Shown here: piece by piece, positions 1 to 64,000 of the stretch
Layout: every line of letters starts with the position of its first letter
Position numbering within the stretch: position 1 is the stretch's first letter
NCBI GenBank assembly: GCA_030656145.1
Contig: JAUSOF010000033.1
Location: 1 to 64,000, forward strand
DNA: 64,000 nucleotides
Reading direction: 5' to 3'
From: Pseudomonas sp.
GTDB taxonomy: Bacteria; Pseudomonadota; Gammaproteobacteria; Pseudomonadales; Pseudomonadaceae
Made by a program: the position numbers and the translations under genes
Notes under the pieces: generated by a model
Seen by the model: only the letters and a program-made list of their open reading frames with translations
Databases searched by the model: none
What the model was told of the DNA's origin: nothing

Positions 1-486
1 GCGCAGGTTGTCTTCCAGCACGTAGTAACTGCCGTCGCCATCGCGCACCAGGTCGACCCCGGCGATATGCGCATACCGGTCGCGGTGCAGATTCAAACCC
101 TGCATGGCGATCTGGTAGCCCTCGTTGGCCAGCACCTGTTCGGCGGGAAAGATCCCCGCTTTGAGGATGCGCTGATCGTGGTAGATGTCGGCTAGAAACA
201 TGTTCAGCGCCTGCACGCGCTGGATACAGCCGCGCTCGATCATTCGCCATTCACTCGCAGGAATACTGCGCGGGATGGTGTCGAAGGGGATCAGCCGCTC
301 GGTTCCCTGCTCATCGCCATACAGGGTGAAGGTGATGCCGGCGCGGTGAAACAGCAGATCTGCCTCGCGGCGGCGCTGCGCCAATTGCTCTGGCGGGATA
401 GCTTCCAGCCAGCGGGCAAACTCTAAATAATGCGGGCGACACTTACCCTGTGCATCGTACATTTCATCGTAGTACTTGCGATCCAT
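1..486 (-). CDS. Circularly permuted type 2 ATP-grasp protein, N-terminal part (runs off window)
   Basis: I translated this by hand from the reverse strand; it is not in the ORF track because it has no stop inside the window. It begins MDRKYYDEMYD and continues without a stop to base 1, giving the first 162 residues. Segments such as IPFDTIPRSIP, FLADIYHDQRILKAG and YYVLEDNLR are typical of the DUF404/DUF407 circularly permuted ATP-grasp family, usually about 470 residues. Members are commonly followed by an alpha-E protein and a transglutaminase and are thought to form peptide or amide bonds on an unknown substrate. The family call is good; the substrate is unknown. Confidence 0.85.
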   Translation of the reverse strand, partial: MDRKYYDEMYDAQGKCRPHYLEFARWLEAIPPEQLAQRRREADLLFHRAGITFTLYGDEQGTERLIPFDTIPRSIPASEWRMIERGCIQRVQALNMFLADIYHDQRILKAGIFPAEQVLANEGYQIAMQGLNLHRDRYAHIAGVDLVRDGDGSYYVLEDNLR

Positions 487-963
487 ACCGCATTCCTCAT
501 CCGCTGATACCGGTCACTATCGCAAATCGACAAGCCCGTGCCATCTAGAAATTTGCTTTATTTGGCAAAGTTTAGAATTCGCAAAAAATAGTGCGGCATT
601 TTCTCATCGTCAGTTGTCACAGATCATTATTTAGCCGCGCGGCACAAGTCGACTTATGTCGAGGCGCGAGCATGGCCTGGCTGGCTGGGCGTCGAGTTGC
701 AACATCGTGCGTTGCTGCAGATCCAGGTTGCTGACTGGTAGCTGAAGTTGTACGTAGGTGCTCGCAATGGTCGCGCCAAAAATGGACTTCCATGCCGCTT
801 ATGCCACGCCCCGCAGTGTTGTTATTGCACCTAGTTGGTTGAACTGTTCAGCAGTCAATTGAGCCGTTATTAAGTTGCACTGGAGAGGTGTGGCATCACA
901 TGGCCAGCGTGCAATTGTCAGAAGGCCAGCGTTACACTGCAACGCGAACACAAGGTAGCGATC
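487..963. other. Intergenic gap, no gene seen
   Basis: This 477-base gap separates the divergent ATP-grasp and cheBR-type genes. The part around 540-640 is clearly AT-richer than its surroundings and includes a short imperfect inverted repeat (TTTGC at 552-556, GCAAA at 565-569). Both promoters probably lie here, but I see no convincing -35/-10 pair or operator. The 80-aa minus-strand ORF at its right edge overlaps the next gene and is treated as a shadow. Confidence 0.5.
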
Positions 964-3900
964 ATGGCTAAAAGAAAAACAATCTCTGCGCAAGAATCGA
1001 AAGATGCGCGCACTGCTAAAGGCCCGCTGGCCACTGTCCAAACGCCAGAAGATACGTCGGTGGACAATGCCTGCTCTTTCCCTATTGTCGGGATTGGTGC
1101 CTCAGCCGGTGGCTTGGCTGCGTTTGAGGCGTTTTTCTCCGGTATGCCGACCGATACCAACCCCAATATGGCCTTTGTGTTGGTCCAGCACTTGGCGCCG
1201 GACCACAAAAGCATGCTCACGGATCTGATCCGACGCTTCACACGCATGCAGGTCTTCGAAGTGATGGATGGCATGCAGATACAGCTCAACTGCGCCTACA
1301 TAATCCCGCCCAATCACGACATGGCCTTTATCAACGGCACCTTGCAGCTACTTTCACCGACCGAGCCTCGTGGCCAGCGCCTGCCCATCGATTTTTTCTT
1401 CCGTTCGCTAGCCCTCGACCAACGAGAGCGGGCCATAGGCATTGTGCTGTCGGGTACAGGCAGCGATGGCACCTTGGGCGTTCGCGCGATCAAGGCCGAG
1501 GGCGGAATGGTCATGGCTCAGGATCCCGACTCTGCTGAGTTCGATGGTATGCCGCGCAGTGCGATTGCCACCGGGCTGGTCGATTACGTTTTGCCACCAG
1601 CCGAGATGCCGGTACAGCTCATGGCGTACCGTGCACATGCCTTCGGTAAACCGCCGCTGTTAGCCAGCATCCCGATATCCAAGGCCGAAGATGCCCTGAA
1701 AAAGATCTTCATTGCGCTGCGCACTCATGTGGGTCATGACTTTTCACAGTACAAGCCGAGCACCATCTTGCGCCGTATTGAACGACGCATGGCGGTTCAT
1801 CAGATCGAACATATCGACAGCTACGTCAAGTATCTGCACCAAACTCCCCGCGAGGTGGAGGCGCTATTCCGTGACCTGTTGATCGGTGTGACCAACTTCT
1901 TCCGTGATCCAGCTGCCTTCAAGGCGCTTGAGGAGCTGGTCATTCCCCAACTCTTCGCCAGTAATCCGCCTGGATCAGCGATCAGGGTATGGTCAACCGG
2001 CTGCTCAACCGGCGAGGAGGCATACTCGCTGGCCATCCTCCTGCAGGAACACCGGGAAACACTCAAGCAGGATTACACGCTTCAGGTCTTCGCCACCGAC
2101 ATAGACAGTCGAGCGATTGCCACGGCTCGCGCCGGCATTTATCCGGCCAGTATGGCCGTCGACATAAGCCCCGAACGGCTCAAGCGGTTTTTTAGCCTTG
2201 AGCCCGACGGCAGCGGTTATCGCATTCACAAAAGCATTCGCGACATGCTGGTTTTTTCCGAGCAGGACCTGATCAAGGATCCGCCGTTTTCCAGGCTGGA
2301 TTTGATTTGTTGCCGCAACTTGCTGATTTATTTGGGCGCGGAGCTGCAGAAGAAAATCATTCCGTTATTTCACTACGCACTCAAGCCTGGTGGGGTCTTG
2401 TTTCTCGGAACCTCGGAAGGGGTAGGCGACTTTGATGATCTGTTCGATGTACTCGATCGCAAATCCAAGCTGTACCAGCGTAAGGAAGACTTCAGTGGCA
2501 TGCGACGCACATTCCTCAGCCGTTTTCTGTCCCCGATGACCGCAGTCGACATGACAAACGTTACGCGCCCCCCGGGCGGAAGCAAGGCTGTTTTTCCGAG
2601 TAAATTACCGTTGCGCGAGATAACCGAGCAGGTGCTCTTGCAGCATCTGGTGGCTGTTGCAGCGCTGATCAACGCCCAGGGCGACATTCTTTATCTGCAT
2701 GGCCGCAGTGGCATGTACCTGGAGCCTGCGCCGGGTGAGGCGGGCATTAACAATATTCTGAAGATGGCGCGCGAGGGCCTGCGCTCCAGCCTGGCAACCA
2801 GCCTGCATAAAGCGGCTGCCAACAAAGAGACGATCCGGGTCAAATCACTGCAGGTTAAAACCAATGGTCATTTTACCCCGGTCAACCTGACTGTTTGCCC
2901 AGTGAAATCGGGGCCTGCTGCAACCTTGGAAGCCTCTCTGTTCCTGGTCGTATTGGAGGAAGTGCCAACCCTGGCTTCGCCTCTGACGTCACAGCTTGTC
3001 GTGCAGGCCGATACGCCTGCTGAGCGTGGCGGTGACATGGACGCGCGCCTCGAGTCGCTCAAGCAGGAGCTGCAAAGCAAGGAAGACTACCTGCAAAGTA
3101 CGATAGAGGCGCTGGAAACCTCTGCCGAGGAACTCAAGTCCTCCAACGAGGAAATGCAGTCGGTCAATGAAGAGTTGCAGTCCACCAACGAAGAACTGGA
3201 AACCTCCAAGGAGGAGCTGCAATCGGTCAACGAGGAACTGGCCACCATCAATGCCGAGCTGCAGACCAAGGTGCTCGAGTTGTCGCAGGCTAACAACGAC
3301 ATGAATAACCTGCTGGCAGGCACCGGCATCGGTACGGTGTTTGTCGATCTGAATTTGCGAATTCTGCGCTTCACCCCGGCAGCATCACGGATCATCAATC
3401 TCATTCCCAGCGATGTCGGCCGCCCGGTCGGCCATATAGCCTCCAATCTGCTTGGCTATGACCGGCTGGTGACCGACGTCAAGGCGGTGCTGGATACCTT
3501 GACCCCCAAAGAGATTGATGTGCAAACCGTGGAAGGGCGCTGGTACAAGATGCGCATTCTGCCGTATCGCACCCTGGATAATGTGATCGAAGGCGCGGTG
3601 ATCACCTACGTCGATATCAATGAACACGAGACGCTGCGCCTCAACGAAGAGCGTTATCGACTGGCGGCCAAAGCCGCGCGGGACGTCATCTGGGATTGGG
3701 ACATCATCAAGGGCGAGCAGCGCTGGAACGAGGCGGGCATCTCGTTATTCGGCTGGACCGATATCGTCTCGGCCCCGCAATCGACCACCTGGTGGCTAGA
3801 ACGCCTGCATCCGCAGGATCGCCAGCGGGTAAACGATGGCATCCAAGCTGCGGTAGCAGATAGTTCACGCACGCATTGGGACGACGAGTATCGCTTTCGT

Positions 3901-4383
3901 AAAGTCGATGGTACCTATGCGGTTGTGCTCGATCGTGGTTTTGTCCTGCGCAATGAACGCGGGCAGGCTATCCGCATGATCGGCGCCATGCTCAATATTT
4001 CCGAGCGCAAACAGGCCGAGGATGCGCTACGGCTTAACCAGGAGCGTCTGCGAGTGGCCTTGGAGGCTACGTCTGTCGTGATCTTCAACCAGGACCAGGC
4101 ATTGCGCTATACATGGATCTACAATGCAAAATCAGCGGTACCAGCGGAGCTTTTTTTGGGTAAGACCGATGCCGAGTTGTTGCCGGCAGAGGCGGCAACC
4201 TACCTGACGACAATCAAGCAGCAGGTTCTGGCGCGCGGGGAGGGTGCCCGGCTGCGGGTTCAGACCAATATCTATGGCGAGACGGCCCCCTGTGACTTGA
4301 CCGTTGAACCGCTGCGCGATGATGCAGGCGTGATCATCGGCATCACGGGCGCAGTGGTTGAAGTTACTGATCAGCAGCATTAG
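964..4383 (+). CDS. CheB-CheR-PAS chemotaxis-type methylesterase/methyltransferase fusion
   Basis: This 1139-aa protein combines three modules. A CheB-type methylesterase domain (about 40-225) carries GIGASAGG with the nucleophilic serine near residue 47, the histidine-region motif HLAPDHKS and LSGTGSDGT. A CheR methyltransferase domain (about 250-500) has the SAM-binding WSTGCSTGEEAYS. A glutamate-rich heptad coiled coil (about 690-780, repeated SxNEELQS units) leads into two or three PAS domains to the C-terminus. No receiver or histidine-kinase domain is visible, unlike the longer hybrid versions. Such proteins probably modify receptors or feed a two-component pathway; the target is unknown. 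The next gene, 105 bases downstream, is another PAS signalling protein. The ribosome site (AAGGT) is weak. Confidence 0.92.
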   Translation: MAKRKTISAQESKDARTAKGPLATVQTPEDTSVDNACSFPIVGIGASAGGLAAFEAFFSGMPTDTNPNMAFVLVQHLAPDHKSMLTDLIRRFTRMQVFEVMDGMQIQLNCAYIIPPNHDMAFINGTLQLLSPTEPRGQRLPIDFFFRSLALDQRERAIGIVLSGTGSDGTLGVRAIKAEGGMVMAQDPDSAEFDGMPRSAIATGLVDYVLPPAEMPVQLMAYRAHAFGKPPLLASIPISKAEDALKKIFIALRTHVGHDFSQYKPSTILRRIERRMAVHQIEHIDSYVKYLHQTPREVEALFRDLLIGVTNFFRDPAAFKALEELVIPQLFASNPPGSAIRVWSTGCSTGEEAYSLAILLQEHRETLKQDYTLQVFATDIDSRAIATARAGIYPASMAVDISPERLKRFFSLEPDGSGYRIHKSIRDMLVFSEQDLIKDPPFSRLDLICCRNLLIYLGAELQKKIIPLFHYALKPGGVLFLGTSEGVGDFDDLFDVLDRKSKLYQRKEDFSGMRRTFLSRFLSPMTAVDMTNVTRPPGGSKAVFPSKLPLREITEQVLLQHLVAVAALINAQGDILYLHGRSGMYLEPAPGEAGINNILKMAREGLRSSLATSLHKAAANKETIRVKSLQVKTNGHFTPVNLTVCPVKSGPAATLEASLFLVVLEEVPTLASPLTSQLVVQADTPAERGGDMDARLESLKQELQSKEDYLQSTIEALETSAEELKSSNEEMQSVNEELQSTNEELETSKEELQSVNEELATINAELQTKVLELSQANNDMNNLLAGTGIGTVFVDLNLRILRFTPAASRIINLIPSDVGRPVGHIASNLLGYDRLVTDVKAVLDTLTPKEIDVQTVEGRWYKMRILPYRTLDNVIEGAVITYVDINEHETLRLNEERYRLAAKAARDVIWDWDIIKGEQRWNEAGISLFGWTDIVSAPQSTTWWLERLHPQDRQRVNDGIQAAVADSSRTHWDDEYRFRKVDGTYAVVLDRGFVLRNERGQAIRMIGAMLNISERKQAEDALRLNQERLRVALEATSVVIFNQDQALRYTWIYNAKSAVPAELFLGKTDAELLPAEAATYLTTIKQQVLARGEGARLRVQTNIYGETAPCDLTVEPLRDDAGVIIGITGAVVEVTDQQH

Positions 4384-4488
4384 GACTCGCGGTTGTGGAC
4401 ATACTCAGCGTCATGGTGAGCGCTGTTTCCCGGGTTCCTAGTATGCGTAAGGCCAAACCCACACATCCAGGCTGAGTAAGGGCTGCTG

Positions 4489-7485
4489 ATGAAAGACAAG
4501 GATACGCGACAGGAAAAAATGTCCACGCTGGTGGGTGCGGGGACGTTGCTGCGGCAAATGGCGGAAGAAATAATCGGCGATCAGAGGGAGGCACCGCAAG
4601 ATCAGGTGCAACACATGTCTGCAGAAGCGGTACAGCAGGCTCTGCATGAGTTACGTGTGCACCAGATCGAACTGGAGATGCAGAACGAGGAGTTACGCCA
4701 GGCACAGGCAAAGATCGAGGATGCCAAAGAGCGCTATTTCGATCTTTATGACCTGGCTCCGGTGGGCTACCTGACCCTCAGTGTGCAAGGGACTATTCTT
4801 CAGGCCAATCTTACGTCTACGCATCTATTGAACGTGGTGCGTGCAGACCTGATCAAGCATCCGATCACGCGTTTCATTTTTCGCGACGATCAGGACATTT
4901 TCTACCAGCTGCGAAAACAGCTGATTGCCACAGGCGAACCACAGACGTGCGAACTACGCATGGTCAAAAGCAGTGGCGCGCCACTGTGGGCGCACCTGGA
5001 TGCCACCAAATCAGAAGATGAAAACGGTGCGCCGGCCCTGCGCCTTGTTGTGAGTGACTTCAGTGCGCGCAAGTCTGTAGAAGATGCGTTGCAGGAGAGC
5101 TATCAGGCGCTGCAGAGTATTCTGGACGCGACCCTCGACGGCTTTTGGCGCGTCGATATCCACGGCAATATCCTCGATGTGAATCCGGCGTACTGCGAAC
5201 TTTCGGGTTATACCCGCGAAGAACTGCTGAAGATGAACATCATCGACCTGGAGCAGAGCGAATGCGCCGCCGCCTCGGCGCAACAAACGCTCAGCCTGAT
5301 AGAAACCGGTCACGGGCAGTTCGAGTCCGTGCATCGTCGTAAGGACGGATCCATTTGGCAGGTCGAGGTCAGCAGCACGTTTCGCGATGCAGCCGGCGGG
5401 CAGGTTTTTGTGTTTCTGCGTGATATCTCCAAGCGTAAACAAGCCGAAGAAAAACTCCAGCTTGCGGCCAGCGTGTTCTCGCATTCGCGTGAAGGCATCA
5501 TGATTACCGCAGCCGATGGCAGCATCATTAATGTAAATGCCGCGTTTACCCGGATTACCGGCTATAGCCGCGAGGAAGCCGTAGGGAAAACCCCGCACTT
5601 TCTCAGTTCGGGCCGTCATACAGGCGAATTTTACGAGACCATGTGGCAGAGCTTGAACCAGAAAGGCCACTGGTACGGTGAGATCTGGAACCGGCGTAAA
5701 AATGGCGAAATATATGCCGAGATGCAAACAATCAGTAGCGTGCGCGACTCCAGCGGTGACGTTGTACAGTACGTTGCGCTGTTCTCTGACATCACCGAAA
5801 TCAAGGCGCACCAGAGCCGGCTCGAACATATCGCACACTACGATGCGCTGACCTCGTTGCCCAACCGCGTGCTCTTGGCCGACCGCTTGCGACATGCCAT
5901 TGTTCAGGCCCAGCGGCGAGGACAGCTGCTGGAGGTGGTTTACCTGGACCTCGACGGTTTCAAGGCAATCAATGACACGCACGGCCATGAGGCTGGCGAC
6001 AAGTTGCTGATTGCCCTGTCGGCCACCATGAAACAGGCCCTGCGCGAGTGCGACACCCTCGCTCGAATTGGCGGCGACGAATTCGTTGCGGTGTTGGTCG
6101 ATCTGCCGGATGTAGCTACCAGTATGCCGATGCTCAGCCGGCTGCTCGCTGCGGCGGCACAAGTGGTACATGTGGGCGATCTTACCTTGCAGGTGTCTGC
6201 CAGCATGGGCGTTACCTTCTGTCCGCAACAGGAAGAGGTCGACGCCGATCAGCTGCTGCGTCAAGCGGATCAGGCCATGTATCAGGCCAAGCTGTCGGGC
6301 AAGAACCGCCTGCACTTCTTCGATGTCGAGCAGGATCGCTGTGTGCGTGGCCACCACGAGAGCCTGGAGCACATTCGCCTGGCACTGGCCGAACGCGAGT
6401 TCGTCCTGCATTACCAACCCAAGGTGAATATGCGCACCGGCGAGGTTATCGGTGTCGAGGCGCTGATCCGCTGGCTACATCCTCAACGTGGGCTGCTGGC
6501 TCCTGCGGTATTTTTACCGGTGATTGAGGATCATCTACTGGCGATCGAGATCGGTGAGTGGGCCATCAACCAAGCCCTGAGCCAGATGGAAGCGTGGCTC
6601 AAGGTCGGGCTGGACATGGAAGTCAGTGTCAATATTGGTGCTCGCCAGTTGCAGCAGAAGAACTTTGTCGAGCGTCTGCGCGCCATTCTTCAGGCGCACC
6701 CGCGAGTCAGCCCTTCGCGCCTGCAGTTGGAGATTCTGGAAACCAGCGCATTGGAAGATGTCGCCCACGTATTTCAGGTGATCGAGGCGTGCCGCGGGTT
6801 TGGGGTGATGTTCGCACTGGATGATTTTGGAACAGGTTATTCCTCACTCACCTACCTGAAGCATCTGCCGGTGGCCATGCTAAAAATCGACCAGAGCTTC
6901 GTCCTGGGCATGCTTGACGACCCGGATGACTTGTCGATTCTCAAGGGCGTGGTGGGTCTGGCCAGCGCCTTCCGCCTCAAGGTCATTGCCGAGGGGGTTG
7001 AAAGCCCAGAGCATGGCGCCCTGTTGTTGCAACTGGGTTGCGAGCAAGCCCAAGGGTTCGGCATCGCCCCACCGATGCCGGCAGATGAACTGCCCAGTTG
7101 GGTGGCGACCTGGTGGCAGCGCTCGGGTTGGTGCAATCTGCCATTGGCAAGCGAAGAAGATTTATCGCGACTGATTGCTCGTGTTGAACTGCGCGCCTGG
7201 TTCAAGTCGACGGATAACTACATCAAGGGTGAACGTGCAACCCCTCCGTCACTGGACAGGCAGCAGAGTTACTTCGCGCAGTGGTTGCAAGGCGACGGCC
7301 ATGATTGTCATCTCACGCATCCATCGTTTGCGGCTATCACCGAGTTGCATGCGCAGATTTATACCTTGACCAGCGACCTCTGCGAGCTGCATGCCAAGGG
7401 GCGAGGCGCGCAGGTACAGGCAATGCTAGGCACACTTCATGACTTGCAGGATGCCTTGCTCAAGCAATTGAACGCATTATCCTGA
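4489..7485 (+). CDS. PAS-GGDEF-EAL cyclic-di-GMP turnover protein
   Basis: This 998-aa protein appears to have three PAS sensor domains (about 80-200, 205-320 and 325-440), then a diguanylate cyclase domain with intact GGDEF at 528-532 and an EAL phosphodiesterase domain with EAL at 657-659, DDFGTGYSS, KIDQSF and AEGVES. An RECD motif five residues before GGDEF matches the product-inhibition I-site. Both catalytic sites therefore look usable, so net synthesis or degradation cannot be predicted. The C-terminal 120 residues resemble a degenerate CZB-like helical domain without clear zinc ligands. No transmembrane segment is obvious, suggesting a cytoplasmic sensor. It probably shares a transcript or function with the upstream CheB-CheR protein. 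Confidence 0.92.
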   Translation: MKDKDTRQEKMSTLVGAGTLLRQMAEEIIGDQREAPQDQVQHMSAEAVQQALHELRVHQIELEMQNEELRQAQAKIEDAKERYFDLYDLAPVGYLTLSVQGTILQANLTSTHLLNVVRADLIKHPITRFIFRDDQDIFYQLRKQLIATGEPQTCELRMVKSSGAPLWAHLDATKSEDENGAPALRLVVSDFSARKSVEDALQESYQALQSILDATLDGFWRVDIHGNILDVNPAYCELSGYTREELLKMNIIDLEQSECAAASAQQTLSLIETGHGQFESVHRRKDGSIWQVEVSSTFRDAAGGQVFVFLRDISKRKQAEEKLQLAASVFSHSREGIMITAADGSIINVNAAFTRITGYSREEAVGKTPHFLSSGRHTGEFYETMWQSLNQKGHWYGEIWNRRKNGEIYAEMQTISSVRDSSGDVVQYVALFSDITEIKAHQSRLEHIAHYDALTSLPNRVLLADRLRHAIVQAQRRGQLLEVVYLDLDGFKAINDTHGHEAGDKLLIALSATMKQALRECDTLARIGGDEFVAVLVDLPDVATSMPMLSRLLAAAAQVVHVGDLTLQVSASMGVTFCPQQEEVDADQLLRQADQAMYQAKLSGKNRLHFFDVEQDRCVRGHHESLEHIRLALAEREFVLHYQPKVNMRTGEVIGVEALIRWLHPQRGLLAPAVFLPVIEDHLLAIEIGEWAINQALSQMEAWLKVGLDMEVSVNIGARQLQQKNFVERLRAILQAHPRVSPSRLQLEILETSALEDVAHVFQVIEACRGFGVMFALDDFGTGYSSLTYLKHLPVAMLKIDQSFVLGMLDDPDDLSILKGVVGLASAFRLKVIAEGVESPEHGALLLQLGCEQAQGFGIAPPMPADELPSWVATWWQRSGWCNLPLASEEDLSRLIARVELRAWFKSTDNYIKGERATPPSLDRQQSYFAQWLQGDGHDCHLTHPSFAAITELHAQIYTLTSDLCELHAKGRGAQVQAMLGTLHDLQDALLKQLNALS

Positions 7486-7889
7486 GCGCGTGAAGTATAA
7501 ATGTCAGCCAGCCCTACAGCGTGCGGGGCTGGCTGCAGACCCCGATCAGGAGGGCGTAGAACGCTACACGCCGTGCAAAAGGTTATCTGTGGGCACCAAT
7601 TGGCCAGGTTGAATCAATGGTCATTTCGATGATCCAGCGCAGCTCGCCAGACAATTTTTCCCCTACCCTGACAGCGACTAATTGATGCTCTGACAGAGCA
7701 GATGCACATCTTTACGGCTGTGTAGATTCGGCAGCTGCAAGGCGTTCTGTGTGCAGAGGCGGAGCCAAATGACCCTGCCAGATTCTGCAGCCCACGCGCC
7801 GAGATAGCCGCAACAGGTGGGATTATTTCACAGCCTCTTAGAGCAGCCTGATAGACTTATTTTGTATTTGTCCACTTTCAAGGAGTCCC
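7486..7889. other. Intergenic gap with a hairpin, otherwise nothing recognised
   Basis: The 404-base gap before galU starts with a 10-bp perfect stem (CAGCCAGCCC at 7505-7514, GGGCTGGCTG at 7526-7535). It has no downstream T-run, so it is a weak terminator candidate for the GGDEF-EAL gene at best. The rest probably holds the galU promoter; I could not assign promoter boxes. An AAGGAG ribosome site precedes galU. Confidence 0.4.
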
Positions 7890-8729
7890 ATGATCAAGAA
7901 ATGCTTGTTCCCAGCCGCCGGTTACGGCACGCGCTTTCTACCTGCAACCAAGGCCATGCCCAAGGAAATGTTGCCGATAGTGAACAAGCCACTGATCCAG
8001 TATGGCGTCGAAGAGGCGCTTGAAGCTGGGCTGACGGAGATCGCCATGGTCACCGGCCGTGGCAAGCGTTCACTGGAAGATCACTTCGACATCAGCTACG
8101 AACTTGAACAACAAATCCGCGATACCGACAAGGAAAAATACCTGACCGGCATCCGGCGCCTGATCAACGAGTGCACCTTCGCGTATACCCGCCAAGTTGA
8201 AATGAAAGGCCTCGGTCATGCGATTCTCACCGCGCAGCCATTGATCGGCGATGAGGCATTTGCCGTGGTACTGGCCGATGACTTGTGCCTGAACCTGGAA
8301 GGCGACGGCGTATTGACCCAAATGGTCAAACTGTACAACCAGTTCCGCTGTTCGATTGTCGCCATCCAGGAAGTGCCGCCGGAGGAGACCCACAAATACG
8401 GCGTAATCGCGGGCGAGATGATTCGCGACGACATCTACCGGGTAAACAGCATGGTCGAAAAGCCCAAGCCCGAAGATGCGCCGTCCAATCTGGCAATCAT
8501 CGGTCGTTACATCCTCACCCCGGATATCTTTGACATCATCAAAGACACTCCGCCGGGCAAGGGCGGTGAAATCCAGATCACCGATGCGCTGATGAAGCAG
8601 GCCCAGAACGGCTGTGTGTTGGCCTATAAGTTCAAGGGGCAGCGCTTCGACTGCGGCGGCGCGGAAGGCTATATCGACGCGACCAATTTCTGTTTCGAGA
8701 ATTTCTACAAGGCCGGCAAGGTTTCATGA
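7890..8729 (+). CDS. galU: UTP-glucose-1-phosphate uridylyltransferase
   Basis: This 279-aa protein has the family's usual length. It makes UDP-glucose from UTP and glucose-1-phosphate in the cytoplasm, supplying LPS core, exopolysaccharide and glucan synthesis. The N-terminal nucleotide-binding signature PAAGYGTRFLPATKAMPKEM and the later motifs EKPKPEDAPSN and RFDCGG are intact. An AAGGAG ribosome site lies seven bases upstream and a strong terminator follows. The UDP-glucose it makes is the expected donor for the cyclic glucan synthase at 17.6-26 kb. The order galU-VOC-gor is conserved in pseudomonads. Confidence 0.97.
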   Translation: MIKKCLFPAAGYGTRFLPATKAMPKEMLPIVNKPLIQYGVEEALEAGLTEIAMVTGRGKRSLEDHFDISYELEQQIRDTDKEKYLTGIRRLINECTFAYTRQVEMKGLGHAILTAQPLIGDEAFAVVLADDLCLNLEGDGVLTQMVKLYNQFRCSIVAIQEVPPEETHKYGVIAGEMIRDDIYRVNSMVEKPKPEDAPSNLAIIGRYILTPDIFDIIKDTPPGKGGEIQITDALMKQAQNGCVLAYKFKGQRFDCGGAEGYIDATNFCFENFYKAGKVS

Positions 8730-8747
8730 GCCAGTAGTGCAGTGTAC

Positions 8748-8771
8748 AAGCCACCCTCGGGTGGCTTTTTT
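8748..8771 (+). terminator. Rho-independent terminator of galU
   Basis: A nine-base stem AAGCCACCC / GGGTGGCTT with a two-base loop runs straight into a T-run, 18 bases after the galU stop codon. It lies just before the 3' end of the convergent VOC gene. Confidence 0.9.
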
Positions 8772-8774
8772 ACG

Positions 8775-9197
8775 TCAGGGGATCGGCATCGCCTCCGCCC
8801 CCGGGCCCAGTGGTTGGCCGTAGCTGAACTCGACAAAGTTGCCGGCAGGATCACGCAATCCGCAGTAATAGCCGACAGGGTAGGGCTCGTCGCGTGGTGC
8901 CCAGATCAGGCAGCCAGCCTTGTGCGCCTGGGCTGCGACCCTGTCGACCTGCTCACGGCTGTCCACGGCAAAGCCGAAATGGCTGTAATCGTCTGCGGCC
9001 AGCTGCCGGTCCTGACCGCCGGGCATGATCACGAAGATGAAGGTGTGTTCTTTGCCGGGCTCGGCCATCCAGACAATACGTGAACCCTTGCCCGCACGCT
9101 GGTGGACAACCTGCATGCCGCAGAACTCGGAATAGAAGGCCACGCAGGCATCCAGGTCCGGCACATGCAAAGCCAAATGGGTAAGGGTAGGGCGCAT
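8775..9197 (-). CDS. VOC (glyoxalase/dioxygenase superfamily) protein
   Basis: This 140-aa protein has the paired beta-alpha-beta-beta-beta layout of the vicinal oxygen chelate superfamily, opening with LTHLALHVPDLDACVAFY and ending with a module containing RDPAGNFVEFSYG. Candidate metal ligands are the early histidine, the internal histidine in YSHFGFAV and the glutamate in NFVEF. The family includes lactoylglutathione lyases and ring-cleavage enzymes; the substrate cannot be told from sequence. A good AGAGGAG ribosome site supports the start. It lies divergent to gor, as in other pseudomonads. Confidence 0.88.
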   Translation of the reverse strand: MRPTLTHLALHVPDLDACVAFYSEFCGMQVVHQRAGKGSRIVWMAEPGKEHTFIFVIMPGGQDRQLAADDYSHFGFAVDSREQVDRVAAQAHKAGCLIWAPRDEPYPVGYYCGLRDPAGNFVEFSYGQPLGPGAEAMPIP

Positions 9198-9291
9198 GGC
9201 GTTTCTCCTCTTGGCGATGTTTCAAGCTTAGGCCTAACACAGGGACGAGGTACAACTGGGTTATGCTTGCGGCCTGCCAAGGAGACTGACC

Positions 9292-10653
9292 ATGACCTAT
9301 GACTTCGACCTGTTTGTAATCGGCGCCGGTTCCGGTGGTGTGCGTGCTGCGCGCTTTGCCGCCGGCTATGGTGCCCGCGTGGCCGTAGCAGAAAGCCGTT
9401 ACTTGGGTGGCACCTGCGTCAACGTCGGTTGTGTGCCGAAAAAATTAATGGTCTATGGCGCGCACTTTGCTGAAGACTTCCAGCAGGCGCAGGGTTTTGG
9501 TTGGTCGCTGTCGGCTAAAGCAACGTTCGATTGGCCCACCTTGATCGCCAACAAGAACCGTGAAATCGAGCGCCTCAATGGGATCTACCGCAATCTGCTG
9601 GTAAACAGCGGCGTAACCCTGCTTGAGGGCCATGCGCGCCTGCTCGATGCGCACAGCGTCGAGTTGGGTGGGCAGCGCTATAGCGCCAAACACATCCTCA
9701 TCGCCACCGGTGGCTGGCCGCATATCCCGGAAATCCCAGGGCATGAACATGCCATTGGCTCGAATGAAGTGTTCTTTCTCGAGCAACTGCCCAAGCGCGT
9801 GCTGGTAGTCGGCGGTGGCTATATTGCCGTGGAGTTTGCCTCTATTTTCCATGGCCTCGGTGCCCAGACATCGCTGCTGTACCGTGGTGATTTGTTCCTG
9901 CGCGGGTTTGACGGTGCAGTGCGCAGGCACCTGCACGAAGAGCTGAGCAAGCGTGGCCTGGATCTGCAGTTCAACAGCGATATCGAGCGCATCGATAAAC
10001 AGCCAAATGGCAGCTTGCTCGCAACCCTCAAAGACGGTCGCCAGTTGCAGGCGGACTGTATTTTCTATGCCACCGGCCGGCGTCCGATGCTGGATAACCT
10101 GGGCTTGGAAAATACCGGGGTCGAGCTTGATGAGCGGGGCTATATCAAGGTCGACGAGCAGTATCAGACCACGGAGCCATCGATTCTGGCGCTGGGCGAT
10201 GTGATCGGCCGAGTACAGCTGACGCCAGTGGCGCTGGCTGAAGGCATGGCCGTGGCGCGCCGACTGTTCAAGCCCGAGGAGTACCGCAAGGTCGACTACC
10301 AGACAATTCCAACCGCGGTTTTCAGTCTGCCGAATATCGGCACCGTCGGCCTTAGCGAAGAACAGGCGAGGGCGCAGGGCTATCGGGTCGACGTCTATGA
10401 GAGCCGTTTCAAACCCATGAAACTGACCATGACGGAAAGCCAGGAGCGCACCTTGATGAAACTGGTTGTGGATGCAGACAGCGACCGTGTATTGGGTTGC
10501 CATATGGTCGGCCCCGAAGCAGGAGAAATCGTTCAGGGTCTTGCTGTGGCATTGAAGGCTGGAGCGACCAAACAGATTTTCGACGAGACCATTGGCGTGC
10601 ACCCGACGGCTGCCGAGGAGTTTGTTACCATGCGCGCCCCTGTGACCTCCTGA
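9292..10653 (+). CDS. gor: Glutathione-disulfide reductase
   Basis: This 453-aa flavoprotein reduces glutathione disulfide with NADPH in the cytoplasm. It has the FAD-binding motif [12 protein letters not shown], the redox-active pair C42/C47 in [14 protein letters not shown], a nucleotide-binding [11 protein letters not shown] stretch and the C-terminal HPTAAEEF carrying the catalytic histidine and glutamate. The length matches the family. An AGGAG ribosome site sits close upstream. The UPF0126 gene begins seven bases after its stop, so the two are probably co-transcribed. Confidence 0.97.
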
Positions 10654-10660
10654 AACCGCC

Positions 10661-11284
10661 ATGCCACAACTTTTCTACCTGGCCGACCTGTTCGGTGTAG
10701 CCGTATTCGCCATCACCGGTGCCTTGATGGCCGGTCGTAAATCCATGGATCTGTTCGGCGTGCTGGTGATTGCCGTCATCACTGCGCTGGGTGGTGGAAC
10801 CTTGCGCGATCTGATTCTCGACAATCACCCGGTTAGCTGGATACGTGACGACATCTATATCGTCATCGCATCCCTGGCGGCTATCGGCACCGTGGTATGG
10901 GTGCGCTTTACCCAGCCTATCCATGAGAAGGGGTTGCTGATCGCCGATGCCTTCGGCTTGGCGGTGTTCACCGTGATCGGCACAGAGGTCGCCTTGCAGC
11001 ACAACGTGCCGCTGAGTACCGCGGTGATCATGGGTGTTATGACGGGCGTCGCCGGTGGTGTCATGCGTGACGTGATCTGCAATGAAATCCCGCTGATCTT
11101 CCAGAAGGAAATCTACGCCACCGCCTGTATTGCCGGCGCCTTGGTGTTTATCGGCCTGCGTGCGCTGGATACGCCACATTGGCTGGACACCAGTGTGGCC
11201 ATGCTCACCGTGTTGTTTATCCGCCTGGCGGCCATTCGCTGGCGTTTCTCGCTGCCGCGATTCCACTTGCTGGATCGGGATTGA
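10661..11284 (+). CDS. UPF0126/TRIC-type membrane protein (YadS-like)
   Basis: This 207-aa integral membrane protein has about seven hydrophobic segments arranged as two similar halves, each with a glycine-rich stretch ending in an arginine-aspartate pair (ALGGGTLRDLILD and GVAGGVMRDVICN). That duplication is the mark of the UPF0126 family, related to trimeric intracellular cation channels. The bacterial role is poorly known; monovalent cation or glycine movement has been suggested. It follows gor directly and is followed by the VOC remnant after two bases, suggesting one operon. Confidence 0.9.
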   Translation: MPQLFYLADLFGVAVFAITGALMAGRKSMDLFGVLVIAVITALGGGTLRDLILDNHPVSWIRDDIYIVIASLAAIGTVVWVRFTQPIHEKGLLIADAFGLAVFTVIGTEVALQHNVPLSTAVIMGVMTGVAGGVMRDVICNEIPLIFQKEIYATACIAGALVFIGLRALDTPHWLDTSVAMLTVLFIRLAAIRWRFSLPRFHLLDRD

Positions 11285-11286
11285 GC

Positions 11287-11511
11287 ATGATCGAACGCCT
11301 GGACCACCTGGTATTGACCGTTGCCGATATTCCCCGCACGGGGGCAATTGACCTGTGCCTGATCACAAACTGGTCGATCGATGCAGTGCTCAAGCATTTG
11401 GCTGAACAAGGCGTTGCCGTCGAGCAAGGCCCGGTAAAACGCAGCGGTGCAGTTGGTCCAATCGAGTCGGTGGCTGACGGCAATCTGATCGAGGTGAGCC
11501 GTTATCTCTGA
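11287..11511 (+). pseudogene. Internally deleted VOC-family gene
   Basis: This 74-aa in-frame ORF starts MIERLDHLVLTVADI, a classic VOC opening with the first metal-ligand histidine. It then jumps after IPRT to IDLCLIT and ends GNLIEVSRYL, the usual C-terminal strand with the last glutamate. The normal family length is about 125-130 residues, so roughly 50 from the middle, including the central ligand and much of the active-site barrel, are missing without a frameshift. The ORF track starts upstream at 11179; I chose 11287 because the VOC homology begins exactly there. It is probably a non-functional deletion derivative. Whether the deletion is linked to the neighbouring recombinase is unknown. 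Confidence 0.7.
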
Positions 11512-11572
11512 GGTCGAGTCAGGCAGGAGGATTCATCGGGTACAGGCACCAGGAGGCGCTTTACCCATATGT

Positions 11573-11602
11573 AATATCCGATAATCACCAGACCCGGATA
11601 TT
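11573..11602. promoter_or_regulatory. Inverted repeat before the recombinase gene
   Basis: A perfect eight-base inverted repeat (AATATCCG at 11573-11580, CGGATATT at 11595-11602) with a 14-base spacer lies about 80 bases before the recombinase start. A TATACT-like -10 element follows at about 11606. It could be an operator or a recombinase binding site; there is no independent evidence. Confidence 0.35.
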
Positions 11603-11679
11603 GTATATACTGCGTTTTTACTGCCTGCGGCTGTCGCTTGGCCGCTTTTATAGATACGTCCACGCTCGAGTGTTTTTTT

Positions 11680-12972
11680 ATGCCCACAGCCCCGTGCCCG
11701 TTGTTCGAGACCTATGGTCGCTTCCAGGAGCTGAACTTTCAGCAGCTCAGCGAAGAGTTACCGATAGTCCGCGATTACCTGGCCAGCTTCGCGGCTGAAC
11801 TGAATGCGCTTGATGGCTATCAAGCGGTTCGAGGCTTTCTGAAGTCATACGCCGGCAACGACACCACCTTCAATTCTTACCGTACCCACGTCGAGCGCCT
11901 GTTGTTGTGGGCATTGCTCATCGCGAACAAGCCGCTGCTCGAATTACGCCGCCGTGATGCCGAAGCATTCATGGAATTTTGCCTGCGCCCGCCAAAGGAC
12001 TGGGTTGGGCCGATGGTCAAATCGCGGTTTGTACGGATTGGCGGCCGCAAGAAACTTGAGTCCGATAGCTATCAGGTCAATGAAGCCTGGCGACCATTCA
12101 GCGTTACCTTGCCCAAACGCAGCCGATCGCTTGCTGAAACCGGCCTGCAGGACATCACTAACCGCCCGTACAAGATGTCCCAAGGCTCGGTGGCCCAGGT
12201 ATTTGCTGTGTGCGGTAGCTTTTTCCAGCATGCAATCGATGAAGGCCTGACTGAGGTCAATCCATTTCGTGCGGTCAAACAAAAGTCCATCTACAAACAG
12301 CGCAATACGCTGGACGTTGCTGGTCGCTCGCTCAACCCGCTGCAATGGGGCTATGTGATTGAAACTGCTGAAGAAATGGCTGACGAAGATGAATTGCACG
12401 AACGCACGCTGTTCATCCTGACCACCCTGTTTGCCATGTACTTGCGAGTCTCCGACCTGGTCGGTCGTGACAACTGGGAGCCGACCATGGGCGATTTCCG
12501 CCGGGATACCGCCGGTAATTGGTGGTTTCACGTGGTCGGCAAGGGTAACAAAGCCGCCAAGATCAGCGTGCGCGATGACTATATCCAGACGTATCTGACA
12601 CGCTACCGGCGTTATCTGGGGCTCTCTGCCCTGCCCTCAGCCCATGAAACCCAGCCACTGTTATCGACCCTTAAAGGCCGTGCGGGTCTTTCCGATCGCC
12701 ACCTGCGCCTGCTGCTGCAGCAGGTCTTTGATCGAGCCCTGCAACGGATGGTCGGCGAAGGCTGGAGTGACGACGAAGTCGACCATTTGCGCTCGGCCTC
12801 GCTGCACTGGCTACGCCATACCTCGGCGACTTTTGATGCGCCGCGCCGGGACATGAAGGATCTACAGGCCGACCTGCGGCACAACAGCCTGAGCACTACA
12901 CAGAATACCTACTACAACTCGCTCGATGAGCAGCGCGCGCATTCGGTTAAAAACCTGCGGATCAAGGATTAA
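11680..12972 (+). CDS. Tyrosine recombinase (phage-integrase family)
   Basis: This 430-aa protein, taken from the ATG at 11680 (the ORF track starts at 11638), carries all expected catalytic positions: the first arginine in YLRVSDL, a beta-hairpin lysine in VVGKGNK, HWLRHTSAT (H-x-x-R) and the nucleophilic tyrosine in TQNTYYNS. An N-terminal SAM-like core-binding domain precedes the catalytic half. It looks complete and active. It sits at the junction between conserved chromosome (galU-gor) and the stress island to its right, so it may have been the mobilising enzyme. I found no excisionase, other phage gene or attachment-site repeat. The start is uncertain because no clear ribosome site precedes it. 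Confidence 0.85.
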   Translation: MPTAPCPLFETYGRFQELNFQQLSEELPIVRDYLASFAAELNALDGYQAVRGFLKSYAGNDTTFNSYRTHVERLLLWALLIANKPLLELRRRDAEAFMEFCLRPPKDWVGPMVKSRFVRIGGRKKLESDSYQVNEAWRPFSVTLPKRSRSLAETGLQDITNRPYKMSQGSVAQVFAVCGSFFQHAIDEGLTEVNPFRAVKQKSIYKQRNTLDVAGRSLNPLQWGYVIETAEEMADEDELHERTLFILTTLFAMYLRVSDLVGRDNWEPTMGDFRRDTAGNWWFHVVGKGNKAAKISVRDDYIQTYLTRYRRYLGLSALPSAHETQPLLSTLKGRAGLSDRHLRLLLQQVFDRALQRMVGEGWSDDEVDHLRSASLHWLRHTSATFDAPRRDMKDLQADLRHNSLSTTQNTYYNSLDEQRAHSVKNLRIKD

Positions 12973-13149
12973 CACCTGCTGCCTGAGGCTGGTTAGCGCC
13001 CTGCCCCGTTGCTGCCCAGTGCTCTTGAACAGGATGGATACGCGGCAGGCCTCGTTCCGTGCCGAACAGGTAGAGCTATAGTTCAGGCATCCGTGCCTCA
13101 TTGGCCAGTCGTACCCATGCGGCGTGATCCTTAACAGGAGGCTGCCCGC

Positions 13150-14124
13150 ATGTCGCAAGAGACCACTGACCACACCCATTTCGAAACGGCAGCGCAGCAC
13201 GCCACCACTCGATTCCCGCTGTTTACCCCGGACCGCAGAGTCGACGCAGTACGCCTGGAGATGATCGGTCAGCGTTACGACTGCGCAAGCCACATCATGG
13301 TTTGCGAAGGTCAACACTTCCTTGGCCTGGTGAGGATCGAAGACCTACTCAGCGCCCCAGCGCAGATTACTCTCGCTGAGTTGATGGACGCTCAGGCACC
13401 AATAGTTGCGCCGGGCGTGGATCAGGAAATTGCCGCCTGGCGTGCCGTGAGTCAAGGGGAGTCGGCCTTGCCTGTGGTCGATGCGCAAGGCTGTCTGGTC
13501 GGGGTGATACCGCCCCACCGCCTGCTCGCGGTTCTGCTCTGCGAGCATGAGGAAGACTTGTCGCGCCTCGGGGGCTTTACCAAGGGAGCAGAGGCAGCGC
13601 GTAGCAGCAGCGAAGAGCCAGTGCGGCGGCGCTTTCGGCATCGCATTCCGTGGTTGTTGGTGGGGCTTTTCGGTGCACTACTGGCGGCGGATTTCGTTGG
13701 CCAATACGAGGCGCAATTGCAGCACCAGATCATCCTGGCTTTCTTCATCCCCGGAATCGTCTACCTCGCCGATGCGGTTGGCACCCAGACTGAAACCGTG
13801 GTTGTACGCGGTCTTTCGGTCGGGGTCACGATGCGCCAGATGGTTGGCCGCGAACTGCTGGTGGGCTTGGCAATTGGCTTGGCACTGGCCCTGGTCGCAG
13901 GGCCAGTGGTGTGGTGGCGTTGGGGAAGCGCCGAGATCGCCCTGTGTATTGGGCTATCGGTATTCGCCAGCTGCGCCACGGCAACCGTGGCAGCAATGAG
14001 TTTACCCTGGCTGTTGAACAGCCTATCCCTCGACCCTGCATTTGGCAGCGGGCCACTGGCCACGGTGATTCAGGATCTGTTGTCAGTGCTGATCTACTTC
14101 TCTATTGCCAGCGCATTGTTATGA
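13150..14124 (+). CDS. MgtE-like divalent cation transporter with CBS pair
   Basis: This 324-aa protein has an N-terminal CBS-domain pair (about 20-130) followed by an MgtE-type membrane domain of about five helices. Diagnostic parts are IPGIVYLADAVGTQTETVVV and LDPAFGSGPLATVIQDLLS, which in MgtE line the Mg2+ pore. The N-terminal MgtE_N gating domain is missing, so it is shorter than canonical MgtE (about 450 residues). Role inferred: Mg2+ or other divalent metal uptake, gated by nucleotides or ions through the CBS pair. An AGGAGG ribosome site supports the start. No Anr-type box is seen upstream, unlike its right-hand neighbours. Confidence 0.85.
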   Translation: MSQETTDHTHFETAAQHATTRFPLFTPDRRVDAVRLEMIGQRYDCASHIMVCEGQHFLGLVRIEDLLSAPAQITLAELMDAQAPIVAPGVDQEIAAWRAVSQGESALPVVDAQGCLVGVIPPHRLLAVLLCEHEEDLSRLGGFTKGAEAARSSSEEPVRRRFRHRIPWLLVGLFGALLAADFVGQYEAQLQHQIILAFFIPGIVYLADAVGTQTETVVVRGLSVGVTMRQMVGRELLVGLAIGLALALVAGPVVWWRWGSAEIALCIGLSVFASCATATVAAMSLPWLLNSLSLDPAFGSGPLATVIQDLLSVLIYFSIASALL

Positions 14125-14252
14125 CCCTGTCTGGTCACGACAGCTTGTATGCCGGCAGTGATCTGGCTAAACAGGCACCCTAAACATAACTAGCTGCCAA
14201 GCTGCTCTATCCTCTTTTAAGTCTTGCGGCGACTGGCATAACTGCTAGCGCG

Positions 14253-14266
14253 TTGATGGGTATCAA
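14253..14266 (+). promoter_or_regulatory. Anr/FNR box upstream of ftsH-like gene
   Basis: TTGATGGGTATCAA is a perfect match to TTGAT-N4-ATCAA, centred about 68 bases before the ftsH start codon. This suits class II activation with a short leader. It implies oxygen-limited expression of the ftsH-phosphoribosyltransferase unit. Confidence 0.85.
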
Positions 14267-14327
14267 TACAGCCTCCGGCCGCAGCGGTTACACATAACGT
14301 TGGACCATTCCACCGAGAGCCGGCCTT

Positions 14328-16133
14328 ATGGAAAAGCAGCATCAATGGAACCTCTGGTTCTTCCTCGTCGCCTTCAGCCTGCTCTTGGTGTTTCAGAATT
14401 GGTGGGGGGCACGCAGTGTGGTCGAGCCCCTGCCCTACAGCGATTTCATGCGCCTGCTCAAGGAGGAAAAACTGAGCGATCTGCGCATCGAGCAGGAGCA
14501 AATTACCGGCAAGCTCAAGGAACCGATCAATAATCGTAGTCAGTTTGTCACTGTGCGGGTTGAGCCCGATCTGGCCGAGGCCCTGGCACAGTCACAAGTG
14601 ACCTTCAGCGGGACTCGTCAGGGCGGGCCGATCAACACTCTGCTGAGCTGGCTGCTGCCCTTTATCCTGATCTTCGCCCTCTGGTCGTTCCTGTTTCGGC
14701 GTCTGGCCGAGAAACAGGGCTTTGGCGGCATGGTCAATGTTGGCAAGTCCAAGGCCAAGGTATTCGTCCAACGCGATACCGGGGTGACCTTCGATGATGT
14801 GGCGGGTATCGACGAAGCCAAGGCCGAGCTGCTCGAGGTGGTGTCCTTTCTCAAGGACCAGCCCAAGTACAGCCGCCTCGGCGCACGGATTCCCAAGGGC
14901 ATTCTGCTGGTTGGCCCCCCGGGCACCGGCAAGACCCTGGTGGCCAAGGCGGTGGCCGGCGAGGCCAACGTGCCGTTTTTTTCCATTTCCGGTTCGGAGT
15001 TCGTCGAGATGTTCGTCGGCGTTGGCGCCGCACGGGTGCGCGACCTGTTCGAGCAGGCGCGCAAAGCTGCGCCCTGCATCATTTTCATCGACGAACTGGA
15101 TGCTTTGGGCAAGGCCCGCGGGGTTGGCGCCTTCGGTGGCAACGACGAGAAGGAGCAAACCCTCAACCAGCTGCTGGCCGAACTGGACGGCTTCGATACC
15201 CGCGAAGGTGTTGTCCTGCTGGCCGCCACCAACCGCCCCGAGATCCTTGACCCGGCCCTGCTGCGCGCCGGCCGTTTTGACCGCCAGATCGTCATCGACC
15301 GCCCCGATCGAGGCGGCCGGGTGGCGATTCTCAAGGTGCATGCCAAGCGCATCCGCGCCACCGGCGACCTCGACCTGGAGCGCATCGCCGGGATTACCAC
15401 CGGGTTCTCCGGTGCCGACCTGGCCAACCTGGTCAACGAAGCCGCGATTCTCGCCACCCGCCGTGGCGCCGACGCGGTGAGCATGCTCGACTTCACCGCC
15501 GCGGTGGAGCGTATTGTGATCGGCAGTGAACGCCGCGGACGTTTGCTCCAACCCCATGAACGCGAGGTGGTGGCCCATCATGAAATGGGCCACGCCCTGG
15601 CCGCAGCCAGCCTGGTGGGCATGGATCCGGTGCACAAGGTCTCGATCATCCCGCGCTCGGTCGGCGCGCTCGGCTATACCCTGCAGCGGCCTACCGAGGA
15701 TCGCTTTCTGATCACCCTGGCAGAGCTGAAAGACCGCATGGTGGTGCTGCTCGCCGGGCGCGCCGCAGAGGACCTGATCTTCAACGAAATTTCCACCGGC
15801 GCCGCCGACGACCTGGCCAAGGTCACCGATATCGCCCGGCAGATCGTCACCCGCTTCGGCATGACGACCGAACTCGGCCAAGCCGTGCTGGAGCGCCAAA
15901 GCGCCAGTTACCTGGGCGAGCAGGCAATCAGCTTACGCGAGAAGGACTACTCGGAAGAGACCGCGCGTGAGGTCGACCTGAGTGTCAGGGCCCTGATCGA
16001 TGACGCCTATACACGGGCCAAGGCCCTGTTGCAGAGCCGGCGGGCCGAACTGGAACAAGGTGCCCAGTTGTTGTTGGAAAAGGAAACCCTGACCCCCGAG
16101 GAGTTCCCGGCGCTGCGGCCGCTCTCGACCTAG
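14328..16133 (+). CDS. ftsH: FtsH-family ATP-dependent zinc metalloprotease (probable paralogue)
   Basis: This 601-aa membrane-anchored AAA+ protease has two N-terminal transmembrane segments (about 8-27 and 108-128) around a short periplasmic domain. The AAA module has Walker A GPPGTGKT and Walker [10 protein letters not shown], and the peptidase domain has the zinc site HEMGH. Family members degrade membrane and misfolded proteins. It differs from housekeeping FtsH by HEMGH instead of the usual HEAGH and by lacking the long C-terminal tail (usual length 610-650). The Anr box upstream and the neighbouring stress genes suggest an extra, anoxia-induced copy; the housekeeping copy would lie outside this window. 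Confidence 0.93.
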
Positions 16134-16155
16134 CGTGCGGATGGAGGCAAACCTT

Positions 16156-16713
16156 ATGCAGAAAAAAACCGTCGGGCAGCGACTGTGCCTGTACGACAGT
16201 ACAGAACTGGAGACCATCGTCCACCGCATGGCGCGTCAGGCCGCAGCCCTGCTGCCGCCCCAGAGCGCGCTGGTAGGCATTCTGCGCCGTGGCGAGCCAC
16301 TGGCGCGCCTGCTGCAACAGCAGCTGGCGCAGCTCACCGGGCAAGCTGCATTGCCCCTGTATGGACTCAAGGTCAAACGCTACGCCGATGACCTGAGCCT
16401 GCTGCATACGCAAACGGCGCTGACCGAAAGTCCCGAACTGGCCGCGCTGGACCTGTCCACCACCACCCTGCTGGTAGTCGATGACGTGCTCTATGAAGGC
16501 CACTCGTTGTTGCGCACCTGCGCCTACCTGTCGCGTCTCGGTGCCCAGCGAGTACGCACGGCGGTGCTGGTCGATCGCTGCGTCTGCACCCAGCCGGTGC
16601 ATGCCGATATCGTCGGCGTGCGCCTGCAGATCGCCCCGGGCGACATCATCGAATGCAACGTGCCGCCTTACGAGCAGGCATTTCGCATCGAGGTGCTGCG
16701 CCACGGCGGCTGA
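16156..16713 (+). CDS. PyrR-like phosphoribosyltransferase
   Basis: This 185-aa protein has the type I phosphoribosyltransferase fold with a PRPP loop LLVVDDVLYEGHSLL and a flexible hood including VGILRRGEPLA, close to PyrR. PyrR proteins bind UMP and PRPP and may regulate pyrimidine genes or have weak uracil phosphoribosyltransferase activity. The loop reads YEGHS where PyrR normally has YTGRT, so activity may be altered. I chose ATG 16156 because GGAGG lies eight bases upstream, rather than the ORF-track start at 16135. It follows ftsH by 22 bases and is likely in the same transcript. Confidence 0.85.
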   Translation: MQKKTVGQRLCLYDSTELETIVHRMARQAAALLPPQSALVGILRRGEPLARLLQQQLAQLTGQAALPLYGLKVKRYADDLSLLHTQTALTESPELAALDLSTTTLLVVDDVLYEGHSLLRTCAYLSRLGAQRVRTAVLVDRCVCTQPVHADIVGVRLQIAPGDIIECNVPPYEQAFRIEVLRHGG

Positions 16714-16802
16714 CGAGTTGCACGCTGGGTTGCGCTCTTAGTGGCGGTGCAATGCACCGCCTGTCAGTGCTGCCGGTACGGTCGCGCGATCCGCGAGCTG
16801 CG

Positions 16803-16816
16803 TTGATGTACATCAA
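16803..16816 (+). promoter_or_regulatory. Anr/FNR box upstream of BCAM0308-family gene
   Basis: TTGATGTACATCAA is a perfect site and lies within a longer perfect palindrome CGTTGATGTACATCAACG. It is centred about 116 bases before the start codon. Confidence 0.85.
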
Positions 16817-16925
16817 CGTGCATAAGCGCAAACCAGTGCAAACAGGTAGCAGGCGCTTGCTTAGTTAGCCTGGCATGGCTTTCAAGCTGCCCTCAACCCA
16901 CTGCTTGCGCACCGCGGAGAATGTC

Positions 16926-17420
16926 ATGGATAAGTATCAGCAGAGTCAGAAGAACAAACTGTTCAACCCCAGCCGCCACGATCCAACCCTTAACCCGCGC
17001 AGTGGTGGCACCGCACTCTGTCCCAAGTGCAGCGTACTTTATCAGGCCGGCAGCTGGGCCTGGCAAACGCCACAAACCAGCCTTCCGGCTGATGTAAGGT
17101 CGGTTGTCTGTCCGGCCTGCCAGCGTATTGAAGACAAGTCTCCGGCGGGAACCCTGACCCTGTCAGGGGCGTTTATGAAGGCCCATCACGACGAAATCAT
17201 CAACCTGGTCCACAACACCGAAACGCTGGAAAAGGCCGAGCACGCCATGGAAAGGCTTCTCGAAATCACCGCCCAGGATGACGTCGTGCAAGTCACCACC
17301 ACCGGTATCCACCTGGCCAATCGCATCGGTCATGCCCTGGACTCCGCCTACAAAGGCCAGACCAAATACCATTACGACGATGAGCAAACCCACGTCAGCA
17401 TCCACTGGCAACGCGACTGA
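16926..17420 (+). CDS. BCAM0308-family protein with zinc-ribbon cysteines
   Basis: This 164-aa soluble protein starts MDKYQQSQKNKLFNPSRHD and has two CxxC pairs (LCPKCS and VCPACQ) that could form a zinc ribbon in the N-terminal half. The C-terminal half is mixed alpha-beta and ends HVSIHWQRD. I recognise it as the family named after BCAM0308, a gene of the Burkholderia cenocepacia low-oxygen-activated locus; its biochemical function is unknown. I started it at 16926, where a GGAG ribosome site fits, rather than at 16875. A perfect Anr box lies upstream, fitting low-oxygen expression. Confidence 0.82.
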   Translation: MDKYQQSQKNKLFNPSRHDPTLNPRSGGTALCPKCSVLYQAGSWAWQTPQTSLPADVRSVVCPACQRIEDKSPAGTLTLSGAFMKAHHDEIINLVHNTETLEKAEHAMERLLEITAQDDVVQVTTTGIHLANRIGHALDSAYKGQTKYHYDDEQTHVSIHWQRD

Positions 17421-17433
17421 GCCAGCCAACCTT

Positions 17434-17565
17434 GTAGGATGTGGCGGGCCGATACCCATCGACGATCAACCCATAAGCGCACACGCGGCTATACCCGTCC
17501 GCAGGCATGGTGACCTTGCGCCGCAGCCAAGTTGATAGTCGCGGTGATGGGTATCACTGCGCTCA
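17434..17565. repeat. Inverted pair of REP-like repeats
   Basis: GTAGGATGTGG...GATACCCATC (17434-17460) and the roughly reverse-complementary GATGGGTATCACTGCGCTC (from 17546) flank about 85 bases between two convergent genes. The same repeat type recurs at 37138-37170 and at the 3' end of cfa near 43605. The paired inverted layout resembles a REP doublet (REPIN). Confidence 0.55.
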
Positions 17566-17585
17566 TCGACGCGGCCCCTAAGCGG

Positions 17586-20500
17586 CTAGTACAGCCAGAC
17601 CCTGACCTCAGCCGTGGAGCCATCGCGGGGGAACGCCACTGTTTCCTCCAGCAGCGGTTGGCCATTGAGGGTCATGCGCGGCCACGCGGTCTGGGTCTCG
17701 CTGGTGATAATTTTCTCCACAACGATGCGCAGCGCCCCCTGTGCGCCCTGGATCTGCGCGCTGAAACCTGGCCAGCCTGGCGGCAGGCAAGGTGAGATCG
17801 AGAGCCGGCCTTCACGCAGGCGCAGGCCGAGGATTGATTCCACACCCAGTCGCCAGGTCCAGGCTGCCGAGCCGCTGTACCAGGTCCAGCCACCGCGCCC
17901 GCAATGGGGGGCGACGCTGGCAATATCGGCCGCCAGTACATAAGGCTCGACCCGGTAACGTGTCAGCCGTTCGGGGCTGTCTGCCTGGTGGATCGGGTTC
18001 ATTAACTGAAAAACCTGCCAGGCGCCTGCTGCATCTCCCAGTTCCGCAAAGGCCATGCCCAGCCAGGCGGCAGCATGGCTGTACTGGCCACCATTTTCGC
18101 GGATACCGGGTGGGTAGGCCTTGATGTAGCCAGGTTCCCGGCGGGTATTGGCAAACGGTGGCCACAGCAGACGAATCAGCCGCTGCTGTTCACTGATCAA
18201 CTCGGCGGCGGCGTGTTCGACGGCACGCCTGGCTCTTGGGTTGGCATGCCCGCCGGATAGCACCGCCCAGGATTGCGAGATCGAGTCGATTTTGCACTCA
18301 TCGTCCGTGTGGCTGCCCAGGGGCTGGCCGTCGTCATCCAGGGCGCGCAGGTACCAGTTGCCGTCCCAGGCCACCTGGTTGATCTGCTGTGTCAGCGCCT
18401 GAGCCGATTTGATCCAGTAGATCTGCTCGTCGAAGCAGGCCTGTCGTTCAGCAAGACCGGCAAAGCCTTTCATCGTCGCTACCGTGAACCAGCCGAGCCA
18501 GACACTTTCGCCACGGCCCTCGCGCCCGAGGCGATCCATGCCGTCGTTCCAGTCGCCGCCGCCGATCAACGGCAGGCCATGGCTGCCGCGGGTGTTGCCG
18601 TGCTGCATCGCCCGCTTGCAGTGTTCGTAGAGCGAATAAAGCTGGCTGCCAGGCAGGTAACGCGCATAGCGATCATGTTCGTCGGCGGCCAGGGGCGGCG
18701 CCTGGAGGAAGGCCAGCTGCTCGTCAAGAATGCTCTGGTCACCGGTCGCCTCGACGTACTGGCTGGTGACGTACGGCAGCCACAGCAAGTCATCCGAACA
18801 CCGCGTGCGCACGCCACGATCCAGCGGTGGGTGCCACCAGTGCAGCACATCGCCCTCCTCGAACTGGTGAGCGGCGCAGGCGAGGATATGCGCGCGGGCG
18901 CGTTGCGGTTCAGCGTGCAGCAGGGCCAGCACGTCCTGCAACTGATCGCGGTAGCCGATGGCGCCACCGGCCTGATAGAAGCCGGCGCGGGCCAGAATGC
19001 GCGAGGCCAGGGTCTGATAGAGCAGCCAGCGGTTGACCATCAAATCGAAGGCCGGGTCGGGCGTCTGTACCTGAACGCTGCCCAGCAGGCGATCCCAGTG
19101 CTGGGTGACCTGAGTCAGGGCCAGCTCGACCTGCCCCTCCTGCTGCCAGTGGCGGGCCAATGCGATGGCCTGCTCGCGATCACTGCCTTGACCGAGCAGG
19201 AATACCACCTCGACCGTGGCACCAACGGCGATATCCAGGTGCACCTGAAACGCGGCGCAGGGGTCGTCCCCAGGTTCGATTCGTCCGCCCAGCGCCCAGC
19301 GTTGTAGCCCGGCGGGACTGCTCGGATGGCCGGCCATACCGAGAAAATCCTGACGGTCGGTGGTCAGGCTGTGAGGGGGACGGTTGGCACTGAGAAATGC
19401 CACACGCTCGGCAAACTCGGGGTTCCACGGGTTGCGGGCCAGTAGTGAATGGCTGTCGCGCTCGTATTCACAGACCACGTGGGTTCTCGCGGTGCTGCGC
19501 AGCGCCCCGAGCAGCCATTCGGCGTAATAAGTAGCGGTGACCCGCCGCGCTCGTGTACTGACATTGTGCAGGCGCAGGCGAATGATCTTCACGGGGTCCT
19601 CCAGGGCGACGAAGACCAGCACCTCCTGCTCCAGCCCCTGACTGTTGCGCCGCCAGCTGCTGTAACCCGCGCCATGGCGAATCTGGCAGGCATGGCCCTG
19701 GCCTGCCGGCAATGGCGTGGTGGTCCAGACAGCTGCGGTTTCCTCGTCGCGCAGATACAGCGCCTCGCCAGCACCATCGGCCAATGGGTCGTTGTTCCAT
19801 GGCGTCAGGCGATTTTCACCGCTGTTCAGCGCCCAGCTAAAACCAAGTCCAGCCTCGCTGACAATGCTGCCGAAGCCCTGATTGGCCAGCACGTTGCACC
19901 AGGGTGCTGGGGTGCGCTGATCCGCCTCAAGATGGATCAGGTATTCACGACCATCGGCACTGAAACCGCCCAGCCCGTTGTCCTCACGTAGATCGTTGGG
20001 GCGCTGCAAGGGTCTGTCGATCTCGTGTAACGGCAAGCCTGTGCCGCTGAACGGCGGCGGCGACGGGCGCGGCAACATGGCCGCCTGCAGTTGCTCGGCG
20101 AGCGTGCCGGCAGCTTCGTCAAGCACTACCCGCGCGGCACTTTCGAGCAGGCCGATGTCACTGGCGGGTAATTGATCGGCGAACAGCAGGTGCACGCCGC
20201 CGCTGTGCAGGGGTAACTCTTCCTGCCCCCCGACGTCCTGCAGCAGTGCGTGCAGCTGCTCGCGCAGCGGCTCGGCATAGCTGGAGGCCCCCAGGCGCAA
20301 TACCAGAAGATCGACATGCAGGCCATGGCGCCGCCAGAAACGCTGGCCGCGCACCAGGGTGCGCAGCAAACCGGTTTCCTGACCATGACCGATGCGCAAC
20401 AGCAGCAGTGGCCGATCGCCGGAGATGCCCATGCCCCACAGTCGTGGCTGACCCAGGCGGTTGGCCAGCAAGGTCGCGGCTCCCCCGCGCAGGGTTGGGT

Positions 20501-23500
20501 GCGGATGCAGCAATAAGGATGCAAGCAGCTGCAACTCCATCAGCCAGGCGGGCTCCAGTTCCAGCTGGCGGGCTTCGCGACTGGCCTCGCTGGCCGCATC
20601 GGCGAAGGCCCACTCCAGCGCGGACAGGGTGGAGTAGCGCTCGGTGTGTTCAAGTAGCGACTGCCGTGAGCCACCAGCCAGGGTGAGGAAAGCCAATTGC
20701 TGATGCTCGCCGGGTTCGAGCACCACGCGCACCTGCAGGGCCATTATTGGGTCTAGCGTCCAGCCGCTGTTGCCCCCTAGTCCTTGAAGGACGCCCGGCG
20801 GCTGACGCTCGTCGCCGTGCCGACCGAGGAAACTCTGGCGGTCGCTGTCAAACGTCACGCATGCCATCCGCGGGTCATCCATCACTACGCGATGCACAAG
20901 CAGCGGCGGCTTTTCCCCGGGATGCCGCGCCCGTCGGGTAAACAGCAAGGCGTGCAGGTGCGGGAGATACTCGCTGCCGACGAACAGCTTGCTGAATGCA
21001 GGGTGACGCTCGTCATCGAGCGGCGGCGCCAGCACCACTTCGCCATAGCTGGTCAGTTGCAGGGTGCGCGGTCGATCGCTCTCGTTGCTCAGGGTCAGGC
21101 GGCGAATTTCCAGGTCGTCGGCAGCGGCGACGGCGACTTCCATGCGCAGGCGGATGCCATGGTCGTAACGCTGGAATTCCGCCATGTGCGGATGGAAGAC
21201 CACCTGTTCATGCTCGGATATTACGCCGGTCGGCTGGCGGCCCGCCGACCATAGCGCCCCGCTCTGCTCGTCGCGCAGGTAGATCCACAAGCCCTGGCTA
21301 TCGCGGGTGGCATCACCCTGCCAGCGGGTCAGCGCATGCTGATGCCAGCCCAGCCCACCGCCACCGGCCGTGGATATCCAACAGCACAGACGGCCGTTGC
21401 CGAGTACATGAACCTGGGGGAACAACTCGGCATTCCTGGGCACCCAGGCATGTGGTGGTGCCACCCGATCGTTGGCCGGCACTTGCCGCACCTCGATGCG
21501 CTGGGTTTGTGCAGGCAGTTCCTGCGGGATGCGCTCATGCAGCAACAGCTCCATGATCCGCACCCGCGGCTCTTCGCGAAAACGCCGCACCAGCACATCG
21601 GCGCAGAGGGCGTTGTCCAGCGCCGCGAGGATCATGCCCTGGTGATGGGCCATAAACGCACGCACAATCGTGAATCGCCGGCCACTGGCAACCCGCTCAA
21701 CGCTATAGTCTGCCGCCTCGTAGAGTCCGTAGCTGCCGATCAGGCCGAGCCGCTGCAGCTCCAGCAGATTATCCAGTGCTGCAGCCGGGTTGACCGCCAG
21801 GGCCAACGCCGTCGCATAGGGCGCCACTACCAGGTCATGCGCCTGCTCGCGGCGCAAGCCCAGCCCAGGCACTCCGAATGCCCGGTAACGGTAACGGTGC
21901 TCGGGGTCGCGCGAGGCAAAAGCCGATTCGGAAATCCCCCAAGGCACACCTTTTTCACGGCCATGCTGGCGCTGCATCTCGACAGCGGCGCGCTCGCTTT
22001 GCCCCAGCAGCGAACCGGCATGGCTGGGCAGCAGTAATGGCGGCATCAGGTACTCGAACATCGAGCCATTCCAGGACAGCAAAGACAACCCGCCAGCCAT
22101 CTGCGCCAGGGGGCGGCCAAGGAAGAACCAGTGTTCCAACGGCACATCGCCTTTCATGATGGCGAAATAGCTGGCCAGTCGGGCCTCGCTCGCCAGCAGG
22201 TCGTAATGATGATTGTCGAGGCGATCGGCACTCAGGTTGTAGCCAATGTGAAACAGCCGTGATTGCTCATCGTAGAGCGGCCGGAAATCCATGCCCAAGG
22301 CCATTGACTCGGCCCGCGCTGCTGCCTCCAGCAGACTCTGGTGCAGCAATTGCTGCGCCTGGCAGCCATTTTCAAGTGCCAGTTTGAGCTCAAGCTGCCA
22401 GTGTTCATCAGCCTCGTCGGTGGCAACGAAGTTGGCCAGCAAGGCCTGGGCCTCGACACAGGCGGTGGCAACTTCGCTCATGTTCAGGTTGGTTGGCAGG
22501 CAGGCGTCGAGTTGTTCTACCAGCTGCCTGCGCCCGTGCAGTGGCGCCTGCAGCAGGCTCTGCCAAGGCTGTAAACGCTCACGGTCACGACGCATATCGA
22601 GCAGGTGATGATGAATGCGCTCAAGCCAGCACTGGATCTCCTTGAGTTGCTGCACGCTCAGCCCCTGCTGGCGGGTGATGGCCTGGGCTATCGCCACACG
22701 CAGGGCGGCTTCACGCTCTTGTAACGCGTCCAGGCGGTGCGCATCGTCACTGACTTGCTGGCACGCGATGACAAAAGCCGCCACGTGCTCCTTCACTTCA
22801 GCATGCTCGACCATGCTCAGGGCTGCGCGCAATAGTTCGACCGCGTCCACCAGGCCCACCCAGTACTGCTCACGCAGCGCCGTACCCGAGGCAATTTCGA
22901 GACAGCCGCGCTGCAGGGTCATCAAGCAGACTGCCAGGTTGCCGCTGTCGACGGTCGAGACGTAGCGCGGCTCCAGCGGGCTCAACAGCCGTGTGTCGTA
23001 CCAGTTGAGCCAGTGGCCACGGTAGCGTTCGAGTTGTTGCAGGGTATCCAGGCCGCGCCGGATGCGCGCAGACAGGTCACTGGCGCCGATATAGCCCAGA
23101 TCCGCGGCCGCAAGGGTAGACAGAAACAGCATGCCAATATTGGTCGGCGAGGTGCGGTGGGCGATCTCGCTGTAGGGCTCTTCCTGATAATTATCCGGGG
23201 GCAGCCAGTTGTCGTCGGGGCCAACGAAGGTTTCGAAGAATAGCCAGGTACGACGCGCCAGTTGACGGAGAAAGGCGCGCTGGGTCGTATCCAATTCAAC
23301 CACTGCAGGCTGGCGTGGCCTGGCGATGGCCAGGGCGATTTCCGGGGCCAGCAGCCAGAGCAGCAGCAAGGGTGCGGCGGGTAGCAATGCAGCTGGATTG
23401 AATAGCACCAGTAGGCTGCTCAGCAGCATGGCAAAAGCCGGCGATGCCCACATGTGCTGCCACACATAAGCGCGCGAGCCGCGCTCGGCGAGCATCCGTG

Positions 23501-25997
23501 CCTGGTGCGCCGCAGTGGTCCATTCAAGCAGGTGTTGGCGCGACACCGTCAGCCGCCACAAGGTGCGGCCCAGCGCGTCGAGTGCAATCAGCGCATCGTT
23601 GACCAGAAATACCAGCGCCAGCAACCAGCGCCCGGCATGGTCACGCAAGCGTCTGAACATGCCTTTGACTGCGCCGCGCCGGCGCCCGGCGGCCAAGCCT
23701 GTGACCAAGTCGGTGAACAGATAGGCACCCGGTGCAGCGACTGTCAGCAGGGTCCAGACCCAGGGTGAACCAGGCAACCACAGCCAGCCGGCAGTCACCA
23801 GCGCTACCAATGACAGCGGGATCAGGCTGCGCCGCAGGTTGTCGATAATCTTCCAGCAGTCGAGCGCACTCAAACGATTGCTCAGCCTGGAGCCATCACT
23901 GGCCGGCACCTTGCGTCGCAACCAGGGTAATAATTGCCAGTCGCCGCGCAGCCAGCGATGCTGCCGCCGGGCGTAGTCGAGATACGATGCGGGGAAACCC
24001 TCGTAGAGCACGATATCGCTGACCAGCCCGGCGCGGCCGTGAATGCCTTCGAACAGGTCGTGGCTGACCAGGCTGTTTTCCGGGATGCGTCCTTCCAGGC
24101 TGCGCTGGAAAGGCGCGACCTCATAGATGCCCTTACCGACAAAGATGCCGGAACCGAACAGGTCCTGATAGACGTCGGAAACCGCACGGGTATAGATATC
24201 AATGGCCGTGTCGCCGGTATACAGCCTTGCGAACGGCGAGCGGTTGCCGCGTGCCGGGGCGATTTCCACCCGCGGCTGCAATACCGTGTAACCACGCAGT
24301 ACCCGACCACTCAAGGGGTCGACCTCGGCGCCATTGAGTGGATGGGCCAGGGTGCCGACGAGGCGTGCGACCGTCCCCGCGGGCAAGCCGGTATCGGCAT
24401 CCACCGTCACCACAAAACGGATGCCGGCTAAGCCCGCCGGGTCACCTTCATGCAGGTTGAAGGCGCCCGCCTCTGCTCCCAGCAGGTAGTGATTGAACTG
24501 TTCGAGTTTGCCGCGCTTGCGCTCCCAGCCCATCCAGCAGCCTTCGCCGGGGTTGAACAGGCGCGGGCGCTGCAGCAGGTGGAAAGCTCCGCCATTGTTG
24601 TTGGCATGCCGCAGGTTGAGCCGGCGAATACCCTGGGCGAGCAGCTGCTCCAGCTCCGCATCGTGCGGCATGCGCTGCGCAGGTGCATCGGCATGATCGC
24701 TTAGCAGCACGAAACGCAGCAGCGGGTCCGGGTTGGCCAGGTAGTGCATTTCCAGCTGTTCCAGTACCTCAATCGCCTCGTCGGTGCTGCCCAGCAGCAC
24801 CGGTACCACCACCGCCGTGGCGCAGTTGTGGGCGATGGCCTTACTGAAATCGAGCTTGGGCAGCACCCGTGGCGGCAGGTTCAGGGTGACCAGCCAGTGC
24901 ACCAGGGTGATGCTCAGTACCGAGGCCGGTAGCACGGCCAGCATGATGCCCAGCACCCAGGTCGTCGGGCTCGCACCAACCAGTGCCAGATACCAGGCCG
25001 GGAGCAGCAAGGCAACGCCACCGGCCAGGCTCAGTGCAGCGGCATAGAACTGTCCGGCATGGCCAAACAGCCAGCGCCGCCAGGCTGCGGCCAGGCTTGG
25101 CTGATAATCCAAACCAGTCTCACACTGCTCGCGTCCCGGACCGATCAGCCAGTAACCGACATGCCCGCTGGCATCTGCCGGATTGCCGGCCAGGGCATGC
25201 TGCAGCACCTGCTCGGCTACTTCGGCCTCGCTGCGCTGTGCGCCTGCTGCGAGCTCCTCCAGTGCCTTGCGGTAGCGGTCACGGGTGTCGAAGTCCATAT
25301 ATGGATAGACGCCCGCAGGGTCGGTGCGCAGGGTCGCTTCGACGCCACTGCTTTGCTCGAAGAAGTCCTTCCAGGGAATCGCCGCAATGATGCCCAGGTT
25401 GGCCAGGGCGCGGGCCACGCATTCGGTGTCATCGAAGGCAGCTAACTCGACACAATGTCGGGTCGCCTCGAAAGGCGCGCGCAGCTGCGGCAACAAACGG
25501 CCGAATGCGCTGACCAGAATTTCCACGCAGGCCAGGCGCAGCATGGTCGGGAACGCCCACAACTCGGCGATGGTCAAGGGCGTGTCGGCCTGGTAGGTGC
25601 TGACGAACTGCACCGCACTGGGCAGCGACAACTGCAGGCGCGAGGCGTGCAGATAGCCCTGGGCAATGGCGAAAATCCGCGGAATGCCCTCCTCGCCCGG
25701 ATTGGTCAGGCAAGGCAGGCGCTGATAAAAGTCGCGTGGCAGGTCTTGGCTTATTTGCCGTGCTGCGCGCTGCACCTGGTAGTCGTTATCGAGTAACCAC
25801 TCAGCAGCTTTGGCGACGTCCGCTGGCGGATCGAGGCAGAGACGCTGGGCAGCCTGCAGCCATGCCTCCAGCTTATTGATATGCAGCCACACCAGCAAAT
25901 CACCGGGTTGGCCCGCGACCAGCAGATGGCGTTCGCGCAACTGGCTGGCGACCCTATCGAGCAGGCCCTTGGGGATGCTGGGTTCAGTCAGGCTCAT
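17586..25997 (-). CDS. ndvB: Cyclic beta-1,2-glucan synthase (giant GT84/GH94 protein)
   Basis: This 2803-aa inner-membrane protein builds, trims and cyclises beta-1,2-glucan from UDP-glucose, and its length fits the Brucella Cgs / rhizobial NdvB type. Membrane segments lie near 310-370, 725-775 and 855-890. Between the first two is the glycosyltransferase domain with VTVDADTGLP and a Q-x-x-R-W motif in QHRWLRGDW. A glycoamylase-like region follows (about 930-1400), and the last third is GH94 phosphorylase-like with GGDWNDGMDR and related motifs. It differs from the much smaller P. aeruginosa ndvB. Its ATG overlaps the stop of the upstream Usp gene, so the two are translationally coupled and share the Anr box at 27094. 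Cyclic glucans act in osmoprotection and envelope stability. Confidence 0.93.
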   Translation of the reverse strand: MSLTEPSIPKGLLDRVASQLRERHLLVAGQPGDLLVWLHINKLEAWLQAAQRLCLDPPADVAKAAEWLLDNDYQVQRAARQISQDLPRDFYQRLPCLTNPGEEGIPRIFAIAQGYLHASRLQLSLPSAVQFVSTYQADTPLTIAELWAFPTMLRLACVEILVSAFGRLLPQLRAPFEATRHCVELAAFDDTECVARALANLGIIAAIPWKDFFEQSSGVEATLRTDPAGVYPYMDFDTRDRYRKALEELAAGAQRSEAEVAEQVLQHALAGNPADASGHVGYWLIGPGREQCETGLDYQPSLAAAWRRWLFGHAGQFYAAALSLAGGVALLLPAWYLALVGASPTTWVLGIMLAVLPASVLSITLVHWLVTLNLPPRVLPKLDFSKAIAHNCATAVVVPVLLGSTDEAIEVLEQLEMHYLANPDPLLRFVLLSDHADAPAQRMPHDAELEQLLAQGIRRLNLRHANNNGGAFHLLQRPRLFNPGEGCWMGWERKRGKLEQFNHYLLGAEAGAFNLHEGDPAGLAGIRFVVTVDADTGLPAGTVARLVGTLAHPLNGAEVDPLSGRVLRGYTVLQPRVEIAPARGNRSPFARLYTGDTAIDIYTRAVSDVYQDLFGSGIFVGKGIYEVAPFQRSLEGRIPENSLVSHDLFEGIHGRAGLVSDIVLYEGFPASYLDYARRQHRWLRGDWQLLPWLRRKVPASDGSRLSNRLSALDCWKIIDNLRRSLIPLSLVALVTAGWLWLPGSPWVWTLLTVAAPGAYLFTDLVTGLAAGRRRGAVKGMFRRLRDHAGRWLLALVFLVNDALIALDALGRTLWRLTVSRQHLLEWTTAAHQARMLAERGSRAYVWQHMWASPAFAMLLSSLLVLFNPAALLPAAPLLLLWLLAPEIALAIARPRQPAVVELDTTQRAFLRQLARRTWLFFETFVGPDDNWLPPDNYQEEPYSEIAHRTSPTNIGMLFLSTLAAADLGYIGASDLSARIRRGLDTLQQLERYRGHWLNWYDTRLLSPLEPRYVSTVDSGNLAVCLMTLQRGCLEIASGTALREQYWVGLVDAVELLRAALSMVEHAEVKEHVAAFVIACQQVSDDAHRLDALQEREAALRVAIAQAITRQQGLSVQQLKEIQCWLERIHHHLLDMRRDRERLQPWQSLLQAPLHGRRQLVEQLDACLPTNLNMSEVATACVEAQALLANFVATDEADEHWQLELKLALENGCQAQQLLHQSLLEAAARAESMALGMDFRPLYDEQSRLFHIGYNLSADRLDNHHYDLLASEARLASYFAIMKGDVPLEHWFFLGRPLAQMAGGLSLLSWNGSMFEYLMPPLLLPSHAGSLLGQSERAAVEMQRQHGREKGVPWGISESAFASRDPEHRYRYRAFGVPGLGLRREQAHDLVVAPYATALALAVNPAAALDNLLELQRLGLIGSYGLYEAADYSVERVASGRRFTIVRAFMAHHQGMILAALDNALCADVLVRRFREEPRVRIMELLLHERIPQELPAQTQRIEVRQVPANDRVAPPHAWVPRNAELFPQVHVLGNGRLCCWISTAGGGGLGWHQHALTRWQGDATRDSQGLWIYLRDEQSGALWSAGRQPTGVISEHEQVVFHPHMAEFQRYDHGIRLRMEVAVAAADDLEIRRLTLSNESDRPRTLQLTSYGEVVLAPPLDDERHPAFSKLFVGSEYLPHLHALLFTRRARHPGEKPPLLVHRVVMDDPRMACVTFDSDRQSFLGRHGDERQPPGVLQGLGGNSGWTLDPIMALQVRVVLEPGEHQQLAFLTLAGGSRQSLLEHTERYSTLSALEWAFADAASEASREARQLELEPAWLMELQLLASLLLHPHPTLRGGAATLLANRLGQPRLWGMGISGDRPLLLLRIGHGQETGLLRTLVRGQRFWRRHGLHVDLLVLRLGASSYAEPLREQLHALLQDVGGQEELPLHSGGVHLLFADQLPASDIGLLESAARVVLDEAAGTLAEQLQAAMLPRPSPPPFSGTGLPLHEIDRPLQRPNDLREDNGLGGFSADGREYLIHLEADQRTPAPWCNVLANQGFGSIVSEAGLGFSWALNSGENRLTPWNNDPLADGAGEALYLRDEETAAVWTTTPLPAGQGHACQIRHGAGYSSWRRNSQGLEQEVLVFVALEDPVKIIRLRLHNVSTRARRVTATYYAEWLLGALRSTARTHVVCEYERDSHSLLARNPWNPEFAERVAFLSANRPPHSLTTDRQDFLGMAGHPSSPAGLQRWALGGRIEPGDDPCAAFQVHLDIAVGATVEVVFLLGQGSDREQAIALARHWQQEGQVELALTQVTQHWDRLLGSVQVQTPDPAFDLMVNRWLLYQTLASRILARAGFYQAGGAIGYRDQLQDVLALLHAEPQRARAHILACAAHQFEEGDVLHWWHPPLDRGVRTRCSDDLLWLPYVTSQYVEATGDQSILDEQLAFLQAPPLAADEHDRYARYLPGSQLYSLYEHCKRAMQHGNTRGSHGLPLIGGGDWNDGMDRLGREGRGESVWLGWFTVATMKGFAGLAERQACFDEQIYWIKSAQALTQQINQVAWDGNWYLRALDDDGQPLGSHTDDECKIDSISQSWAVLSGGHANPRARRAVEHAAAELISEQQRLIRLLWPPFANTRREPGYIKAYPPGIRENGGQYSHAAAWLGMAFAELGDAAGAWQVFQLMNPIHQADSPERLTRYRVEPYVLAADIASVAPHCGRGGWTWYSGSAAWTWRLGVESILGLRLREGRLSISPCLPPGWPGFSAQIQGAQGALRIVVEKIITSETQTAWPRMTLNGQPLLEETVAFPRDGSTAEVRVWLY

Positions 25998-27013
25998 CGT
26001 GGCCTCGGCAAGGCGAAACGCAGTTCCAGCTGACCGCCTCCGTCATCCTCGAATGCGTTGAACGAGGGCTGCTGACGCATGATCAGCAAGGGTTGGCAGA
26101 TATGGGTCATGAGGAAGCTGGTGACGCTGCCATAGGGCATATCCAGACGTCCGCTGCAGCCGTGCGCGGAAAGCACAATCAGGTCCACGCTTTCCTGGGC
26201 AGCGATACGCATCAGGCTGCTGCGTACGTCCTCGCAGAGCACACTGGCGCGCACTACAAGGCCGTGTTCGCTGGCGCGGCTTTGCAAGCGCGCCAGGTAC
26301 TGCTGGGCAACCCGTTGATTGCGCCGCAGTAAGCGTTCGCATAATTCGATGTCCTCACTCTCGGCCGGCCCTACCTCGGTCAACGCTGTCGGCGGTACTA
26401 CATGCACCAGCAGCAGCTCGGCGTGCTGCGCCTTGGCCAAGTGCATGGCGAAGGGCAAGACACTTTCGGCCCGGTAAGAACCATCGAGCGGCACCAGTAA
26501 GCGGCGATAGCCTGTTTGCGGCATATTTTGTGCCGCGCAAGGGATTAACAGCAGTGAACCCGGCGCATGATCCACCACCTCGCGCGCCGTATCGCCGAGT
26601 CCCCAGCCATCAGGCCGCCATTCACCGTGGGTGCCCAGAACAGTCAGTTCGTTAGGGTGCCTTTGCGTCCACAAGCTGATTTGTTCGGCCGCCTGCCCCT
26701 CGACAACTTCGGCCTCGATAAGCGCACACAAGTGACGATACTGTTCGACCAGAAGCTCGACCTGGCCGAAGGCCTCGCGGCGCCGAATCTCCCAGTCCAG
26801 CGGGTCCTGACACTCCTCGCCGGTTGGGCGAGTGACGAATACCCGCAGCAACAGCAGCGGAACAGCCAGGCTATTGGCCATCGCAATGGCATGCAGGATC
26901 ACCCTGCTGAGCGGCTCACCGCTGCCAATGCAGGCCACCACCCGGTTAAAGCCCCTGGCTGGCGCCCCTGCAGTAGTTTGCAGGGGCTGAGGGGGCGTGT
27001 TGTCAGTAATCAT
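25994..27013 (-). CDS. Tandem universal stress protein (two Usp domains)
   Basis: This 339-aa protein has two Usp domains, about 25-165 and 170-320. Domain 1 contains TVLGTHGEW; domain 2 contains VPLDGSYRAESVLPF and VLSAHGCSGRLDMPYGSV. The second nucleotide-binding motif (G-x2-G-x6-G-S) is shorter than the usual G-x2-G-x9-G-S, so ATP binding may differ. Two-domain Usp proteins help survival under starvation or anoxia in P. aeruginosa and mycobacteria. I chose ATG 27013 because GGAGGAAG lies eight bases upstream; the ORF track starts at 27067. It is co-transcribed with, and overlaps by four bases, the glucan synthase. Confidence 0.88.
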   Translation of the reverse strand: MITDNTPPQPLQTTAGAPARGFNRVVACIGSGEPLSRVILHAIAMANSLAVPLLLLRVFVTRPTGEECQDPLDWEIRRREAFGQVELLVEQYRHLCALIEAEVVEGQAAEQISLWTQRHPNELTVLGTHGEWRPDGWGLGDTAREVVDHAPGSLLLIPCAAQNMPQTGYRRLLVPLDGSYRAESVLPFAMHLAKAQHAELLLVHVVPPTALTEVGPAESEDIELCERLLRRNQRVAQQYLARLQSRASEHGLVVRASVLCEDVRSSLMRIAAQESVDLIVLSAHGCSGRLDMPYGSVTSFLMTHICQPLLIMRQQPSFNAFEDDGGGQLELRFALPRPR

Positions 27014-27093
27014 GCGCAGGGCTTCCTCCGACTCCGCGAGGGAGTCGTCCGAGAGACGAGGTATCACCCTAGTCAGCCATGGCGGACGACGGT

Positions 27094-27107
27094 TTGATGC
27101 AGATCAA
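27094..27107 (-). promoter_or_regulatory. Anr/FNR box upstream of usp-ndvB
   Basis: TTGATGCAGATCAA is a perfect site centred about 87 bases before the Usp start codon. It lies in the 114-base gap after the acyl carrier protein gene, so usp-ndvB can be transcribed independently of the long operon upstream. Confidence 0.85.
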
Positions 27108-27127
27108 GTGGTGCTGCGGCCATTGCG

Positions 27128-27385
27128 TCAGTGCGACGAAGTGGCCAGCCGCGGCTGCAGATACGCGACCAGCGCATCGAGGCTGTCCAGTTTGTGGTAA
27201 TCGGCTTCGGGAATATTCACCCCCAGGCGCCGATGCAAAGCGCCGAGAAAACGCAGCCAGTCCATTGAGTCGAGGTCGACCTCATTGCGCAGCGGCCGGT
27301 CGCTGCGTAACGCCTCTGGCTCAAGTTCCGGCGCGATATGCTGCAACTCTTCGAGCACCTGCTGGCGCAGCAGTTGTTGATCCAT
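27128..27385 (-). CDS. Stand-alone acyl carrier protein
   Basis: This 85-aa acidic helical protein has the phosphopantetheine attachment motif DLDSMDW with the serine at residue 40. It follows the E2 gene by about a dozen bases and ends the long minus-strand operon. I chose ATG 27385 because GAGG lies nine bases upstream, rather than only three from the ORF-track start at 27391. It is not the housekeeping AcpP, whose motif is DSLDTVEL. What it carries is unknown; its position beside an acyl-CoA synthetase and an oxo-acid dehydrogenase suggests loading with an acyl group made by one of them. Confidence 0.85.
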   Translation of the reverse strand: MDQQLLRQQVLEELQHIAPELEPEALRSDRPLRNEVDLDSMDWLRFLGALHRRLGVNIPEADYHKLDSLDALVAYLQPRLATSSH

Positions 27386-27396
27386 GGTCATGTTCC

Positions 27397-28557
27397 TCAG
27401 AGGCTGTCGGGGCGTTGCAGAAGGCGTTGCACTTCGCCGAGAAAGCGTGCGCCATAGTGACCGTCGCTGACCCGGTGATCGGCGGCCAGGCTAGCGACCA
27501 CGCAGGGCATCACGCACAACTTGCCCGCATCGACCCAGGGCCGCTCGGCGATGCTGCCGAAACCGACCAGGGCCACCTGTGGCGGGTATATCACCCCGAA
27601 CACCGTGTCCACGCCCTGATCGCCGAGCTGGGTGACGGTTAGGCTGGCATCGCTCAGCTCGGAGCTGCGCAACGAGCCGCTGCGGGTGCGCTGCACCAGG
27701 TCGGCGAGTTCGCCCATCAATTGCTCCAGCGATTTGTCGGCAACCGCGTGCAGCGCCGGCGCAATCAGGCCGCCCTGGCGCAGGGCAATGGCCACGCCGA
27801 GGTGGATGTCAGCGGCCGGTTGGAAGGCGCCCTCGTGCCAGAAACCATTGAGCTGCGGGTACTCGCGCAGCGCCAGCGCCACTGCCTTGAGCAGCAGCAC
27901 GCCGGGCAACAGTCGATCCGCTGGCGTGGTGTTGGCATTGCGCACCTGCAGCCAGCTCATTGCCGGGCCCAGGGCGATGGTTTGGCTGAGGTAGTAATGC
28001 GGAATCTCGCGTTTGGAGCGGCTCATGGCCGCGCCGATGGCCTGACGCATGGCGACCTGACGATCGGTCGGCCCGCGTTCGGCTGGCGTCGACGTCTGGC
28101 TGGCGGCTTCGACATCTTCCAGGGTGACCACGCCATGTGGCCCACTGCCCGTCAGCGTGGCTGGGTCAAGGCCCAGTTCGCCGGCACGCTTGCGCGCCGC
28201 CGGAGAAATCCGTGGCCTGCTGGTCGCTGGCACTGCTTGGGACGGCATGCCTGGTGCTGGCGCTGCCTGCTCGGCAGGCGGTTTGCGCGACACTCGGTGG
28301 CGCGCGGTTTTGGCACTTTCCCCGGCTTGCAGCAAGCTGACGAGCGGCGTACCCACCGGCACCTTGGCGCCAGGCTCAATCAGTAACTCGAAGACTTGGC
28401 CTGCTTGCCAGCATTCCACCTCGACTGCAGCCTTGGCGGTATCGACCACGGCAACCACCTGGCCGCGCTTGACCGTATCGCCAGGCTTGATCAGCCACTC
28501 CAACAGGGTGCCCTCGTCCATGTCGGCGCCGAGGGACGGCAGTTTGAAATCGATCAT
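27397..28557 (-). CDS. Dihydrolipoamide acyltransferase (E2) of a 2-oxo acid dehydrogenase
   Basis: This 386-aa E2 has one N-terminal lipoyl domain with the lipoylated lysine at about residue 42 (DTAKAAVEV), a peripheral subunit-binding domain (RISPAARKRAGELGLD) and a catalytic domain with the active-site DHRVSDG near 355. It transfers an acyl group from E1 to CoA. The single lipoyl domain matches acetoin or alternative pyruvate dehydrogenase E2s rather than housekeeping AceF. I started it at 28557 (MIDFKLPSLG) where CAGGAG fits; the ORF-track start at 28611 adds 18 non-homologous residues. No E3 gene is in the window, so a shared lipoamide dehydrogenase is assumed. Confidence 0.92.
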   Translation of the reverse strand: MIDFKLPSLGADMDEGTLLEWLIKPGDTVKRGQVVAVVDTAKAAVEVECWQAGQVFELLIEPGAKVPVGTPLVSLLQAGESAKTARHRVSRKPPAEQAAPAPGMPSQAVPATSRPRISPAARKRAGELGLDPATLTGSGPHGVVTLEDVEAASQTSTPAERGPTDRQVAMRQAIGAAMSRSKREIPHYYLSQTIALGPAMSWLQVRNANTTPADRLLPGVLLLKAVALALREYPQLNGFWHEGAFQPAADIHLGVAIALRQGGLIAPALHAVADKSLEQLMGELADLVQRTRSGSLRSSELSDASLTVTQLGDQGVDTVFGVIYPPQVALVGFGSIAERPWVDAGKLCVMPCVVASLAADHRVSDGHYGARFLGEVQRLLQRPDSL

Positions 28558-28611
28558 GTGTCGCTCCTGTCGAATCGATTCTGGGCGAGCGCGTCTCCCC
28601 CGCCCCTGCAA

Positions 28612-29586
28612 CTAGCCGCACAGCTCATGGGCTGCGGCGACGATTGCCGGTACCTGCGGCAGCGCCGCGTGTTCCAGGTGTTTGGCGTAGGGCATCGGCA
28701 CCTCGGCGCTGCATACCCGCATCGGCGGCGCATCCAGCTCGTAGAAGGCCTGCTCGACAATCCGCGTAATGATCTCGGCAGCCAGGCTGCCGCTGCGCCA
28801 GCCCTCGTCGACCACCAGCACGCGACGGGTCTTGCGCAGCGAGGCGAGAATGGTCGCATCATCCAGCGGGCGCAGTACGCGCAGGTCAATGACCTCGGCG
28901 GCGACGCCCTCCCCGGCCAGTTGCTCAGCCGCCGCCAGGGCTTTGCCGAGGGTGCCGCCGTAGGTGATCAGCGTCAGGTCGCGGCCTTCGCGGCGCACCT
29001 TGGCCGAACAGATGTCCAGCGGTGCGCTTTCATCCAGCTCGCCTTCCAGGTTGTACAGTTGGGCATGCTCGAAGATCAGCACCGGATCGGGATCCTCCAG
29101 CGCCAGCCAGAGCATGCCGCGGGCATCCTCCAGGGTCGCCGGGGCGAGGATCTTCAGGCCGGGAATATGCGCGAACCAACCCTCCAGGCTATGCGAATGC
29201 TGGGCTGCCAGCTGACGTCCGGCACCAGTGGCCATGCGCAATACCAGCGGTACCGAGAACTGGCCGCCGGACATATGCCGCAGGGTGGCGGCGGTGTTGA
29301 TGATCGGGTCGAGGGCGAGCAGGCTGAAGTTCACCGTCATCACCTCGACAATTGGCCGCATGCCGCCTAGCGCCGCACCGATGCCGGCACCGACAAAACC
29401 GAGCTCTGACAAGGGCGTGTCGCGGATTCGTTGCTCGCCGAATTCCTCCAGCAAGCCTTTGGTTACCGCATAGGTGCCGCCATAGCGGCCGACGTCTTCG
29501 CCCATCAGAAACACCCGCGGATCGCGCTGTAGCGCCTCGCGCAAAGCTTCGCGCAGCGCTTCGCGGTAGGTTATGCGCTGGCTCAT
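28612..29586 (-). CDS. 2-oxo acid dehydrogenase E1 beta subunit (pyruvate dehydrogenase-like)
   Basis: This 324-aa protein is the beta half of a heterotetrameric thiamine-diphosphate E1, with the family pattern [14 protein letters not shown] at the start, [13 protein letters not shown], and a transketolase C-terminal domain ending in [18 protein letters not shown] cut the ORF-track start (29793) to 29586, where [11 protein letters not shown] begins and the ATG overlaps the E1 alpha stop by four bases, giving translational coupling. The substrate is probably pyruvate; acetoin or branched-chain oxo acids cannot be excluded. The main pseudomonad pyruvate dehydrogenase uses a single-chain AceE, so this is an alternative enzyme. 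Confidence 0.92.
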
Positions 29587-30577
29587 GGCCTGTCCTCCAC
29601 TCCGGCCGCCGCTGTGTAAACATCGCGGCACAGGTCTTCCAGCGGCTCCAGGCTGCCGGCCTCGGCATAGGCCACCGCGGCTTCCACCTCCTGCTCCACC
29701 TCGGCAGCTATGGCCAGGAAGGTCTGCTCGTCCAGCAGACCCTGGGCCTTTAGCCGCGCACTGTAACTGTGGATAGGCCCACGCTCTTTCCACTGCTCGA
29801 CTTCGGCTTTATCGCGGTACAACTCCGGGTCAAACATCGAGTGGGCGCGGAAGCGGTAGGTCTGGTATTCGAGAAAATACGGCCCCTGCCCGGCGCGCAC
29901 CTGCTCGACCGCCACGCGGGTGGCCTGGTGCACAGCGACCACATCCATACCATCCACCGCCTGAGTGGTGATTTTATAGGCGCCAGCCTTGGCGCACAGG
30001 TCGGTCTGCGACTGCGAACGGGCCAGGGCGGTGCCCATGGCGTAGAGATTGTTCTCACAGCAGAACAACACCGGCAGTTGCCAAAGCACAGCCAGGTTGA
30101 GTGCCTCATGGAAGGCGCCTTCGGCCATCGCGCCTTCGCCGAAGAAGCAAGCGGAGAGCCGCGTGCCACCCTGCATGCGTTCGGCCAGGGCCAGGCCGAC
30201 AGCCAACGGCAGGCCGCCGGCAACGATGGCGTTGCCGCCGAAGAAGCGGGTCTTGGCATCGAACAGGTGCATCGAGCCGCCGCGCCCGCGCGAGCAGCCT
30301 TCCTGCTTGCCGTACATCTCGGCCATGATCGTAGTCATCGGCACGCCCTGGATCAGCGCATGGGCGTGCTCGCGGTAGGTGGCGAGCACTGCATCGTCGG
30401 GCGCCAGGGCATGCAGGGCGCCGACCGCCACCGCCTCCTCGCCGATATACAGGTGCAGGAAACCACGGATCTTGGCTTGGCCATACAACTCGGCCGCGCG
30501 CTCCTCCAGCCGGCGGATGCGCAGCATGTCGCGCAGCAACACCAGGGCGAAATCACGCGCATACGGCACGGGCGCGT

Positions 30578-30581
<4 letters not shown>
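29583..30581 (-). CDS. 2-oxo acid dehydrogenase E1 alpha subunit (pyruvate dehydrogenase-like)
   Basis: This 332-aa subunit binds thiamine diphosphate through the GEG/GDG...NN motif, visible as [15 protein letters not shown] to CENN (about 148-180). [11 protein letters not shown] and [20 protein letters not shown] are typical of PdhA/AcoA alpha subunits. With the beta subunit it decarboxylates a 2-oxo acid and passes the acyl group to E2. Its start overlaps the end of the acyl-CoA synthetase gene by four bases and its end overlaps E1 beta, so the genes are tightly coupled. Pyruvate is the likeliest substrate; acetoin dehydrogenase is the main alternative. Confidence 0.92.
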
Positions 30582-32341
<1,760 letters not shown>

Positions 32342-32373
32342 AGGCGTCTCTCCAGGTTCACTGCGCTGACGAA

Positions 32374-33213
32374 TCAGCACGGCTGCTGATCTAGCGCAAC
32401 CGATGTTGGATAACCACTGGCCTGCAGCTGCAGATAACGGTCATAACGATAAGTTGGGCCGTCCTTGCAGACGTAGCTGGTGCCCAGATAGCAATGCCCG
32501 CACAAGCCATCCGCACAGTGCATGCGCCGCTCCAGCGAGAGCCAGATCTTGTCGGCGGCGATGCCGCGTTGCAGGCAGGCCTCGGCGGTGGCTAGCATCA
32601 GCGACTCAGGGCCACAGCAAAGCACCGCATCGGGTGGTTGTGCGGCGAATAACTCGTCGAGATGATCCAGTGGCGAGCCCTGGCGCTGGTCGGGCATGGC
32701 CTCGTCACAGGTTTCGATAAAGGGCAGGGTCTGGCGCCAGCGTTTACGCTCACGCCCCAGTACCTGAGTCGCGCTGTTGCGTGCGCCATAGATGATGCTC
32801 AGCCGCACCGGCAGACGATTGCAGCTGGCTTCATCGATTACCCCGGCCAGCGGCGCCAGGCCGCAGCCGCCGGCCACAATCAGTACCCGGCGCGCACAAA
32901 AAAACAGCGGCCAGCCCTTGCCGAAAGGCCCGCGATAACCCAGCACGGCGCCTACCGGCTGTTCGAACAAGGCCTGGGTGAGCGTGCCCATGCGCCGCAC
33001 CAGAGCGCTGAAGCGGCCTTGCTGGTCGGGCAGGCTAAGGTAGGTGAACGGTGCTTCGCCAAAGCCTGGCACCGTGAGCATGAAGAATTGTCCAGGAATG
33101 ACGGCCATATCACTGGCCAGTGGCTTGTCGAGGCGCAAGCTGAAGTGGCGCGCCTCCTCGCCATCTGCGTAATGCTCAAGCAGGCGCAACGTGCGCGGCG
33201 TCGAATCGATCAT
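32374..33213 (-). CDS. FAD/NAD(P)-binding and [2Fe-2S] oxidoreductase subunit (AsrB / hydrogenase gamma-like)
   Basis: This 279-aa protein has a ferredoxin-reductase fold: an FAD domain with PGQFFMLTVPGFGEAPFTY, an NAD(P) domain with LIVAGGCGLAPLAGVI, and a C-terminal cysteine set MHCADGLCGHCYLG...VCKDGP that should bind a [2Fe-2S] cluster as in PyrK and AsrB. It would exchange electrons between NAD(P)H and the Fe-S partner encoded immediately upstream. Its start overlaps that gene's stop by four bases. Similar subunits serve anaerobic sulfite reductase and archaeal sulfhydrogenases; here the partner catalytic subunit is the formate dehydrogenase-like protein. Confidence 0.88.
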   Translation of the reverse strand: MIDSTPRTLRLLEHYADGEEARHFSLRLDKPLASDMAVIPGQFFMLTVPGFGEAPFTYLSLPDQQGRFSALVRRMGTLTQALFEQPVGAVLGYRGPFGKGWPLFFCARRVLIVAGGCGLAPLAGVIDEASCNRLPVRLSIIYGARNSATQVLGRERKRWRQTLPFIETCDEAMPDQRQGSPLDHLDELFAAQPPDAVLCCGPESLMLATAEACLQRGIAADKIWLSLERRMHCADGLCGHCYLGTSYVCKDGPTYRYDRYLQLQASGYPTSVALDQQPC

Positions 33214-34226
33214 CTTGGGTTCACCCTTATTACGCCATGGACACCAATGCCGCCCGGACAGACGCGGTCACAGCGCCCGCACCCAACACAGCCGTAGGCA
33301 TCGAATTGTGCTTTGAAGCCATCACCGAACTTGTGCGACCAGAAACGTTGCACCCGCTGCCCCGCCGTTGCGCTGGGGTTGTGGCCGCTCGCCTCTTGCT
33401 GGAAGCCCTGATACAGACAGGAATCCCAGACCCGCTCACGCTGCATGGCGTCCGGCGTGCCGAGGCGATCCAGTGGCGCGTAGCAGGAGCACGTTGGGCA
33501 CACCGTCGTGCAGCCGGAGCAGCCCAGGCAGCGCAGCCCGAGCGCCTCCCAGGTATCGGCGTCGATGCGCCCGGCGTTGAGCGACACGATGCCGTCGACT
33601 ATTTCCTGCTGCGGTCCCTGCTCAGCTGCCACGCGGGTTTCGTTGGCGCTACGCTCTGCTTGCCATTCATCGCTGGCAATCGGCAAGCGCAGGCCGCGCA
33701 AGGCGCTGTGGCCGGCCGCACTGGCGACCAGCAGCAGCCAGTCAGCCGCAGCGTCCTGGCGCGGCAGCAGGATCAGGTCGGCAGTGTGCTCGCGTACCGT
33801 CGGGCCGCTGCCAACGATGCTGCAAAAACCGCCGACGCAGCTGTGCAGGCAATCGACCCCCACCAGCAGGGTCGCCTGGCGACGCGCCTGGTAATGCGGG
33901 TCTGCGGCGAAGAAACGATCCTGGTAGGCCACGGCCTGGAGGTCACAGGCATGCAGACCGAACAGCACCTGCGGCACCACCGCGGGTAGCGCCGAGTAGA
34001 ACTGCCCACCGTCGAAGCGAAACAACAACTCACGCTCGGCGAAGAAAAAACTCTTGGCGGAAAACGGCGGTGGTTCGGCCAAGGGTTCGAATGGCGCGAA
34101 ATCCTTGGCGCTGACCAGTTGCCAGTGTTGCCCGCCCTGGCCGTCCTCGCGCACTTCATACAATCGGTGCTCCAGCGCCAGATGCGCGCGCAGGCGCTCC
34201 GGTTGATCCAGGCTATAGGCTTGCAT
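33210..34226 (-). CDS. 4Fe-4S dicluster electron-transfer subunit (AsrA / sulfhydrogenase beta-like)
   Basis: This 338-aa protein has an N-terminal domain of the AsrA/HydB type and two C-terminal ferredoxin-like cysteine clusters: CLGCSGCTTVCPTCSC (about 230-247) and CVGCGRCDRVCPGG (about 313-328). Each should bind a [4Fe-4S] cluster. It most likely wires the molybdenum subunit to the FAD subunit. The gene overlaps the formate dehydrogenase-like gene by 14 bases at its start and the FAD gene by four at its end, which argues for a fixed three-protein complex. Confidence 0.87.
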   Translation of the reverse strand: MQAYSLDQPERLRAHLALEHRLYEVREDGQGGQHWQLVSAKDFAPFEPLAEPPPFSAKSFFFAERELLFRFDGGQFYSALPAVVPQVLFGLHACDLQAVAYQDRFFAADPHYQARRQATLLVGVDCLHSCVGGFCSIVGSGPTVREHTADLILLPRQDAAADWLLLVASAAGHSALRGLRLPIASDEWQAERSANETRVAAEQGPQQEIVDGIVSLNAGRIDADTWEALGLRCLGCSGCTTVCPTCSCYAPLDRLGTPDAMQRERVWDSCLYQGFQQEASGHNPSATAGQRVQRFWSHKFGDGFKAQFDAYGCVGCGRCDRVCPGGIGVHGVIRVNPR

Positions 34227-36306
34227 GCTGAACCTCGTGGCTTCCGGCCTGGACGCTAGGTGCCTGGCCAGTTGGCAGTGGCTCGACCCGCACCGCGCAG
34301 GCTTTTAGCTCAGGCATTTTACTGGTCGGGTCTTCGGCGTCGTTGGTCAGGCGGTTGCAGGGCGCTTCATGGAAGTGATACGGCATGGCCAGGGTGCCTG
34401 CAGGCACGTCATCGCTGAGCTGCACGCGGGTTTCCAGATAACCGCGGCGCGAACTCACGCGCACTCCCTGGTGATTGTGCAGCCCCAGTTTGACCCCGTC
34501 AGCCGGGTGCATGATCAGCAGCCCGGCCGGCGTCTCGCGTTCGAGCAGCGGCGACTTGCGGGTCATCGAGCCGCTGCCGTAGTGAAAATGCAGACGGTGG
34601 GTGGTGAACGCAAAGGGAAACTCGGCATCCGGGCATTCGTCGGGCGCCACCTGAGTCACAGGCAGCAGGCGCCCGCGGCCGCGGGGGAAGCGCTGCTCGT
34701 GGAGAATCGCCGTACCCTGCGGGTGGGCGGCATCACAGGGCCATTGCAGACCATGATGGACATCCAGCGCGGGGTAACTCATCGCGGAATAAATCGGGGT
34801 CAACCCCGCCATCTCGACGAACAGCGCCTCACTATCGGCCCAGGCCATACCCGGATAACCCATGAGCTGGGCCAGCTCAGCCAGTATTTGCCAATCGCCG
34901 CGCGCCAGTCCTGGCGCGGCGATGGCCTGGCGGATGCGCTGCACGCGGCGTTCGCAATTGGTGAAGGTGCCGTGCTTCTCGGCAAACGCGGCGGCCGGCA
35001 ACAACACATCGGCGCATTTGCCCGTCTCGGTCAGGCTGAGTTCGACCACCACCAGAAAATCCAGGGCTGCGAGGGCGCGAGCCACCTGGTTCTGATTCGG
35101 ATCGGTCAGTAGCGGGTCCTCGCCCATGATCATCAGCGCACGCAGCTCGCCATGCTGCGCCGCCTTGAGCATGCCCTGCGAGGTCAGACCGGGCGCCTGC
35201 GCCAGCTCGGTAGCCCAGGCTGCGGCGAATTTGGCCTGCACCGCCGGGTCGGCAACCTCCTGATAGCCGGGGTAGACATTCGGCAGGCAACCCATGTCGC
35301 AGGCGCCCTGCACATTGTTCTGCCCGCGCAGCGGATTGATGCCTGTGCCGGGGCGGCCGATCTGGCCGCAGACCAGCGCCAGATTGGAGACCGCAATGAC
35401 ATTGTTGGTGCCGCTCTGAAACTGAGTGATGCCCATGCCATAGGCGGTAAATGCCGCCTTGGCGTGGCTGTAGAGAAAGGCCAGGCGTTGCAGGTCGGCC
35501 ACCGCCACACCGGTGGCCGCGCTGGACTGCTCCGGCGTCAGCCCGGCCAGGTGCTGGCGCAGCGGCTGGATATCCTCGCAGCGCGCGGCGATGAAGTCGC
35601 GGTTCTCCCAGCCATTGTCGAGGATGATCTGCAGCAAACCGTTAAGCAGCGCGATATTGCTGCCCAGGCGTATTTGCAGGTGGATGTCCGCCAGGCGGGC
35701 CAGCCGCGTCTTGCGCGGGTCGACCACCACCAGGGTGGCGCCACGGGCCTGGGCCCGCAGCATGCGTGCGCCGATCATCGCGTGGTTCTCGGTGACATCG
35801 GCGCCGATCACCAGGATCAGGTCGGCCTGGTCGATATCGGCGATGCTGTTGGTCATCGCCCCGGAACCCAGAGTGCGTGCCAGGCCCGCCACCGAGGGGC
35901 TGTGGCAGATCCGCGCGCAGTGATCAATATTGTGGGTCTTGAGCACCGCGCGGGCGAACTTCTGCGCGGCGTAGTTATCCTCGTTGCTGGCCCGTGCGCA
36001 GCTGATCACGCCAACAGCAGCTGGCCCCTGCTCATCGAGCACGGCGCGAAATTCTTCGGCGACCCGGCCCAGCGCCTCGTCCCAGCTGGCAGGACGGAAA
36101 TGTCCATGTTCCTTGATCATCGGCTGGGTCAGGCGCTGATGCGGGTCTACGGCGAAGCTGGTGGCCCAGCCCTTGGCGCAGAGTTGGCCCTGGCTGACCG
36201 GGTGCCCGGGTTGAGGCTCGACGCCAATGACGCGGCCATCTTCGACGCGTAACCCAAGGCCGCACCCTACCCCGCAGAATGTACAAATACTGGGTACCAC
36301 GCGCAT
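34213..36306 (-). CDS. Formate dehydrogenase-like molybdopterin oxidoreductase (FdhF type)
   Basis: This 697-aa protein has the N-terminal [4Fe-4S] ligands C8, C11, C15 and C43, then the molybdopterin-domain motif CARICHSPSVAGLARTLG with C134 where formate dehydrogenases place a metal-binding Cys or Sec. No internal TGA is used, so it is the cysteine form. The C-terminal MGD-binding domain includes FAFTTHRLHFHYGSGSMTR. There is no signal peptide or N-terminal ferredoxin extension, so it is probably cytoplasmic. It may oxidise formate to NAD(P)+ or reduce CO2 with NAD(P)H through its two overlapping partner subunits. It is first in a nine-kb operon behind a perfect Anr box. Confidence 0.88.
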   Translation of the reverse strand: MRVVPSICTFCGVGCGLGLRVEDGRVIGVEPQPGHPVSQGQLCAKGWATSFAVDPHQRLTQPMIKEHGHFRPASWDEALGRVAEEFRAVLDEQGPAAVGVISCARASNEDNYAAQKFARAVLKTHNIDHCARICHSPSVAGLARTLGSGAMTNSIADIDQADLILVIGADVTENHAMIGARMLRAQARGATLVVVDPRKTRLARLADIHLQIRLGSNIALLNGLLQIILDNGWENRDFIAARCEDIQPLRQHLAGLTPEQSSAATGVAVADLQRLAFLYSHAKAAFTAYGMGITQFQSGTNNVIAVSNLALVCGQIGRPGTGINPLRGQNNVQGACDMGCLPNVYPGYQEVADPAVQAKFAAAWATELAQAPGLTSQGMLKAAQHGELRALMIMGEDPLLTDPNQNQVARALAALDFLVVVELSLTETGKCADVLLPAAAFAEKHGTFTNCERRVQRIRQAIAAPGLARGDWQILAELAQLMGYPGMAWADSEALFVEMAGLTPIYSAMSYPALDVHHGLQWPCDAAHPQGTAILHEQRFPRGRGRLLPVTQVAPDECPDAEFPFAFTTHRLHFHYGSGSMTRKSPLLERETPAGLLIMHPADGVKLGLHNHQGVRVSSRRGYLETRVQLSDDVPAGTLAMPYHFHEAPCNRLTNDAEDPTSKMPELKACAVRVEPLPTGQAPSVQAGSHEVQHASL

Positions 36307-36365
36307 GCCGATCTCCTGAACTGGCTCATATCAATTCAGGCTAGGCCGCAGAACGTGCAACGCGT

Positions 36366-36379
36366 TTGATCAGGATCAA
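36366..36379 (-). promoter_or_regulatory. Anr/FNR box of the formate dehydrogenase-PDH operon
   Basis: TTGATCAGGATCAA is a perfect site centred about 66 bases before the fdh-like start codon, a spacing suited to class II activation. It is the proximal box for the leftward operon. Confidence 0.87.
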
Positions 36380-36417
36380 CGATTCGCGGTGCGGCGTCCG
36401 CAACCAAGGGCATCGGT

Positions 36418-36431
36418 TTGATCAAGATCAA
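36418..36431 (+). promoter_or_regulatory. Anr/FNR box of hsp20
   Basis: TTGATCAAGATCAA is a perfect site centred about 75 bases before the hsp20 start codon. With the box at 36366 it makes a divergent promoter region with one site per direction. Confidence 0.87.
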
Positions 36432-36499
36432 AGTTACTGGTCACCCGCCCTCGCAGAATCGATTTGTCCACTCCCGGACGACCTTCAGGAGGAATCAAA

Positions 36500-37042
36500 A
36501 TGCCCAGCCCCGCAAAGAAAATGCCGGTAACCGTCGATGAGACTGAGAGCAAGCGCTCGGTGTTGGCTAAACCCTGGCACCCATTGGCCAGCTTGCGCCA
36601 GCAGATTGATCATCTGTTCGAGGACTTCTCCCGCAGCCCGCTGCAGTTACCCTTTGGCCGCAGGATGCTCGACGTCGAGCCATTCTTTAAACGCGAGTTG
36701 ATGGGCCATGGCATCCCTGCAGTGGATATCGCCGAGAAGGAGAAGAGCTTCGAGATCACCGTCGAATTACCCGGCATGGATGAGAAGAACATCGAGATCA
36801 AATTGTCCAATGGCAATCTGGTGATCAAGGGTGAGAAGAAGGAAGAAATCGAGGAAAAGAAGAAGGACTACTACCTCTCGGAACGTCACTACGGCGCCTT
36901 CGAACGCATCTTCAACCTGCCCAAGGGTGTCGATGCTGAAAAAATCGAGGCCAGCTTCAGTAAGGGTGTGCTGACCATCAGCATGCCGAAGAGGCCAGAA
37001 GCGATAAAGCCGGAAAAACACATCACCATCAAAACCAGCTGA
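36500..37042 (+). CDS. Hsp20 / alpha-crystallin small heat-shock protein
   Basis: This 180-aa chaperone has an alpha-crystallin domain at about 70-165, with VDIAEKEKSFEITVELPGMD near its start and the A-x-x-x-x-G-V-L motif as ASFSKGVLTI. Small heat-shock proteins hold unfolding proteins in ATP-independent oligomers. The protein lacks a clear C-terminal I-x-I/V motif, which may change oligomer size. AGGAGG seven bases upstream sets the start at 36500; the ORF-track start at 36464 is upstream of it. The perfect Anr box and strong terminator show a single-gene unit induced by low oxygen. Confidence 0.93.
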   Translation: MPSPAKKMPVTVDETESKRSVLAKPWHPLASLRQQIDHLFEDFSRSPLQLPFGRRMLDVEPFFKRELMGHGIPAVDIAEKEKSFEITVELPGMDEKNIEIKLSNGNLVIKGEKKEEIEEKKKDYYLSERHYGAFERIFNLPKGVDAEKIEASFSKGVLTISMPKRPEAIKPEKHITIKTS

Positions 37043-37058
37043 GTGCGGGCAATGACCG

Positions 37059-37094
37059 AGGCCCCTGGCGGCAACGCACAGGGGCCTGTTTTTT
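37059..37094 (+). terminator. Rho-independent terminator of hsp20
   Basis: A nine-base stem AGGCCCCTG / CAGGGGCCT with an 11-base loop is followed by GTTTTTT, starting 17 bases after the hsp20 stop. Confidence 0.88.
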
Positions 37095-37137
37095 GGTTTG
37101 AACGGCTTGGGCACAGCCCCGTAGGAGGGCGGCCCTT

Positions 37138-37170
37138 GTAGGATGCGGTTGAGCGCAGCGATACCCATCG
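37138..37170. repeat. REP-like dispersed repeat
   Basis: GTAGGATGCGGTTGAG...GATACCCATC lies between the hsp20 terminator and the 3' end of the convergent Usp gene. It is the fullest copy of the repeat also seen at 17434-17460 and at the end of cfa (about 43605). Confidence 0.55.
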
Positions 37171-37204
37171 TGTCACTGCATAGCGCGATCGCCTGCACAT
37201 GCCC

Positions 37205-38104
37205 TTAAGCCTTGACCGCCAAAATGCTGCACGGCACTTGGTAAAGGATATGTTCGGTAGTGCTGCCGATCAGCTTGTCCAGCCCTTTGCGCTGGACAGT
37301 GCCCATGACGATCACGTCGGTCTCATTTAACCGGGTGAAATCGGCGATGGCACTGATTGGCGAGCCGATAATGAAATGGCGGCGCTCAGCCGGCACGCTG
37401 TAATCGTCGGCCAACGCATTGAACCCGGTTTGCAGTTTGCTGCGTAGTTCCGCAACCAGATCGCCGCCGTGCGACACGCTGCCCGCCACTACGTTGGTCA
37501 GATAGGCCAACGAAGGGTCATAGGTATGCAGTAAGTGCAACTCGGCATCGCATTGCAGGGCCAGGCCGCTGGCTGCCTCGATTATCCGCTGGTTGAGGCC
37601 GCTCTCCTGCGCTTCAGCGCGCGATGGGTCGACTGCGGCGACCACACGGCGTGGTAATGGGTTGCCGAGCGTACTGACCAGATGTACCGGCATTGGCGAC
37701 TCGCGCAGCAGGCGCCAGTCCAGCGGGGTGATAAAGGCCCGTTTTAGCAGGGGTTCGTGCTGCAGATCCTTGATTAGCAGATCCGCCTGGATTTCCGCCG
37801 CGTGCTGGAGAATTTCCTCCAGGGCATGGTTGGTCCAGACCGCTTCGGTGGTGACCTTGATACCTTTGCTGCGCAGCAACTCGGCCTCATCCTTGAGCCA
37901 TTCGCGGTGCTCCTGCAAATAGCTCTCACGGGTTTTCTCCTGAATGCTCTTGTCCAGCAGCGCGAGGGTAGAAAAAGGCTCGACGAAGGCGGCGATATGC
38001 AACGCGGCGCCACTGGCGATGGCCAGTGCGGCAGCGCGCTGAAGCCCGGGCGAATGACGCATGTCCCGGTCGGCGATGAGAAACAGACGTTGATATTGCC
38101 CCAT
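37205..38104 (-). CDS. Tandem universal stress protein (UspE-like)
   Basis: This 299-aa cytoplasmic protein has two Usp domains (about 1-150 and 155-298). The second has the nucleotide-loop sequence VMGTVQRKGLDKLIGSTTE, as in UspE-type proteins, and the first starts RLFLIADRDMRHSPGL. Such proteins are among the most strongly Anr-induced genes in P. aeruginosa and support anaerobic survival. I chose ATG 38104 because GGAGG lies five bases upstream; the ORF-track start at 38209 has no such site. A perfect Anr box lies about 113 bases upstream. Confidence 0.9.
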   Translation of the reverse strand: MGQYQRLFLIADRDMRHSPGLQRAAALAIASGAALHIAAFVEPFSTLALLDKSIQEKTRESYLQEHREWLKDEAELLRSKGIKVTTEAVWTNHALEEILQHAAEIQADLLIKDLQHEPLLKRAFITPLDWRLLRESPMPVHLVSTLGNPLPRRVVAAVDPSRAEAQESGLNQRIIEAASGLALQCDAELHLLHTYDPSLAYLTNVVAGSVSHGGDLVAELRSKLQTGFNALADDYSVPAERRHFIIGSPISAIADFTRLNETDVIVMGTVQRKGLDKLIGSTTEHILYQVPCSILAVKA

Positions 38105-38210
38105 GAGTACCTCCGAACGATTGGCTTTTTGTGCGCGTGATTGCAGGTGTTGACTGCGCCTAGCCACAGCCTGCTGTACGACAAAGTGCGCCGTGCGCAT
38201 CACGGCCACT

Positions 38211-38224
38211 TTGATTTACATCAA
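38211..38224 (-). promoter_or_regulatory. Anr/FNR box, probably for the UspE-like gene
   Basis: TTGATTTACATCAA is a perfect site inside the longer palindrome CTTTGATTTACATCAAAG, centred about 113 bases before the Usp start codon. Confidence 0.85.
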
Positions 38225-38292
38225 AGCGCCTCGTTAGCGTGCTGGGCTGATCGTTTGCCGCAGTCACCTGCCGGCCATGAACCTTTCGCGGC

Positions 38293-38306
38293 TTGATCGA
38301 TATCAA
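38293..38306 (+). promoter_or_regulatory. Anr/FNR box, probably for the APH-like-prs unit
   Basis: TTGATCGATATCAA is a perfect site centred about 126 bases before the APH-like start codon. Confidence 0.82.
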
Positions 38307-38425
38307 TATCGACCTGCTACCCAGGCGCGCATGCTGTTGGCTTGAATGGATATCAAGGGTGTTTGCCTGCCAGGCAGACTGTTGCGCACAGCCGCGGGGC
38401 TGCCGCAGATCGTGTCGAGGTGCCG

Positions 38426-39463
38426 ATGAATGTTCAGCAGGAGGTCATCGCTTTTCTCTCGCGTCCCGAGAGCTACGGCGAGCCCGGGAATCTGGTGGAG
38501 CTGATTGAGACACATGGCTCGCTGATCTTTCTGCACGGCCAGCGCGCCTACAAGCTCAAGCGCGCCATTGCCTATGCCGCCCTCGACTTTCTCAGCCTGG
38601 ACAGCCGCGAACGGGCCTGCCAAGCCGAATTGCGCCTCAACCGGCGCACCGCCCCTGATCTCTACCTGGCGGTGCGTTCGATCAACCGTGCTGCGGACGG
38701 CAGCCTGAGATTCAATGGCGGTGGCCAGGTGCTCGACTGGGTGGTGGTGATGCGCCGCTTTGCCCAGGACGCGCTGTTCGAGCGCATGGCGCGAGACGGG
38801 CGCCTGGCTCTGGCCCTGATGGACAGTTTGGGCGCGGAGATCGCTCGCTTCCATGCCAGTGCCGAACTGACCCAGGCCTTCGGCGGCGCGGCAGGCATCC
38901 GCCAGGCCGTTGAGGACAATCATCGCGAACTGAGCCACTACCAGGCGCTACTCGATCCGATTGCGGTGCACGCCTTGTACGATGCCTCGCTAGCCGCTCT
39001 CGATGAGCTGTCTGGAACCCTCGAGCAGCGCCGGCGCGAGGGTCGGGTACGCTGTTGCCATGGCGATCTGCGCCTGGCCAATATTTGCCTGTACGAGGGC
39101 CGCCCAACCCTCTTCGATGGCATCGAATTCAGCGAGCAGGTTGCCTGCATCGACGTACTCTATGACCTTGCGTTCGTGCTTATGGATCTGCGTCAGCATG
39201 ATCTGGCTGGGCATGCCGACAGGCTATTGCACAGCTATCTGGCGCACAGCGCACTGACTGAAGACTGCCGGCCGCTGCCACTGTTTCTCTCGCTGCGCGC
39301 GGCTACCCGCTGTTTCACCCTGGCCTGCAGCGCCGTGCGCCTGAGCGATCCTGCGGCGCGGGCGGAAAAAGCCGAGCAGGCACAAGCACTGCTCCAGCAG
39401 GCCAAGGCCTATCTGCGCGGTGACGCTCAAGCCTTGACGCACCGCCCACAAGGGCAATGCTGA
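38426..39463 (+). CDS. Aminoglycoside phosphotransferase-like kinase (COG2187 type)
   Basis: This 345-aa protein has the kinase-like fold of the APH family: an N-terminal lobe with HGQRAYKLKRAI containing the likely ATP-binding lysine, and the catalytic motifs CHGDLRLANIC (near 211) and LFDGIEF. It corresponds to the first half of longer COG2187 proteins, which usually carry a C-terminal P-loop kinase that is absent here. The substrate is unknown and drug resistance should not be assumed. I started it at 38426 with a GAGGTG ribosome site; the ORF-track start at 38342 overlaps the regulatory region. It lies 28 bases before the prs-like gene, probably in one transcript. Confidence 0.85.
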   Translation: MNVQQEVIAFLSRPESYGEPGNLVELIETHGSLIFLHGQRAYKLKRAIAYAALDFLSLDSRERACQAELRLNRRTAPDLYLAVRSINRAADGSLRFNGGGQVLDWVVVMRRFAQDALFERMARDGRLALALMDSLGAEIARFHASAELTQAFGGAAGIRQAVEDNHRELSHYQALLDPIAVHALYDASLAALDELSGTLEQRRREGRVRCCHGDLRLANICLYEGRPTLFDGIEFSEQVACIDVLYDLAFVLMDLRQHDLAGHADRLLHSYLAHSALTEDCRPLPLFLSLRAATRCFTLACSAVRLSDPAARAEKAEQAQALLQQAKAYLRGDAQALTHRPQGQC

Positions 39464-39491
39464 AGATAGAAAGTTTCGAGGAGTACCCGCC

Positions 39492-40463
39492 ATGGCTAGA
39501 GAGTCTCCCCTGCTGTTCGCCCTGCACGGCAGCCAGCAATATGCCGCCCGTGTGGCCCGGCGACTCGGTTGCCCGCTGGCGGCCCATGAAGAGCGTCCGT
39601 TCGAGGATGGCGAGCACAAGAGCCGGCCCCTGCAGCCGGTCGACGGCCGTCGGGTGCTGGTATTCCACTCGCTCTACGGCGATGCCGAGTCCAGCGTCAA
39701 CGACAAGCTCTGCCGCCTGCTGTTCTTCTGCGGCGCGCTGAAAGATGCCGGCGCTCGTCAGGTTCACGTGGTTACGCCCTACCTGTGCTACGCGCGAAAA
39801 GAACGACGCACCCAGCCCCAGGACCCCATCATCAGTCGCTATGTCGCCACGCTGCTGGAGGCTTGTGGCGTCGATCGCCTGCTGGCCCTGGAGGTGCATA
39901 ACGACGCGGCCTTCGACAACGCTTTTCGCATTCCCACCCAGCACGTGCAGGGCGCCGAGCTGTTTGCCGAACACTTCGCCGAATGTCTTGGCGCCGGCGA
40001 GGAAGTGGTGGCCGTGTCTCCGGATGCTGGCGGGGCCAAGCGCGCCGAGCAATTTCGCCAGGCCTTGCAACGGCGCATCGGTCGAGCGGTGGGTAGCGCC
40101 TACATGGAAAAATACCGCAGTAACGATGTAGTCACCGGCGCCCTGCTGGTTGGCGAAGTGCGTGGTAAGACCGCGATCATCGTCGATGACCTGATCAGCA
40201 CCGGGGGCACCCTGCTACGTGCCGCCCAGGCCTGCGAGGGTGCCGGCGCAACACGGATCTTTGCCGCCGCGGTACACGGTCTGTTTACCGGCGGCAACGC
40301 CCTGCTCGACAGCCCCCTGCTGGACGCCATTGTCATCTGCGACAGCGTGCCGCCGTTTCGCCTGGAGCCCGAACGGGTTGCCCGAAGGCTGCAGGTCATC
40401 GACAGCAGCGCAGCGGTGGCGGCCATCCTGGCCGAGCAATACGGCCTGAAACTCATGGCCTGA
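39492..40463 (+). CDS. prs: Ribose-phosphate pyrophosphokinase (PRPP synthetase) homologue
   Basis: This 323-aa protein makes PRPP from ribose-5-phosphate and ATP if active. It has the PRPP loop VDDLISTGGTLLRAA, the flexible-loop region HVVTPYLCYARKER and a paired phosphoribosyltransferase fold of normal length. It diverges from housekeeping Prs, with EVHNDAAFDNAF where DLHAxQIQGFF is usual, so it is likely a second, island-specific copy. A GAGGAG ribosome site sits upstream. PRPP is the substrate of the phosphoribosyltransferases at 16.2 kb and 46.5 kb, which suggests a shared nucleotide-salvage theme. Confidence 0.9.
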   Translation: MARESPLLFALHGSQQYAARVARRLGCPLAAHEERPFEDGEHKSRPLQPVDGRRVLVFHSLYGDAESSVNDKLCRLLFFCGALKDAGARQVHVVTPYLCYARKERRTQPQDPIISRYVATLLEACGVDRLLALEVHNDAAFDNAFRIPTQHVQGAELFAEHFAECLGAGEEVVAVSPDAGGAKRAEQFRQALQRRIGRAVGSAYMEKYRSNDVVTGALLVGEVRGKTAIIVDDLISTGGTLLRAAQACEGAGATRIFAAAVHGLFTGGNALLDSPLLDAIVICDSVPPFRLEPERVARRLQVIDSSAAVAAILAEQYGLKLMA

Positions 40464-40816
40464 CGCTCAAACTGGCTATGTACCCATTAACTGTCGAGGG
40501 GACAAAGCCCTAGGAGACCTAATGCCGCTTGTTGGGCTTCGCTGCGCTCAGCAGCATCCCCAAGCCCGCCGCGAGGTTCTGTAGGTTGGGCCGAAGCCCA
40601 ACGAATACGTCATCAACCGCTGGGCCGCGCTGCGTTCATTCTGCGCGGCCCACGCCAGCCTACCCAATGCTGCCTCGCAACCGATGACGAGCTAGCCAAA
40701 TACGCTGGAGTTCAGCCGCTATGACAGGCAGCCACATTGCCGCCGCCTGATCCAGATCAAGACCCGTGCATGTGCCCAGCTTTAGCGTGCAAGGCTTATC
40801 GGAATCGGAGGTCCGT
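40464..40816. other. Intergenic gap with repeats and an Anr-like box
   Basis: This 353-base gap holds an inverted pair of a GTTGGGCTTCG-type dispersed repeat (about 40529-40552 and 40581-40603) and, near its right end, an Anr-like box for capA. I see no small gene. Confidence 0.55.
40747..40760 (+). promoter_or_regulatory. Anr/FNR-like box upstream of capA-family gene
   Basis: CTGATCCAGATCAA has one mismatch to TTGAT-N4-ATCAA and is centred about 63 bases before the chosen start codon. Confidence 0.65.
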
Positions 40817-41935
40817 ATGCCTGGCAACCCTTCTGCCGTGAGGCTGTTTCTTGCAGGTGATCTGATGTGTGCCCGCGGCATCGACCAGATCCTGCCCCAC
40901 CCCGGCGATGCCCGCATATATGAAGCGTATGTCAAGGATGCCGGCGACTATGTGCGCCTGGCAGAGCGGCGCCACGGTACGATCGCCCAACCGGTGGATT
41001 TCGCCTATGTCTGGGGCATGGTGCTGGAGGCCCTCAGGCAGCGGCGCCCGGACGTACGCCTGGTCAACCTGGAAACCGCAGTGACCTGCAACGGTTGGCC
41101 GCAACCAAAAGGCATCAACTACCGAATGAACCCGGCCAATCTGCCGGTACTCGAGGTGGCCGGTATCGACTGCTGCGTGCTGGCCAACAACCATGTGCTG
41201 GACTGGGGCCAAGCGGGCCTGGCCGAGACCCTGGCCAGTCTCGATGGCCATGGCCTGCGGCATGCCGGTGCCGGTATGGACTGTGCCAGCGCCCAGGCGC
41301 CTGCGATTGTGCCGCTGGCCGACGATGGGCGCCTGCTGGTATTCGCTTACGCCACAGGCGACTGCGGGGTGCCGCCGGATTGGGCTGCCTGCGAGCAGCA
41401 GCCCGGGGTTGCGCGTCTCGATGACCTCTCGCCGCGCAGCGTACAGCGCATCGCCCAGCACATCCGCACGTTCAAGCAGCCCGGCGATCGGGTGTTGGTC
41501 TCCCTGCACTGGGGCGGCAACTGGGGCTTTGCCGTGGCGCCGGAGCAACAACGCTTTGCCCATGGGCTAATCGACGAAGCTGGCGTGGACCTGGTGCACG
41601 GCCACTCGGCGCACCACATCAAGGGCCTGGAAGTCTACCGCCAGCGCCTGATTATCTATGGCTGTGGCGACCTGCTGAATGACTATGAAGGCATTGATGG
41701 TTACGCGCCTTACCGTGGCGATCTGGGCCTGCTGTACTTTGCCGATTTGGCCAGAGATGGCCGCCTGCTGGCGCTGGAATTGTTGCCGATCTGTCAGCGC
41801 CAGCTGAGTATCCATCGGGCCAAAGGTGCGGATCGCCAATGGTTGCAGGACACCCTGCAGCGCGAGTCGGCGCAATTCGCTTGCACCGTACGCCCCACCA
41901 GCGAGAGCAGTTTTGCGCTGGTCTGGCCCAGGTAG
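40817..41935 (+). CDS. CapA-family (poly-gamma-glutamate capsule-type) metallophosphatase
   Basis: This 372-aa protein belongs to the PGA_cap/CapA family, which has a calcineurin-like metallophosphatase fold. It shows FLAGDLMCARGIDQ at the start, VRLVNLETAVTCNG, LANNHVLDWGQ and SLHWGGNWGF, the expected metal-site histidines and aspartates. No signal peptide or membrane anchor is visible, so it may be cytoplasmic and not part of a real capsule system; no CapB or CapC homologue is nearby. I chose ATG 40817 behind GGAGG; the ORF-track start is 40766. It converges on groEL with a nine-base gap. Confidence 0.87.
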   Translation: MPGNPSAVRLFLAGDLMCARGIDQILPHPGDARIYEAYVKDAGDYVRLAERRHGTIAQPVDFAYVWGMVLEALRQRRPDVRLVNLETAVTCNGWPQPKGINYRMNPANLPVLEVAGIDCCVLANNHVLDWGQAGLAETLASLDGHGLRHAGAGMDCASAQAPAIVPLADDGRLLVFAYATGDCGVPPDWAACEQQPGVARLDDLSPRSVQRIAQHIRTFKQPGDRVLVSLHWGGNWGFAVAPEQQRFAHGLIDEAGVDLVHGHSAHHIKGLEVYRQRLIIYGCGDLLNDYEGIDGYAPYRGDLGLLYFADLARDGRLLALELLPICQRQLSIHRAKGADRQWLQDTLQRESAQFACTVRPTSESSFALVWPR

Positions 41936-41944
41936 CGCTGCACT

Positions 41945-43561
41945 CTAGCCCGGGAATGGCGGTTCTCTGGCGTCTTCCTTCTCTGGCAGCTCGGTCATGG
42001 TGGCCTCGGTCAATAGCAGCACACTGGCCACGGACACCGCATTTTCCAGGGCTACCCGCACCACTTTGGTCGGATCGATGATGCCGGCCTGGTACATGTC
42101 GACGTAGCTGTTGGTCGACGCATCAAAGCCGACGTTGGTCTTTTCCGCGAGCATGCGCGCCACCACCACGCCGGCATCCACCGCCGAGTTTTCGGCGATG
42201 ATCCGCGCCGGCGCTTCCAGCGCGCGGCGTAATATCTGCAGACCGGTGCGCTCGTCGCCCTCGGTTTTCGCTTCCTCGTCGACAAGCAGCGGTACCGCAC
42301 GCAATAACGCCAGGCCGCCACCGGGGACTATACCCTCGGCAATTGCCGCCTTGGTCGCCGAGATGGCGTCGTCGAGTGCGTCCTTGCGGGTTTTCATTTC
42401 GGCCTCGGTGGGCGCGCCCACGCGGATCACTGCCACCCCGCCGGAGAGCTTGGCCAGGCGTTCCTGGAGTTTTTCCTTGTCGTAATCGCTGCTGGCCATC
42501 TCGATCTGCTTGCGGATTTGTTGCACGCGCCGCTCGATTGCCTGGCGTTCGCCGCCACCACCGATCAGGGTGGTGCTCTCCTTGTCGACTACCACCCGCC
42601 GGGCGCGGCCGAGCTGGCTCAGTTCGACCTGTTCGAGGCGAATGCCCAGCTCGCTGGAGATCACCAGACCGCCGGTTAGCACCGCGATGTCCTGGAGCAT
42701 TTCCTTGCGCCGCTCACCGAACCCCGGGGCCTTGACCGCTACCGCGCGGAGGATGCCGCGAATCTGGTTAACGATCAGGGTCGCCAACGCTTCGCCTTCG
42801 ATATCCTCGGCGATGAAGGCCAACGGCCTGCCACTCTTGGCGATTTGCTCAAGTAGCGGGATCAGGTCTTTGAGCAAGCCGATCTTCTGGTCGCATAGCA
42901 GCAGGTAGGGATCGTCGAGCTCCACCAGCATCTTGTCGGTGTCAGTGATGAAGTACGGCGAGACATAACCACGGTCAAAGCGCATGCCCTCGACCACCTC
43001 GACTACGGTTTCGGTGGTCTTTGATTCCTCGACGCTGATCACCCCTTCGCTGCCGACCTTCTCCAGCGCATCGGCAACCAGTTCGCCAATGGCACCGTCG
43101 TTATGCGCAGAGATAGTCGCCACCTGGGCTTTTTCCTTGCGCGTGTGTACCGGCTTTGACTGCGCACGCAGCGAGCCGATCACCACCTGCAGGCCGCGAT
43201 CCAGGCCGCGCTTGATATCGATGGCGCTAGCGCCTGCCACCACATTGCGCACCCCGTCGGCGAAAATCGCATGGGCCAGCACCGTCGAGGTACTGGTGCC
43301 GTCACCCACCGCCTCGCCAGTGCGCTCGGCGGCCTGGCGCAGCATCTGCACCCCGAGATTTTCTTCGGGGTCTTCCAGGCTCACCTGCTTGGCTATGGTT
43401 ACGCCATCGTTACAGACCTGCGGCGTGCCCCATTTTTTTTGAATCAGCACCGATTTCGATTTCGGCCCGAGGGTTACCCGAATCGCATCCGCCAATTGAG
43501 TCGCGCCACGCAGCACCTTCTCTCGGGCACTGCCGCGGAACAGGATTTTGGTGTGGGCCAT
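41945..43561 (-). CDS. groEL: GroEL-family chaperonin, divergent paralogue
   Basis: This 538-aa group I chaperonin keeps the ATP-binding motif [13 protein letters not shown] and the catalytic aspartates in DPEENLG and KDALDDA. It differs from housekeeping GroEL in ending [12 protein letters not shown] instead of the GGM-rich tail, and in having no groES partner in the window. It follows cfa on the same strand after 42 bases and could be co-transcribed with it. Role inferred: an accessory chaperonin for anoxia or stress, possibly using the main GroES or specialised on few substrates. Confidence 0.93.
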
Positions 43562-43603
43562 ACAGGTACCCTCAAGTTTCAGCTATAGCGGCCATTGCCG
43601 GGT

Positions 43604-44776
43604 TCAGCGCAGCGAACGATACCCATCAGCCACCCCGCCCTTGGACAGGACGATCTGCCACAGCTGGAGATTACGCGCACGAAATGCCCCGGCGCAGGTC
43701 AGCAGGTAGTAGCGCCACATGCGATAGAAGCGCTGATCAAAGTGTGGTGCCAGTTCGGCCCAGTGCTGCTCGAAATTGGCATACCAGGCCATCAGGGTAA
43801 GGTCATAATCGGCGCCAAAATTATGCCAGTCCTCCATCACCCAGTCGGGTTCGATGGCTTTGCCGATCTGCGCGATCGACGGCAAACCGCCATTGGGAAA
43901 GATATGCCGGTCGATCCAGGCATCGCTGTGCAAGCCGCTTAGGTTGGCCCCGATGCTGTGTAGCAGGAACAGGCCCTTGTCGCGCAAACAGCGTTGCACA
44001 ACCTGCATATAGGTGCGGTAGTTCTTCCAGCCCACGTGCTCGAACATGCCAAGCGAGACGATGTGGTCGAAGGTCTCATGCAGGTCACGGTAATCCTGCA
44101 GGCGGATGTCCACAGGCAAGCCGTTGCAGCGCTGCCGGGCAAGCTCGGCTTGCTCACGAGAAATGGTGATGCCGACCACCTCGGCAGCATAATTGCGCGC
44201 TGCAAACTCGGCGAAACTGCCCCAGCCACAGCCGATATCCAGTACCCGGTCACCCGGCTGCAAACCGATCTTGCGGCAGACCAGGTCGAGTTTGTTGGTC
44301 TGCGCCTGTTCGAGGTCGGCAGCATTGCGCCAATAGCCGCAGGTGTAGGTCATGCGTGAATCGAGCATGCACTGATAAAGCTGATTACCAAGGTCATAGT
44401 GGCGTTCGCCAACCATATAGGCACGTGCCTTCGACTGCAGGTTGGCCAGCAGAACGCGCAACAGTTGCCAGGCCTCGTGCCAACTGAAGCGAATCTGTGT
44501 TTCGAGATTGGCGCGTAACGCCCGGTGGATGAACTCGTCGAGCTGTTCGCACTCCCACCAGCCATCCATATAGGCTTCCCCGAGCCCCAGATTGCCTTGG
44601 GACAAAATGCGCGGATAGGCGCGCGGGTCAAGCACATGCATATCCCACGGATTGCTGCCGTTGAGGCCAATTCCAGCGCGCTCCAGCAAGCGCTCTATCT
44701 TGTCCCTGGCCTGATGGCTTTCACGCCCCGATAACGCGATTTCGTTCGTCTGCAGCGGCAGCTTGCTCTGATCCAT
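43604..44776 (-). CDS. cfa: Cyclopropane-fatty-acyl-phospholipid synthase
   Basis: This 390-aa SAM-dependent methyltransferase converts unsaturated membrane phospholipid chains to cyclopropane forms, a stationary-phase and stress response. It has the SAM motif RVLDIGCGWGSFAEFAA, SLGMFEHVGWKNY and the C-terminal acceptor-site region. A GAGGATG ribosome site precedes the start. Its last codons (VADGYRSLR) are formed by a copy of the GATGGGTATCG dispersed repeat, so the present stop may have come from repeat insertion. It is divergent from the FNR-type regulator. Confidence 0.93.
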   Translation of the reverse strand: MDQSKLPLQTNEIALSGRESHQARDKIERLLERAGIGLNGSNPWDMHVLDPRAYPRILSQGNLGLGEAYMDGWWECEQLDEFIHRALRANLETQIRFSWHEAWQLLRVLLANLQSKARAYMVGERHYDLGNQLYQCMLDSRMTYTCGYWRNAADLEQAQTNKLDLVCRKIGLQPGDRVLDIGCGWGSFAEFAARNYAAEVVGITISREQAELARQRCNGLPVDIRLQDYRDLHETFDHIVSLGMFEHVGWKNYRTYMQVVQRCLRDKGLFLLHSIGANLSGLHSDAWIDRHIFPNGGLPSIAQIGKAIEPDWVMEDWHNFGADYDLTLMAWYANFEQHWAELAPHFDQRFYRMWRYYLLTCAGAFRARNLQLWQIVLSKGGVADGYRSLR

Positions 44777-45035
44777 AACTCATCCTCACGACAGTCTCCC
44801 CGCAACGCCTCCTCGTAATGCTGAAACCCCTTGTTGCGACAACAGTGCTCAGAACCACGTCGATGACGTGATCCTCCCAAGCGCGACTGCAACCATTGGT
44901 CTGATTTCAGAAGGTGGCCCTTCACTCTGCCTAATGAAGATAGTCAAATATCCGTCTAAAATCCTGCATAACTAAATTAGAAAGCTAGAGTCATTGATGT
45001 AGAACAGTTTTTTAAAAAATAGAAGGATGAAGGGT

Positions 45036-45791
45036 ATGTCAACCAATGGTCATCACAGCATCTTTGCTCCCGCATTCAAGATTCAGATGAATTGTCATGA
45101 CTGCGTCCTCAGTCGGCTCTGCCTGCCAGGCTGTTTACAGCAGAATGAGGTCGAACAGCTGGAGAAAATCGTTAAACGCAATCGGCCTCTGCACAAAAAC
45201 GAGCATCTATTTCGTGCCGGCGACGCCATGCAACAGGTCTATGCGTTGCGCTCGGGGGCATTGAAAACCTACCTGCTGGATCAGGATGGCAACGAGCAGA
45301 TCACCGGCTTTATCCTGCCAGGGGAGCTGGTCGGCCTGGATGCCTTTGGCAACCACTGCTTCCCCAGCTATGCCGTGGCCCTGGAAACATCACTGGTATG
45401 CACCATCCCGCTTGCCGATCTGGAAGAGTTGGCGGGCTACATCCCCAGCCTTCGAAAGCAGCTGCTGACCACCCTGAGCCGTGAGCTGCATGAAGAGCAG
45501 CAGCACTACAGCCACAATCGGGAGAGTGCCGAGCAGCGCCTGGCCATATTCCTGCTCAACCTCTCGCAGCGCTATAGCCGGCGCAACCTGTCGGCAACGA
45601 GCTTCATCCTGTCGATGAGTCGTGGCGAAATCGGCAACTATCTGGGCTTGACCACCGAGACGATCAGCCGCCTGTTCAGTCGTTTTCGCCAGTTGGGCCT
45701 GCTGGAAATCAAGGGCCGTGAATTACACCTGATGCAACCCAGTGCGTTGACCCGACTGGGCAAAAACGCGGCGCAACAACCAGCCATCTGA
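45036..45791 (+). CDS. FNR/Anr-type oxygen-sensing transcription regulator
   Basis: This 251-aa Crp/Fnr protein has cysteines at 20, 23 and 29 (CHDCVLSRLC), matching the positions in E. coli FNR, plus C33 and a central C108 in NHCFPSY. It can therefore hold an oxygen-labile [4Fe-4S] cluster. The C-terminal helix-turn-helix reads GEIGNYLGLTTETISRLFSRF, with the E-x-x-S-R residues that read TTGAT half-sites. It should activate the many TTGAT-N4-ATCAA promoters of the island. It differs from typical Anr, so the genome may also carry a main anr. I prefer ATG 45036 (AAGG nine bases upstream) over 45027. Confidence 0.92.
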   Translation: MSTNGHHSIFAPAFKIQMNCHDCVLSRLCLPGCLQQNEVEQLEKIVKRNRPLHKNEHLFRAGDAMQQVYALRSGALKTYLLDQDGNEQITGFILPGELVGLDAFGNHCFPSYAVALETSLVCTIPLADLEELAGYIPSLRKQLLTTLSRELHEEQQHYSHNRESAEQRLAIFLLNLSQRYSRRNLSATSFILSMSRGEIGNYLGLTTETISRLFSRFRQLGLLEIKGRELHLMQPSALTRLGKNAAQQPAI

Positions 45792-45815
45792 GCGGGTGCA
45801 CGCAATGCCTGTGCA

Positions 45816-46481
45816 TCAAGCGCCGTTATGGCGCAGGTGTCGACAGAACCAGTCACCTGCCAGCAGGGCTACTTGTTCCAGCGTACCCGTCTCCTCGAAC
45901 AGGTGTGTAGCCCTTGGCACCACTGCCAATTGTTGTTCACAACGCAGTTTCTGAGCGGCCTCACGATTCAGGCGCACTACTTGCGGGTCTGCGCCACCCA
46001 CAATTTGCAAGGTTGCTGCCCTCACCCCGGCTAGCGCCTCACCGGCCAAGTCGCTGCGCCCGCCACGGCTGACCACGGCCTGCACTGCCTGGGGTCGTTG
46101 CGCAGCTGTAATCAGTGCCGCCGCTGCGCCGGTGCTGGCACCAAACAGGCCGATGCGCAGGGCGGCGAAGTCGGCGTTACCCGTAAGCCAGTCGACTACC
46201 CCAACCAAGCGCTGACTCAGGCGCGGGATATCGAAGCGATACTCGGCGCTGAGTCGATCCACGCGCTCTTCTTGTGCTGTCAGCAAGTCGAACAGCAGGG
46301 TCGCCAAGCCCAAATCATTGAAATAATGTGCGACCTGCAGGTTACGCGGACTGAGCCGACTGCTGCCGCTGCCATGGGCAAACACCACCAGGCCGATGGC
46401 GTCAGCGGGCAGCAGTAAATCGGCGGTCAATTCGGCATCGGCCACGGGCAGTTTCAAGATTCGCGACACTATGGCTTGCAT
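45816..46481 (-). CDS. Dienelactone hydrolase-like alpha/beta hydrolase
   Basis: This 221-aa protein has the alpha/beta hydrolase fold with an oxyanion-region VVFAHGSGSSRLSPRN, the nucleophile elbow GLFGASTGAAAA and a late catalytic histidine in PRATHLFEETG. The substrate is unknown. It is 26 bases downstream of a phosphoribosyltransferase gene on the same strand, matching the two halves of a fused phosphoribosyltransferase/hydrolase known in mycobacteria. It converges with the FNR-type gene. An AGAGG ribosome site supports the start. Confidence 0.86.
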   Translation of the reverse strand: MQAIVSRILKLPVADAELTADLLLPADAIGLVVFAHGSGSSRLSPRNLQVAHYFNDLGLATLLFDLLTAQEERVDRLSAEYRFDIPRLSQRLVGVVDWLTGNADFAALRIGLFGASTGAAAALITAAQRPQAVQAVVSRGGRSDLAGEALAGVRAATLQIVGGADPQVVRLNREAAQKLRCEQQLAVVPRATHLFEETGTLEQVALLAGDWFCRHLRHNGA

Positions 46482-46507
46482 GGCGTTAGCCTCTTGCGCG
46501 GCTGCAA

Positions 46508-47194
46508 TTAGTCATCTGTGTTGTTCTGCTCGTGCTGCCAGGCCTGGTGCAGAAGGGTCTGTACCTGCTGATCCGAGGTCTGGGAAAAATCCACGTACCA
46601 ACGGCCGATGGCGTTGAAGATCTCGGGCATGAACGGGCAGATGACTTCATCCACCTGCCGGCGCAGCAGCGCCACGCTATCGGGCGGTGCCACCGGTACG
46701 GCGACCACGATGCGCGCGGGGGACTGCTGGCGTACCGCACTGATCGCAGCGTGCATGGTGGCGCCGGTGGCCAGGCCATCGTCGACCAGAATCACCTGCT
46801 GCCCGTCCAGCAGTGGAGGCGCTCGCTCGCCACGGTAGGCGCGGTCACGGCGCTGCAACTCGAGACTTTCCTGCGCAGTCACCGCGTCGACGGTGGCGTC
46901 ATCGATATGCAGTGCCGCCAGCACATCGCGATTGAGCACCCGCACGCCACCACTGGCGATGGCACCCATGGCCAACTCGGCATGGCCTGGCACGCCAAGC
47001 TTGCGCACCAGCATCAGGTCGAGACGCACCTGCAGTGCGCTGGCGATTTCATAGGCAACCGGCACGCCGCCACGCGGTAAGGCCAGCACGATCACATCAG
47101 GACGTTGACGATAGGCGACCAACAAGTGCGCCAGCGCCTGGCCGGCGCTGCTTCTGTCACGGATGGGGATGTCCAGTATTTCGTCGCGAGTCAT
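46508..47194 (-). CDS. Phosphoribosyltransferase-domain protein
   Basis: This 228-aa protein has a type I phosphoribosyltransferase fold with VLALPRGGVPVAYEIA and the PRPP loop QVILVDDGLATGATMHAA. The C-terminal region, including QSPARIVVAVPVAPPDSV, is typical of the stand-alone members often paired with a dienelactone hydrolase. The nucleobase specificity is unknown. I started it at 47194 because GGAG lies seven bases upstream, rather than one base from the ORF-track start at 47200. Only a weak Anr-like half-site is visible upstream. Confidence 0.86.
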   Translation of the reverse strand: MTRDEILDIPIRDRSSAGQALAHLLVAYRQRPDVIVLALPRGGVPVAYEIASALQVRLDLMLVRKLGVPGHAELAMGAIASGGVRVLNRDVLAALHIDDATVDAVTAQESLELQRRDRAYRGERAPPLLDGQQVILVDDGLATGATMHAAISAVRQQSPARIVVAVPVAPPDSVALLRRQVDEVICPFMPEIFNAIGRWYVDFSQTSDQQVQTLLHQAWQHEQNNTDD

Positions 47195-47372
47195 TGTCAT
47201 GCTCCAGCTTGCGCGCCTGGATCAACCATGCGCCGGAGTTTCTGCAGTGTCTTTGATCTCGATGGGTAGTTCGCACGATAACTGCCCGCCCTCCTTCACT
47301 GGCGAGTGCTCCCCTGTGCATTGCCTCGACTGCAATGATGCAAACCTCAGGTGCACACGAACCCTGTGCAAC

Positions 47373-47591
47373 TCATGTGTCGAGCTGACTCTCGATCAGC
47401 TCGCTGAGCGCCTGGTTGATCAATGCCGAGTTCTGCGTCATTAACAGCAGTTGCCCCCGCACGCCCTGGGCCACCTCCGTTGAGCCACGCTGCTCGATCC
47501 ACTTGGCCAGCTGCCAGACGGCTTCTCCCAGAGCGACCTGGTTTTGATGCAGGCGAGCCAGAGTCGAGGCTGTAAGTTGTTTGTGGTGCAT
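47373..47591 (-). CDS. Small hypothetical helical protein
   Basis: This 72-aa protein (MHHKQLTASTLARLHQNQ...) is predicted by eye to be almost entirely helical and amphipathic, with no signal peptide or cysteines. A clear AGGAG ribosome site six bases before the ATG supports it as real and favours it over the longer overlapping ORFs in other frames. I do not recognise the family. It lies on the same strand as the phosphoribosyltransferase-hydrolase pair and could be the first gene of that unit. Confidence 0.65.
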   Translation of the reverse strand: MHHKQLTASTLARLHQNQVALGEAVWQLAKWIEQRGSTEVAQGVRGQLLLMTQNSALINQALSELIESQLDT

Positions 47592-47795
47592 TTGCGGCTC
47601 CTGCTTCGGTGGCAGCCCCTATCGATTGGCGGTCCAGCATCGACAGCTCGCAGGCTGGGCCTGCAGCGAGGGGGCGCATGGTTGACAGGTTGCCAGGTTC
47701 TAGCAACTGCAGGCCAGTCGCCATACCTCTTGATTGGTACTCCATACAACGTTGATCTGGCTCACTACCTTTTCTGCATAAGGCCGAATCTTGAC

Positions 47796-47815
47796 GCTAA
47801 TCATTATCATTAATG
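47796..47815 (+). promoter_or_regulatory. Probable Fur box upstream of the P19-like gene
   Basis: GCTAATCATTATCATTAATG closely matches the Fur consensus; its reverse strand reads AATGATAATGATTAG against AATGATAATCATTATC. It lies about 55 bases before the P19-like start and predicts repression by iron. Confidence 0.7.
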
Positions 47816-47868
47816 TGTGAGTGCCTAAGCTAGGCCGCAACCAAGCCAACGCTCAGAGGAAAACGTCA

Positions 47869-48402
47869 ATGCGCGCCCAACTGCCCTTCTCACTTGCCCT
47901 ACTACTGGTAGCGACACTCGCCCAGGCCAAGGAATACACCATCGGCGAGCCCCAGCAATGCGCCGGTATGGCCATAGGAGCCGTGTACCTGCAGCCGATC
48001 GAAATGGATCCACCGGGCATGATGCGCCCCAGCGCCGACTCCGACGTACACCTGGAAGCCGATATCAGTGCCCTGCAGAACAATCCCCACGGCTTTCAGG
48101 AAGGCAGCTTCGTGCCCTACCTGAATGTCTCCTTTGTGCTGCGCAAGGTCGGTAGCGACGAAGAACTCAGGGGCGACTTTCACCCCATGGTCGCCAACGA
48201 CGGCCCGCACTACGGCGACAACCTCAAGCTGTTCGGCCCTGGCAAGTACCGCCTGACCTACAGCATCCTGCCGCCGGGTGGCGCGCACGCTATGTTTGGC
48301 CGGCATACCGACAAGGAAACCGGCGTGGCGCCCTGGTTCGAACGCTGCGACCTGCACTACGCGTTCACTTACGCCGGTATCGGTAAAAAAGGCGGTTATT
48401 GA
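47869..48402 (+). CDS. P19-like periplasmic iron-binding protein (FtrA/Tp34 family)
   Basis: This 177-aa protein has a signal peptide (MRAQLPFSLALLLVATLAQA) and the P19/Tp34 iron-binding fold: GAVYLQPIEMDPPGMM, DVHLEADI and NDGPHYGDNLKL supply Met, His and Glu ligands for copper and iron. P19 binds ferric or ferrous iron in the periplasm for delivery to a permease. I chose ATG 47869 with AGAGGAAA upstream; the ORF-track start at 47821 lies beyond a natural signal sequence. A Fur box precedes it and a polyferredoxin membrane protein follows after 24 bases, but no FTR1 permease or cupredoxin gene is present. Confidence 0.9.
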   Translation: MRAQLPFSLALLLVATLAQAKEYTIGEPQQCAGMAIGAVYLQPIEMDPPGMMRPSADSDVHLEADISALQNNPHGFQEGSFVPYLNVSFVLRKVGSDEELRGDFHPMVANDGPHYGDNLKLFGPGKYRLTYSILPPGGAHAMFGRHTDKETGVAPWFERCDLHYAFTYAGIGKKGGY

Positions 48403-48426
48403 GTCGAGCGCGTCTGGGAGATCGTG

Positions 48427-49797
48427 ATGTCTGTGAACACTGTGATTGGGGGCTTTGGCGACGCCTTGCGCCGACATGGCCGGCTGATCCGTGGCCTGCA
48501 GTGGGCGGTGGTAGTCGCCTATGGTCTGCTACTGGTCGCCCCAGCGCTGCTGCCCCTGCCGGACAGCCAGGCACGCATTTTCGACAACCTGACCCTGCTT
48601 GCCCAGTTCATCTTCTGGGGTCTCTGGTGGCCCTTCGTGCTGCTCTCGGTTGTGCTCTTCGGTCGGCTCTGGTGCGGCGTGCTCTGCCCCGAAGGGGCGC
48701 TCAGCGAGTGGATAAGCTGGCGCGGCCTGGGTCGTGGCACGCCGCGCTGGATCCGCTGGGGCGGTTGGCCGACCCTGGCGTTTATCCTGACCACTGTCTA
48801 TGGCCAGTTGATCAGCGTCTACGACTATGCCCAGGCGGCCTTGCTGATTCTTGGCGGCTCCACCGTGGCGGCGATGCTGGTGGGTTTCCTCTATGGCCGT
48901 GGCAAGCGCGTCTGGTGCCGTTACCTGTGCCCGGTCAGTGGTGTGTTCGCCCTCCTCGCCCGCTTGGCGCCGCTGCACTACAAGGTCGACGAACAGCGCT
49001 GGCTGGACAATCCGCCACCCCGCCAACCGCCGCCCAACTGCGCGCCACTGCTGGATATTCGCCGCATGCAAGGCGGCGCCGATTGCCATGCCTGCGGACG
49101 CTGCAGCGGACAACGCGATGCAGTGCGCCTGAGTGTGCGCTCGGTAAACGACGACGTGCTGATAGTCGGCGTCCGCCATGCCGGCCATTGGGACAGCCGC
49201 CTGCTGTTGTTTGGCGTGATTGGCCTGGCCATGGGCGCTTTCCAATGGACGGTCAGCCCCTGGTTTATCGCGCTCAAGCAGGCAACGGCCAGCTGGTTGG
49301 TCGAACGCGACATCTACTGGCCGCTACAGGCCGATGCACCCTGGTGGCTGCTGACCCATTACCCGCAGGCCAACGACCTGTTCAACTGGCTCGACGGCCT
49401 GATGATCCTCACTTACCTCAGCGCCAGCGCGTTGCTGCTCGGTGGCGGCCTGTGGTTGTTGTTGCGGGCGGCAGCCTACGTGGCGGGGCGAAACGGGAAT
49501 GTCTTCGAGCACCTGGCGCTGAGCTTGATTCCGCTGGGCGCATGCGGGTTGTTTCTCGGTCTTAGCGCCACCACCGTCAAGCTGCTGCGTTATGAGGGGC
49601 TGGCGCTGGCCTGGGTGCAACCGACCCGCGCCGCCCTGCTCGCCGGCGCGATTGCCTGGAGCCTGTGGCTCGGCTGGCAGGTACTCAGCCGGCATGCTGC
49701 CCGTGGGCTGAACCGGCTTGCGGCATTTACCTGCCTGCTGCTGGCCTCGGCATGGGTCGGCTATGGCTGGTGGTTGCAGTTCTGGGGCTGGAGTTAG
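48427..49797 (+). CDS. Polyferredoxin-type 4Fe-4S membrane protein (FtrD / NosR C-terminal-like)
   Basis: This 456-aa inner-membrane protein has about eight membrane helices and cysteine motifs LWCGVLCPEG, VWCRYLCPVSG and DCHACGRCSG for two [4Fe-4S] clusters. The layout matches NapH/NosR-type polyferredoxins and FtrD of bacterial FtrABCD iron systems. It probably passes electrons across the membrane to reduce iron held by the P19-like protein. ATG 48427 behind GGGAG is preferred; the track starts at the GTG three bases earlier. It directly follows the P19-like gene and is probably Fur-controlled with it. Confidence 0.88.
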   Translation: MSVNTVIGGFGDALRRHGRLIRGLQWAVVVAYGLLLVAPALLPLPDSQARIFDNLTLLAQFIFWGLWWPFVLLSVVLFGRLWCGVLCPEGALSEWISWRGLGRGTPRWIRWGGWPTLAFILTTVYGQLISVYDYAQAALLILGGSTVAAMLVGFLYGRGKRVWCRYLCPVSGVFALLARLAPLHYKVDEQRWLDNPPPRQPPPNCAPLLDIRRMQGGADCHACGRCSGQRDAVRLSVRSVNDDVLIVGVRHAGHWDSRLLLFGVIGLAMGAFQWTVSPWFIALKQATASWLVERDIYWPLQADAPWWLLTHYPQANDLFNWLDGLMILTYLSASALLLGGGLWLLLRAAAYVAGRNGNVFEHLALSLIPLGACGLFLGLSATTVKLLRYEGLALAWVQPTRAALLAGAIAWSLWLGWQVLSRHAARGLNRLAAFTCLLLASAWVGYGWWLQFWGWS

Positions 49798-49863
49798 GCG
49801 TTGTCGAGAGGCCCTGAACTCATACTCCTCGCTCGCGCCCTGTTCGACCCGTTGCGACCGGAC

Positions 49864-49877
49864 TTGTTTGAAGTCAA
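49864..49877 (+). promoter_or_regulatory. Weak Anr/Dnr-like site before the Dnr-like regulator
   Basis: TTGTTTGAAGTCAA matches TTGAT-N4-ATCAA with two mismatches and is centred about 76 bases before the regulator start at 49947. It is weaker than the other sites listed. Confidence 0.35.
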
Positions 49878-49946
49878 GGAAGCCCCGGCTATCGACCCTC
49901 TAGCATGCAAGCCCGAGCAATCTCGAGCTGGGTTGAGGGTGAGACC

Positions 49947-50624
49947 ATGCTGACCGAACCATCACTCGTCGCACAGTTGCGCCGCCATCATTTATTCAAC
50001 CGGCTGCCGGATACGGCGCTGCAGGAAGTGTGCGCCGCGGCCAATCTCAAGCGATTGCCGGCGGGCGCCTCGCTATTCCACCAGGGCGACAAGGCCGATC
50101 GCTTCTATTTCATCTTCAGCGGCCAGGTGAAACTGCATCGGGTGGTCTGCGACGGTCAGGAAAAACTGGTGGAAATCATCCGCGCCGGTGAATCCTTTGC
50201 CGAGGCGCTGCTGTTCACTGGCGTGCCGCAATACCCGGTCAGCGCCACTGCACTGAAGACTTGCCAGATCGCCAGCCTGCACGGCGCACAGTACCGGCGG
50301 CTGCTGGAAGAGCATCCGAGCATCTGCCTGGATATTCTCGCCACCCTGAGTATCCGCCTGCACCAGCGACTGAACGAAATCGACACCCTGACCCTGGCCA
50401 ATGCGAGCCACCGGGTCAGGCGCTTTCTGGCCCAGGCCCAGGAAGAAGGTAACGGGGTGATCATGCTCGATGTACCGAAGCGCCTGATTGCCTCCAAGCT
50501 TGGCATCCAGCCGGAAACCTTCTCGCGCATCCTCCATCGCCTGATCGACTCCGGCGTGATCGCCGTTCAGCGGCGACGTATCGAGGTCATCGATCTGCAA
50601 GGGCTGAGCAACTACGACGACTAG
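49947..50624 (+). CDS. Dnr-like Crp/Fnr transcription regulator without Fe-S cysteines
   Basis: This 225-aa regulator has a cyclic-nucleotide-type sensor domain, a long dimerisation helix (RLHQRLNEIDTLTLANASHR) and a helix-turn-helix with IASKLGIQPETFSRILHRL. The E-T-F-S-R recognition helix is that of Dnr proteins, and no N-terminal cysteine cluster is present, so it probably senses NO rather than oxygen. It is a paralogue of the Dnr at 52 kb. I started it at 49947 with GAGGGTGAG upstream; the ORF-track start at 49905 is less likely. Its targets probably include the zinc-binding protein gene just downstream. Confidence 0.88.
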   Translation: MLTEPSLVAQLRRHHLFNRLPDTALQEVCAAANLKRLPAGASLFHQGDKADRFYFIFSGQVKLHRVVCDGQEKLVEIIRAGESFAEALLFTGVPQYPVSATALKTCQIASLHGAQYRRLLEEHPSICLDILATLSIRLHQRLNEIDTLTLANASHRVRRFLAQAQEEGNGVIMLDVPKRLIASKLGIQPETFSRILHRLIDSGVIAVQRRRIEVIDLQGLSNYDD

Positions 50625-50634
50625 CCGTGCAGAA

Positions 50635-50648
50635 TTGACTCTGGTCAA
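50635..50648 (+). promoter_or_regulatory. Dnr/Anr-like box before the DGC protein gene
   Basis: TTGACTCTGGTCAA is a symmetric site with TTGAC/GTCAA half-sites, centred about 67 bases before the start codon. This is a common Dnr-type variant of the FNR consensus. Confidence 0.65.
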
Positions 50649-50708
50649 CGTCAACTGACGCACGCGGGGCAAACTAAACGGACTCTTGACGCTTGGAGTT
50701 CGCGTGCA

Positions 50709-51155
50709 ATGCCCAAGACAACTCTGCCCCTGGTTTACGCCTGCTCTGGCTGCTCCAACGTGGCACAGCTGGCCAATACTGTCGCCGTGCGCCTGGATCG
50801 TTCAGGCCTGGCGGAAATGTCCTGCATCGCCGGCGTCGGCGGTCATGTTAAGGCCCTGGTGAGCAAGGCCCGCTCTGGTCGACCGATCCTGGCCATCGAC
50901 GGCTGCCCCCTGCATTGCGCCAGTGCCTGTCTGGCCCAGCACGGCATCGGTGCCGACGTACATATCACCCTCAGCTGCCATGGCCTGCGCAAACGCTACC
51001 GGGAAGATTGCAGCGCGGCAGAAGCCGACACGCTATTCGAGGACATGACGCGGATCATTGCCAACCTTCTCGGCCACCCTGGTCGGGCGCAAGGCGCAGG
51101 TGCTGCGCACCAGGCAGTGTCGAAGCAAGCCGCTGGCACGCACGCGGTGGATTGA
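50709..51155 (+). CDS. DGC-domain putative zinc-binding protein
   Basis: This 148-aa cysteine-rich protein has YACSGCSNVAQLAN near the start and the namesake DGC in DGCPLHCASACL, followed by SCHGLRKRY. These are the marks of the putative zinc-binding DGC family, often encoded in Pseudomonas denitrification clusters; the biochemical role is unknown. The box at 50635 suggests control by a Dnr-type regulator. The last 25 residues are low-complexity and possibly non-conserved. Confidence 0.85.
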   Translation: MPKTTLPLVYACSGCSNVAQLANTVAVRLDRSGLAEMSCIAGVGGHVKALVSKARSGRPILAIDGCPLHCASACLAQHGIGADVHITLSCHGLRKRYREDCSAAEADTLFEDMTRIIANLLGHPGRAQGAGAAHQAVSKQAAGTHAVD

Positions 51156-51273
51156 GCGGTTCGACACTGGCGTTATGGTTGTATCGACCCATAAGGTATT
51201 TATTACCCTGACTGGCTATAGTCATATTAACCACGTACAGCCATTAAACCCTTTATATTCAATAACTTGCAGA

Positions 51274-51289
51274 TGGCACGCGGCTTGCT
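51274..51289 (+). promoter_or_regulatory. Sigma-54 (RpoN) -24/-12 promoter
   Basis: TGGCACGCGGCTTGCT fits the sigma-54 consensus TGGCACG-N4-TTGCW at every defined position. The predicted transcript start near 51301 is about 60 bases before the gene at 51359. It implies control by an enhancer-binding activator such as NorR; no enhancer site could be assigned by eye. Confidence 0.75.
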
Positions 51290-51358
51290 CAAGGATAAGT
51301 AGGGATAGCTATCCATAACCGCGACATGAGTTGCATGACCATCGTGCAGGGAGTCTCC

Positions 51359-51871
51359 ATGAAAAAAGTTTTGCAACCGCTAGCCTGGTACCTGGTACTG
51401 ACCTCGGTATTGGCCATGGCCAGTGGCGTCGCCCTGAGCTTCGCCACCGACATGGTGCTGGCCGCCAGCACCGAACACCATCACGGCGCCAGCGAGCCTC
51501 TGCAACTGCCGCCGCCAGGACAAAAATGGGCTACTGATGCACCTTTGCGCGAGGGCATGGCGCACATCCGTAAAGCGCTTGAGCAGGCGCTGCCGATAAC
51601 TCAGGCGCCCATCAGTGATGCCCAGGCCACCGAGCTGGCTCAGGCCATAGAAACCGAGGTTGCTTCGATGATCAGCCACTGCTCCCTGCCAGAAAAAGCC
51701 GATGCGACTCTGCACGGCCTGCTCGGCGAGCTGCTGCAAGGCAGCGCAGCCTTGCGTGCCAATGGCGAGCGTGAGCAGACCATGGTGCGTCTGGTGCTGG
51801 CACTCAACCGCTATCCGCACCTGTTCGACGATCCTGCCTGGCAGGCGCTGGCTATTCCCGCGCAGCATTGA
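51359..51871 (+). CDS. Secreted helical protein of the dnr region (DnrO-like)
   Basis: This 170-aa protein starts with a probable signal peptide or membrane anchor (WYLVLTSVLAMASGVALSF), then a histidine-rich TEHHHGAS segment and a mostly helical periplasmic domain with a single internal Cys in SMISHCSLPEK. I recall proteins of this kind annotated as DnrO in pseudomonads, but the function is unknown to me. The histidine cluster could bind metal. ATG 51359 behind GGGAG is preferred over the ORF-track start at 51326. The sigma-54 promoter just upstream is unusual for this cluster. dnr follows 112 bases later and may be read from the same promoter. Confidence 0.72.
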   Translation: MKKVLQPLAWYLVLTSVLAMASGVALSFATDMVLAASTEHHHGASEPLQLPPPGQKWATDAPLREGMAHIRKALEQALPITQAPISDAQATELAQAIETEVASMISHCSLPEKADATLHGLLGELLQGSAALRANGEREQTMVRLVLALNRYPHLFDDPAWQALAIPAQH

Positions 51872-51983
51872 GTCGCCGCCACCCGCCAGCAGGGCTGCCT
51901 GTTGGAACGTCCGTCCCATTGACAGAACCAGACGCCAGGCCATTCAGGGCCGATCTTCACGCCACACAATAAGGATGTTCTTT

Positions 51984-52667
51984 ATGGTGCTTCATCGCGT
52001 TCATCACCAGATTCTTCGCAGTCATCATTTGTTCGAGCCGTTGAATGAAGAGCAGATGGATGAACTGATGAGCACCAGCCAGCTGCTCAGCCTCGACAAG
52101 GGCGAGCCGCTGTTCCGCCAGGGCGAGCCGGCCCATTCGTTCTATTTCGTCATCGCCGGCGCGGTGAAGATCTACCGCCTGACGCCGGATGGGCAGGAGA
52201 AGGTGTTCGAGGTCATCGGCAATCGACAGACCTTCGCCGAAGCCATGATGCTGATGGACACGCCCAATTACGTCGCCTCGGCCGAGGCGGTGTGCCCTAC
52301 CCAGCTCTACCGCATCGCCAACAGCACCTATATGCGTCTGCTGCAGAGCAACAGTCGGCTGACCTTTGCCCTGCTCGGCAAGCTCTGTGTGCGCCTGCAC
52401 CAGCGGGTCAACGAGATCGAAACCCTGTCGCTGAAAAACGCCACCCACCGCGTGGTGCGTTACCTGATTACTCAGCTGGCGCGCCAGCCTGCGGTGGGCA
52501 ACAGCTTCGAGTTGCCGATGGCCAAGCAGTTGATCGCCGGGCACTTGTCGATCCAGCCGGAGACCTTCTCACGGATCATGCGTCGCCTGATCGACGAGGA
52601 CATCATCACCCAGGAAGGCCGGCAGATCGTTATTCTCGATCGCCTGTGCCTGGAGCAGTTCGAGTGA
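51984..52667 (+). CDS. dnr: Dnr, NO-responsive denitrification regulator
   Basis: This 227-aa Crp/Fnr regulator has exactly the length of P. aeruginosa Dnr and reads like it throughout: RVHHQILRSHHLFEPLN, RQGEPAHSFYF, AEAMMLMDTPNYVAS and LSIQPETFSRIMRRL. Dnr binds heme, responds to NO and activates nir, nor and nos promoters under low oxygen. There is no Fe-S cysteine cluster. The long ORF-track start (51702) is wrong; I chose ATG 51984, eight bases after AAGGA. Its neighbours dnrP, norD, norB and norC match the P. aeruginosa order. Confidence 0.95.
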   Translation: MVLHRVHHQILRSHHLFEPLNEEQMDELMSTSQLLSLDKGEPLFRQGEPAHSFYFVIAGAVKIYRLTPDGQEKVFEVIGNRQTFAEAMMLMDTPNYVASAEAVCPTQLYRIANSTYMRLLQSNSRLTFALLGKLCVRLHQRVNEIETLSLKNATHRVVRYLITQLARQPAVGNSFELPMAKQLIAGHLSIQPETFSRIMRRLIDEDIITQEGRQIVILDRLCLEQFE

Positions 52668-52697
52668 AGCCTCGCTCTTCAGCAGTGAGCAGTCAGC

Positions 52698-52889
52698 ATG
52701 CCTAAATGCCTGTATTGCCAACAAGACAATCCCCCCCAGCAAGCCGACTGCGGCAATTGCGGCATGCCGCTGCCGACGCTGGCCGACGGCGCGAACGAAC
52801 GCCGGCAACGGCGGTTTATGTGGTTCTGCATCGGCTTGACGGTGTTCTGCGCGGTGATGGTGGTGTGGTTGCCGCGTAGCATTGTCTGA
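52698..52889 (+). CDS. Small zinc-ribbon membrane protein (DnrP-like)
   Basis: This 63-aa protein has four cysteines in two CxxC pairs (CLYCQQDN and CGNCGMPLP) forming a likely zinc ribbon, then a basic stretch and one C-terminal transmembrane helix. It sits between dnr and norD exactly where P. aeruginosa has a small hypothetical gene, often annotated DnrP. The function is unknown; a role in Nor assembly or signalling is only inferred from position. Confidence 0.8.
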   Translation: MPKCLYCQQDNPPQQADCGNCGMPLPTLADGANERRQRRFMWFCIGLTVFCAVMVVWLPRSIV

Positions 52890-52919
52890 GCAGCCCCCCA
52901 AGTTCCTCTACTGACAATC

Positions 52920-52998
52920 GGTGCGCACGGCGCACCCTACCCATCCTCCACGCGCGCACCAAGGTCCTCACCGCCGTAGGGTGCGCCGCGCGCACCAG
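52920..52998. repeat. Inverted pair of GTAGGGTGCGC repeats (REPIN-like)
   Basis: Copy one on the minus strand (52920-52940, GGTGCGCACGG...CCCTAC) and copy two on the plus strand (52976-52998, GTAGGGTGCGCC...CACCAG) face each other across 35 bases in the convergent gap between the DnrP-like gene and norD. Each copy is itself palindromic. Further copies lie at 54936 and 63125. Confidence 0.65.
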
Positions 52999-53031
52999 CA
53001 CTCAGTCGCGATGGCTTTGACACTCGACCGG

Positions 53032-54873
53032 CTACGCCTGGGTCAATTGCCGGTACAGCTGCGGCAGCCGTAGTGGCAATTGCTGCGGTTGGCGGATCTG
53101 GGTGTAGCCATTGGCGCCGAACATATACGGCAGGTAATCGCCGGCTTGGCTGTCGATGGTGATACAGAACGGCAGCAGCCCCTGACGCCGCGCCTGCAGC
53201 ACCGCTTCTCGGGTGTCTTCCACGCCGTAACGGCCCTCGTAGAGATCCAGGTCGTTGGGCTTGCCATCGGTCACCAACAACAGCAGCTTGCGCCGCTGCT
53301 TGCAGGCACCGAGCAGCGCGCTGGCCTGGCGTATGGCCGCGCCCATCCGGGTGTAATAGCCGGGCTTGAGGGCTTGAATGCGCCCGCGGGTATTGTCGTC
53401 GTAGCGCTGCTTGAACGACTTGAGCTCCAGCATGCGCACCTGCTGGCGACGCAGGGACGAGAAGCCGTAGAGGGCGAAATCGTCACCCAACGCCGACAGG
53501 GTTTCGCCGAACAGCAACAGACTGTCGCTGATTACCTCGATCACCCGATGTTCGTCGTCCAGGTGGGCATCGGTGGACATCGATACATCCGCCAGCAGCA
53601 GGCAGGCCAGATCGCGCCGAGTCTGACGCTGCTCCATAAACAGACCACGCTCGGCGCACTGGCCATGTTGGCGCTCGACATGAAAATCCAGCCAGGCCTG
53701 CATATCCAGCTCCGAACCCTGGGGTTGCTGACGCAGCCACTGACGGTCGTTGCGCAGGTGCTCGAACTGCCGGCGCAGGCGCTTGGCCAATGGTGCCAGG
53801 CGCGGCGGCAAGGGCTGCGCTTCGCTGCCGCGCGGCACCATCATCTGCAGGTTGACGAAGTCCTCGCGCAGGCTGTGCTGGCGATAGTCCCACTCCGGCA
53901 GTTTGATGCCCTCGCCCAGGGGAATGTCGTCGACATCCGCCGGCGGCAGATCGAGGTGCAGCTTGAGCCCACCGCCCTTGCGCAGGCGCTGTTTGGACAG
54001 CGCCAGTTCGTCGAGATCCTCGGCAACCCGTGCGGCGTCCAGGTCTTCGCTGTCGTCGGTGCAGCGATCCAGCTCTATATGCTCGGACCAGCTGAACAGG
54101 TTTTCCAGGCGAAAGATCATCAGCCCGCCCTTGCTGGTGCTCTCCTCGACCCGCTTGGCGCGCTTTGGACCACCTTGGCTTTCGCCAGGTGGGGTCAGCA
54201 GATTGCCCTCGCTTTCTTCGCCCAGCTCGCAGGCCTGGGGTTCGCCGAGGTTTTCCGCCGGGTACAACCACAGCGGCAACGGCCAGGGTGCCAGCTCGCT
54301 GCGTGGGAAGTGCTCGACACTGCCCGGCTCGCGCAGGGCCTGACAGAGCGCGATCTCCAGTTCGGCCTCGCCCTTGGCCAGCGAGCCGGGATCAGGGCGC
54401 ACCTGCAGATGGGCCTCGACCAGGCGCTGGTAGCGCGGGCGCAAGGCGGGGTAGCTGTGCAGCAGTTGCTGGGTCCAGCGCTGGTTATCCCGCGCCCAAT
54501 GGCGCATCTCCCCCGCTTGCGCGGCCAGCAGCGCCAGCCAGCGATAGAGATCCTGATTCAGCGCGACCTCGGGGTACACCGCCAGGCTTGGCGGCAGCCG
54601 CAGGTTGTTGGCATCGCACCAGGCCACCGGCAGTTGCTTGCAGGTGCCGGCCACCTGTTGCAGCACACTGCGCCGCAACAGCAGGTCGCGCGGGCTGGCG
54701 GCCTGCACCCCGACGCCGCTGGCGCCACCCATGGCGCGGAACAGCAACGCCAGGGGCCGCTGCATGCTGGCCAGCTCGACCCGCGCCTCGGGAAAATCCG
54801 GGCTGGCACGCCGGGTGATAAAGCGGTGCCAGACGCTGCCAACCCATTCTTCCACTTCGATGGTAAAAGCCAT
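53032..54873 (-). CDS. norD: NorD, VWA-domain activator of nitric oxide reductase
   Basis: This 613-aa cytoplasmic protein ends in a von Willebrand A domain with the metal-site motif DVSMSTDAH and LLLVTDGKPNDLD. The N-terminal 400 residues are the usual poorly conserved NorD region. NorD works with the AAA+ ATPase NirQ/NorQ to mature or activate NorBC. I started it at 54873 (MAFTIEVEEW) behind GGAGG; the ORF-track start at 55014 adds 47 residues across an intergenic repeat. It lies downstream of norB but is separated by a terminator and repeats, so it may be partly uncoupled. Confidence 0.95.
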   Translation of the reverse strand: MAFTIEVEEWVGSVWHRFITRRASPDFPEARVELASMQRPLALLFRAMGGASGVGVQAASPRDLLLRRSVLQQVAGTCKQLPVAWCDANNLRLPPSLAVYPEVALNQDLYRWLALLAAQAGEMRHWARDNQRWTQQLLHSYPALRPRYQRLVEAHLQVRPDPGSLAKGEAELEIALCQALREPGSVEHFPRSELAPWPLPLWLYPAENLGEPQACELGEESEGNLLTPPGESQGGPKRAKRVEESTSKGGLMIFRLENLFSWSEHIELDRCTDDSEDLDAARVAEDLDELALSKQRLRKGGGLKLHLDLPPADVDDIPLGEGIKLPEWDYRQHSLREDFVNLQMMVPRGSEAQPLPPRLAPLAKRLRRQFEHLRNDRQWLRQQPQGSELDMQAWLDFHVERQHGQCAERGLFMEQRQTRRDLACLLLADVSMSTDAHLDDEHRVIEVISDSLLLFGETLSALGDDFALYGFSSLRRQQVRMLELKSFKQRYDDNTRGRIQALKPGYYTRMGAAIRQASALLGACKQRRKLLLLVTDGKPNDLDLYEGRYGVEDTREAVLQARRQGLLPFCITIDSQAGDYLPYMFGANGYTQIRQPQQLPLRLPQLYRQLTQA

Positions 54874-54935
54874 CTGCTTCACCTCCTCTATGGCTATATC
54901 CCAATTGGTTGTTGCAATGGCTAACAGGTGTCCTT

Positions 54936-54986
54936 GTAGGGTGCGCTGTGCGCACCAGTGCTGGCTGCAGATACGGCGCACCCTAC
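54936..54986. repeat. GTAGGGTGCGC repeat with partial inverted mate
   Basis: GTAGGGTGCGCTGTGCGCACC starts at 54936 and a partial inverted copy GCGCACCCTAC ends at 54986. It lies between norB and norD. Confidence 0.6.
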
Positions 54987-55079
54987 CTGTTGCGGCCCCT
55001 ACAAGCAGGGTCACTCTTCACCAAGCGCCCCCATGCAATACCTGCCTCATGCAACACTGAATTGGTACATGGCCAATAC

Positions 55080-55108
55080 AAAAACGGCCCGCTGTTCTAG
55101 CCGGGCCG
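55080..55108 (-). terminator. Rho-independent terminator after norB
   Basis: Read on the minus strand, a seven-base stem CGGCCCG / CGGGCCG with a ten-base loop is followed by TTTTTG, about 22 bases after the norB stop. Confidence 0.8.
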
Positions 55109-55130
55109 ATATCTATTTACCGCTCAGCGT

Positions 55131-56561
<1,431 letters not shown>

Positions 56562-56564
56562 CTA

Positions 56565-57005
56565 TCAGCCCTCCTTGTTTGGCGGCCAGTCGTTGGTATC
56601 GATCTTCGAAGTCCACTTGAGGAACTCCGCCATATCGTCCACTTCCTGCTCGGTCAGATTGAATTGCGGCATCGCCCGGCGGCCTGGGACACCCAGGGGT
56701 TGCGCCTTCATCCAGGCATGCAGGAAGGGCTTGAAGGCCGCGTCCTCGCCACGCCGGGTAAACACATTGCCCAGTTCAGGCGCGAAGTAGGCACCCTCGC
56801 CCAACAGGCTGTGGCAGCCGATACAGTTGTTGTTTTCCCAGACTGCTTTACCGCGCACCACCGACTCGTTCATCTCCGAGGCGTTGGTGCGTTCCGGAAA
56901 GGTCTGCTCTGTGTGATAGGTCAGGGCCAGGAACACCAGGAAGAAGAACACGCTCCCCCCAAAGTAGATATTCCTGGCCATGCTCTTGGTGAAGGTCTCT
57001 GACAT
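56565..57005 (-). CDS. norC: Nitric oxide reductase cytochrome c subunit NorC
   Basis: This 146-aa protein has one N-terminal membrane anchor (GGSVFFFLVFLALTY, about 16-30) and a periplasmic cytochrome c domain with the heme site CIGCH at 61-65. The distal Met ligand is probably in the C-terminal QEVDDMAEFL region. It receives electrons from cytochrome c551 or azurin and passes them to NorB. The start at 57005 behind AGAGGAAG is preferred over the ORF-track start at 57047. The length is that of P. aeruginosa NorC. A perfect FNR-type box lies 64 bases upstream. Confidence 0.96.
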   Translation of the reverse strand: MSETFTKSMARNIYFGGSVFFFLVFLALTYHTEQTFPERTNASEMNESVVRGKAVWENNNCIGCHSLLGEGAYFAPELGNVFTRRGEDAAFKPFLHAWMKAQPLGVPGRRAMPQFNLTEQEVDDMAEFLKWTSKIDTNDWPPNKEG

Positions 57006-57062
57006 GGTCGCTTCCTCTGTGCTTGGCGTGACCATTCTAGGAAGCAACCTATCGAAACCTGC

Positions 57063-57076
57063 TTGATGGCGATCAA
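57063..57076 (-). promoter_or_regulatory. Anr/Dnr box of norCB
   Basis: TTGATGGCGATCAA is a perfect site centred about 64 bases before the norC start codon, the known Dnr-controlled arrangement for nor operons. Confidence 0.9.
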
Positions 57077-57168
57077 GAAAGCCCGATCAAAACGCTCGGA
57101 TATAGCGCAAGCGAGTATTCGCAGGCCGAGACGTGGGGCGTACAGCGGTGGAAAACGCTTCGGCCCTG

Positions 57169-57242
57169 GTAGCCTGGATGAAATCCGGGGGGTATCGATT
57201 GTGGCCATGGAAATGCTTCCCCGGAGTGCATCCGGGGTCTAC
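57169..57242. repeat. Inverted pair of GTAGCCTGGATG-type repeats (REPIN-like)
   Basis: GTAGCCTGGATGAAATCCGG (from 57169) and CCCCGGAGTGCATCCGG (from 57219) form an inverted pair between nirP and the norC promoter. The right copy reaches the nirP stop codon. Confidence 0.6.
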
Positions 57243-57496
57243 AAAGAGAAGCGCAACGCCAGCAACACGCCCAATGCCATCGTCAGCGGCCAGGCCAGCA
57301 GCAGCCAGCGCCACAGGCGCGGCGCATGACGCAGCTCCATAAAGCCGTCGGTGATCAGCCAGGCCTTGCCCAGGGCCGCGAGCAACACGGCGCTGGCCAT
57401 TAGCAGGGTCGCCCCGGCATTGCCCAGCTGCACGCTGGTAACCGACAGCACGGCCAGGGCCAGCCAGCAGGCGATCAGGGTGTTGGAAGCAGACAT
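57239..57496 (-). CDS. nirP: NirP/NorF-like small membrane protein (cytochrome c oxidase subunit IV family)
   Basis: This 85-aa protein has about three membrane helices (LIACWLALAVLSVTSVQLG, TLLMASAVLLAALGKAWLI and LLLAWPLTMALGVLLAL) and resembles prokaryotic cytochrome oxidase subunit IV. It is the third gene of a nirQOP-type operon, with a GGGAGG ribosome site, and follows nirO by 13 bases. NorF-type proteins aid full NO reductase activity by an unknown mechanism. Confidence 0.85.
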   Translation of the reverse strand: MSASNTLIACWLALAVLSVTSVQLGNAGATLLMASAVLLAALGKAWLITDGFMELRHAPRLWRWLLLAWPLTMALGVLLALRFSL

Positions 57497-57509
57497 GGCG
57501 ACCTCCCGG

Positions 57510-58097
57510 TCAATTCAGGACATAGACCAGCGGAAACAGCAGCACCCAGACCAGGTCGACCATGTGCCAATAAAGCACGCCGGACTCCAGTGCGCTGCAA
57601 TTGCCCGGGCCATAGAGCCGGCGCCGACAACGCTCGGCCAGCCAGCCGAGGATCACCAAGCCGAGCAGTACATGGACGAAGTGAAAGCCGGTGAGGATCC
57701 AGTACAGGGTGAAAAAGGTGTTGTGCTCCATGCCCAGCCCGGCCCCGGCAAGATGGCTGTATTCGCCGAGTTTCAGCCACACATAGACGCTGGCCGACAG
57801 CAACGCCGCCAACAGCAACCATGCGCCACGCCGCGCCCGCGCCTGGCGCACCTGTTCCTGGGCCAGCGCGGCGAACAGGCCGGAGGTGAGCAGGCTCAGG
57901 GTCAGCGCCAGGCCGGTGGAACTGTCGAGTAGCAGGCGGCTGTCGTGGAACAGCTGCGGCTGCAATGCCTGGGCCACCGCAAAGGTGAGGATCAGCAGGG
58001 CGAACACCGTCAGTTCGGCGAGGATGAAGAACCACATCGCCAGGTCGCCCGGCAGGTGCCGAGCCGGGCTGACGACACGTTCAAGCGAAGTGGACAT
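57510..58097 (-). CDS. nirO: NirO/NorE, cytochrome c oxidase subunit III-like protein
   Basis: This 195-aa protein has about five membrane helices and heme-copper oxidase subunit III motifs such as GDLAMWFFILAELTVFALL and TLYWILTGFHFVHVLLGL. It supports NO reductase but is not part of the purified NorBC complex. Its start lies inside the end of nirQ (17-base overlap), so translation is probably coupled. ATG 58097 gives the usual N-terminus MSTSLERV; ATG 58106 is the alternative in the ORF track. Confidence 0.9.
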   Translation of the reverse strand: MSTSLERVVSPARHLPGDLAMWFFILAELTVFALLILTFAVAQALQPQLFHDSRLLLDSSTGLALTLSLLTSGLFAALAQEQVRQARARRGAWLLLAALLSASVYVWLKLGEYSHLAGAGLGMEHNTFFTLYWILTGFHFVHVLLGLVILGWLAERCRRRLYGPGNCSALESGVLYWHMVDLVWVLLFPLVYVLN

Positions 58098-58896
58098 CGA
58101 CCACATCCATCAGCGCGGCGACGGTCTGCGGATCGTCCGACAGTGGCTCGGCCAGGCAGGCCAGGCAGGCATCACGCGGGCTCATGCCGGCGCCGATCAT
58201 CCGTGCGGCGAAGATCAGCAGACGGGTCGAGGCGACCTCCTCCAGATCATGCTGCTCCAGTCGGCGCAGGGCCTGCCCGAGCTTGACCACCTGCGCGGCC
58301 AGCTCGGCACCGACCCGCGCCTCGTTGGCGACGATGCGTTCTTCCTCGGCCACCGGCGGATAAGCGAAACGCAGGGCGACGAAGCGCTGTCGGGTGCTCG
58401 GCTTCATGCCCTTGAGCAGGTTCTGGTAGCCGGGGTTATAGGACACCACCAGCATGAACCCCGGAGGCGCGCGCAATACCTCGCCGGTGCGTTCCAGGTA
58501 CAGCTCGCGACGGTCATCGGCCAACGGATGGAGGACCACGGCGGTGTCCTGGCGCGCCTCGACCACTTCGTCCAGGTAGCAGATGCCGCCCTCGCGCACC
58601 GCGCGGGTCAGCGGGCCGTCCTGCCACCAGGTGCCCTGGGCGCCGATCAGGTGGCGACCGACCAGGTCGGCGGCGCTGAGGTCGTCATGGCAGGCCACGG
58701 TGTACAGCGGCAGCTTCAGGCGGTGCGCCATGTACTGGACGAAGCGGGTCTTGCCACAGCCGGTCGGTCCTTTGATCAGCACCGGCATACCGTGCTGCCA
58801 GGCCTGTTCGAACAGCACCTGTTCATTGCCCAGGGGTTGGTAGAACGGCGCATCCAGCACGGCCGCCGTTTCGACGAGTTTCACAGGTGCATTCAC
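58081..58896 (-). CDS. nirQ: NirQ/NorQ AAA+ ATPase for denitrification enzyme activation
   Basis: This MoxR-class AAA+ ATPase (271 aa from my start) has Walker A KGPTGCGKT, Walker B YLDEVVEA and the family sequence LKGMKPSTRQRFVALRF. With NorD it activates NorBC. I prefer the GTG at 58896 (MNAPVKLVETAAV) because GAGG lies eight bases upstream; the ATG at 58926 used by the ORF track has no spaced ribosome site. A Dnr-type box lies about 90 bases upstream. In most nirS denitrifiers this gene is divergent from nirS; here its divergent neighbour is the cytochrome c551 gene. Confidence 0.94.
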   Translation of the reverse strand: MNAPVKLVETAAVLDAPFYQPLGNEQVLFEQAWQHGMPVLIKGPTGCGKTRFVQYMAHRLKLPLYTVACHDDLSAADLVGRHLIGAQGTWWQDGPLTRAVREGGICYLDEVVEARQDTAVVLHPLADDRRELYLERTGEVLRAPPGFMLVVSYNPGYQNLLKGMKPSTRQRFVALRFAYPPVAEEERIVANEARVGAELAAQVVKLGQALRRLEQHDLEEVASTRLLIFAARMIGAGMSPRDACLACLAEPLSDDPQTVAALMDVVDVHFA

Positions 58897-59258
58897 AGTC
58901 AGTACCTCAGCGAGGTGATTAATCATGCCTGCACGCTACCCGCGACCCGCCGCCATCCTCAAGCCGTGTGCGAACAACTCTTGATTGCGGTCAAGCCCAT
59001 CGGCAATCCGCTTGGTTATGCTGCCTCCAGCGTTAAATTGATTAATTGTTGCAGTGAGTCGATTCACGTCCCTGCCCTGTAACTGCTACTGTCGGTGCTT
59101 GTTGATCGGGCGTCAGTGACGCTTATCCATAACCGTAGAGATCAGCGCCAGCAGCAAGCGGCTCAGGCAGCGTCCAGAAGAAGGCGCACAACAGTAACTG
59201 CTGCGGAAGTTGGTGGGGCCTATGCCCTGCTATTAATAGCCTTGAGGAAGTAATCATC
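58897..59258. other. nirQ-nirM divergent region, without nirS
   Basis: This 362-base gap holds one clear Dnr-type box (58981-58994), a weaker TTGATCGGG half-site near 59101 and an AT-rich TATTAATAG stretch near 59233 that may be the -10 region of the cytochrome gene. I see no remnant of nirS or other coding sequence. Confidence 0.6.
58981..58994 (-). promoter_or_regulatory. Anr/Dnr box of nirQOP
   Basis: TTGATTGCGGTCAA has one mismatch to TTGAT-N4-ATCAA and is centred about 91 bases before the preferred nirQ start. It may also serve the divergent cytochrome gene 271 bases away. Confidence 0.8.
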
Positions 59259-59579
59259 ATGAAGAAAATCCTGATCCCACTGCTCGCTCTGGGGGCTGCA
59301 CTGAGCGTGCAGCCTGCCTTCGCGACTGACGCTGAAGCCGAGGCACTGTTCAAGAGCAAGCCCTGTGCCGCCTGCCACAACGTCGACATAAAGATGGTCG
59401 GTCCAGCACTGAAGGAAATCGCCGCCAAGTACGCCGGAACCGAAGGTGCCGTCGACTTGTTGGCTGGCCATATCAAGAATGGTGTGCAAGGCGTCTGGGG
59501 ACCGATGCCAATGCCGGCTAACCCGGTCACCGACGAAGAAGCCAAGATCCTCGCCGAGTGGGTACTGAGTCTCAAGTAA
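59259..59579 (+). CDS. nirM: Cytochrome c551 (NirM-like electron carrier)
   Basis: This 106-aa periplasmic cytochrome has a signal peptide cleaved after QPAFA (residue 22), the heme site CAACH at 36-40 and the axial methionine in WGPMPMPAN. It carries electrons from the bc1 complex to cd1 nitrite reductase and also to NorBC. In nirS clusters it lies downstream of nirS; here it is alone and divergent from nirQ. A GAGGAAG ribosome site precedes it. The long minus-strand ORFs across it are shadows. Confidence 0.93.
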
Positions 59580-59623
59580 CCTGCTGACGTCCTGCCCCTC
59601 GTCATACCTCTCTTCTTAATTGA

Positions 59624-59658
59624 AACCTTGTAGGAGCTCCCAGCTTCTGCAAGGTTTT
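59624..59658 (+). terminator. Possible terminator after nirM
   Basis: A seven-base stem AACCTTG / CAAGGTT with a 19-base loop, followed by TT, lies 44 bases after the stop codon. It overlaps a TGTAGGAGCTCCC sequence that looks like a degraded pseudomonad repeat, so its role is uncertain. Confidence 0.4.
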
Positions 59659-59830
59659 CAGGCGGCCATGTCCCAGTAACTGTTGCATATCCCCGTGGCG
59701 TGGAAATGTGTTCGCAGCCGCTAATTTTGCGCGGGCATCTAGACGTTGTTCGTGGATAAAGCGCAATGCTGTCCGGCCGCGCCCATGAAAGTGCTACCCC
59801 TTATGCAACCTGTAACAGGGGCATAGCTTT

Positions 59831-60574
59831 TCAGCTCAAGCCATAGCCGTTATCGACCACCCAATCCTGGCCATAGACGCCGCGCGCACCGGCCGACAAC
59901 TGGAACAGGATCACGCTGGCGACCGCTGCTGCATCGAGGAAGTGACCCGGCAACAGGCGTCGGTTGACGCTGTCAGCGACCTCGCCCAACTGTTCATCAC
60001 TCAAACCCAGGCTGCCCCAAATGGCGGTTGCCGTGGGCCCGGGAGAAACCAGATTGATGCGCACACCCAGTGGCGCGAACTCCACCGCCAGGGTGCGCGC
60101 CTGAGCGCTAAGAGCCGCCTTGCTGGCGATATAGCCGGCAAGGCCGGGAAAGGTCGAACGGGTGAGGAAACTGCTGATGAAGACCACCGAACTGGGGGCA
60201 GCCAGCGCGTCGCGTAGCGCCGCCAGGGTATTCAATGCGCCGGCACCGTTGACCGCCCACTGTCGATCGAATGCAGCCAGATCGAGGCTTTCGGCCAGCT
60301 CGGCGATACCGGCATTGGGCACCAGGTAGTCCACCTGTCCCAGTTGCGCGGCGCGCACACCGAGGCTGGTTAGATCGTCGCTCGAGGTGACATCACCCGC
60401 ATGCCAGACCAGGCGTTCCGGGTAGCTCGTCTGCAGATCTTGCAAGCCGCCCAGGCTGCGCGACATGGCCAGCACCCTGGCGCCGCGTTGCAACAAAGCG
60501 GCAGATAAGGCCAGACCAATACCTGAACTGGCGCCAGTGACGACGGCCAGACGATCCTGAAATTCGTTTTTCAT
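59831..60574 (-). CDS. Short-chain dehydrogenase/reductase
   Basis: This 247-aa protein is a classical SDR with the nucleotide motif TGASSGIG, NAG in VPNAGIAEL and the catalytic Y-x-x-x-K in YIASKAAL preceded by a serine in VVFISSFL. The substrate is unknown. I started it at 60574 (MKNEFQDR) with GGAG six bases upstream, rather than at 60619. It lies between the cytochrome c551 and nnrS genes and has no obvious link to denitrification. It may be transcribed with nnrS on the same strand. Confidence 0.88.
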   Translation of the reverse strand: MKNEFQDRLAVVTGASSGIGLALSAALLQRGARVLAMSRSLGGLQDLQTSYPERLVWHAGDVTSSDDLTSLGVRAAQLGQVDYLVPNAGIAELAESLDLAAFDRQWAVNGAGALNTLAALRDALAAPSSVVFISSFLTRSTFPGLAGYIASKAALSAQARTLAVEFAPLGVRINLVSPGPTATAIWGSLGLSDEQLGEVADSVNRRLLPGHFLDAAAVASVILFQLSAGARGVYGQDWVVDNGYGLS

Positions 60575-60694
60575 CAGCTTCTCCGATGCCCGGTAATACC
60601 GAGCGGCAGGGCCACCCATGCGCGCGGCACAGGCAACCGACTATTAATGACTGGGCACGCGCGAGCAAACGGTTGGCGTAATCAGGATTGACGC

Positions 60695-61885
60695 TCAGCC
60701 CGGGTGACCATCGACCCGCGGGCCGAGCAGCATGGGCACATAGCGCCAGGCATAGATGGCCAACGCCAGCGACCAACCAGCTGCCGACAGCCACAGTCCT
60801 TCCAACGGCCAGAGCGGGTAAACGAAGACCCGCACCACGCAAGCCAGGTTGAACAGCACCAAGGCCGCCGCCATGCCGGCCGGCAGCTGCAGCGGCCGCC
60901 CGGTATGGCCCAGGGTCACACGGGCGAGCATGGCCAGAATCAGCCCACTCATGGCGCCCATGCTCAAGCCATGCAAGGCCGGGCTCGACGTGGCCAACAG
61001 ACCGGCATGCCACAGCGCCATGCCGAGACAGGCAACGACCAGCCAGAGCATCGCCAGGTGCAGTGACCACAGTAACGGCAGCGTCCAGATGGCCTTGTCG
61101 TACCAGCGTGCCAGGCGCAGCAGATGCCCCGCCGCCACCGCCAGAAACAACCCGGCCAACAGTGGCTGGGCCTGCAGGGCCAGACCGCTGGCGTAGAGCG
61201 CGGCGATCAGGCCGGTGCCGAGCAGCAAGGCAATGTCCAGCCAGGCCCAGGGTTTGACCGCATCCAGCCGACCCAGGCCGCGCTGGGTGAAGAAGGGAAT
61301 CACCCGGCCGCCAATCAGGCCCATCAGCGCCGCTACCAGCCACAAGCCGGCCAGCACGCCACGGCGCTGCAGCTCATCGTCGCCCAGGGCCAGACCGGCC
61401 AGGAGCAAGGCATTGGCCGCTGCCAGCAGGCACAACACCACAACAATCGGGTAGTTGCGCTTCTGCCGCACCACCCAGAGCATGCGCGCCATCAGGGCGG
61501 CCACTGCCAGGAGGAAGCTCAGGTCGAGCGGAATCAGCAGCACCAGGGGCAAGTCGAACAACCAGGCCAGCCGCGCCGCTAGCCAAAGGCCGGCGAGCAG
61601 CATCAGGCGCGTGCCACTCAGGCCCGGCTGACCGGTCCAGGTCTGCACGGCGGTCAGCAGAAAGCCGGCCACTATGGCGGCGACGAAGCCGAACAACATT
61701 TCGTGGCGGTGCCAGGCGAGCCAGCTGCCGGCTGGCTGCCAGTCCGGCCCGCGACCAGTCCAGGCCAGCACCCAGAGGGCAATGGCGAGCAACGCGAACA
61801 GGCTGCCGGCGAGGAAGAACGGGCGAAAGGCCAGCCGCCAGATAGGCGGGATACTCAGGGCGGTACGCCGGTCGAGAACGTGCAT
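60695..61885 (-). CDS. nnrS: NnrS-family heme-copper membrane protein
   Basis: This 396-aa protein has about 12 membrane helices and NnrS-type sequences such as WRLAFRPFFLAGSLFA, WLAWHRHEMLFGF and GLSMGAMSGLILAMLARVTLGHTGR. NnrS proteins bind heme and copper and reduce damage from NO or dinitrosyl-iron complexes; they are regularly linked to denitrification genes. I started it at 61885 with AGGAG seven bases upstream; the ORF-track start is 61927. A weak Dnr-like box lies about 120 bases upstream. Confidence 0.92.
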   Translation of the reverse strand: MHVLDRRTALSIPPIWRLAFRPFFLAGSLFALLAIALWVLAWTGRGPDWQPAGSWLAWHRHEMLFGFVAAIVAGFLLTAVQTWTGQPGLSGTRLMLLAGLWLAARLAWLFDLPLVLLIPLDLSFLLAVAALMARMLWVVRQKRNYPIVVVLCLLAAANALLLAGLALGDDELQRRGVLAGLWLVAALMGLIGGRVIPFFTQRGLGRLDAVKPWAWLDIALLLGTGLIAALYASGLALQAQPLLAGLFLAVAAGHLLRLARWYDKAIWTLPLLWSLHLAMLWLVVACLGMALWHAGLLATSSPALHGLSMGAMSGLILAMLARVTLGHTGRPLQLPAGMAAALVLFNLACVVRVFVYPLWPLEGLWLSAAGWSLALAIYAWRYVPMLLGPRVDGHPG

Positions 61886-62001
61886 GGCAAGGCTCCTGAA
61901 AAGATCGTCAAGCGCCCGGAAAAGCACTAACCGGGCATTGCAGCTGCGTGCAAATTGGCAGCCGTTACGCTCTTTTTACAGGGAGGCAGGGCTTGGGCGA
62001 C

Positions 62002-62015
62002 TTGACCGCGATCAG
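62002..62015 (-). promoter_or_regulatory. Weak Dnr/Anr-like box upstream of nnrS
   Basis: TTGACCGCGATCAG has two mismatches to TTGAT-N4-ATCAA. It is centred about 123 bases before the nnrS start. Confidence 0.4.
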
Positions 62016-62235
62016 CTTTGCGCGCCAGGCATGTAGAGTGTGTTGAGCGGACGCGGGGGCGCGCGCATCGCCAGGGACCTCGCATGGAGGCTGGGGGGAT
62101 AACTTCAGACACAGGCAGACCATTGGCGCGGCCGTGCTGTCTTCGACGCTGGTCGCGCAGCGAACTGGGTAGGAACCAGGGGGACGCCTAGTTCTTGCTG
62201 TGGTTCGGCGCTCCGGCGATGCGTTGATCTGTGAG

Positions 62236-62260
62236 GATCGCCAGCAAGCTGGCTCCTACA
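62236..62260. repeat. Pseudomonas REP element
   Basis: The palindromic GATCGCCAGCAAGCTGGCTC core followed by CTACA matches a REP family widespread in Pseudomonas genomes. A single copy is present here. Confidence 0.7.
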
Positions 62261-62353
62261 AGGTTCATGTTCCGATTTAATTACCACATATAAAACAACG
62301 GGTTATTTTTTGATGAGAGCGGCCGGGCTGCTTGGCAGACCGGCAGCCACAGG

Positions 62354-62533
62354 CTACGGCAAGGGTTGCTTGGTCGATTCCGGCTGTTGCGCTGTATCGC
62401 CGCTGCCCATCGACTTGCGAAACCCGCTGATGGCCCCGCCAATGTCGGAGCCCAGGCCACGCAGGCGTTTGCTGCCGAACAGCATGACTACGATCAGCAG
62501 CACGATCAGAAGTTGCCAGATGCTGATACCCAT
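62354..62533 (-). CDS. TatA/TatE-family twin-arginine translocase subunit
   Basis: This 59-aa protein has one N-terminal membrane helix ([15 protein letters not shown]), then the TatA hinge and amphipathic helix [20 protein letters not shown] and a short polar tail. TatA/E forms the pore that exports folded proteins. NosZ is a Tat substrate, and a tatE-like gene downstream of nosL is the P. stutzeri arrangement. I took the start at 62533 with GAGGG upstream; the ORF-track start at 62692 runs into nosL. It is probably the last gene of the nos operon. Confidence 0.9.
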
Positions 62534-62567
62534 GGGAATTCCCTCTTTTGTGAGTTGTAAAAAGTGC

Positions 62568-63095
62568 TCAGTGCATGCCCATATGCTGCGCTGCCGCGGC
62601 CTGTTGCAGCACGTCCTGGTCGATCTCCTCGAAGCGCAACACCCGGGCGCCATGAATAGCCGCCAGCTTGCGCGCCGCCTGCTCATCGGCAAATGATGCC
62701 AGCACCGCGCCCATGGCGCCTTTCAGCTCGCTGTCGGCAAGGCCGACCACATAAAAGGCGCTGCTGGCATCGATCAGGTGGCTGTCGTCGGGCTTGGCCC
62801 ACTCGCCACTACCCATGTCATGGACATAGAGTTTGGCGCTGCCGATACGGTTTTCCGGTTGCAGCCACCAGCCGAGCATCTCCGCGGCGGAACAGAATTT
62901 CTTGACGCTGGCCTTCTCCATCGCCTGACCTTTTGGCCCGGGGAAATCGGTGATGATCATGCCGCACGCATGGCACTCATCAGTGTCGTGAAAGGCCACC
63001 GGGCCCAGGTTTTTCTGCTCGCTTTCAGGCTCATTGCAGGCCAGCAGCGCCAGACCGATCACTAACATCAAAAGGGTTTTAAACAGGGGTTTCAT
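62568..63095 (-). CDS. nosL: NosL copper-delivery lipoprotein
   Basis: This 175-aa outer-membrane-type lipoprotein has a lipobox LALLAC and the NosL copper-binding motif [19 protein letters not shown]. NosL supplies Cu(I) for assembly of the CuZ centre of nitrous oxide reductase. The start has a TAAGGAG ribosome site. It lies between nosY and the tat gene as in known nos operons; an 81-base spacer with a palindromic repeat separates it from nosY. Confidence 0.95.
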
Positions 63096-63124
63096 GGTTA
63101 CTCCTTAATGCTTAAAAAGATCTC

Positions 63125-63147
63125 GTAGGGTGCGCCGTGCGCACCAG
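63125..63147. repeat. GTAGGGTGCGC palindromic repeat
   Basis: GTAGGGTGCGCCGTGCGCAC followed by CAG is a single copy of the family seen at 52920-52998 and 54936. It lies inside the nos operon between nosY and nosL. Confidence 0.6.
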
Positions 63148-63176
63148 GGCAAACACCGGCGCGGCGCAGGCAAGAA

Positions 63177-64000
63177 TCACGTCGGCCGCCGCAGAAACAG
63201 CCAATAGGCCAACAGCAGTGGCGCGCCAACCCATAGCAGCAGGCACAGCCAGAGCAAACCGCTGCCAACCGGCAGGTCGCCACCCAGGGCCATCACACCG
63301 ACGGCGCTGCCGCCGCCCTCGAAGCCGGACAGGTTGATCAGCCGGTAGACGTCAGCGGGGTTAAGCAGCAGCAGCCAGGGCAGCAGATCCGGGTTGAACT
63401 TGCCCTGGCTCAGTACCAGCAGCGCCAGCAGCGCCAGGTCGAACACCAGCACGAAGAGGAACCACACGCCCAGGGCCAGGCCGGCGGCGCTGGATTTCTC
63501 GCTGACCTTGCTGCTCAGAACATAGGCCATGGCCAGAAACACCCAGCCGAGCAAGGTCGAGGACAACATAAAGCGACCGAAGGCCCAGGCCAGCAGGCCC
63601 AGTTCAACATCCTCGACCAGCACGGCGATGGCCAGCGCCGCGCAGCCGAAACCGATCAGGGTGGCCAGAGCCAGGATCAGACCATGGCCGACGAACTTGC
63701 CCAGCAGCAGCTGGCCACGACCCAGCGGATAGGTCAGCAACAGCATCAGGGTGCCGGCTTCGTCCTCGCCGACGATGGCGTCATAGGCCAGCAGCAAGGC
63801 AATCAGCGGCACCAGAAAGGTCGCCAGGCTGGCCAGGCTGGCGATGGTCGCCGGGATCGAGGTGAAGCCCAGCTGCCCGGACGCCGCCGCGCCGAGCCAG
63901 GCGATGCCCACCGCCAGCACCGCGAACAGCAGGCTGATAGCGAGCAACCAGCGGTTGCGCAGGCCGTCGCTGAGTTCCTTGCGCGCGATGTTCCAGATTT
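63177..64000 (-). CDS. nosY: NosY, ABC-type membrane permease of the nos system (5' end cut off)
   Basis: The frame stays open to the window edge, reading IWNIARKELSDGLRNRWLLA upstream of the ORF-track start (63947), so only about three N-terminal codons seem to be missing. NosY forms an ABC transporter with the ATPase NosF and the periplasmic protein NosD, passing material or energy to NosL for CuZ assembly. The protein has about six membrane helices. nosF, nosD, nosZ and nosR are expected just beyond the right edge. Confidence 0.93.
   Translation of the reverse strand, partial: IWNIARKELSDGLRNRWLLAISLLFAVLAVGIAWLGAAASGQLGFTSIPATIASLASLATFLVPLIALLLAYDAIVGEDEAGTLMLLLTYPLGRGQLLLGKFVGHGLILALATLIGFGCAALAIAVLVEDVELGLLAWAFGRFMLSSTLLGWVFLAMAYVLSSKVSEKSSAAGLALGVWFLFVLVFDLALLALLVLSQGKFNPDLLPWLLLLNPADVYRLINLSGFEGGGSAVGVMALGGDLPVGSGLLWLCLLLWVGAPLLLAYWLFLRRPT

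What the first reader, a model, noticed from the sequence alone, without database searches (positions are those of the whole stretch)
13150..47591. Anoxic-persistence island similar to the Burkholderia lxa locus, in a Pseudomonas-type genome
About 25 genes between the recombinase and the iron genes combine protein quality control (FtsH, Hsp20, GroEL paralogues), two tandem Usp proteins, two phosphoribosyltransferases plus a PRPP synthetase homologue, an APH-like kinase, CapA and Cfa, envelope glucan synthesis, a formate/pyruvate operon and an FNR-type oxygen sensor. Known: a BCAM0308-family gene and similar stress families belong to the low-oxygen-activated (lxa) locus of B. cenocepacia. Inference: this is a related, self-regulated survival module linked to a denitrification cluster.
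Basis: partly seen in the sequence, partly recalled or inferred. Interest (0 to 1): 0.85.

Follow-up and report, generated by a model that had tools for sequence, protein, structure and literature searches.

The report
Anr-controlled low-oxygen survival gene island
A 34-kb block of about 24 stress and metabolism genes in a Pseudomonas genome carries low-oxygen switch sites at most of its promoters and belongs to a patchy, reshuffled family of survival islands that includes the Burkholderia lxa locus, so it probably helps these bacteria sit out oxygen loss.

Summary
The gene list is real, and the low-oxygen reading gets strong new support. The whole 4.02-Mb genome holds only 15 exact FNR/Anr boxes (TTGATN4ATCAA). 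Seven lie in this 34-kb island, all intergenic, in front of ftsH, the BCAM0308 gene, usp-ndvB, the fdh-acs-pdh operon/hsp20, and usp/aph-prs (binomial P 2e-11). The BCAM0308 family occurs in 24 of 300 same-genus genomes. All 22 further loci read carry parts of the same gene kit in shuffled order, with 79 exact boxes in 858 kb; 400 kb of control DNA has one box and none of the window's kit. Burkholderia loci with the lxa gene order share FtsH, BCAM0308, FNR, Hsp20, Usp and an APH-like kinase with the window, at 27-50% identity. They lack the pyruvate/formate operon, GroEL2, phosphoribosyltransferases, PRPP synthetase, CapA, Cfa and NdvB. So this is a distinct Pseudomonas/Azotobacter subtype of an lxa-like class, not an lxa copy. 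BCAM0308 proteins match NMD3 by profile and predicted fold, which suggests a large-ribosomal-subunit-binding dormancy factor. The fdh-acs-pdh-acp operon may make acetate, formate and ATP from pyruvate. Both functions are inferred; there are no expression or survival data.

The parts
13150..14124 (+). MgtE-like Mg2+ transporter with CBS domain; variable member
   Evidence: PF01769 5.8e-22; absent from G070 island
14253..14266 (.). exact FNR/Anr box 68 bp upstream of ftsH
14328..16133 (+). FtsH-family protease, with Walker A and HExxH zinc site
   Evidence: 50% to Burkholderia lxa-type FtsH
16135..16713 (+). phosphoribosyltransferase PRT1 (PyrR/HGPRT-like), probably co-transcribed with ftsH (7-bp gap)
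16803..16816 (.). exact FNR/Anr box upstream of the BCAM0308 gene
16926..17420 (+). BCAM0308-family protein: Cys4 zinc site plus NMD3/eL22-like domain
   Evidence: NF040826; PF04981; model pLDDT 84.7; best PDB match Nmd3, E 1.5e-4
17586..25997 (-). NdvB/Cgs-type cyclic glucan synthase (GT plus GH94, 2803 aa); optional cassette with usp1
   Evidence: absent from Pseudomonas borbori island
25994..27067 (-). Usp1, two Usp domains, overlaps ndvB by 4 bp
27094..27107 (.). exact FNR/Anr box upstream of usp1-ndvB
27128..27391 (-). acyl carrier protein with DSM phosphopantetheine site, last gene of the fdh-acs-pdh operon
27397..28611 (-). 2-oxoacid dehydrogenase E2 (DHRxxDG active site)
28612..29586 (-). 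pyruvate dehydrogenase E1 beta
   Evidence: NF006667, 403 bits over cut-off 321
29583..30581 (-). pyruvate dehydrogenase E1 alpha
   Evidence: TIGR03182, 447 bits over cut-off 394
30578..32380 (-). AMP-forming acetate-CoA ligase
   Evidence: NF003313, 874 bits over cut-off 729
32374..33213 (-). FAD/NAD-binding electron-transfer subunit (AsrB/HydG-like)
33210..34226 (-). 4Fe-4S electron-transfer subunit (HydB/ShyB/AsrA-like)
34213..36306 (-). formate dehydrogenase catalytic subunit, Cys-type (RICHSPSV), first gene of the operon
   Evidence: (TIGR01591, 752 bits over cut-off 666)
36366..36431 (.). two exact FNR/Anr boxes between the divergent fdh-acs-pdh operon and hsp20
   Evidence: fdhA has such boxes in 5 of 5 islands
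36464..37042 (+). Hsp20 small heat-shock protein
37205..38209 (-). Usp2, two Usp domains, UspE-like
38211..38306 (.). two exact FNR/Anr boxes between divergent usp2 and aph-prs
38342..39463 (+). APH-like kinase (weak Pfam match)
   Evidence: 24.3 bits over cut-off 23.2
39492..40463 (+). ribose-phosphate pyrophosphokinase homologue
40766..41935 (+). CapA/PGA_cap family protein, one-mismatch FNR box at 40747
41945..43561 (-). second GroEL (51% to the other copy), no GroES beside it, no GGM tail
43604..44776 (-). cyclopropane-fatty-acyl-phospholipid synthase
   Evidence: NF008686
45027..45791 (+). FNR-type regulator with C23-x2-C26-x5-C32 plus C111/C125
45816..46481 (-). alpha/beta hydrolase, kit member in 12 of 22 islands
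46508..47200 (-). phosphoribosyltransferase PRT2, kit member in 17 of 22 islands

Best explanation
A modular low-oxygen survival island, the Pseudomonas borbori/aestuarii-type subtype of a wider class that also contains the B. cenocepacia lxa locus. When oxygen falls, [4Fe-4S] Anr/FNR (core Anr and probably the island's own FNR) binds boxes in front of most transcription units and switches the island on as one regulon. The products would hold a non-growing cell together. FtsH, Hsp20 and GroEL2 handle damaged proteins. BCAM0308, a zinc/NMD3-like protein, would park large ribosomal subunits. The phosphoribosyltransferases and PRPP synthetase would salvage nucleotides. The fdhABG-acs-pdh-acp operon would turn pyruvate into acetyl-CoA, then acetate plus ATP, with electrons passing to or from formate. 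CapA, Cfa and NdvB would strengthen the envelope. Shown here: gene content, boxes, recurrence, patchy distribution. Inferred: induction, the role of each product, the survival benefit.
For: Exact boxes: 15 in the genome, 7 in the island, P 2e-11; 0.01 expected in the window. In 22 other same-genus BCAM0308 loci: 79 exact boxes in 858 kb against 0.55 expected and 1 in 400 kb of control; 74 of 79 intergenic although 84% is coding. Boxes of up to one mismatch lie upstream of BCAM0308 in 21 of 24 loci, GroEL2 14/17, Usp 39/52, Hsp20 12/16, fdhA 5/5. The same kit appears in shuffled order, with none of the window's kit in 20 controls. Patchy: 24/300 genomes, PRT1 linked. Kinship to lxa: conserved BCAM0308-FtsH neighbours and shared FNR, Hsp20, Usp, APH. 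Published: lxa is induced at low O2 and needed for anoxic persistence, includes FNR BCAM0287, and FNR-like boxes precede many low-O2-induced genes (PMC6127331, PMC4505428). NMD3: Pfam in 14 of 19 members, Foldseek top hits all Nmd3.
Against: No expression, binding or survival data. Boxes may serve Dnr as well as Anr, since the motifs overlap. groEL2-cfa, the fnr gene and PRT2-hydrolase have no exact or one-mismatch box here. Cfa, CapA and NdvB are found almost only in the window's own subtype. NMD3 resemblance is remote (E 1e-5 to 1e-6, TM about 0.5). Neither the direction of the pyruvate/formate operon nor the role of its ACP can be read from sequence.
Confidence: 0.8

Rival explanations
1. 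An accessory annex of the neighbouring denitrification cluster: the genes serve nitrate-respiring growth (formate and pyruvate as electron donors, chaperones for new enzymes), regulated by Dnr, rather than survival without an acceptor.
For: Iron-transport, Fer4_5, Dnr-like and nor genes follow directly; in G070 and G083 and in part in G237 denitrification-block genes are also adjacent. Dnr and Anr boxes overlap. Formate dehydrogenase can feed nitrate respiration.
Against: Most of the 22 other islands show no nor-block genes in their 40 kb. Only one of the window's nine exact boxes lies in the denitrification part. The kit is dominated by protein repair, Usp and salvage genes.
Confidence: 0.12
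2. A general stress island of the transmissible heat-resistance/protein-quality-control type (TLQC/LHR) that responds to heat or disinfectant and not to oxygen.
For: FtsH, Hsp20 and GroEL paralogues together; patchy distribution; recombinase at one edge.
Against: Coherent exact FNR boxes; an FNR regulator; formate/pyruvate/acetate enzymes, with phosphoketolase and acetate kinase in sister islands. No ClpG/ClpK, YfdX, KefB or DegP homologues among the genes called and annotated in the island.
Confidence: 0.05
3. A loose hot spot of unrelated cargo that happens to collect stress genes; the boxes reflect separate acquisitions and not one module.
For: Order is shuffled; cassettes such as ndvB-usp1, mgtE, groEL2 and BCAM0308 come and go between near relatives.
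Against: The same families recur in 22 genomes with no hits to the window's kit in controls; BCAM0308 and PRT1 are strongly linked across 300 genomes; promoter boxes are kept in different arrangements.
Confidence: 0.05

Closest known systems
B. [quoted passage not shown]
   Same: BCAM0308-FtsH neighbourhood, Hsp20, Usp, FNR protein, an APH-domain protein; FNR-like boxes reported; patchy among strains
   Different: Low identity (27-50%); the window has the fdh-acs-pdh-acp operon, GroEL2, PRT1/PRT2, PRPP synthetase, CapA, Cfa, NdvB; it lacks BON, alcohol dehydrogenases, beta-lactamase-fold protein, cation ATPase and acetate kinase. The loci compared are lxa-ordered loci of unnamed Burkholderia genomes, not J2315 itself
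Islands in Pseudomonas borbori, P. aestuarii, P. tumuqii, P. sp. MMS21 TM103 (no paper on them found)
   Same: Same genes at 81-96% identity, same order over most of the span read, same promoter boxes where checked (borbori, tumuqii-type)
   Different: ndvB-usp1 is missing in borbori, aestuarii and MMS21; present in tumuqii
Anr regulon of Pseudomonas
   Same: Same box (TTGATN4ATCAA); Usp genes are typical Anr targets (own knowledge)
   Different: Here packed into one accessory island that carries its own FNR protein
NMD3 (archaea/eukaryotes), for BCAM0308
   Same: Pfam PF04981 and Foldseek top hits; Cys4 zinc site plus an eL22-like domain, which in Nmd3 occupies the P site (PMC5536393, PMC6579518)
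   Different: About 160 aa; lacks the C-terminal eIF5A-like (OB/SH3) domains; bacterial; no eIF6 partner known

Membership tests
lxa-type low-oxygen locus | BCAM0308-family gene close to a second ftsH | tested here: met
   ftsH 14328-16133, BCAM0308 16926-17420; neighbours in Burkholderia loci too
lxa-type low-oxygen locus | several Usp genes plus Hsp20 | tested here: met
   two double-domain Usp and one Hsp20; lxa has six Usp (PMC6127331)
lxa-type low-oxygen locus | own FNR/CRP-type regulator and FNR-like boxes | tested here: met
   BCAM0287 (PMC4505428)
lxa-type low-oxygen locus | BON-domain protein, zinc alcohol dehydrogenase, cation ATPase, acetate kinase set | tested here: not met
   no hits in the window; present in lxa-ordered loci and in many other Pseudomonas islands
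lxa-type low-oxygen locus | conserved gene order with lxa | tested here: not met
   only six families shared, order differs; J2315 itself could not be named among the genomes
lxa-type low-oxygen locus | induction at low O2 and need for anoxic persistence | not testable with these tools
   needs RNA-seq and deletion
NMD3 family (BCAM0308) | sequence profile match above curated cut-off | tested here: met
   PF04981 26.1 bits over 24.9; 14 of 19 members at E up to 0.01
NMD3 family (BCAM0308) | zinc site plus eL22-like fold | tested here: met
   four conserved Cys, Foldseek Nmd3 E 1.5e-4; resemblance remote, TM about 0.5
NMD3 family (BCAM0308) | eIF5A-like domain and full length (about 400-500 aa) | tested here: not met
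   164 aa, too short to hold the C-terminal domains
NAD(P)-linked formate dehydrogenase (operon 27.1-36.3 kb) | catalytic Fdh-alpha with Cys/Sec active site and electron-transfer subunits | tested here: met
   TIGR01591 over cut-off, RICHSPSV; HydB/HydG-like subunits below equivalog cut-offs
TLQC/LHR heat-resistance island | ClpG/ClpK disaggregase, YfdX, KefB, DegP set | tested here: not met
   none among called and annotated island genes

The most novel reading that the evidence does not exclude
These islands carry a bacterial NMD3-related factor (BCAM0308) that docks its zinc/eL22-like module at the P site of the 50S subunit when oxygen runs out, a ribosome-parking mechanism separate from HPF/RMF. 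The island's Fdh-Acs-Pdh-ACP operon works as a substitute for pyruvate formate-lyase: PDH plus CO2-reducing formate dehydrogenase gives acetyl-CoA and formate, and the AMP-forming ligase runs backwards for ATP, as shown for Syntrophus (PMC4992975).
Probability: 0.25. Interest if true: 0.8.

Novelty: new variant of a known kind. Interest (0 to 1): 0.62.

Why it matters
In the papers found, lxa is described only in Burkholderia. The data here place it in a wide class of Anr/FNR-boxed survival islands: BCAM0308 in 24 of 300 sampled Pseudomonas-genus genomes and 29 of 65 of the Burkholderia genus, in Azotobacter and Azospirillum, and in Desulfobulbaceae and Anaerolineales MAGs. This gives a defined gene kit, regulatory sites and non-pathogenic model hosts (Azotobacter vinelandii, P. 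borbori) in which anoxic persistence of aerobes can be tested gene by gene. The NMD3 link turns an unnamed lxa protein into a concrete ribosome hypothesis.

Tried and rejected
G+C as evidence of foreign origin: rejected, since values of 0.60-0.64 continue to 84 kb and it is the galU-gor side that is low. The recombinase as the island's integrase: its relatives lie in other contexts and no direct repeats were found around it, so not claimed. A sequence search of BCAM0308 against PDB chains gave only weak RING-finger matches; the fold search gave Nmd3. An HPF homologue near the Azospirillum locus was not found in the Pseudomonas islands. Rfam: no hits. tRNA: none. One search was a mistyped DNA query of mine and carries no information. 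The Sass 2013 lxa paper itself is not held, so lxa content comes from papers that cite it and from lxa-ordered loci found here. Caveats: the genome-contig scan used a single motif and is not a census; most of the 22 islands are 45-85% identical to the window and only G280 is near 90%; stretches of 40 kb do not reach the ends of all islands, so absences are lower bounds; my gene caller is simple and some start codons are uncertain.
Full report
What is there. A gene call with Pfam and NCBIfam confirms 24 genes from 13.15 to 47.2 kb, between a tyrosine recombinase and an iron-transport/denitrification block. Transcription units, from gap lengths and strands: ftsH-PRT1; BCAM0308; usp1-ndvB; fdhA-fdhB-fdhG-acs-E1a-E1b-E2-acp; hsp20; usp2; aph-prs; capA; cfa-groEL2; fnr; PRT2-hydrolase.

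Oxygen control. The exact FNR/Anr box TTGATNNNNATCAA is expected 0.01 times in the window and found 9 times. Seven lie in the island, all intergenic and within about 210 bp of a gene start. The whole genome (4.02 Mb, about 90% complete) has 15 such sites, and the reversed control pattern has none. Seven of 15 in 0.85% of the genome has binomial probability 2e-11. One caution: one of the nine (11810) lies inside the recombinase gene. The island's FNR protein has the C-x2-C-x5-C motif and further cysteines and is 49% identical to a second FNR in the genome, presumably core Anr. 'Self-regulated' is therefore plausible but not shown; its own promoter has only a two-mismatch site.

A recurring, reshuffled kit. 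Searching 300 same-genus genomes with NF040826 found 24 carriers. I read about 40 kb (18 kb in one case) around 22 of them, besides the window and P. borbori. Every one has further kit genes, in different orders and orientations, although G317 shows only Hsp20 in the stretch read. Counts in the 22 stretches: Usp 19, PRT2 17, GroEL2 15, Hsp20 13, the hydrolase 12, FtsH 11, PRT1 11, the pdh-acs operon about 9-10, FNR 9, PRPP synthetase 7, and the FDH catalytic subunit in only 2. Other recurring genes absent from the window are an erythromycin-esterase-family protein (14), a GNAT (10), BON (10), nitroreductase (9), phosphoketolase (9) and acetate kinase (5). Twenty arbitrary 20-kb stretches from five of these genomes contain none of the window kit at the thresholds used; the looser one search gave only weak hits to widespread superfamilies. 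The 22 loci hold 79 exact boxes in 858 kb; the controls hold one in 400 kb. Of the 79, 74 are intergenic although 84% of the sequence is coding. Boxes with at most one mismatch precede BCAM0308 in 21 of 24 loci, GroEL2 in 14 of 17, Usp in 39 of 52, Hsp20 in 12 of 16 and fdhA in 5 of 5. PRT1 at high identity occurs in 29 of the same 300 genomes, 19 of them among the 24 BCAM0308 genomes (odds ratio 101, P 1e-18; not corrected for phylogeny).

Relatives further out. A genome-contig scan named carriers: P. aestuarii, P. borbori, P. tumuqii, P. indica, Azotobacter chroococcum and vinelandii, Azospirillum, Desulfobulbaceae MAGs, an Anaerolineales MAG and Burkholderia. The Anaerolineales locus has acp-E2-E1b-E1a-acs at 44-74% identity about 1-6 kb from BCAM0308, a possible cross-phylum trace of the operon. 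An Azospirillum plasmid has BCAM0308 with Hsp20, phosphoribosyltransferases, PRPP synthetase, Usp and CRP/FNR genes. A Cupriavidus plasmid has FtsH, BCAM0308, GroEL, PRT2, APH and E1-acs.

Relation to lxa. In the genus of Burkholderia sp. SRS-46, 29 of 65 genomes carry BCAM0308. Three loci (G397, G392, G404) share the order Usp-Hsp20-...-FNR-...-BCAM0308-FtsH in whole or in part, which matches the published lxa numbering (BCAM0276, 0278, 0287, 0309; PMC6127331, PMC4505428, PMC3759415). With these the window shares FtsH 49-50%, BCAM0308 34%, FNR 38%, APH 34%, and Hsp20 and Usp about 30%. It does not share the pyruvate/formate operon, GroEL2, the phosphoribosyltransferases, PRPP synthetase, CapA, Cfa or NdvB. 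The other Pseudomonas islands bridge the gap, since many carry lxa families (BON, cation ATPase, beta-lactamase fold, alcohol dehydrogenase) that the window lacks. So: same class, different subtype.

BCAM0308. Members share four zinc-type cysteines, with one exception at the first; 14 of 19 match Pfam NMD3. An AlphaFold model (pLDDT 84.7, pTM 0.80) gives yeast Nmd3 as the top three PDB hits (E 1.5e-4 to 6e-3), followed by ribosomal proteins whose chain names indicate eL22 (the chain reading is my knowledge). In Nmd3 the eL22-like domain sits in the P site of the large subunit (PMC5536393, PMC6579518). A role as a large-subunit-binding dormancy factor is an inference from this; a TM-score of about 0.5 and these E-values make it a good lead and not a proof.

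The fdh-acs-pdh-acp operon. Fdh-alpha, PDH E1-alpha, E1-beta (subfamily model) and acetate-CoA ligase pass curated cut-offs, and two exact boxes precede the operon. By stoichiometry PDH plus CO2-reducing FDH equals the pyruvate formate-lyase reaction, and AMP-forming acetyl-CoA synthetase can run for ATP in Syntrophus (PMC4992975). The alternative, formate oxidation feeding denitrification next door, is equally open. The ACP is unexplained.

Verdict. A real and coherent island with the marks of oxygen control; the lxa comparison is right in kind and too strong in detail. I found no paper describing the Pseudomonas version, but the library is limited to open licences.

Noticed in passing
window 11680-12972: Tyrosine recombinase at the island edge whose relatives (67-77%) sit in other contexts in other Pseudomonas genomes; about 44% identical recombinases also lie near the Azotobacter islands (L035, L036).
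   Followed up: partly
window 41945-43561: GroEL2 has no GroES beside it and ends EPPFPG instead of the GGM tail; relatives recur in 15 of 22 islands.
   Followed up: partly
window 27128-27391: A small acyl carrier protein ends the acs-E1-E2 operon wherever the operon is complete, also in the Anaerolineales MAG; its role is unexplained.
   Followed up: no
L039:3536-10459: Anaerolineales MAG with acp-E2-E1b-E1a-acs (44-74% identity) beside BCAM0308: possible cross-phylum transfer.
   Followed up: no
window 47869-63947: Iron-transport (P19) gene, Fer4_5 membrane protein, two Dnr-like regulators and nor-type genes follow directly, with one exact FNR box at 57063.
   Followed up: partly
G376, G380, G395 (Burkholderia genus): Two BCAM0308 copies per genome, on different contigs.
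   Followed up: no
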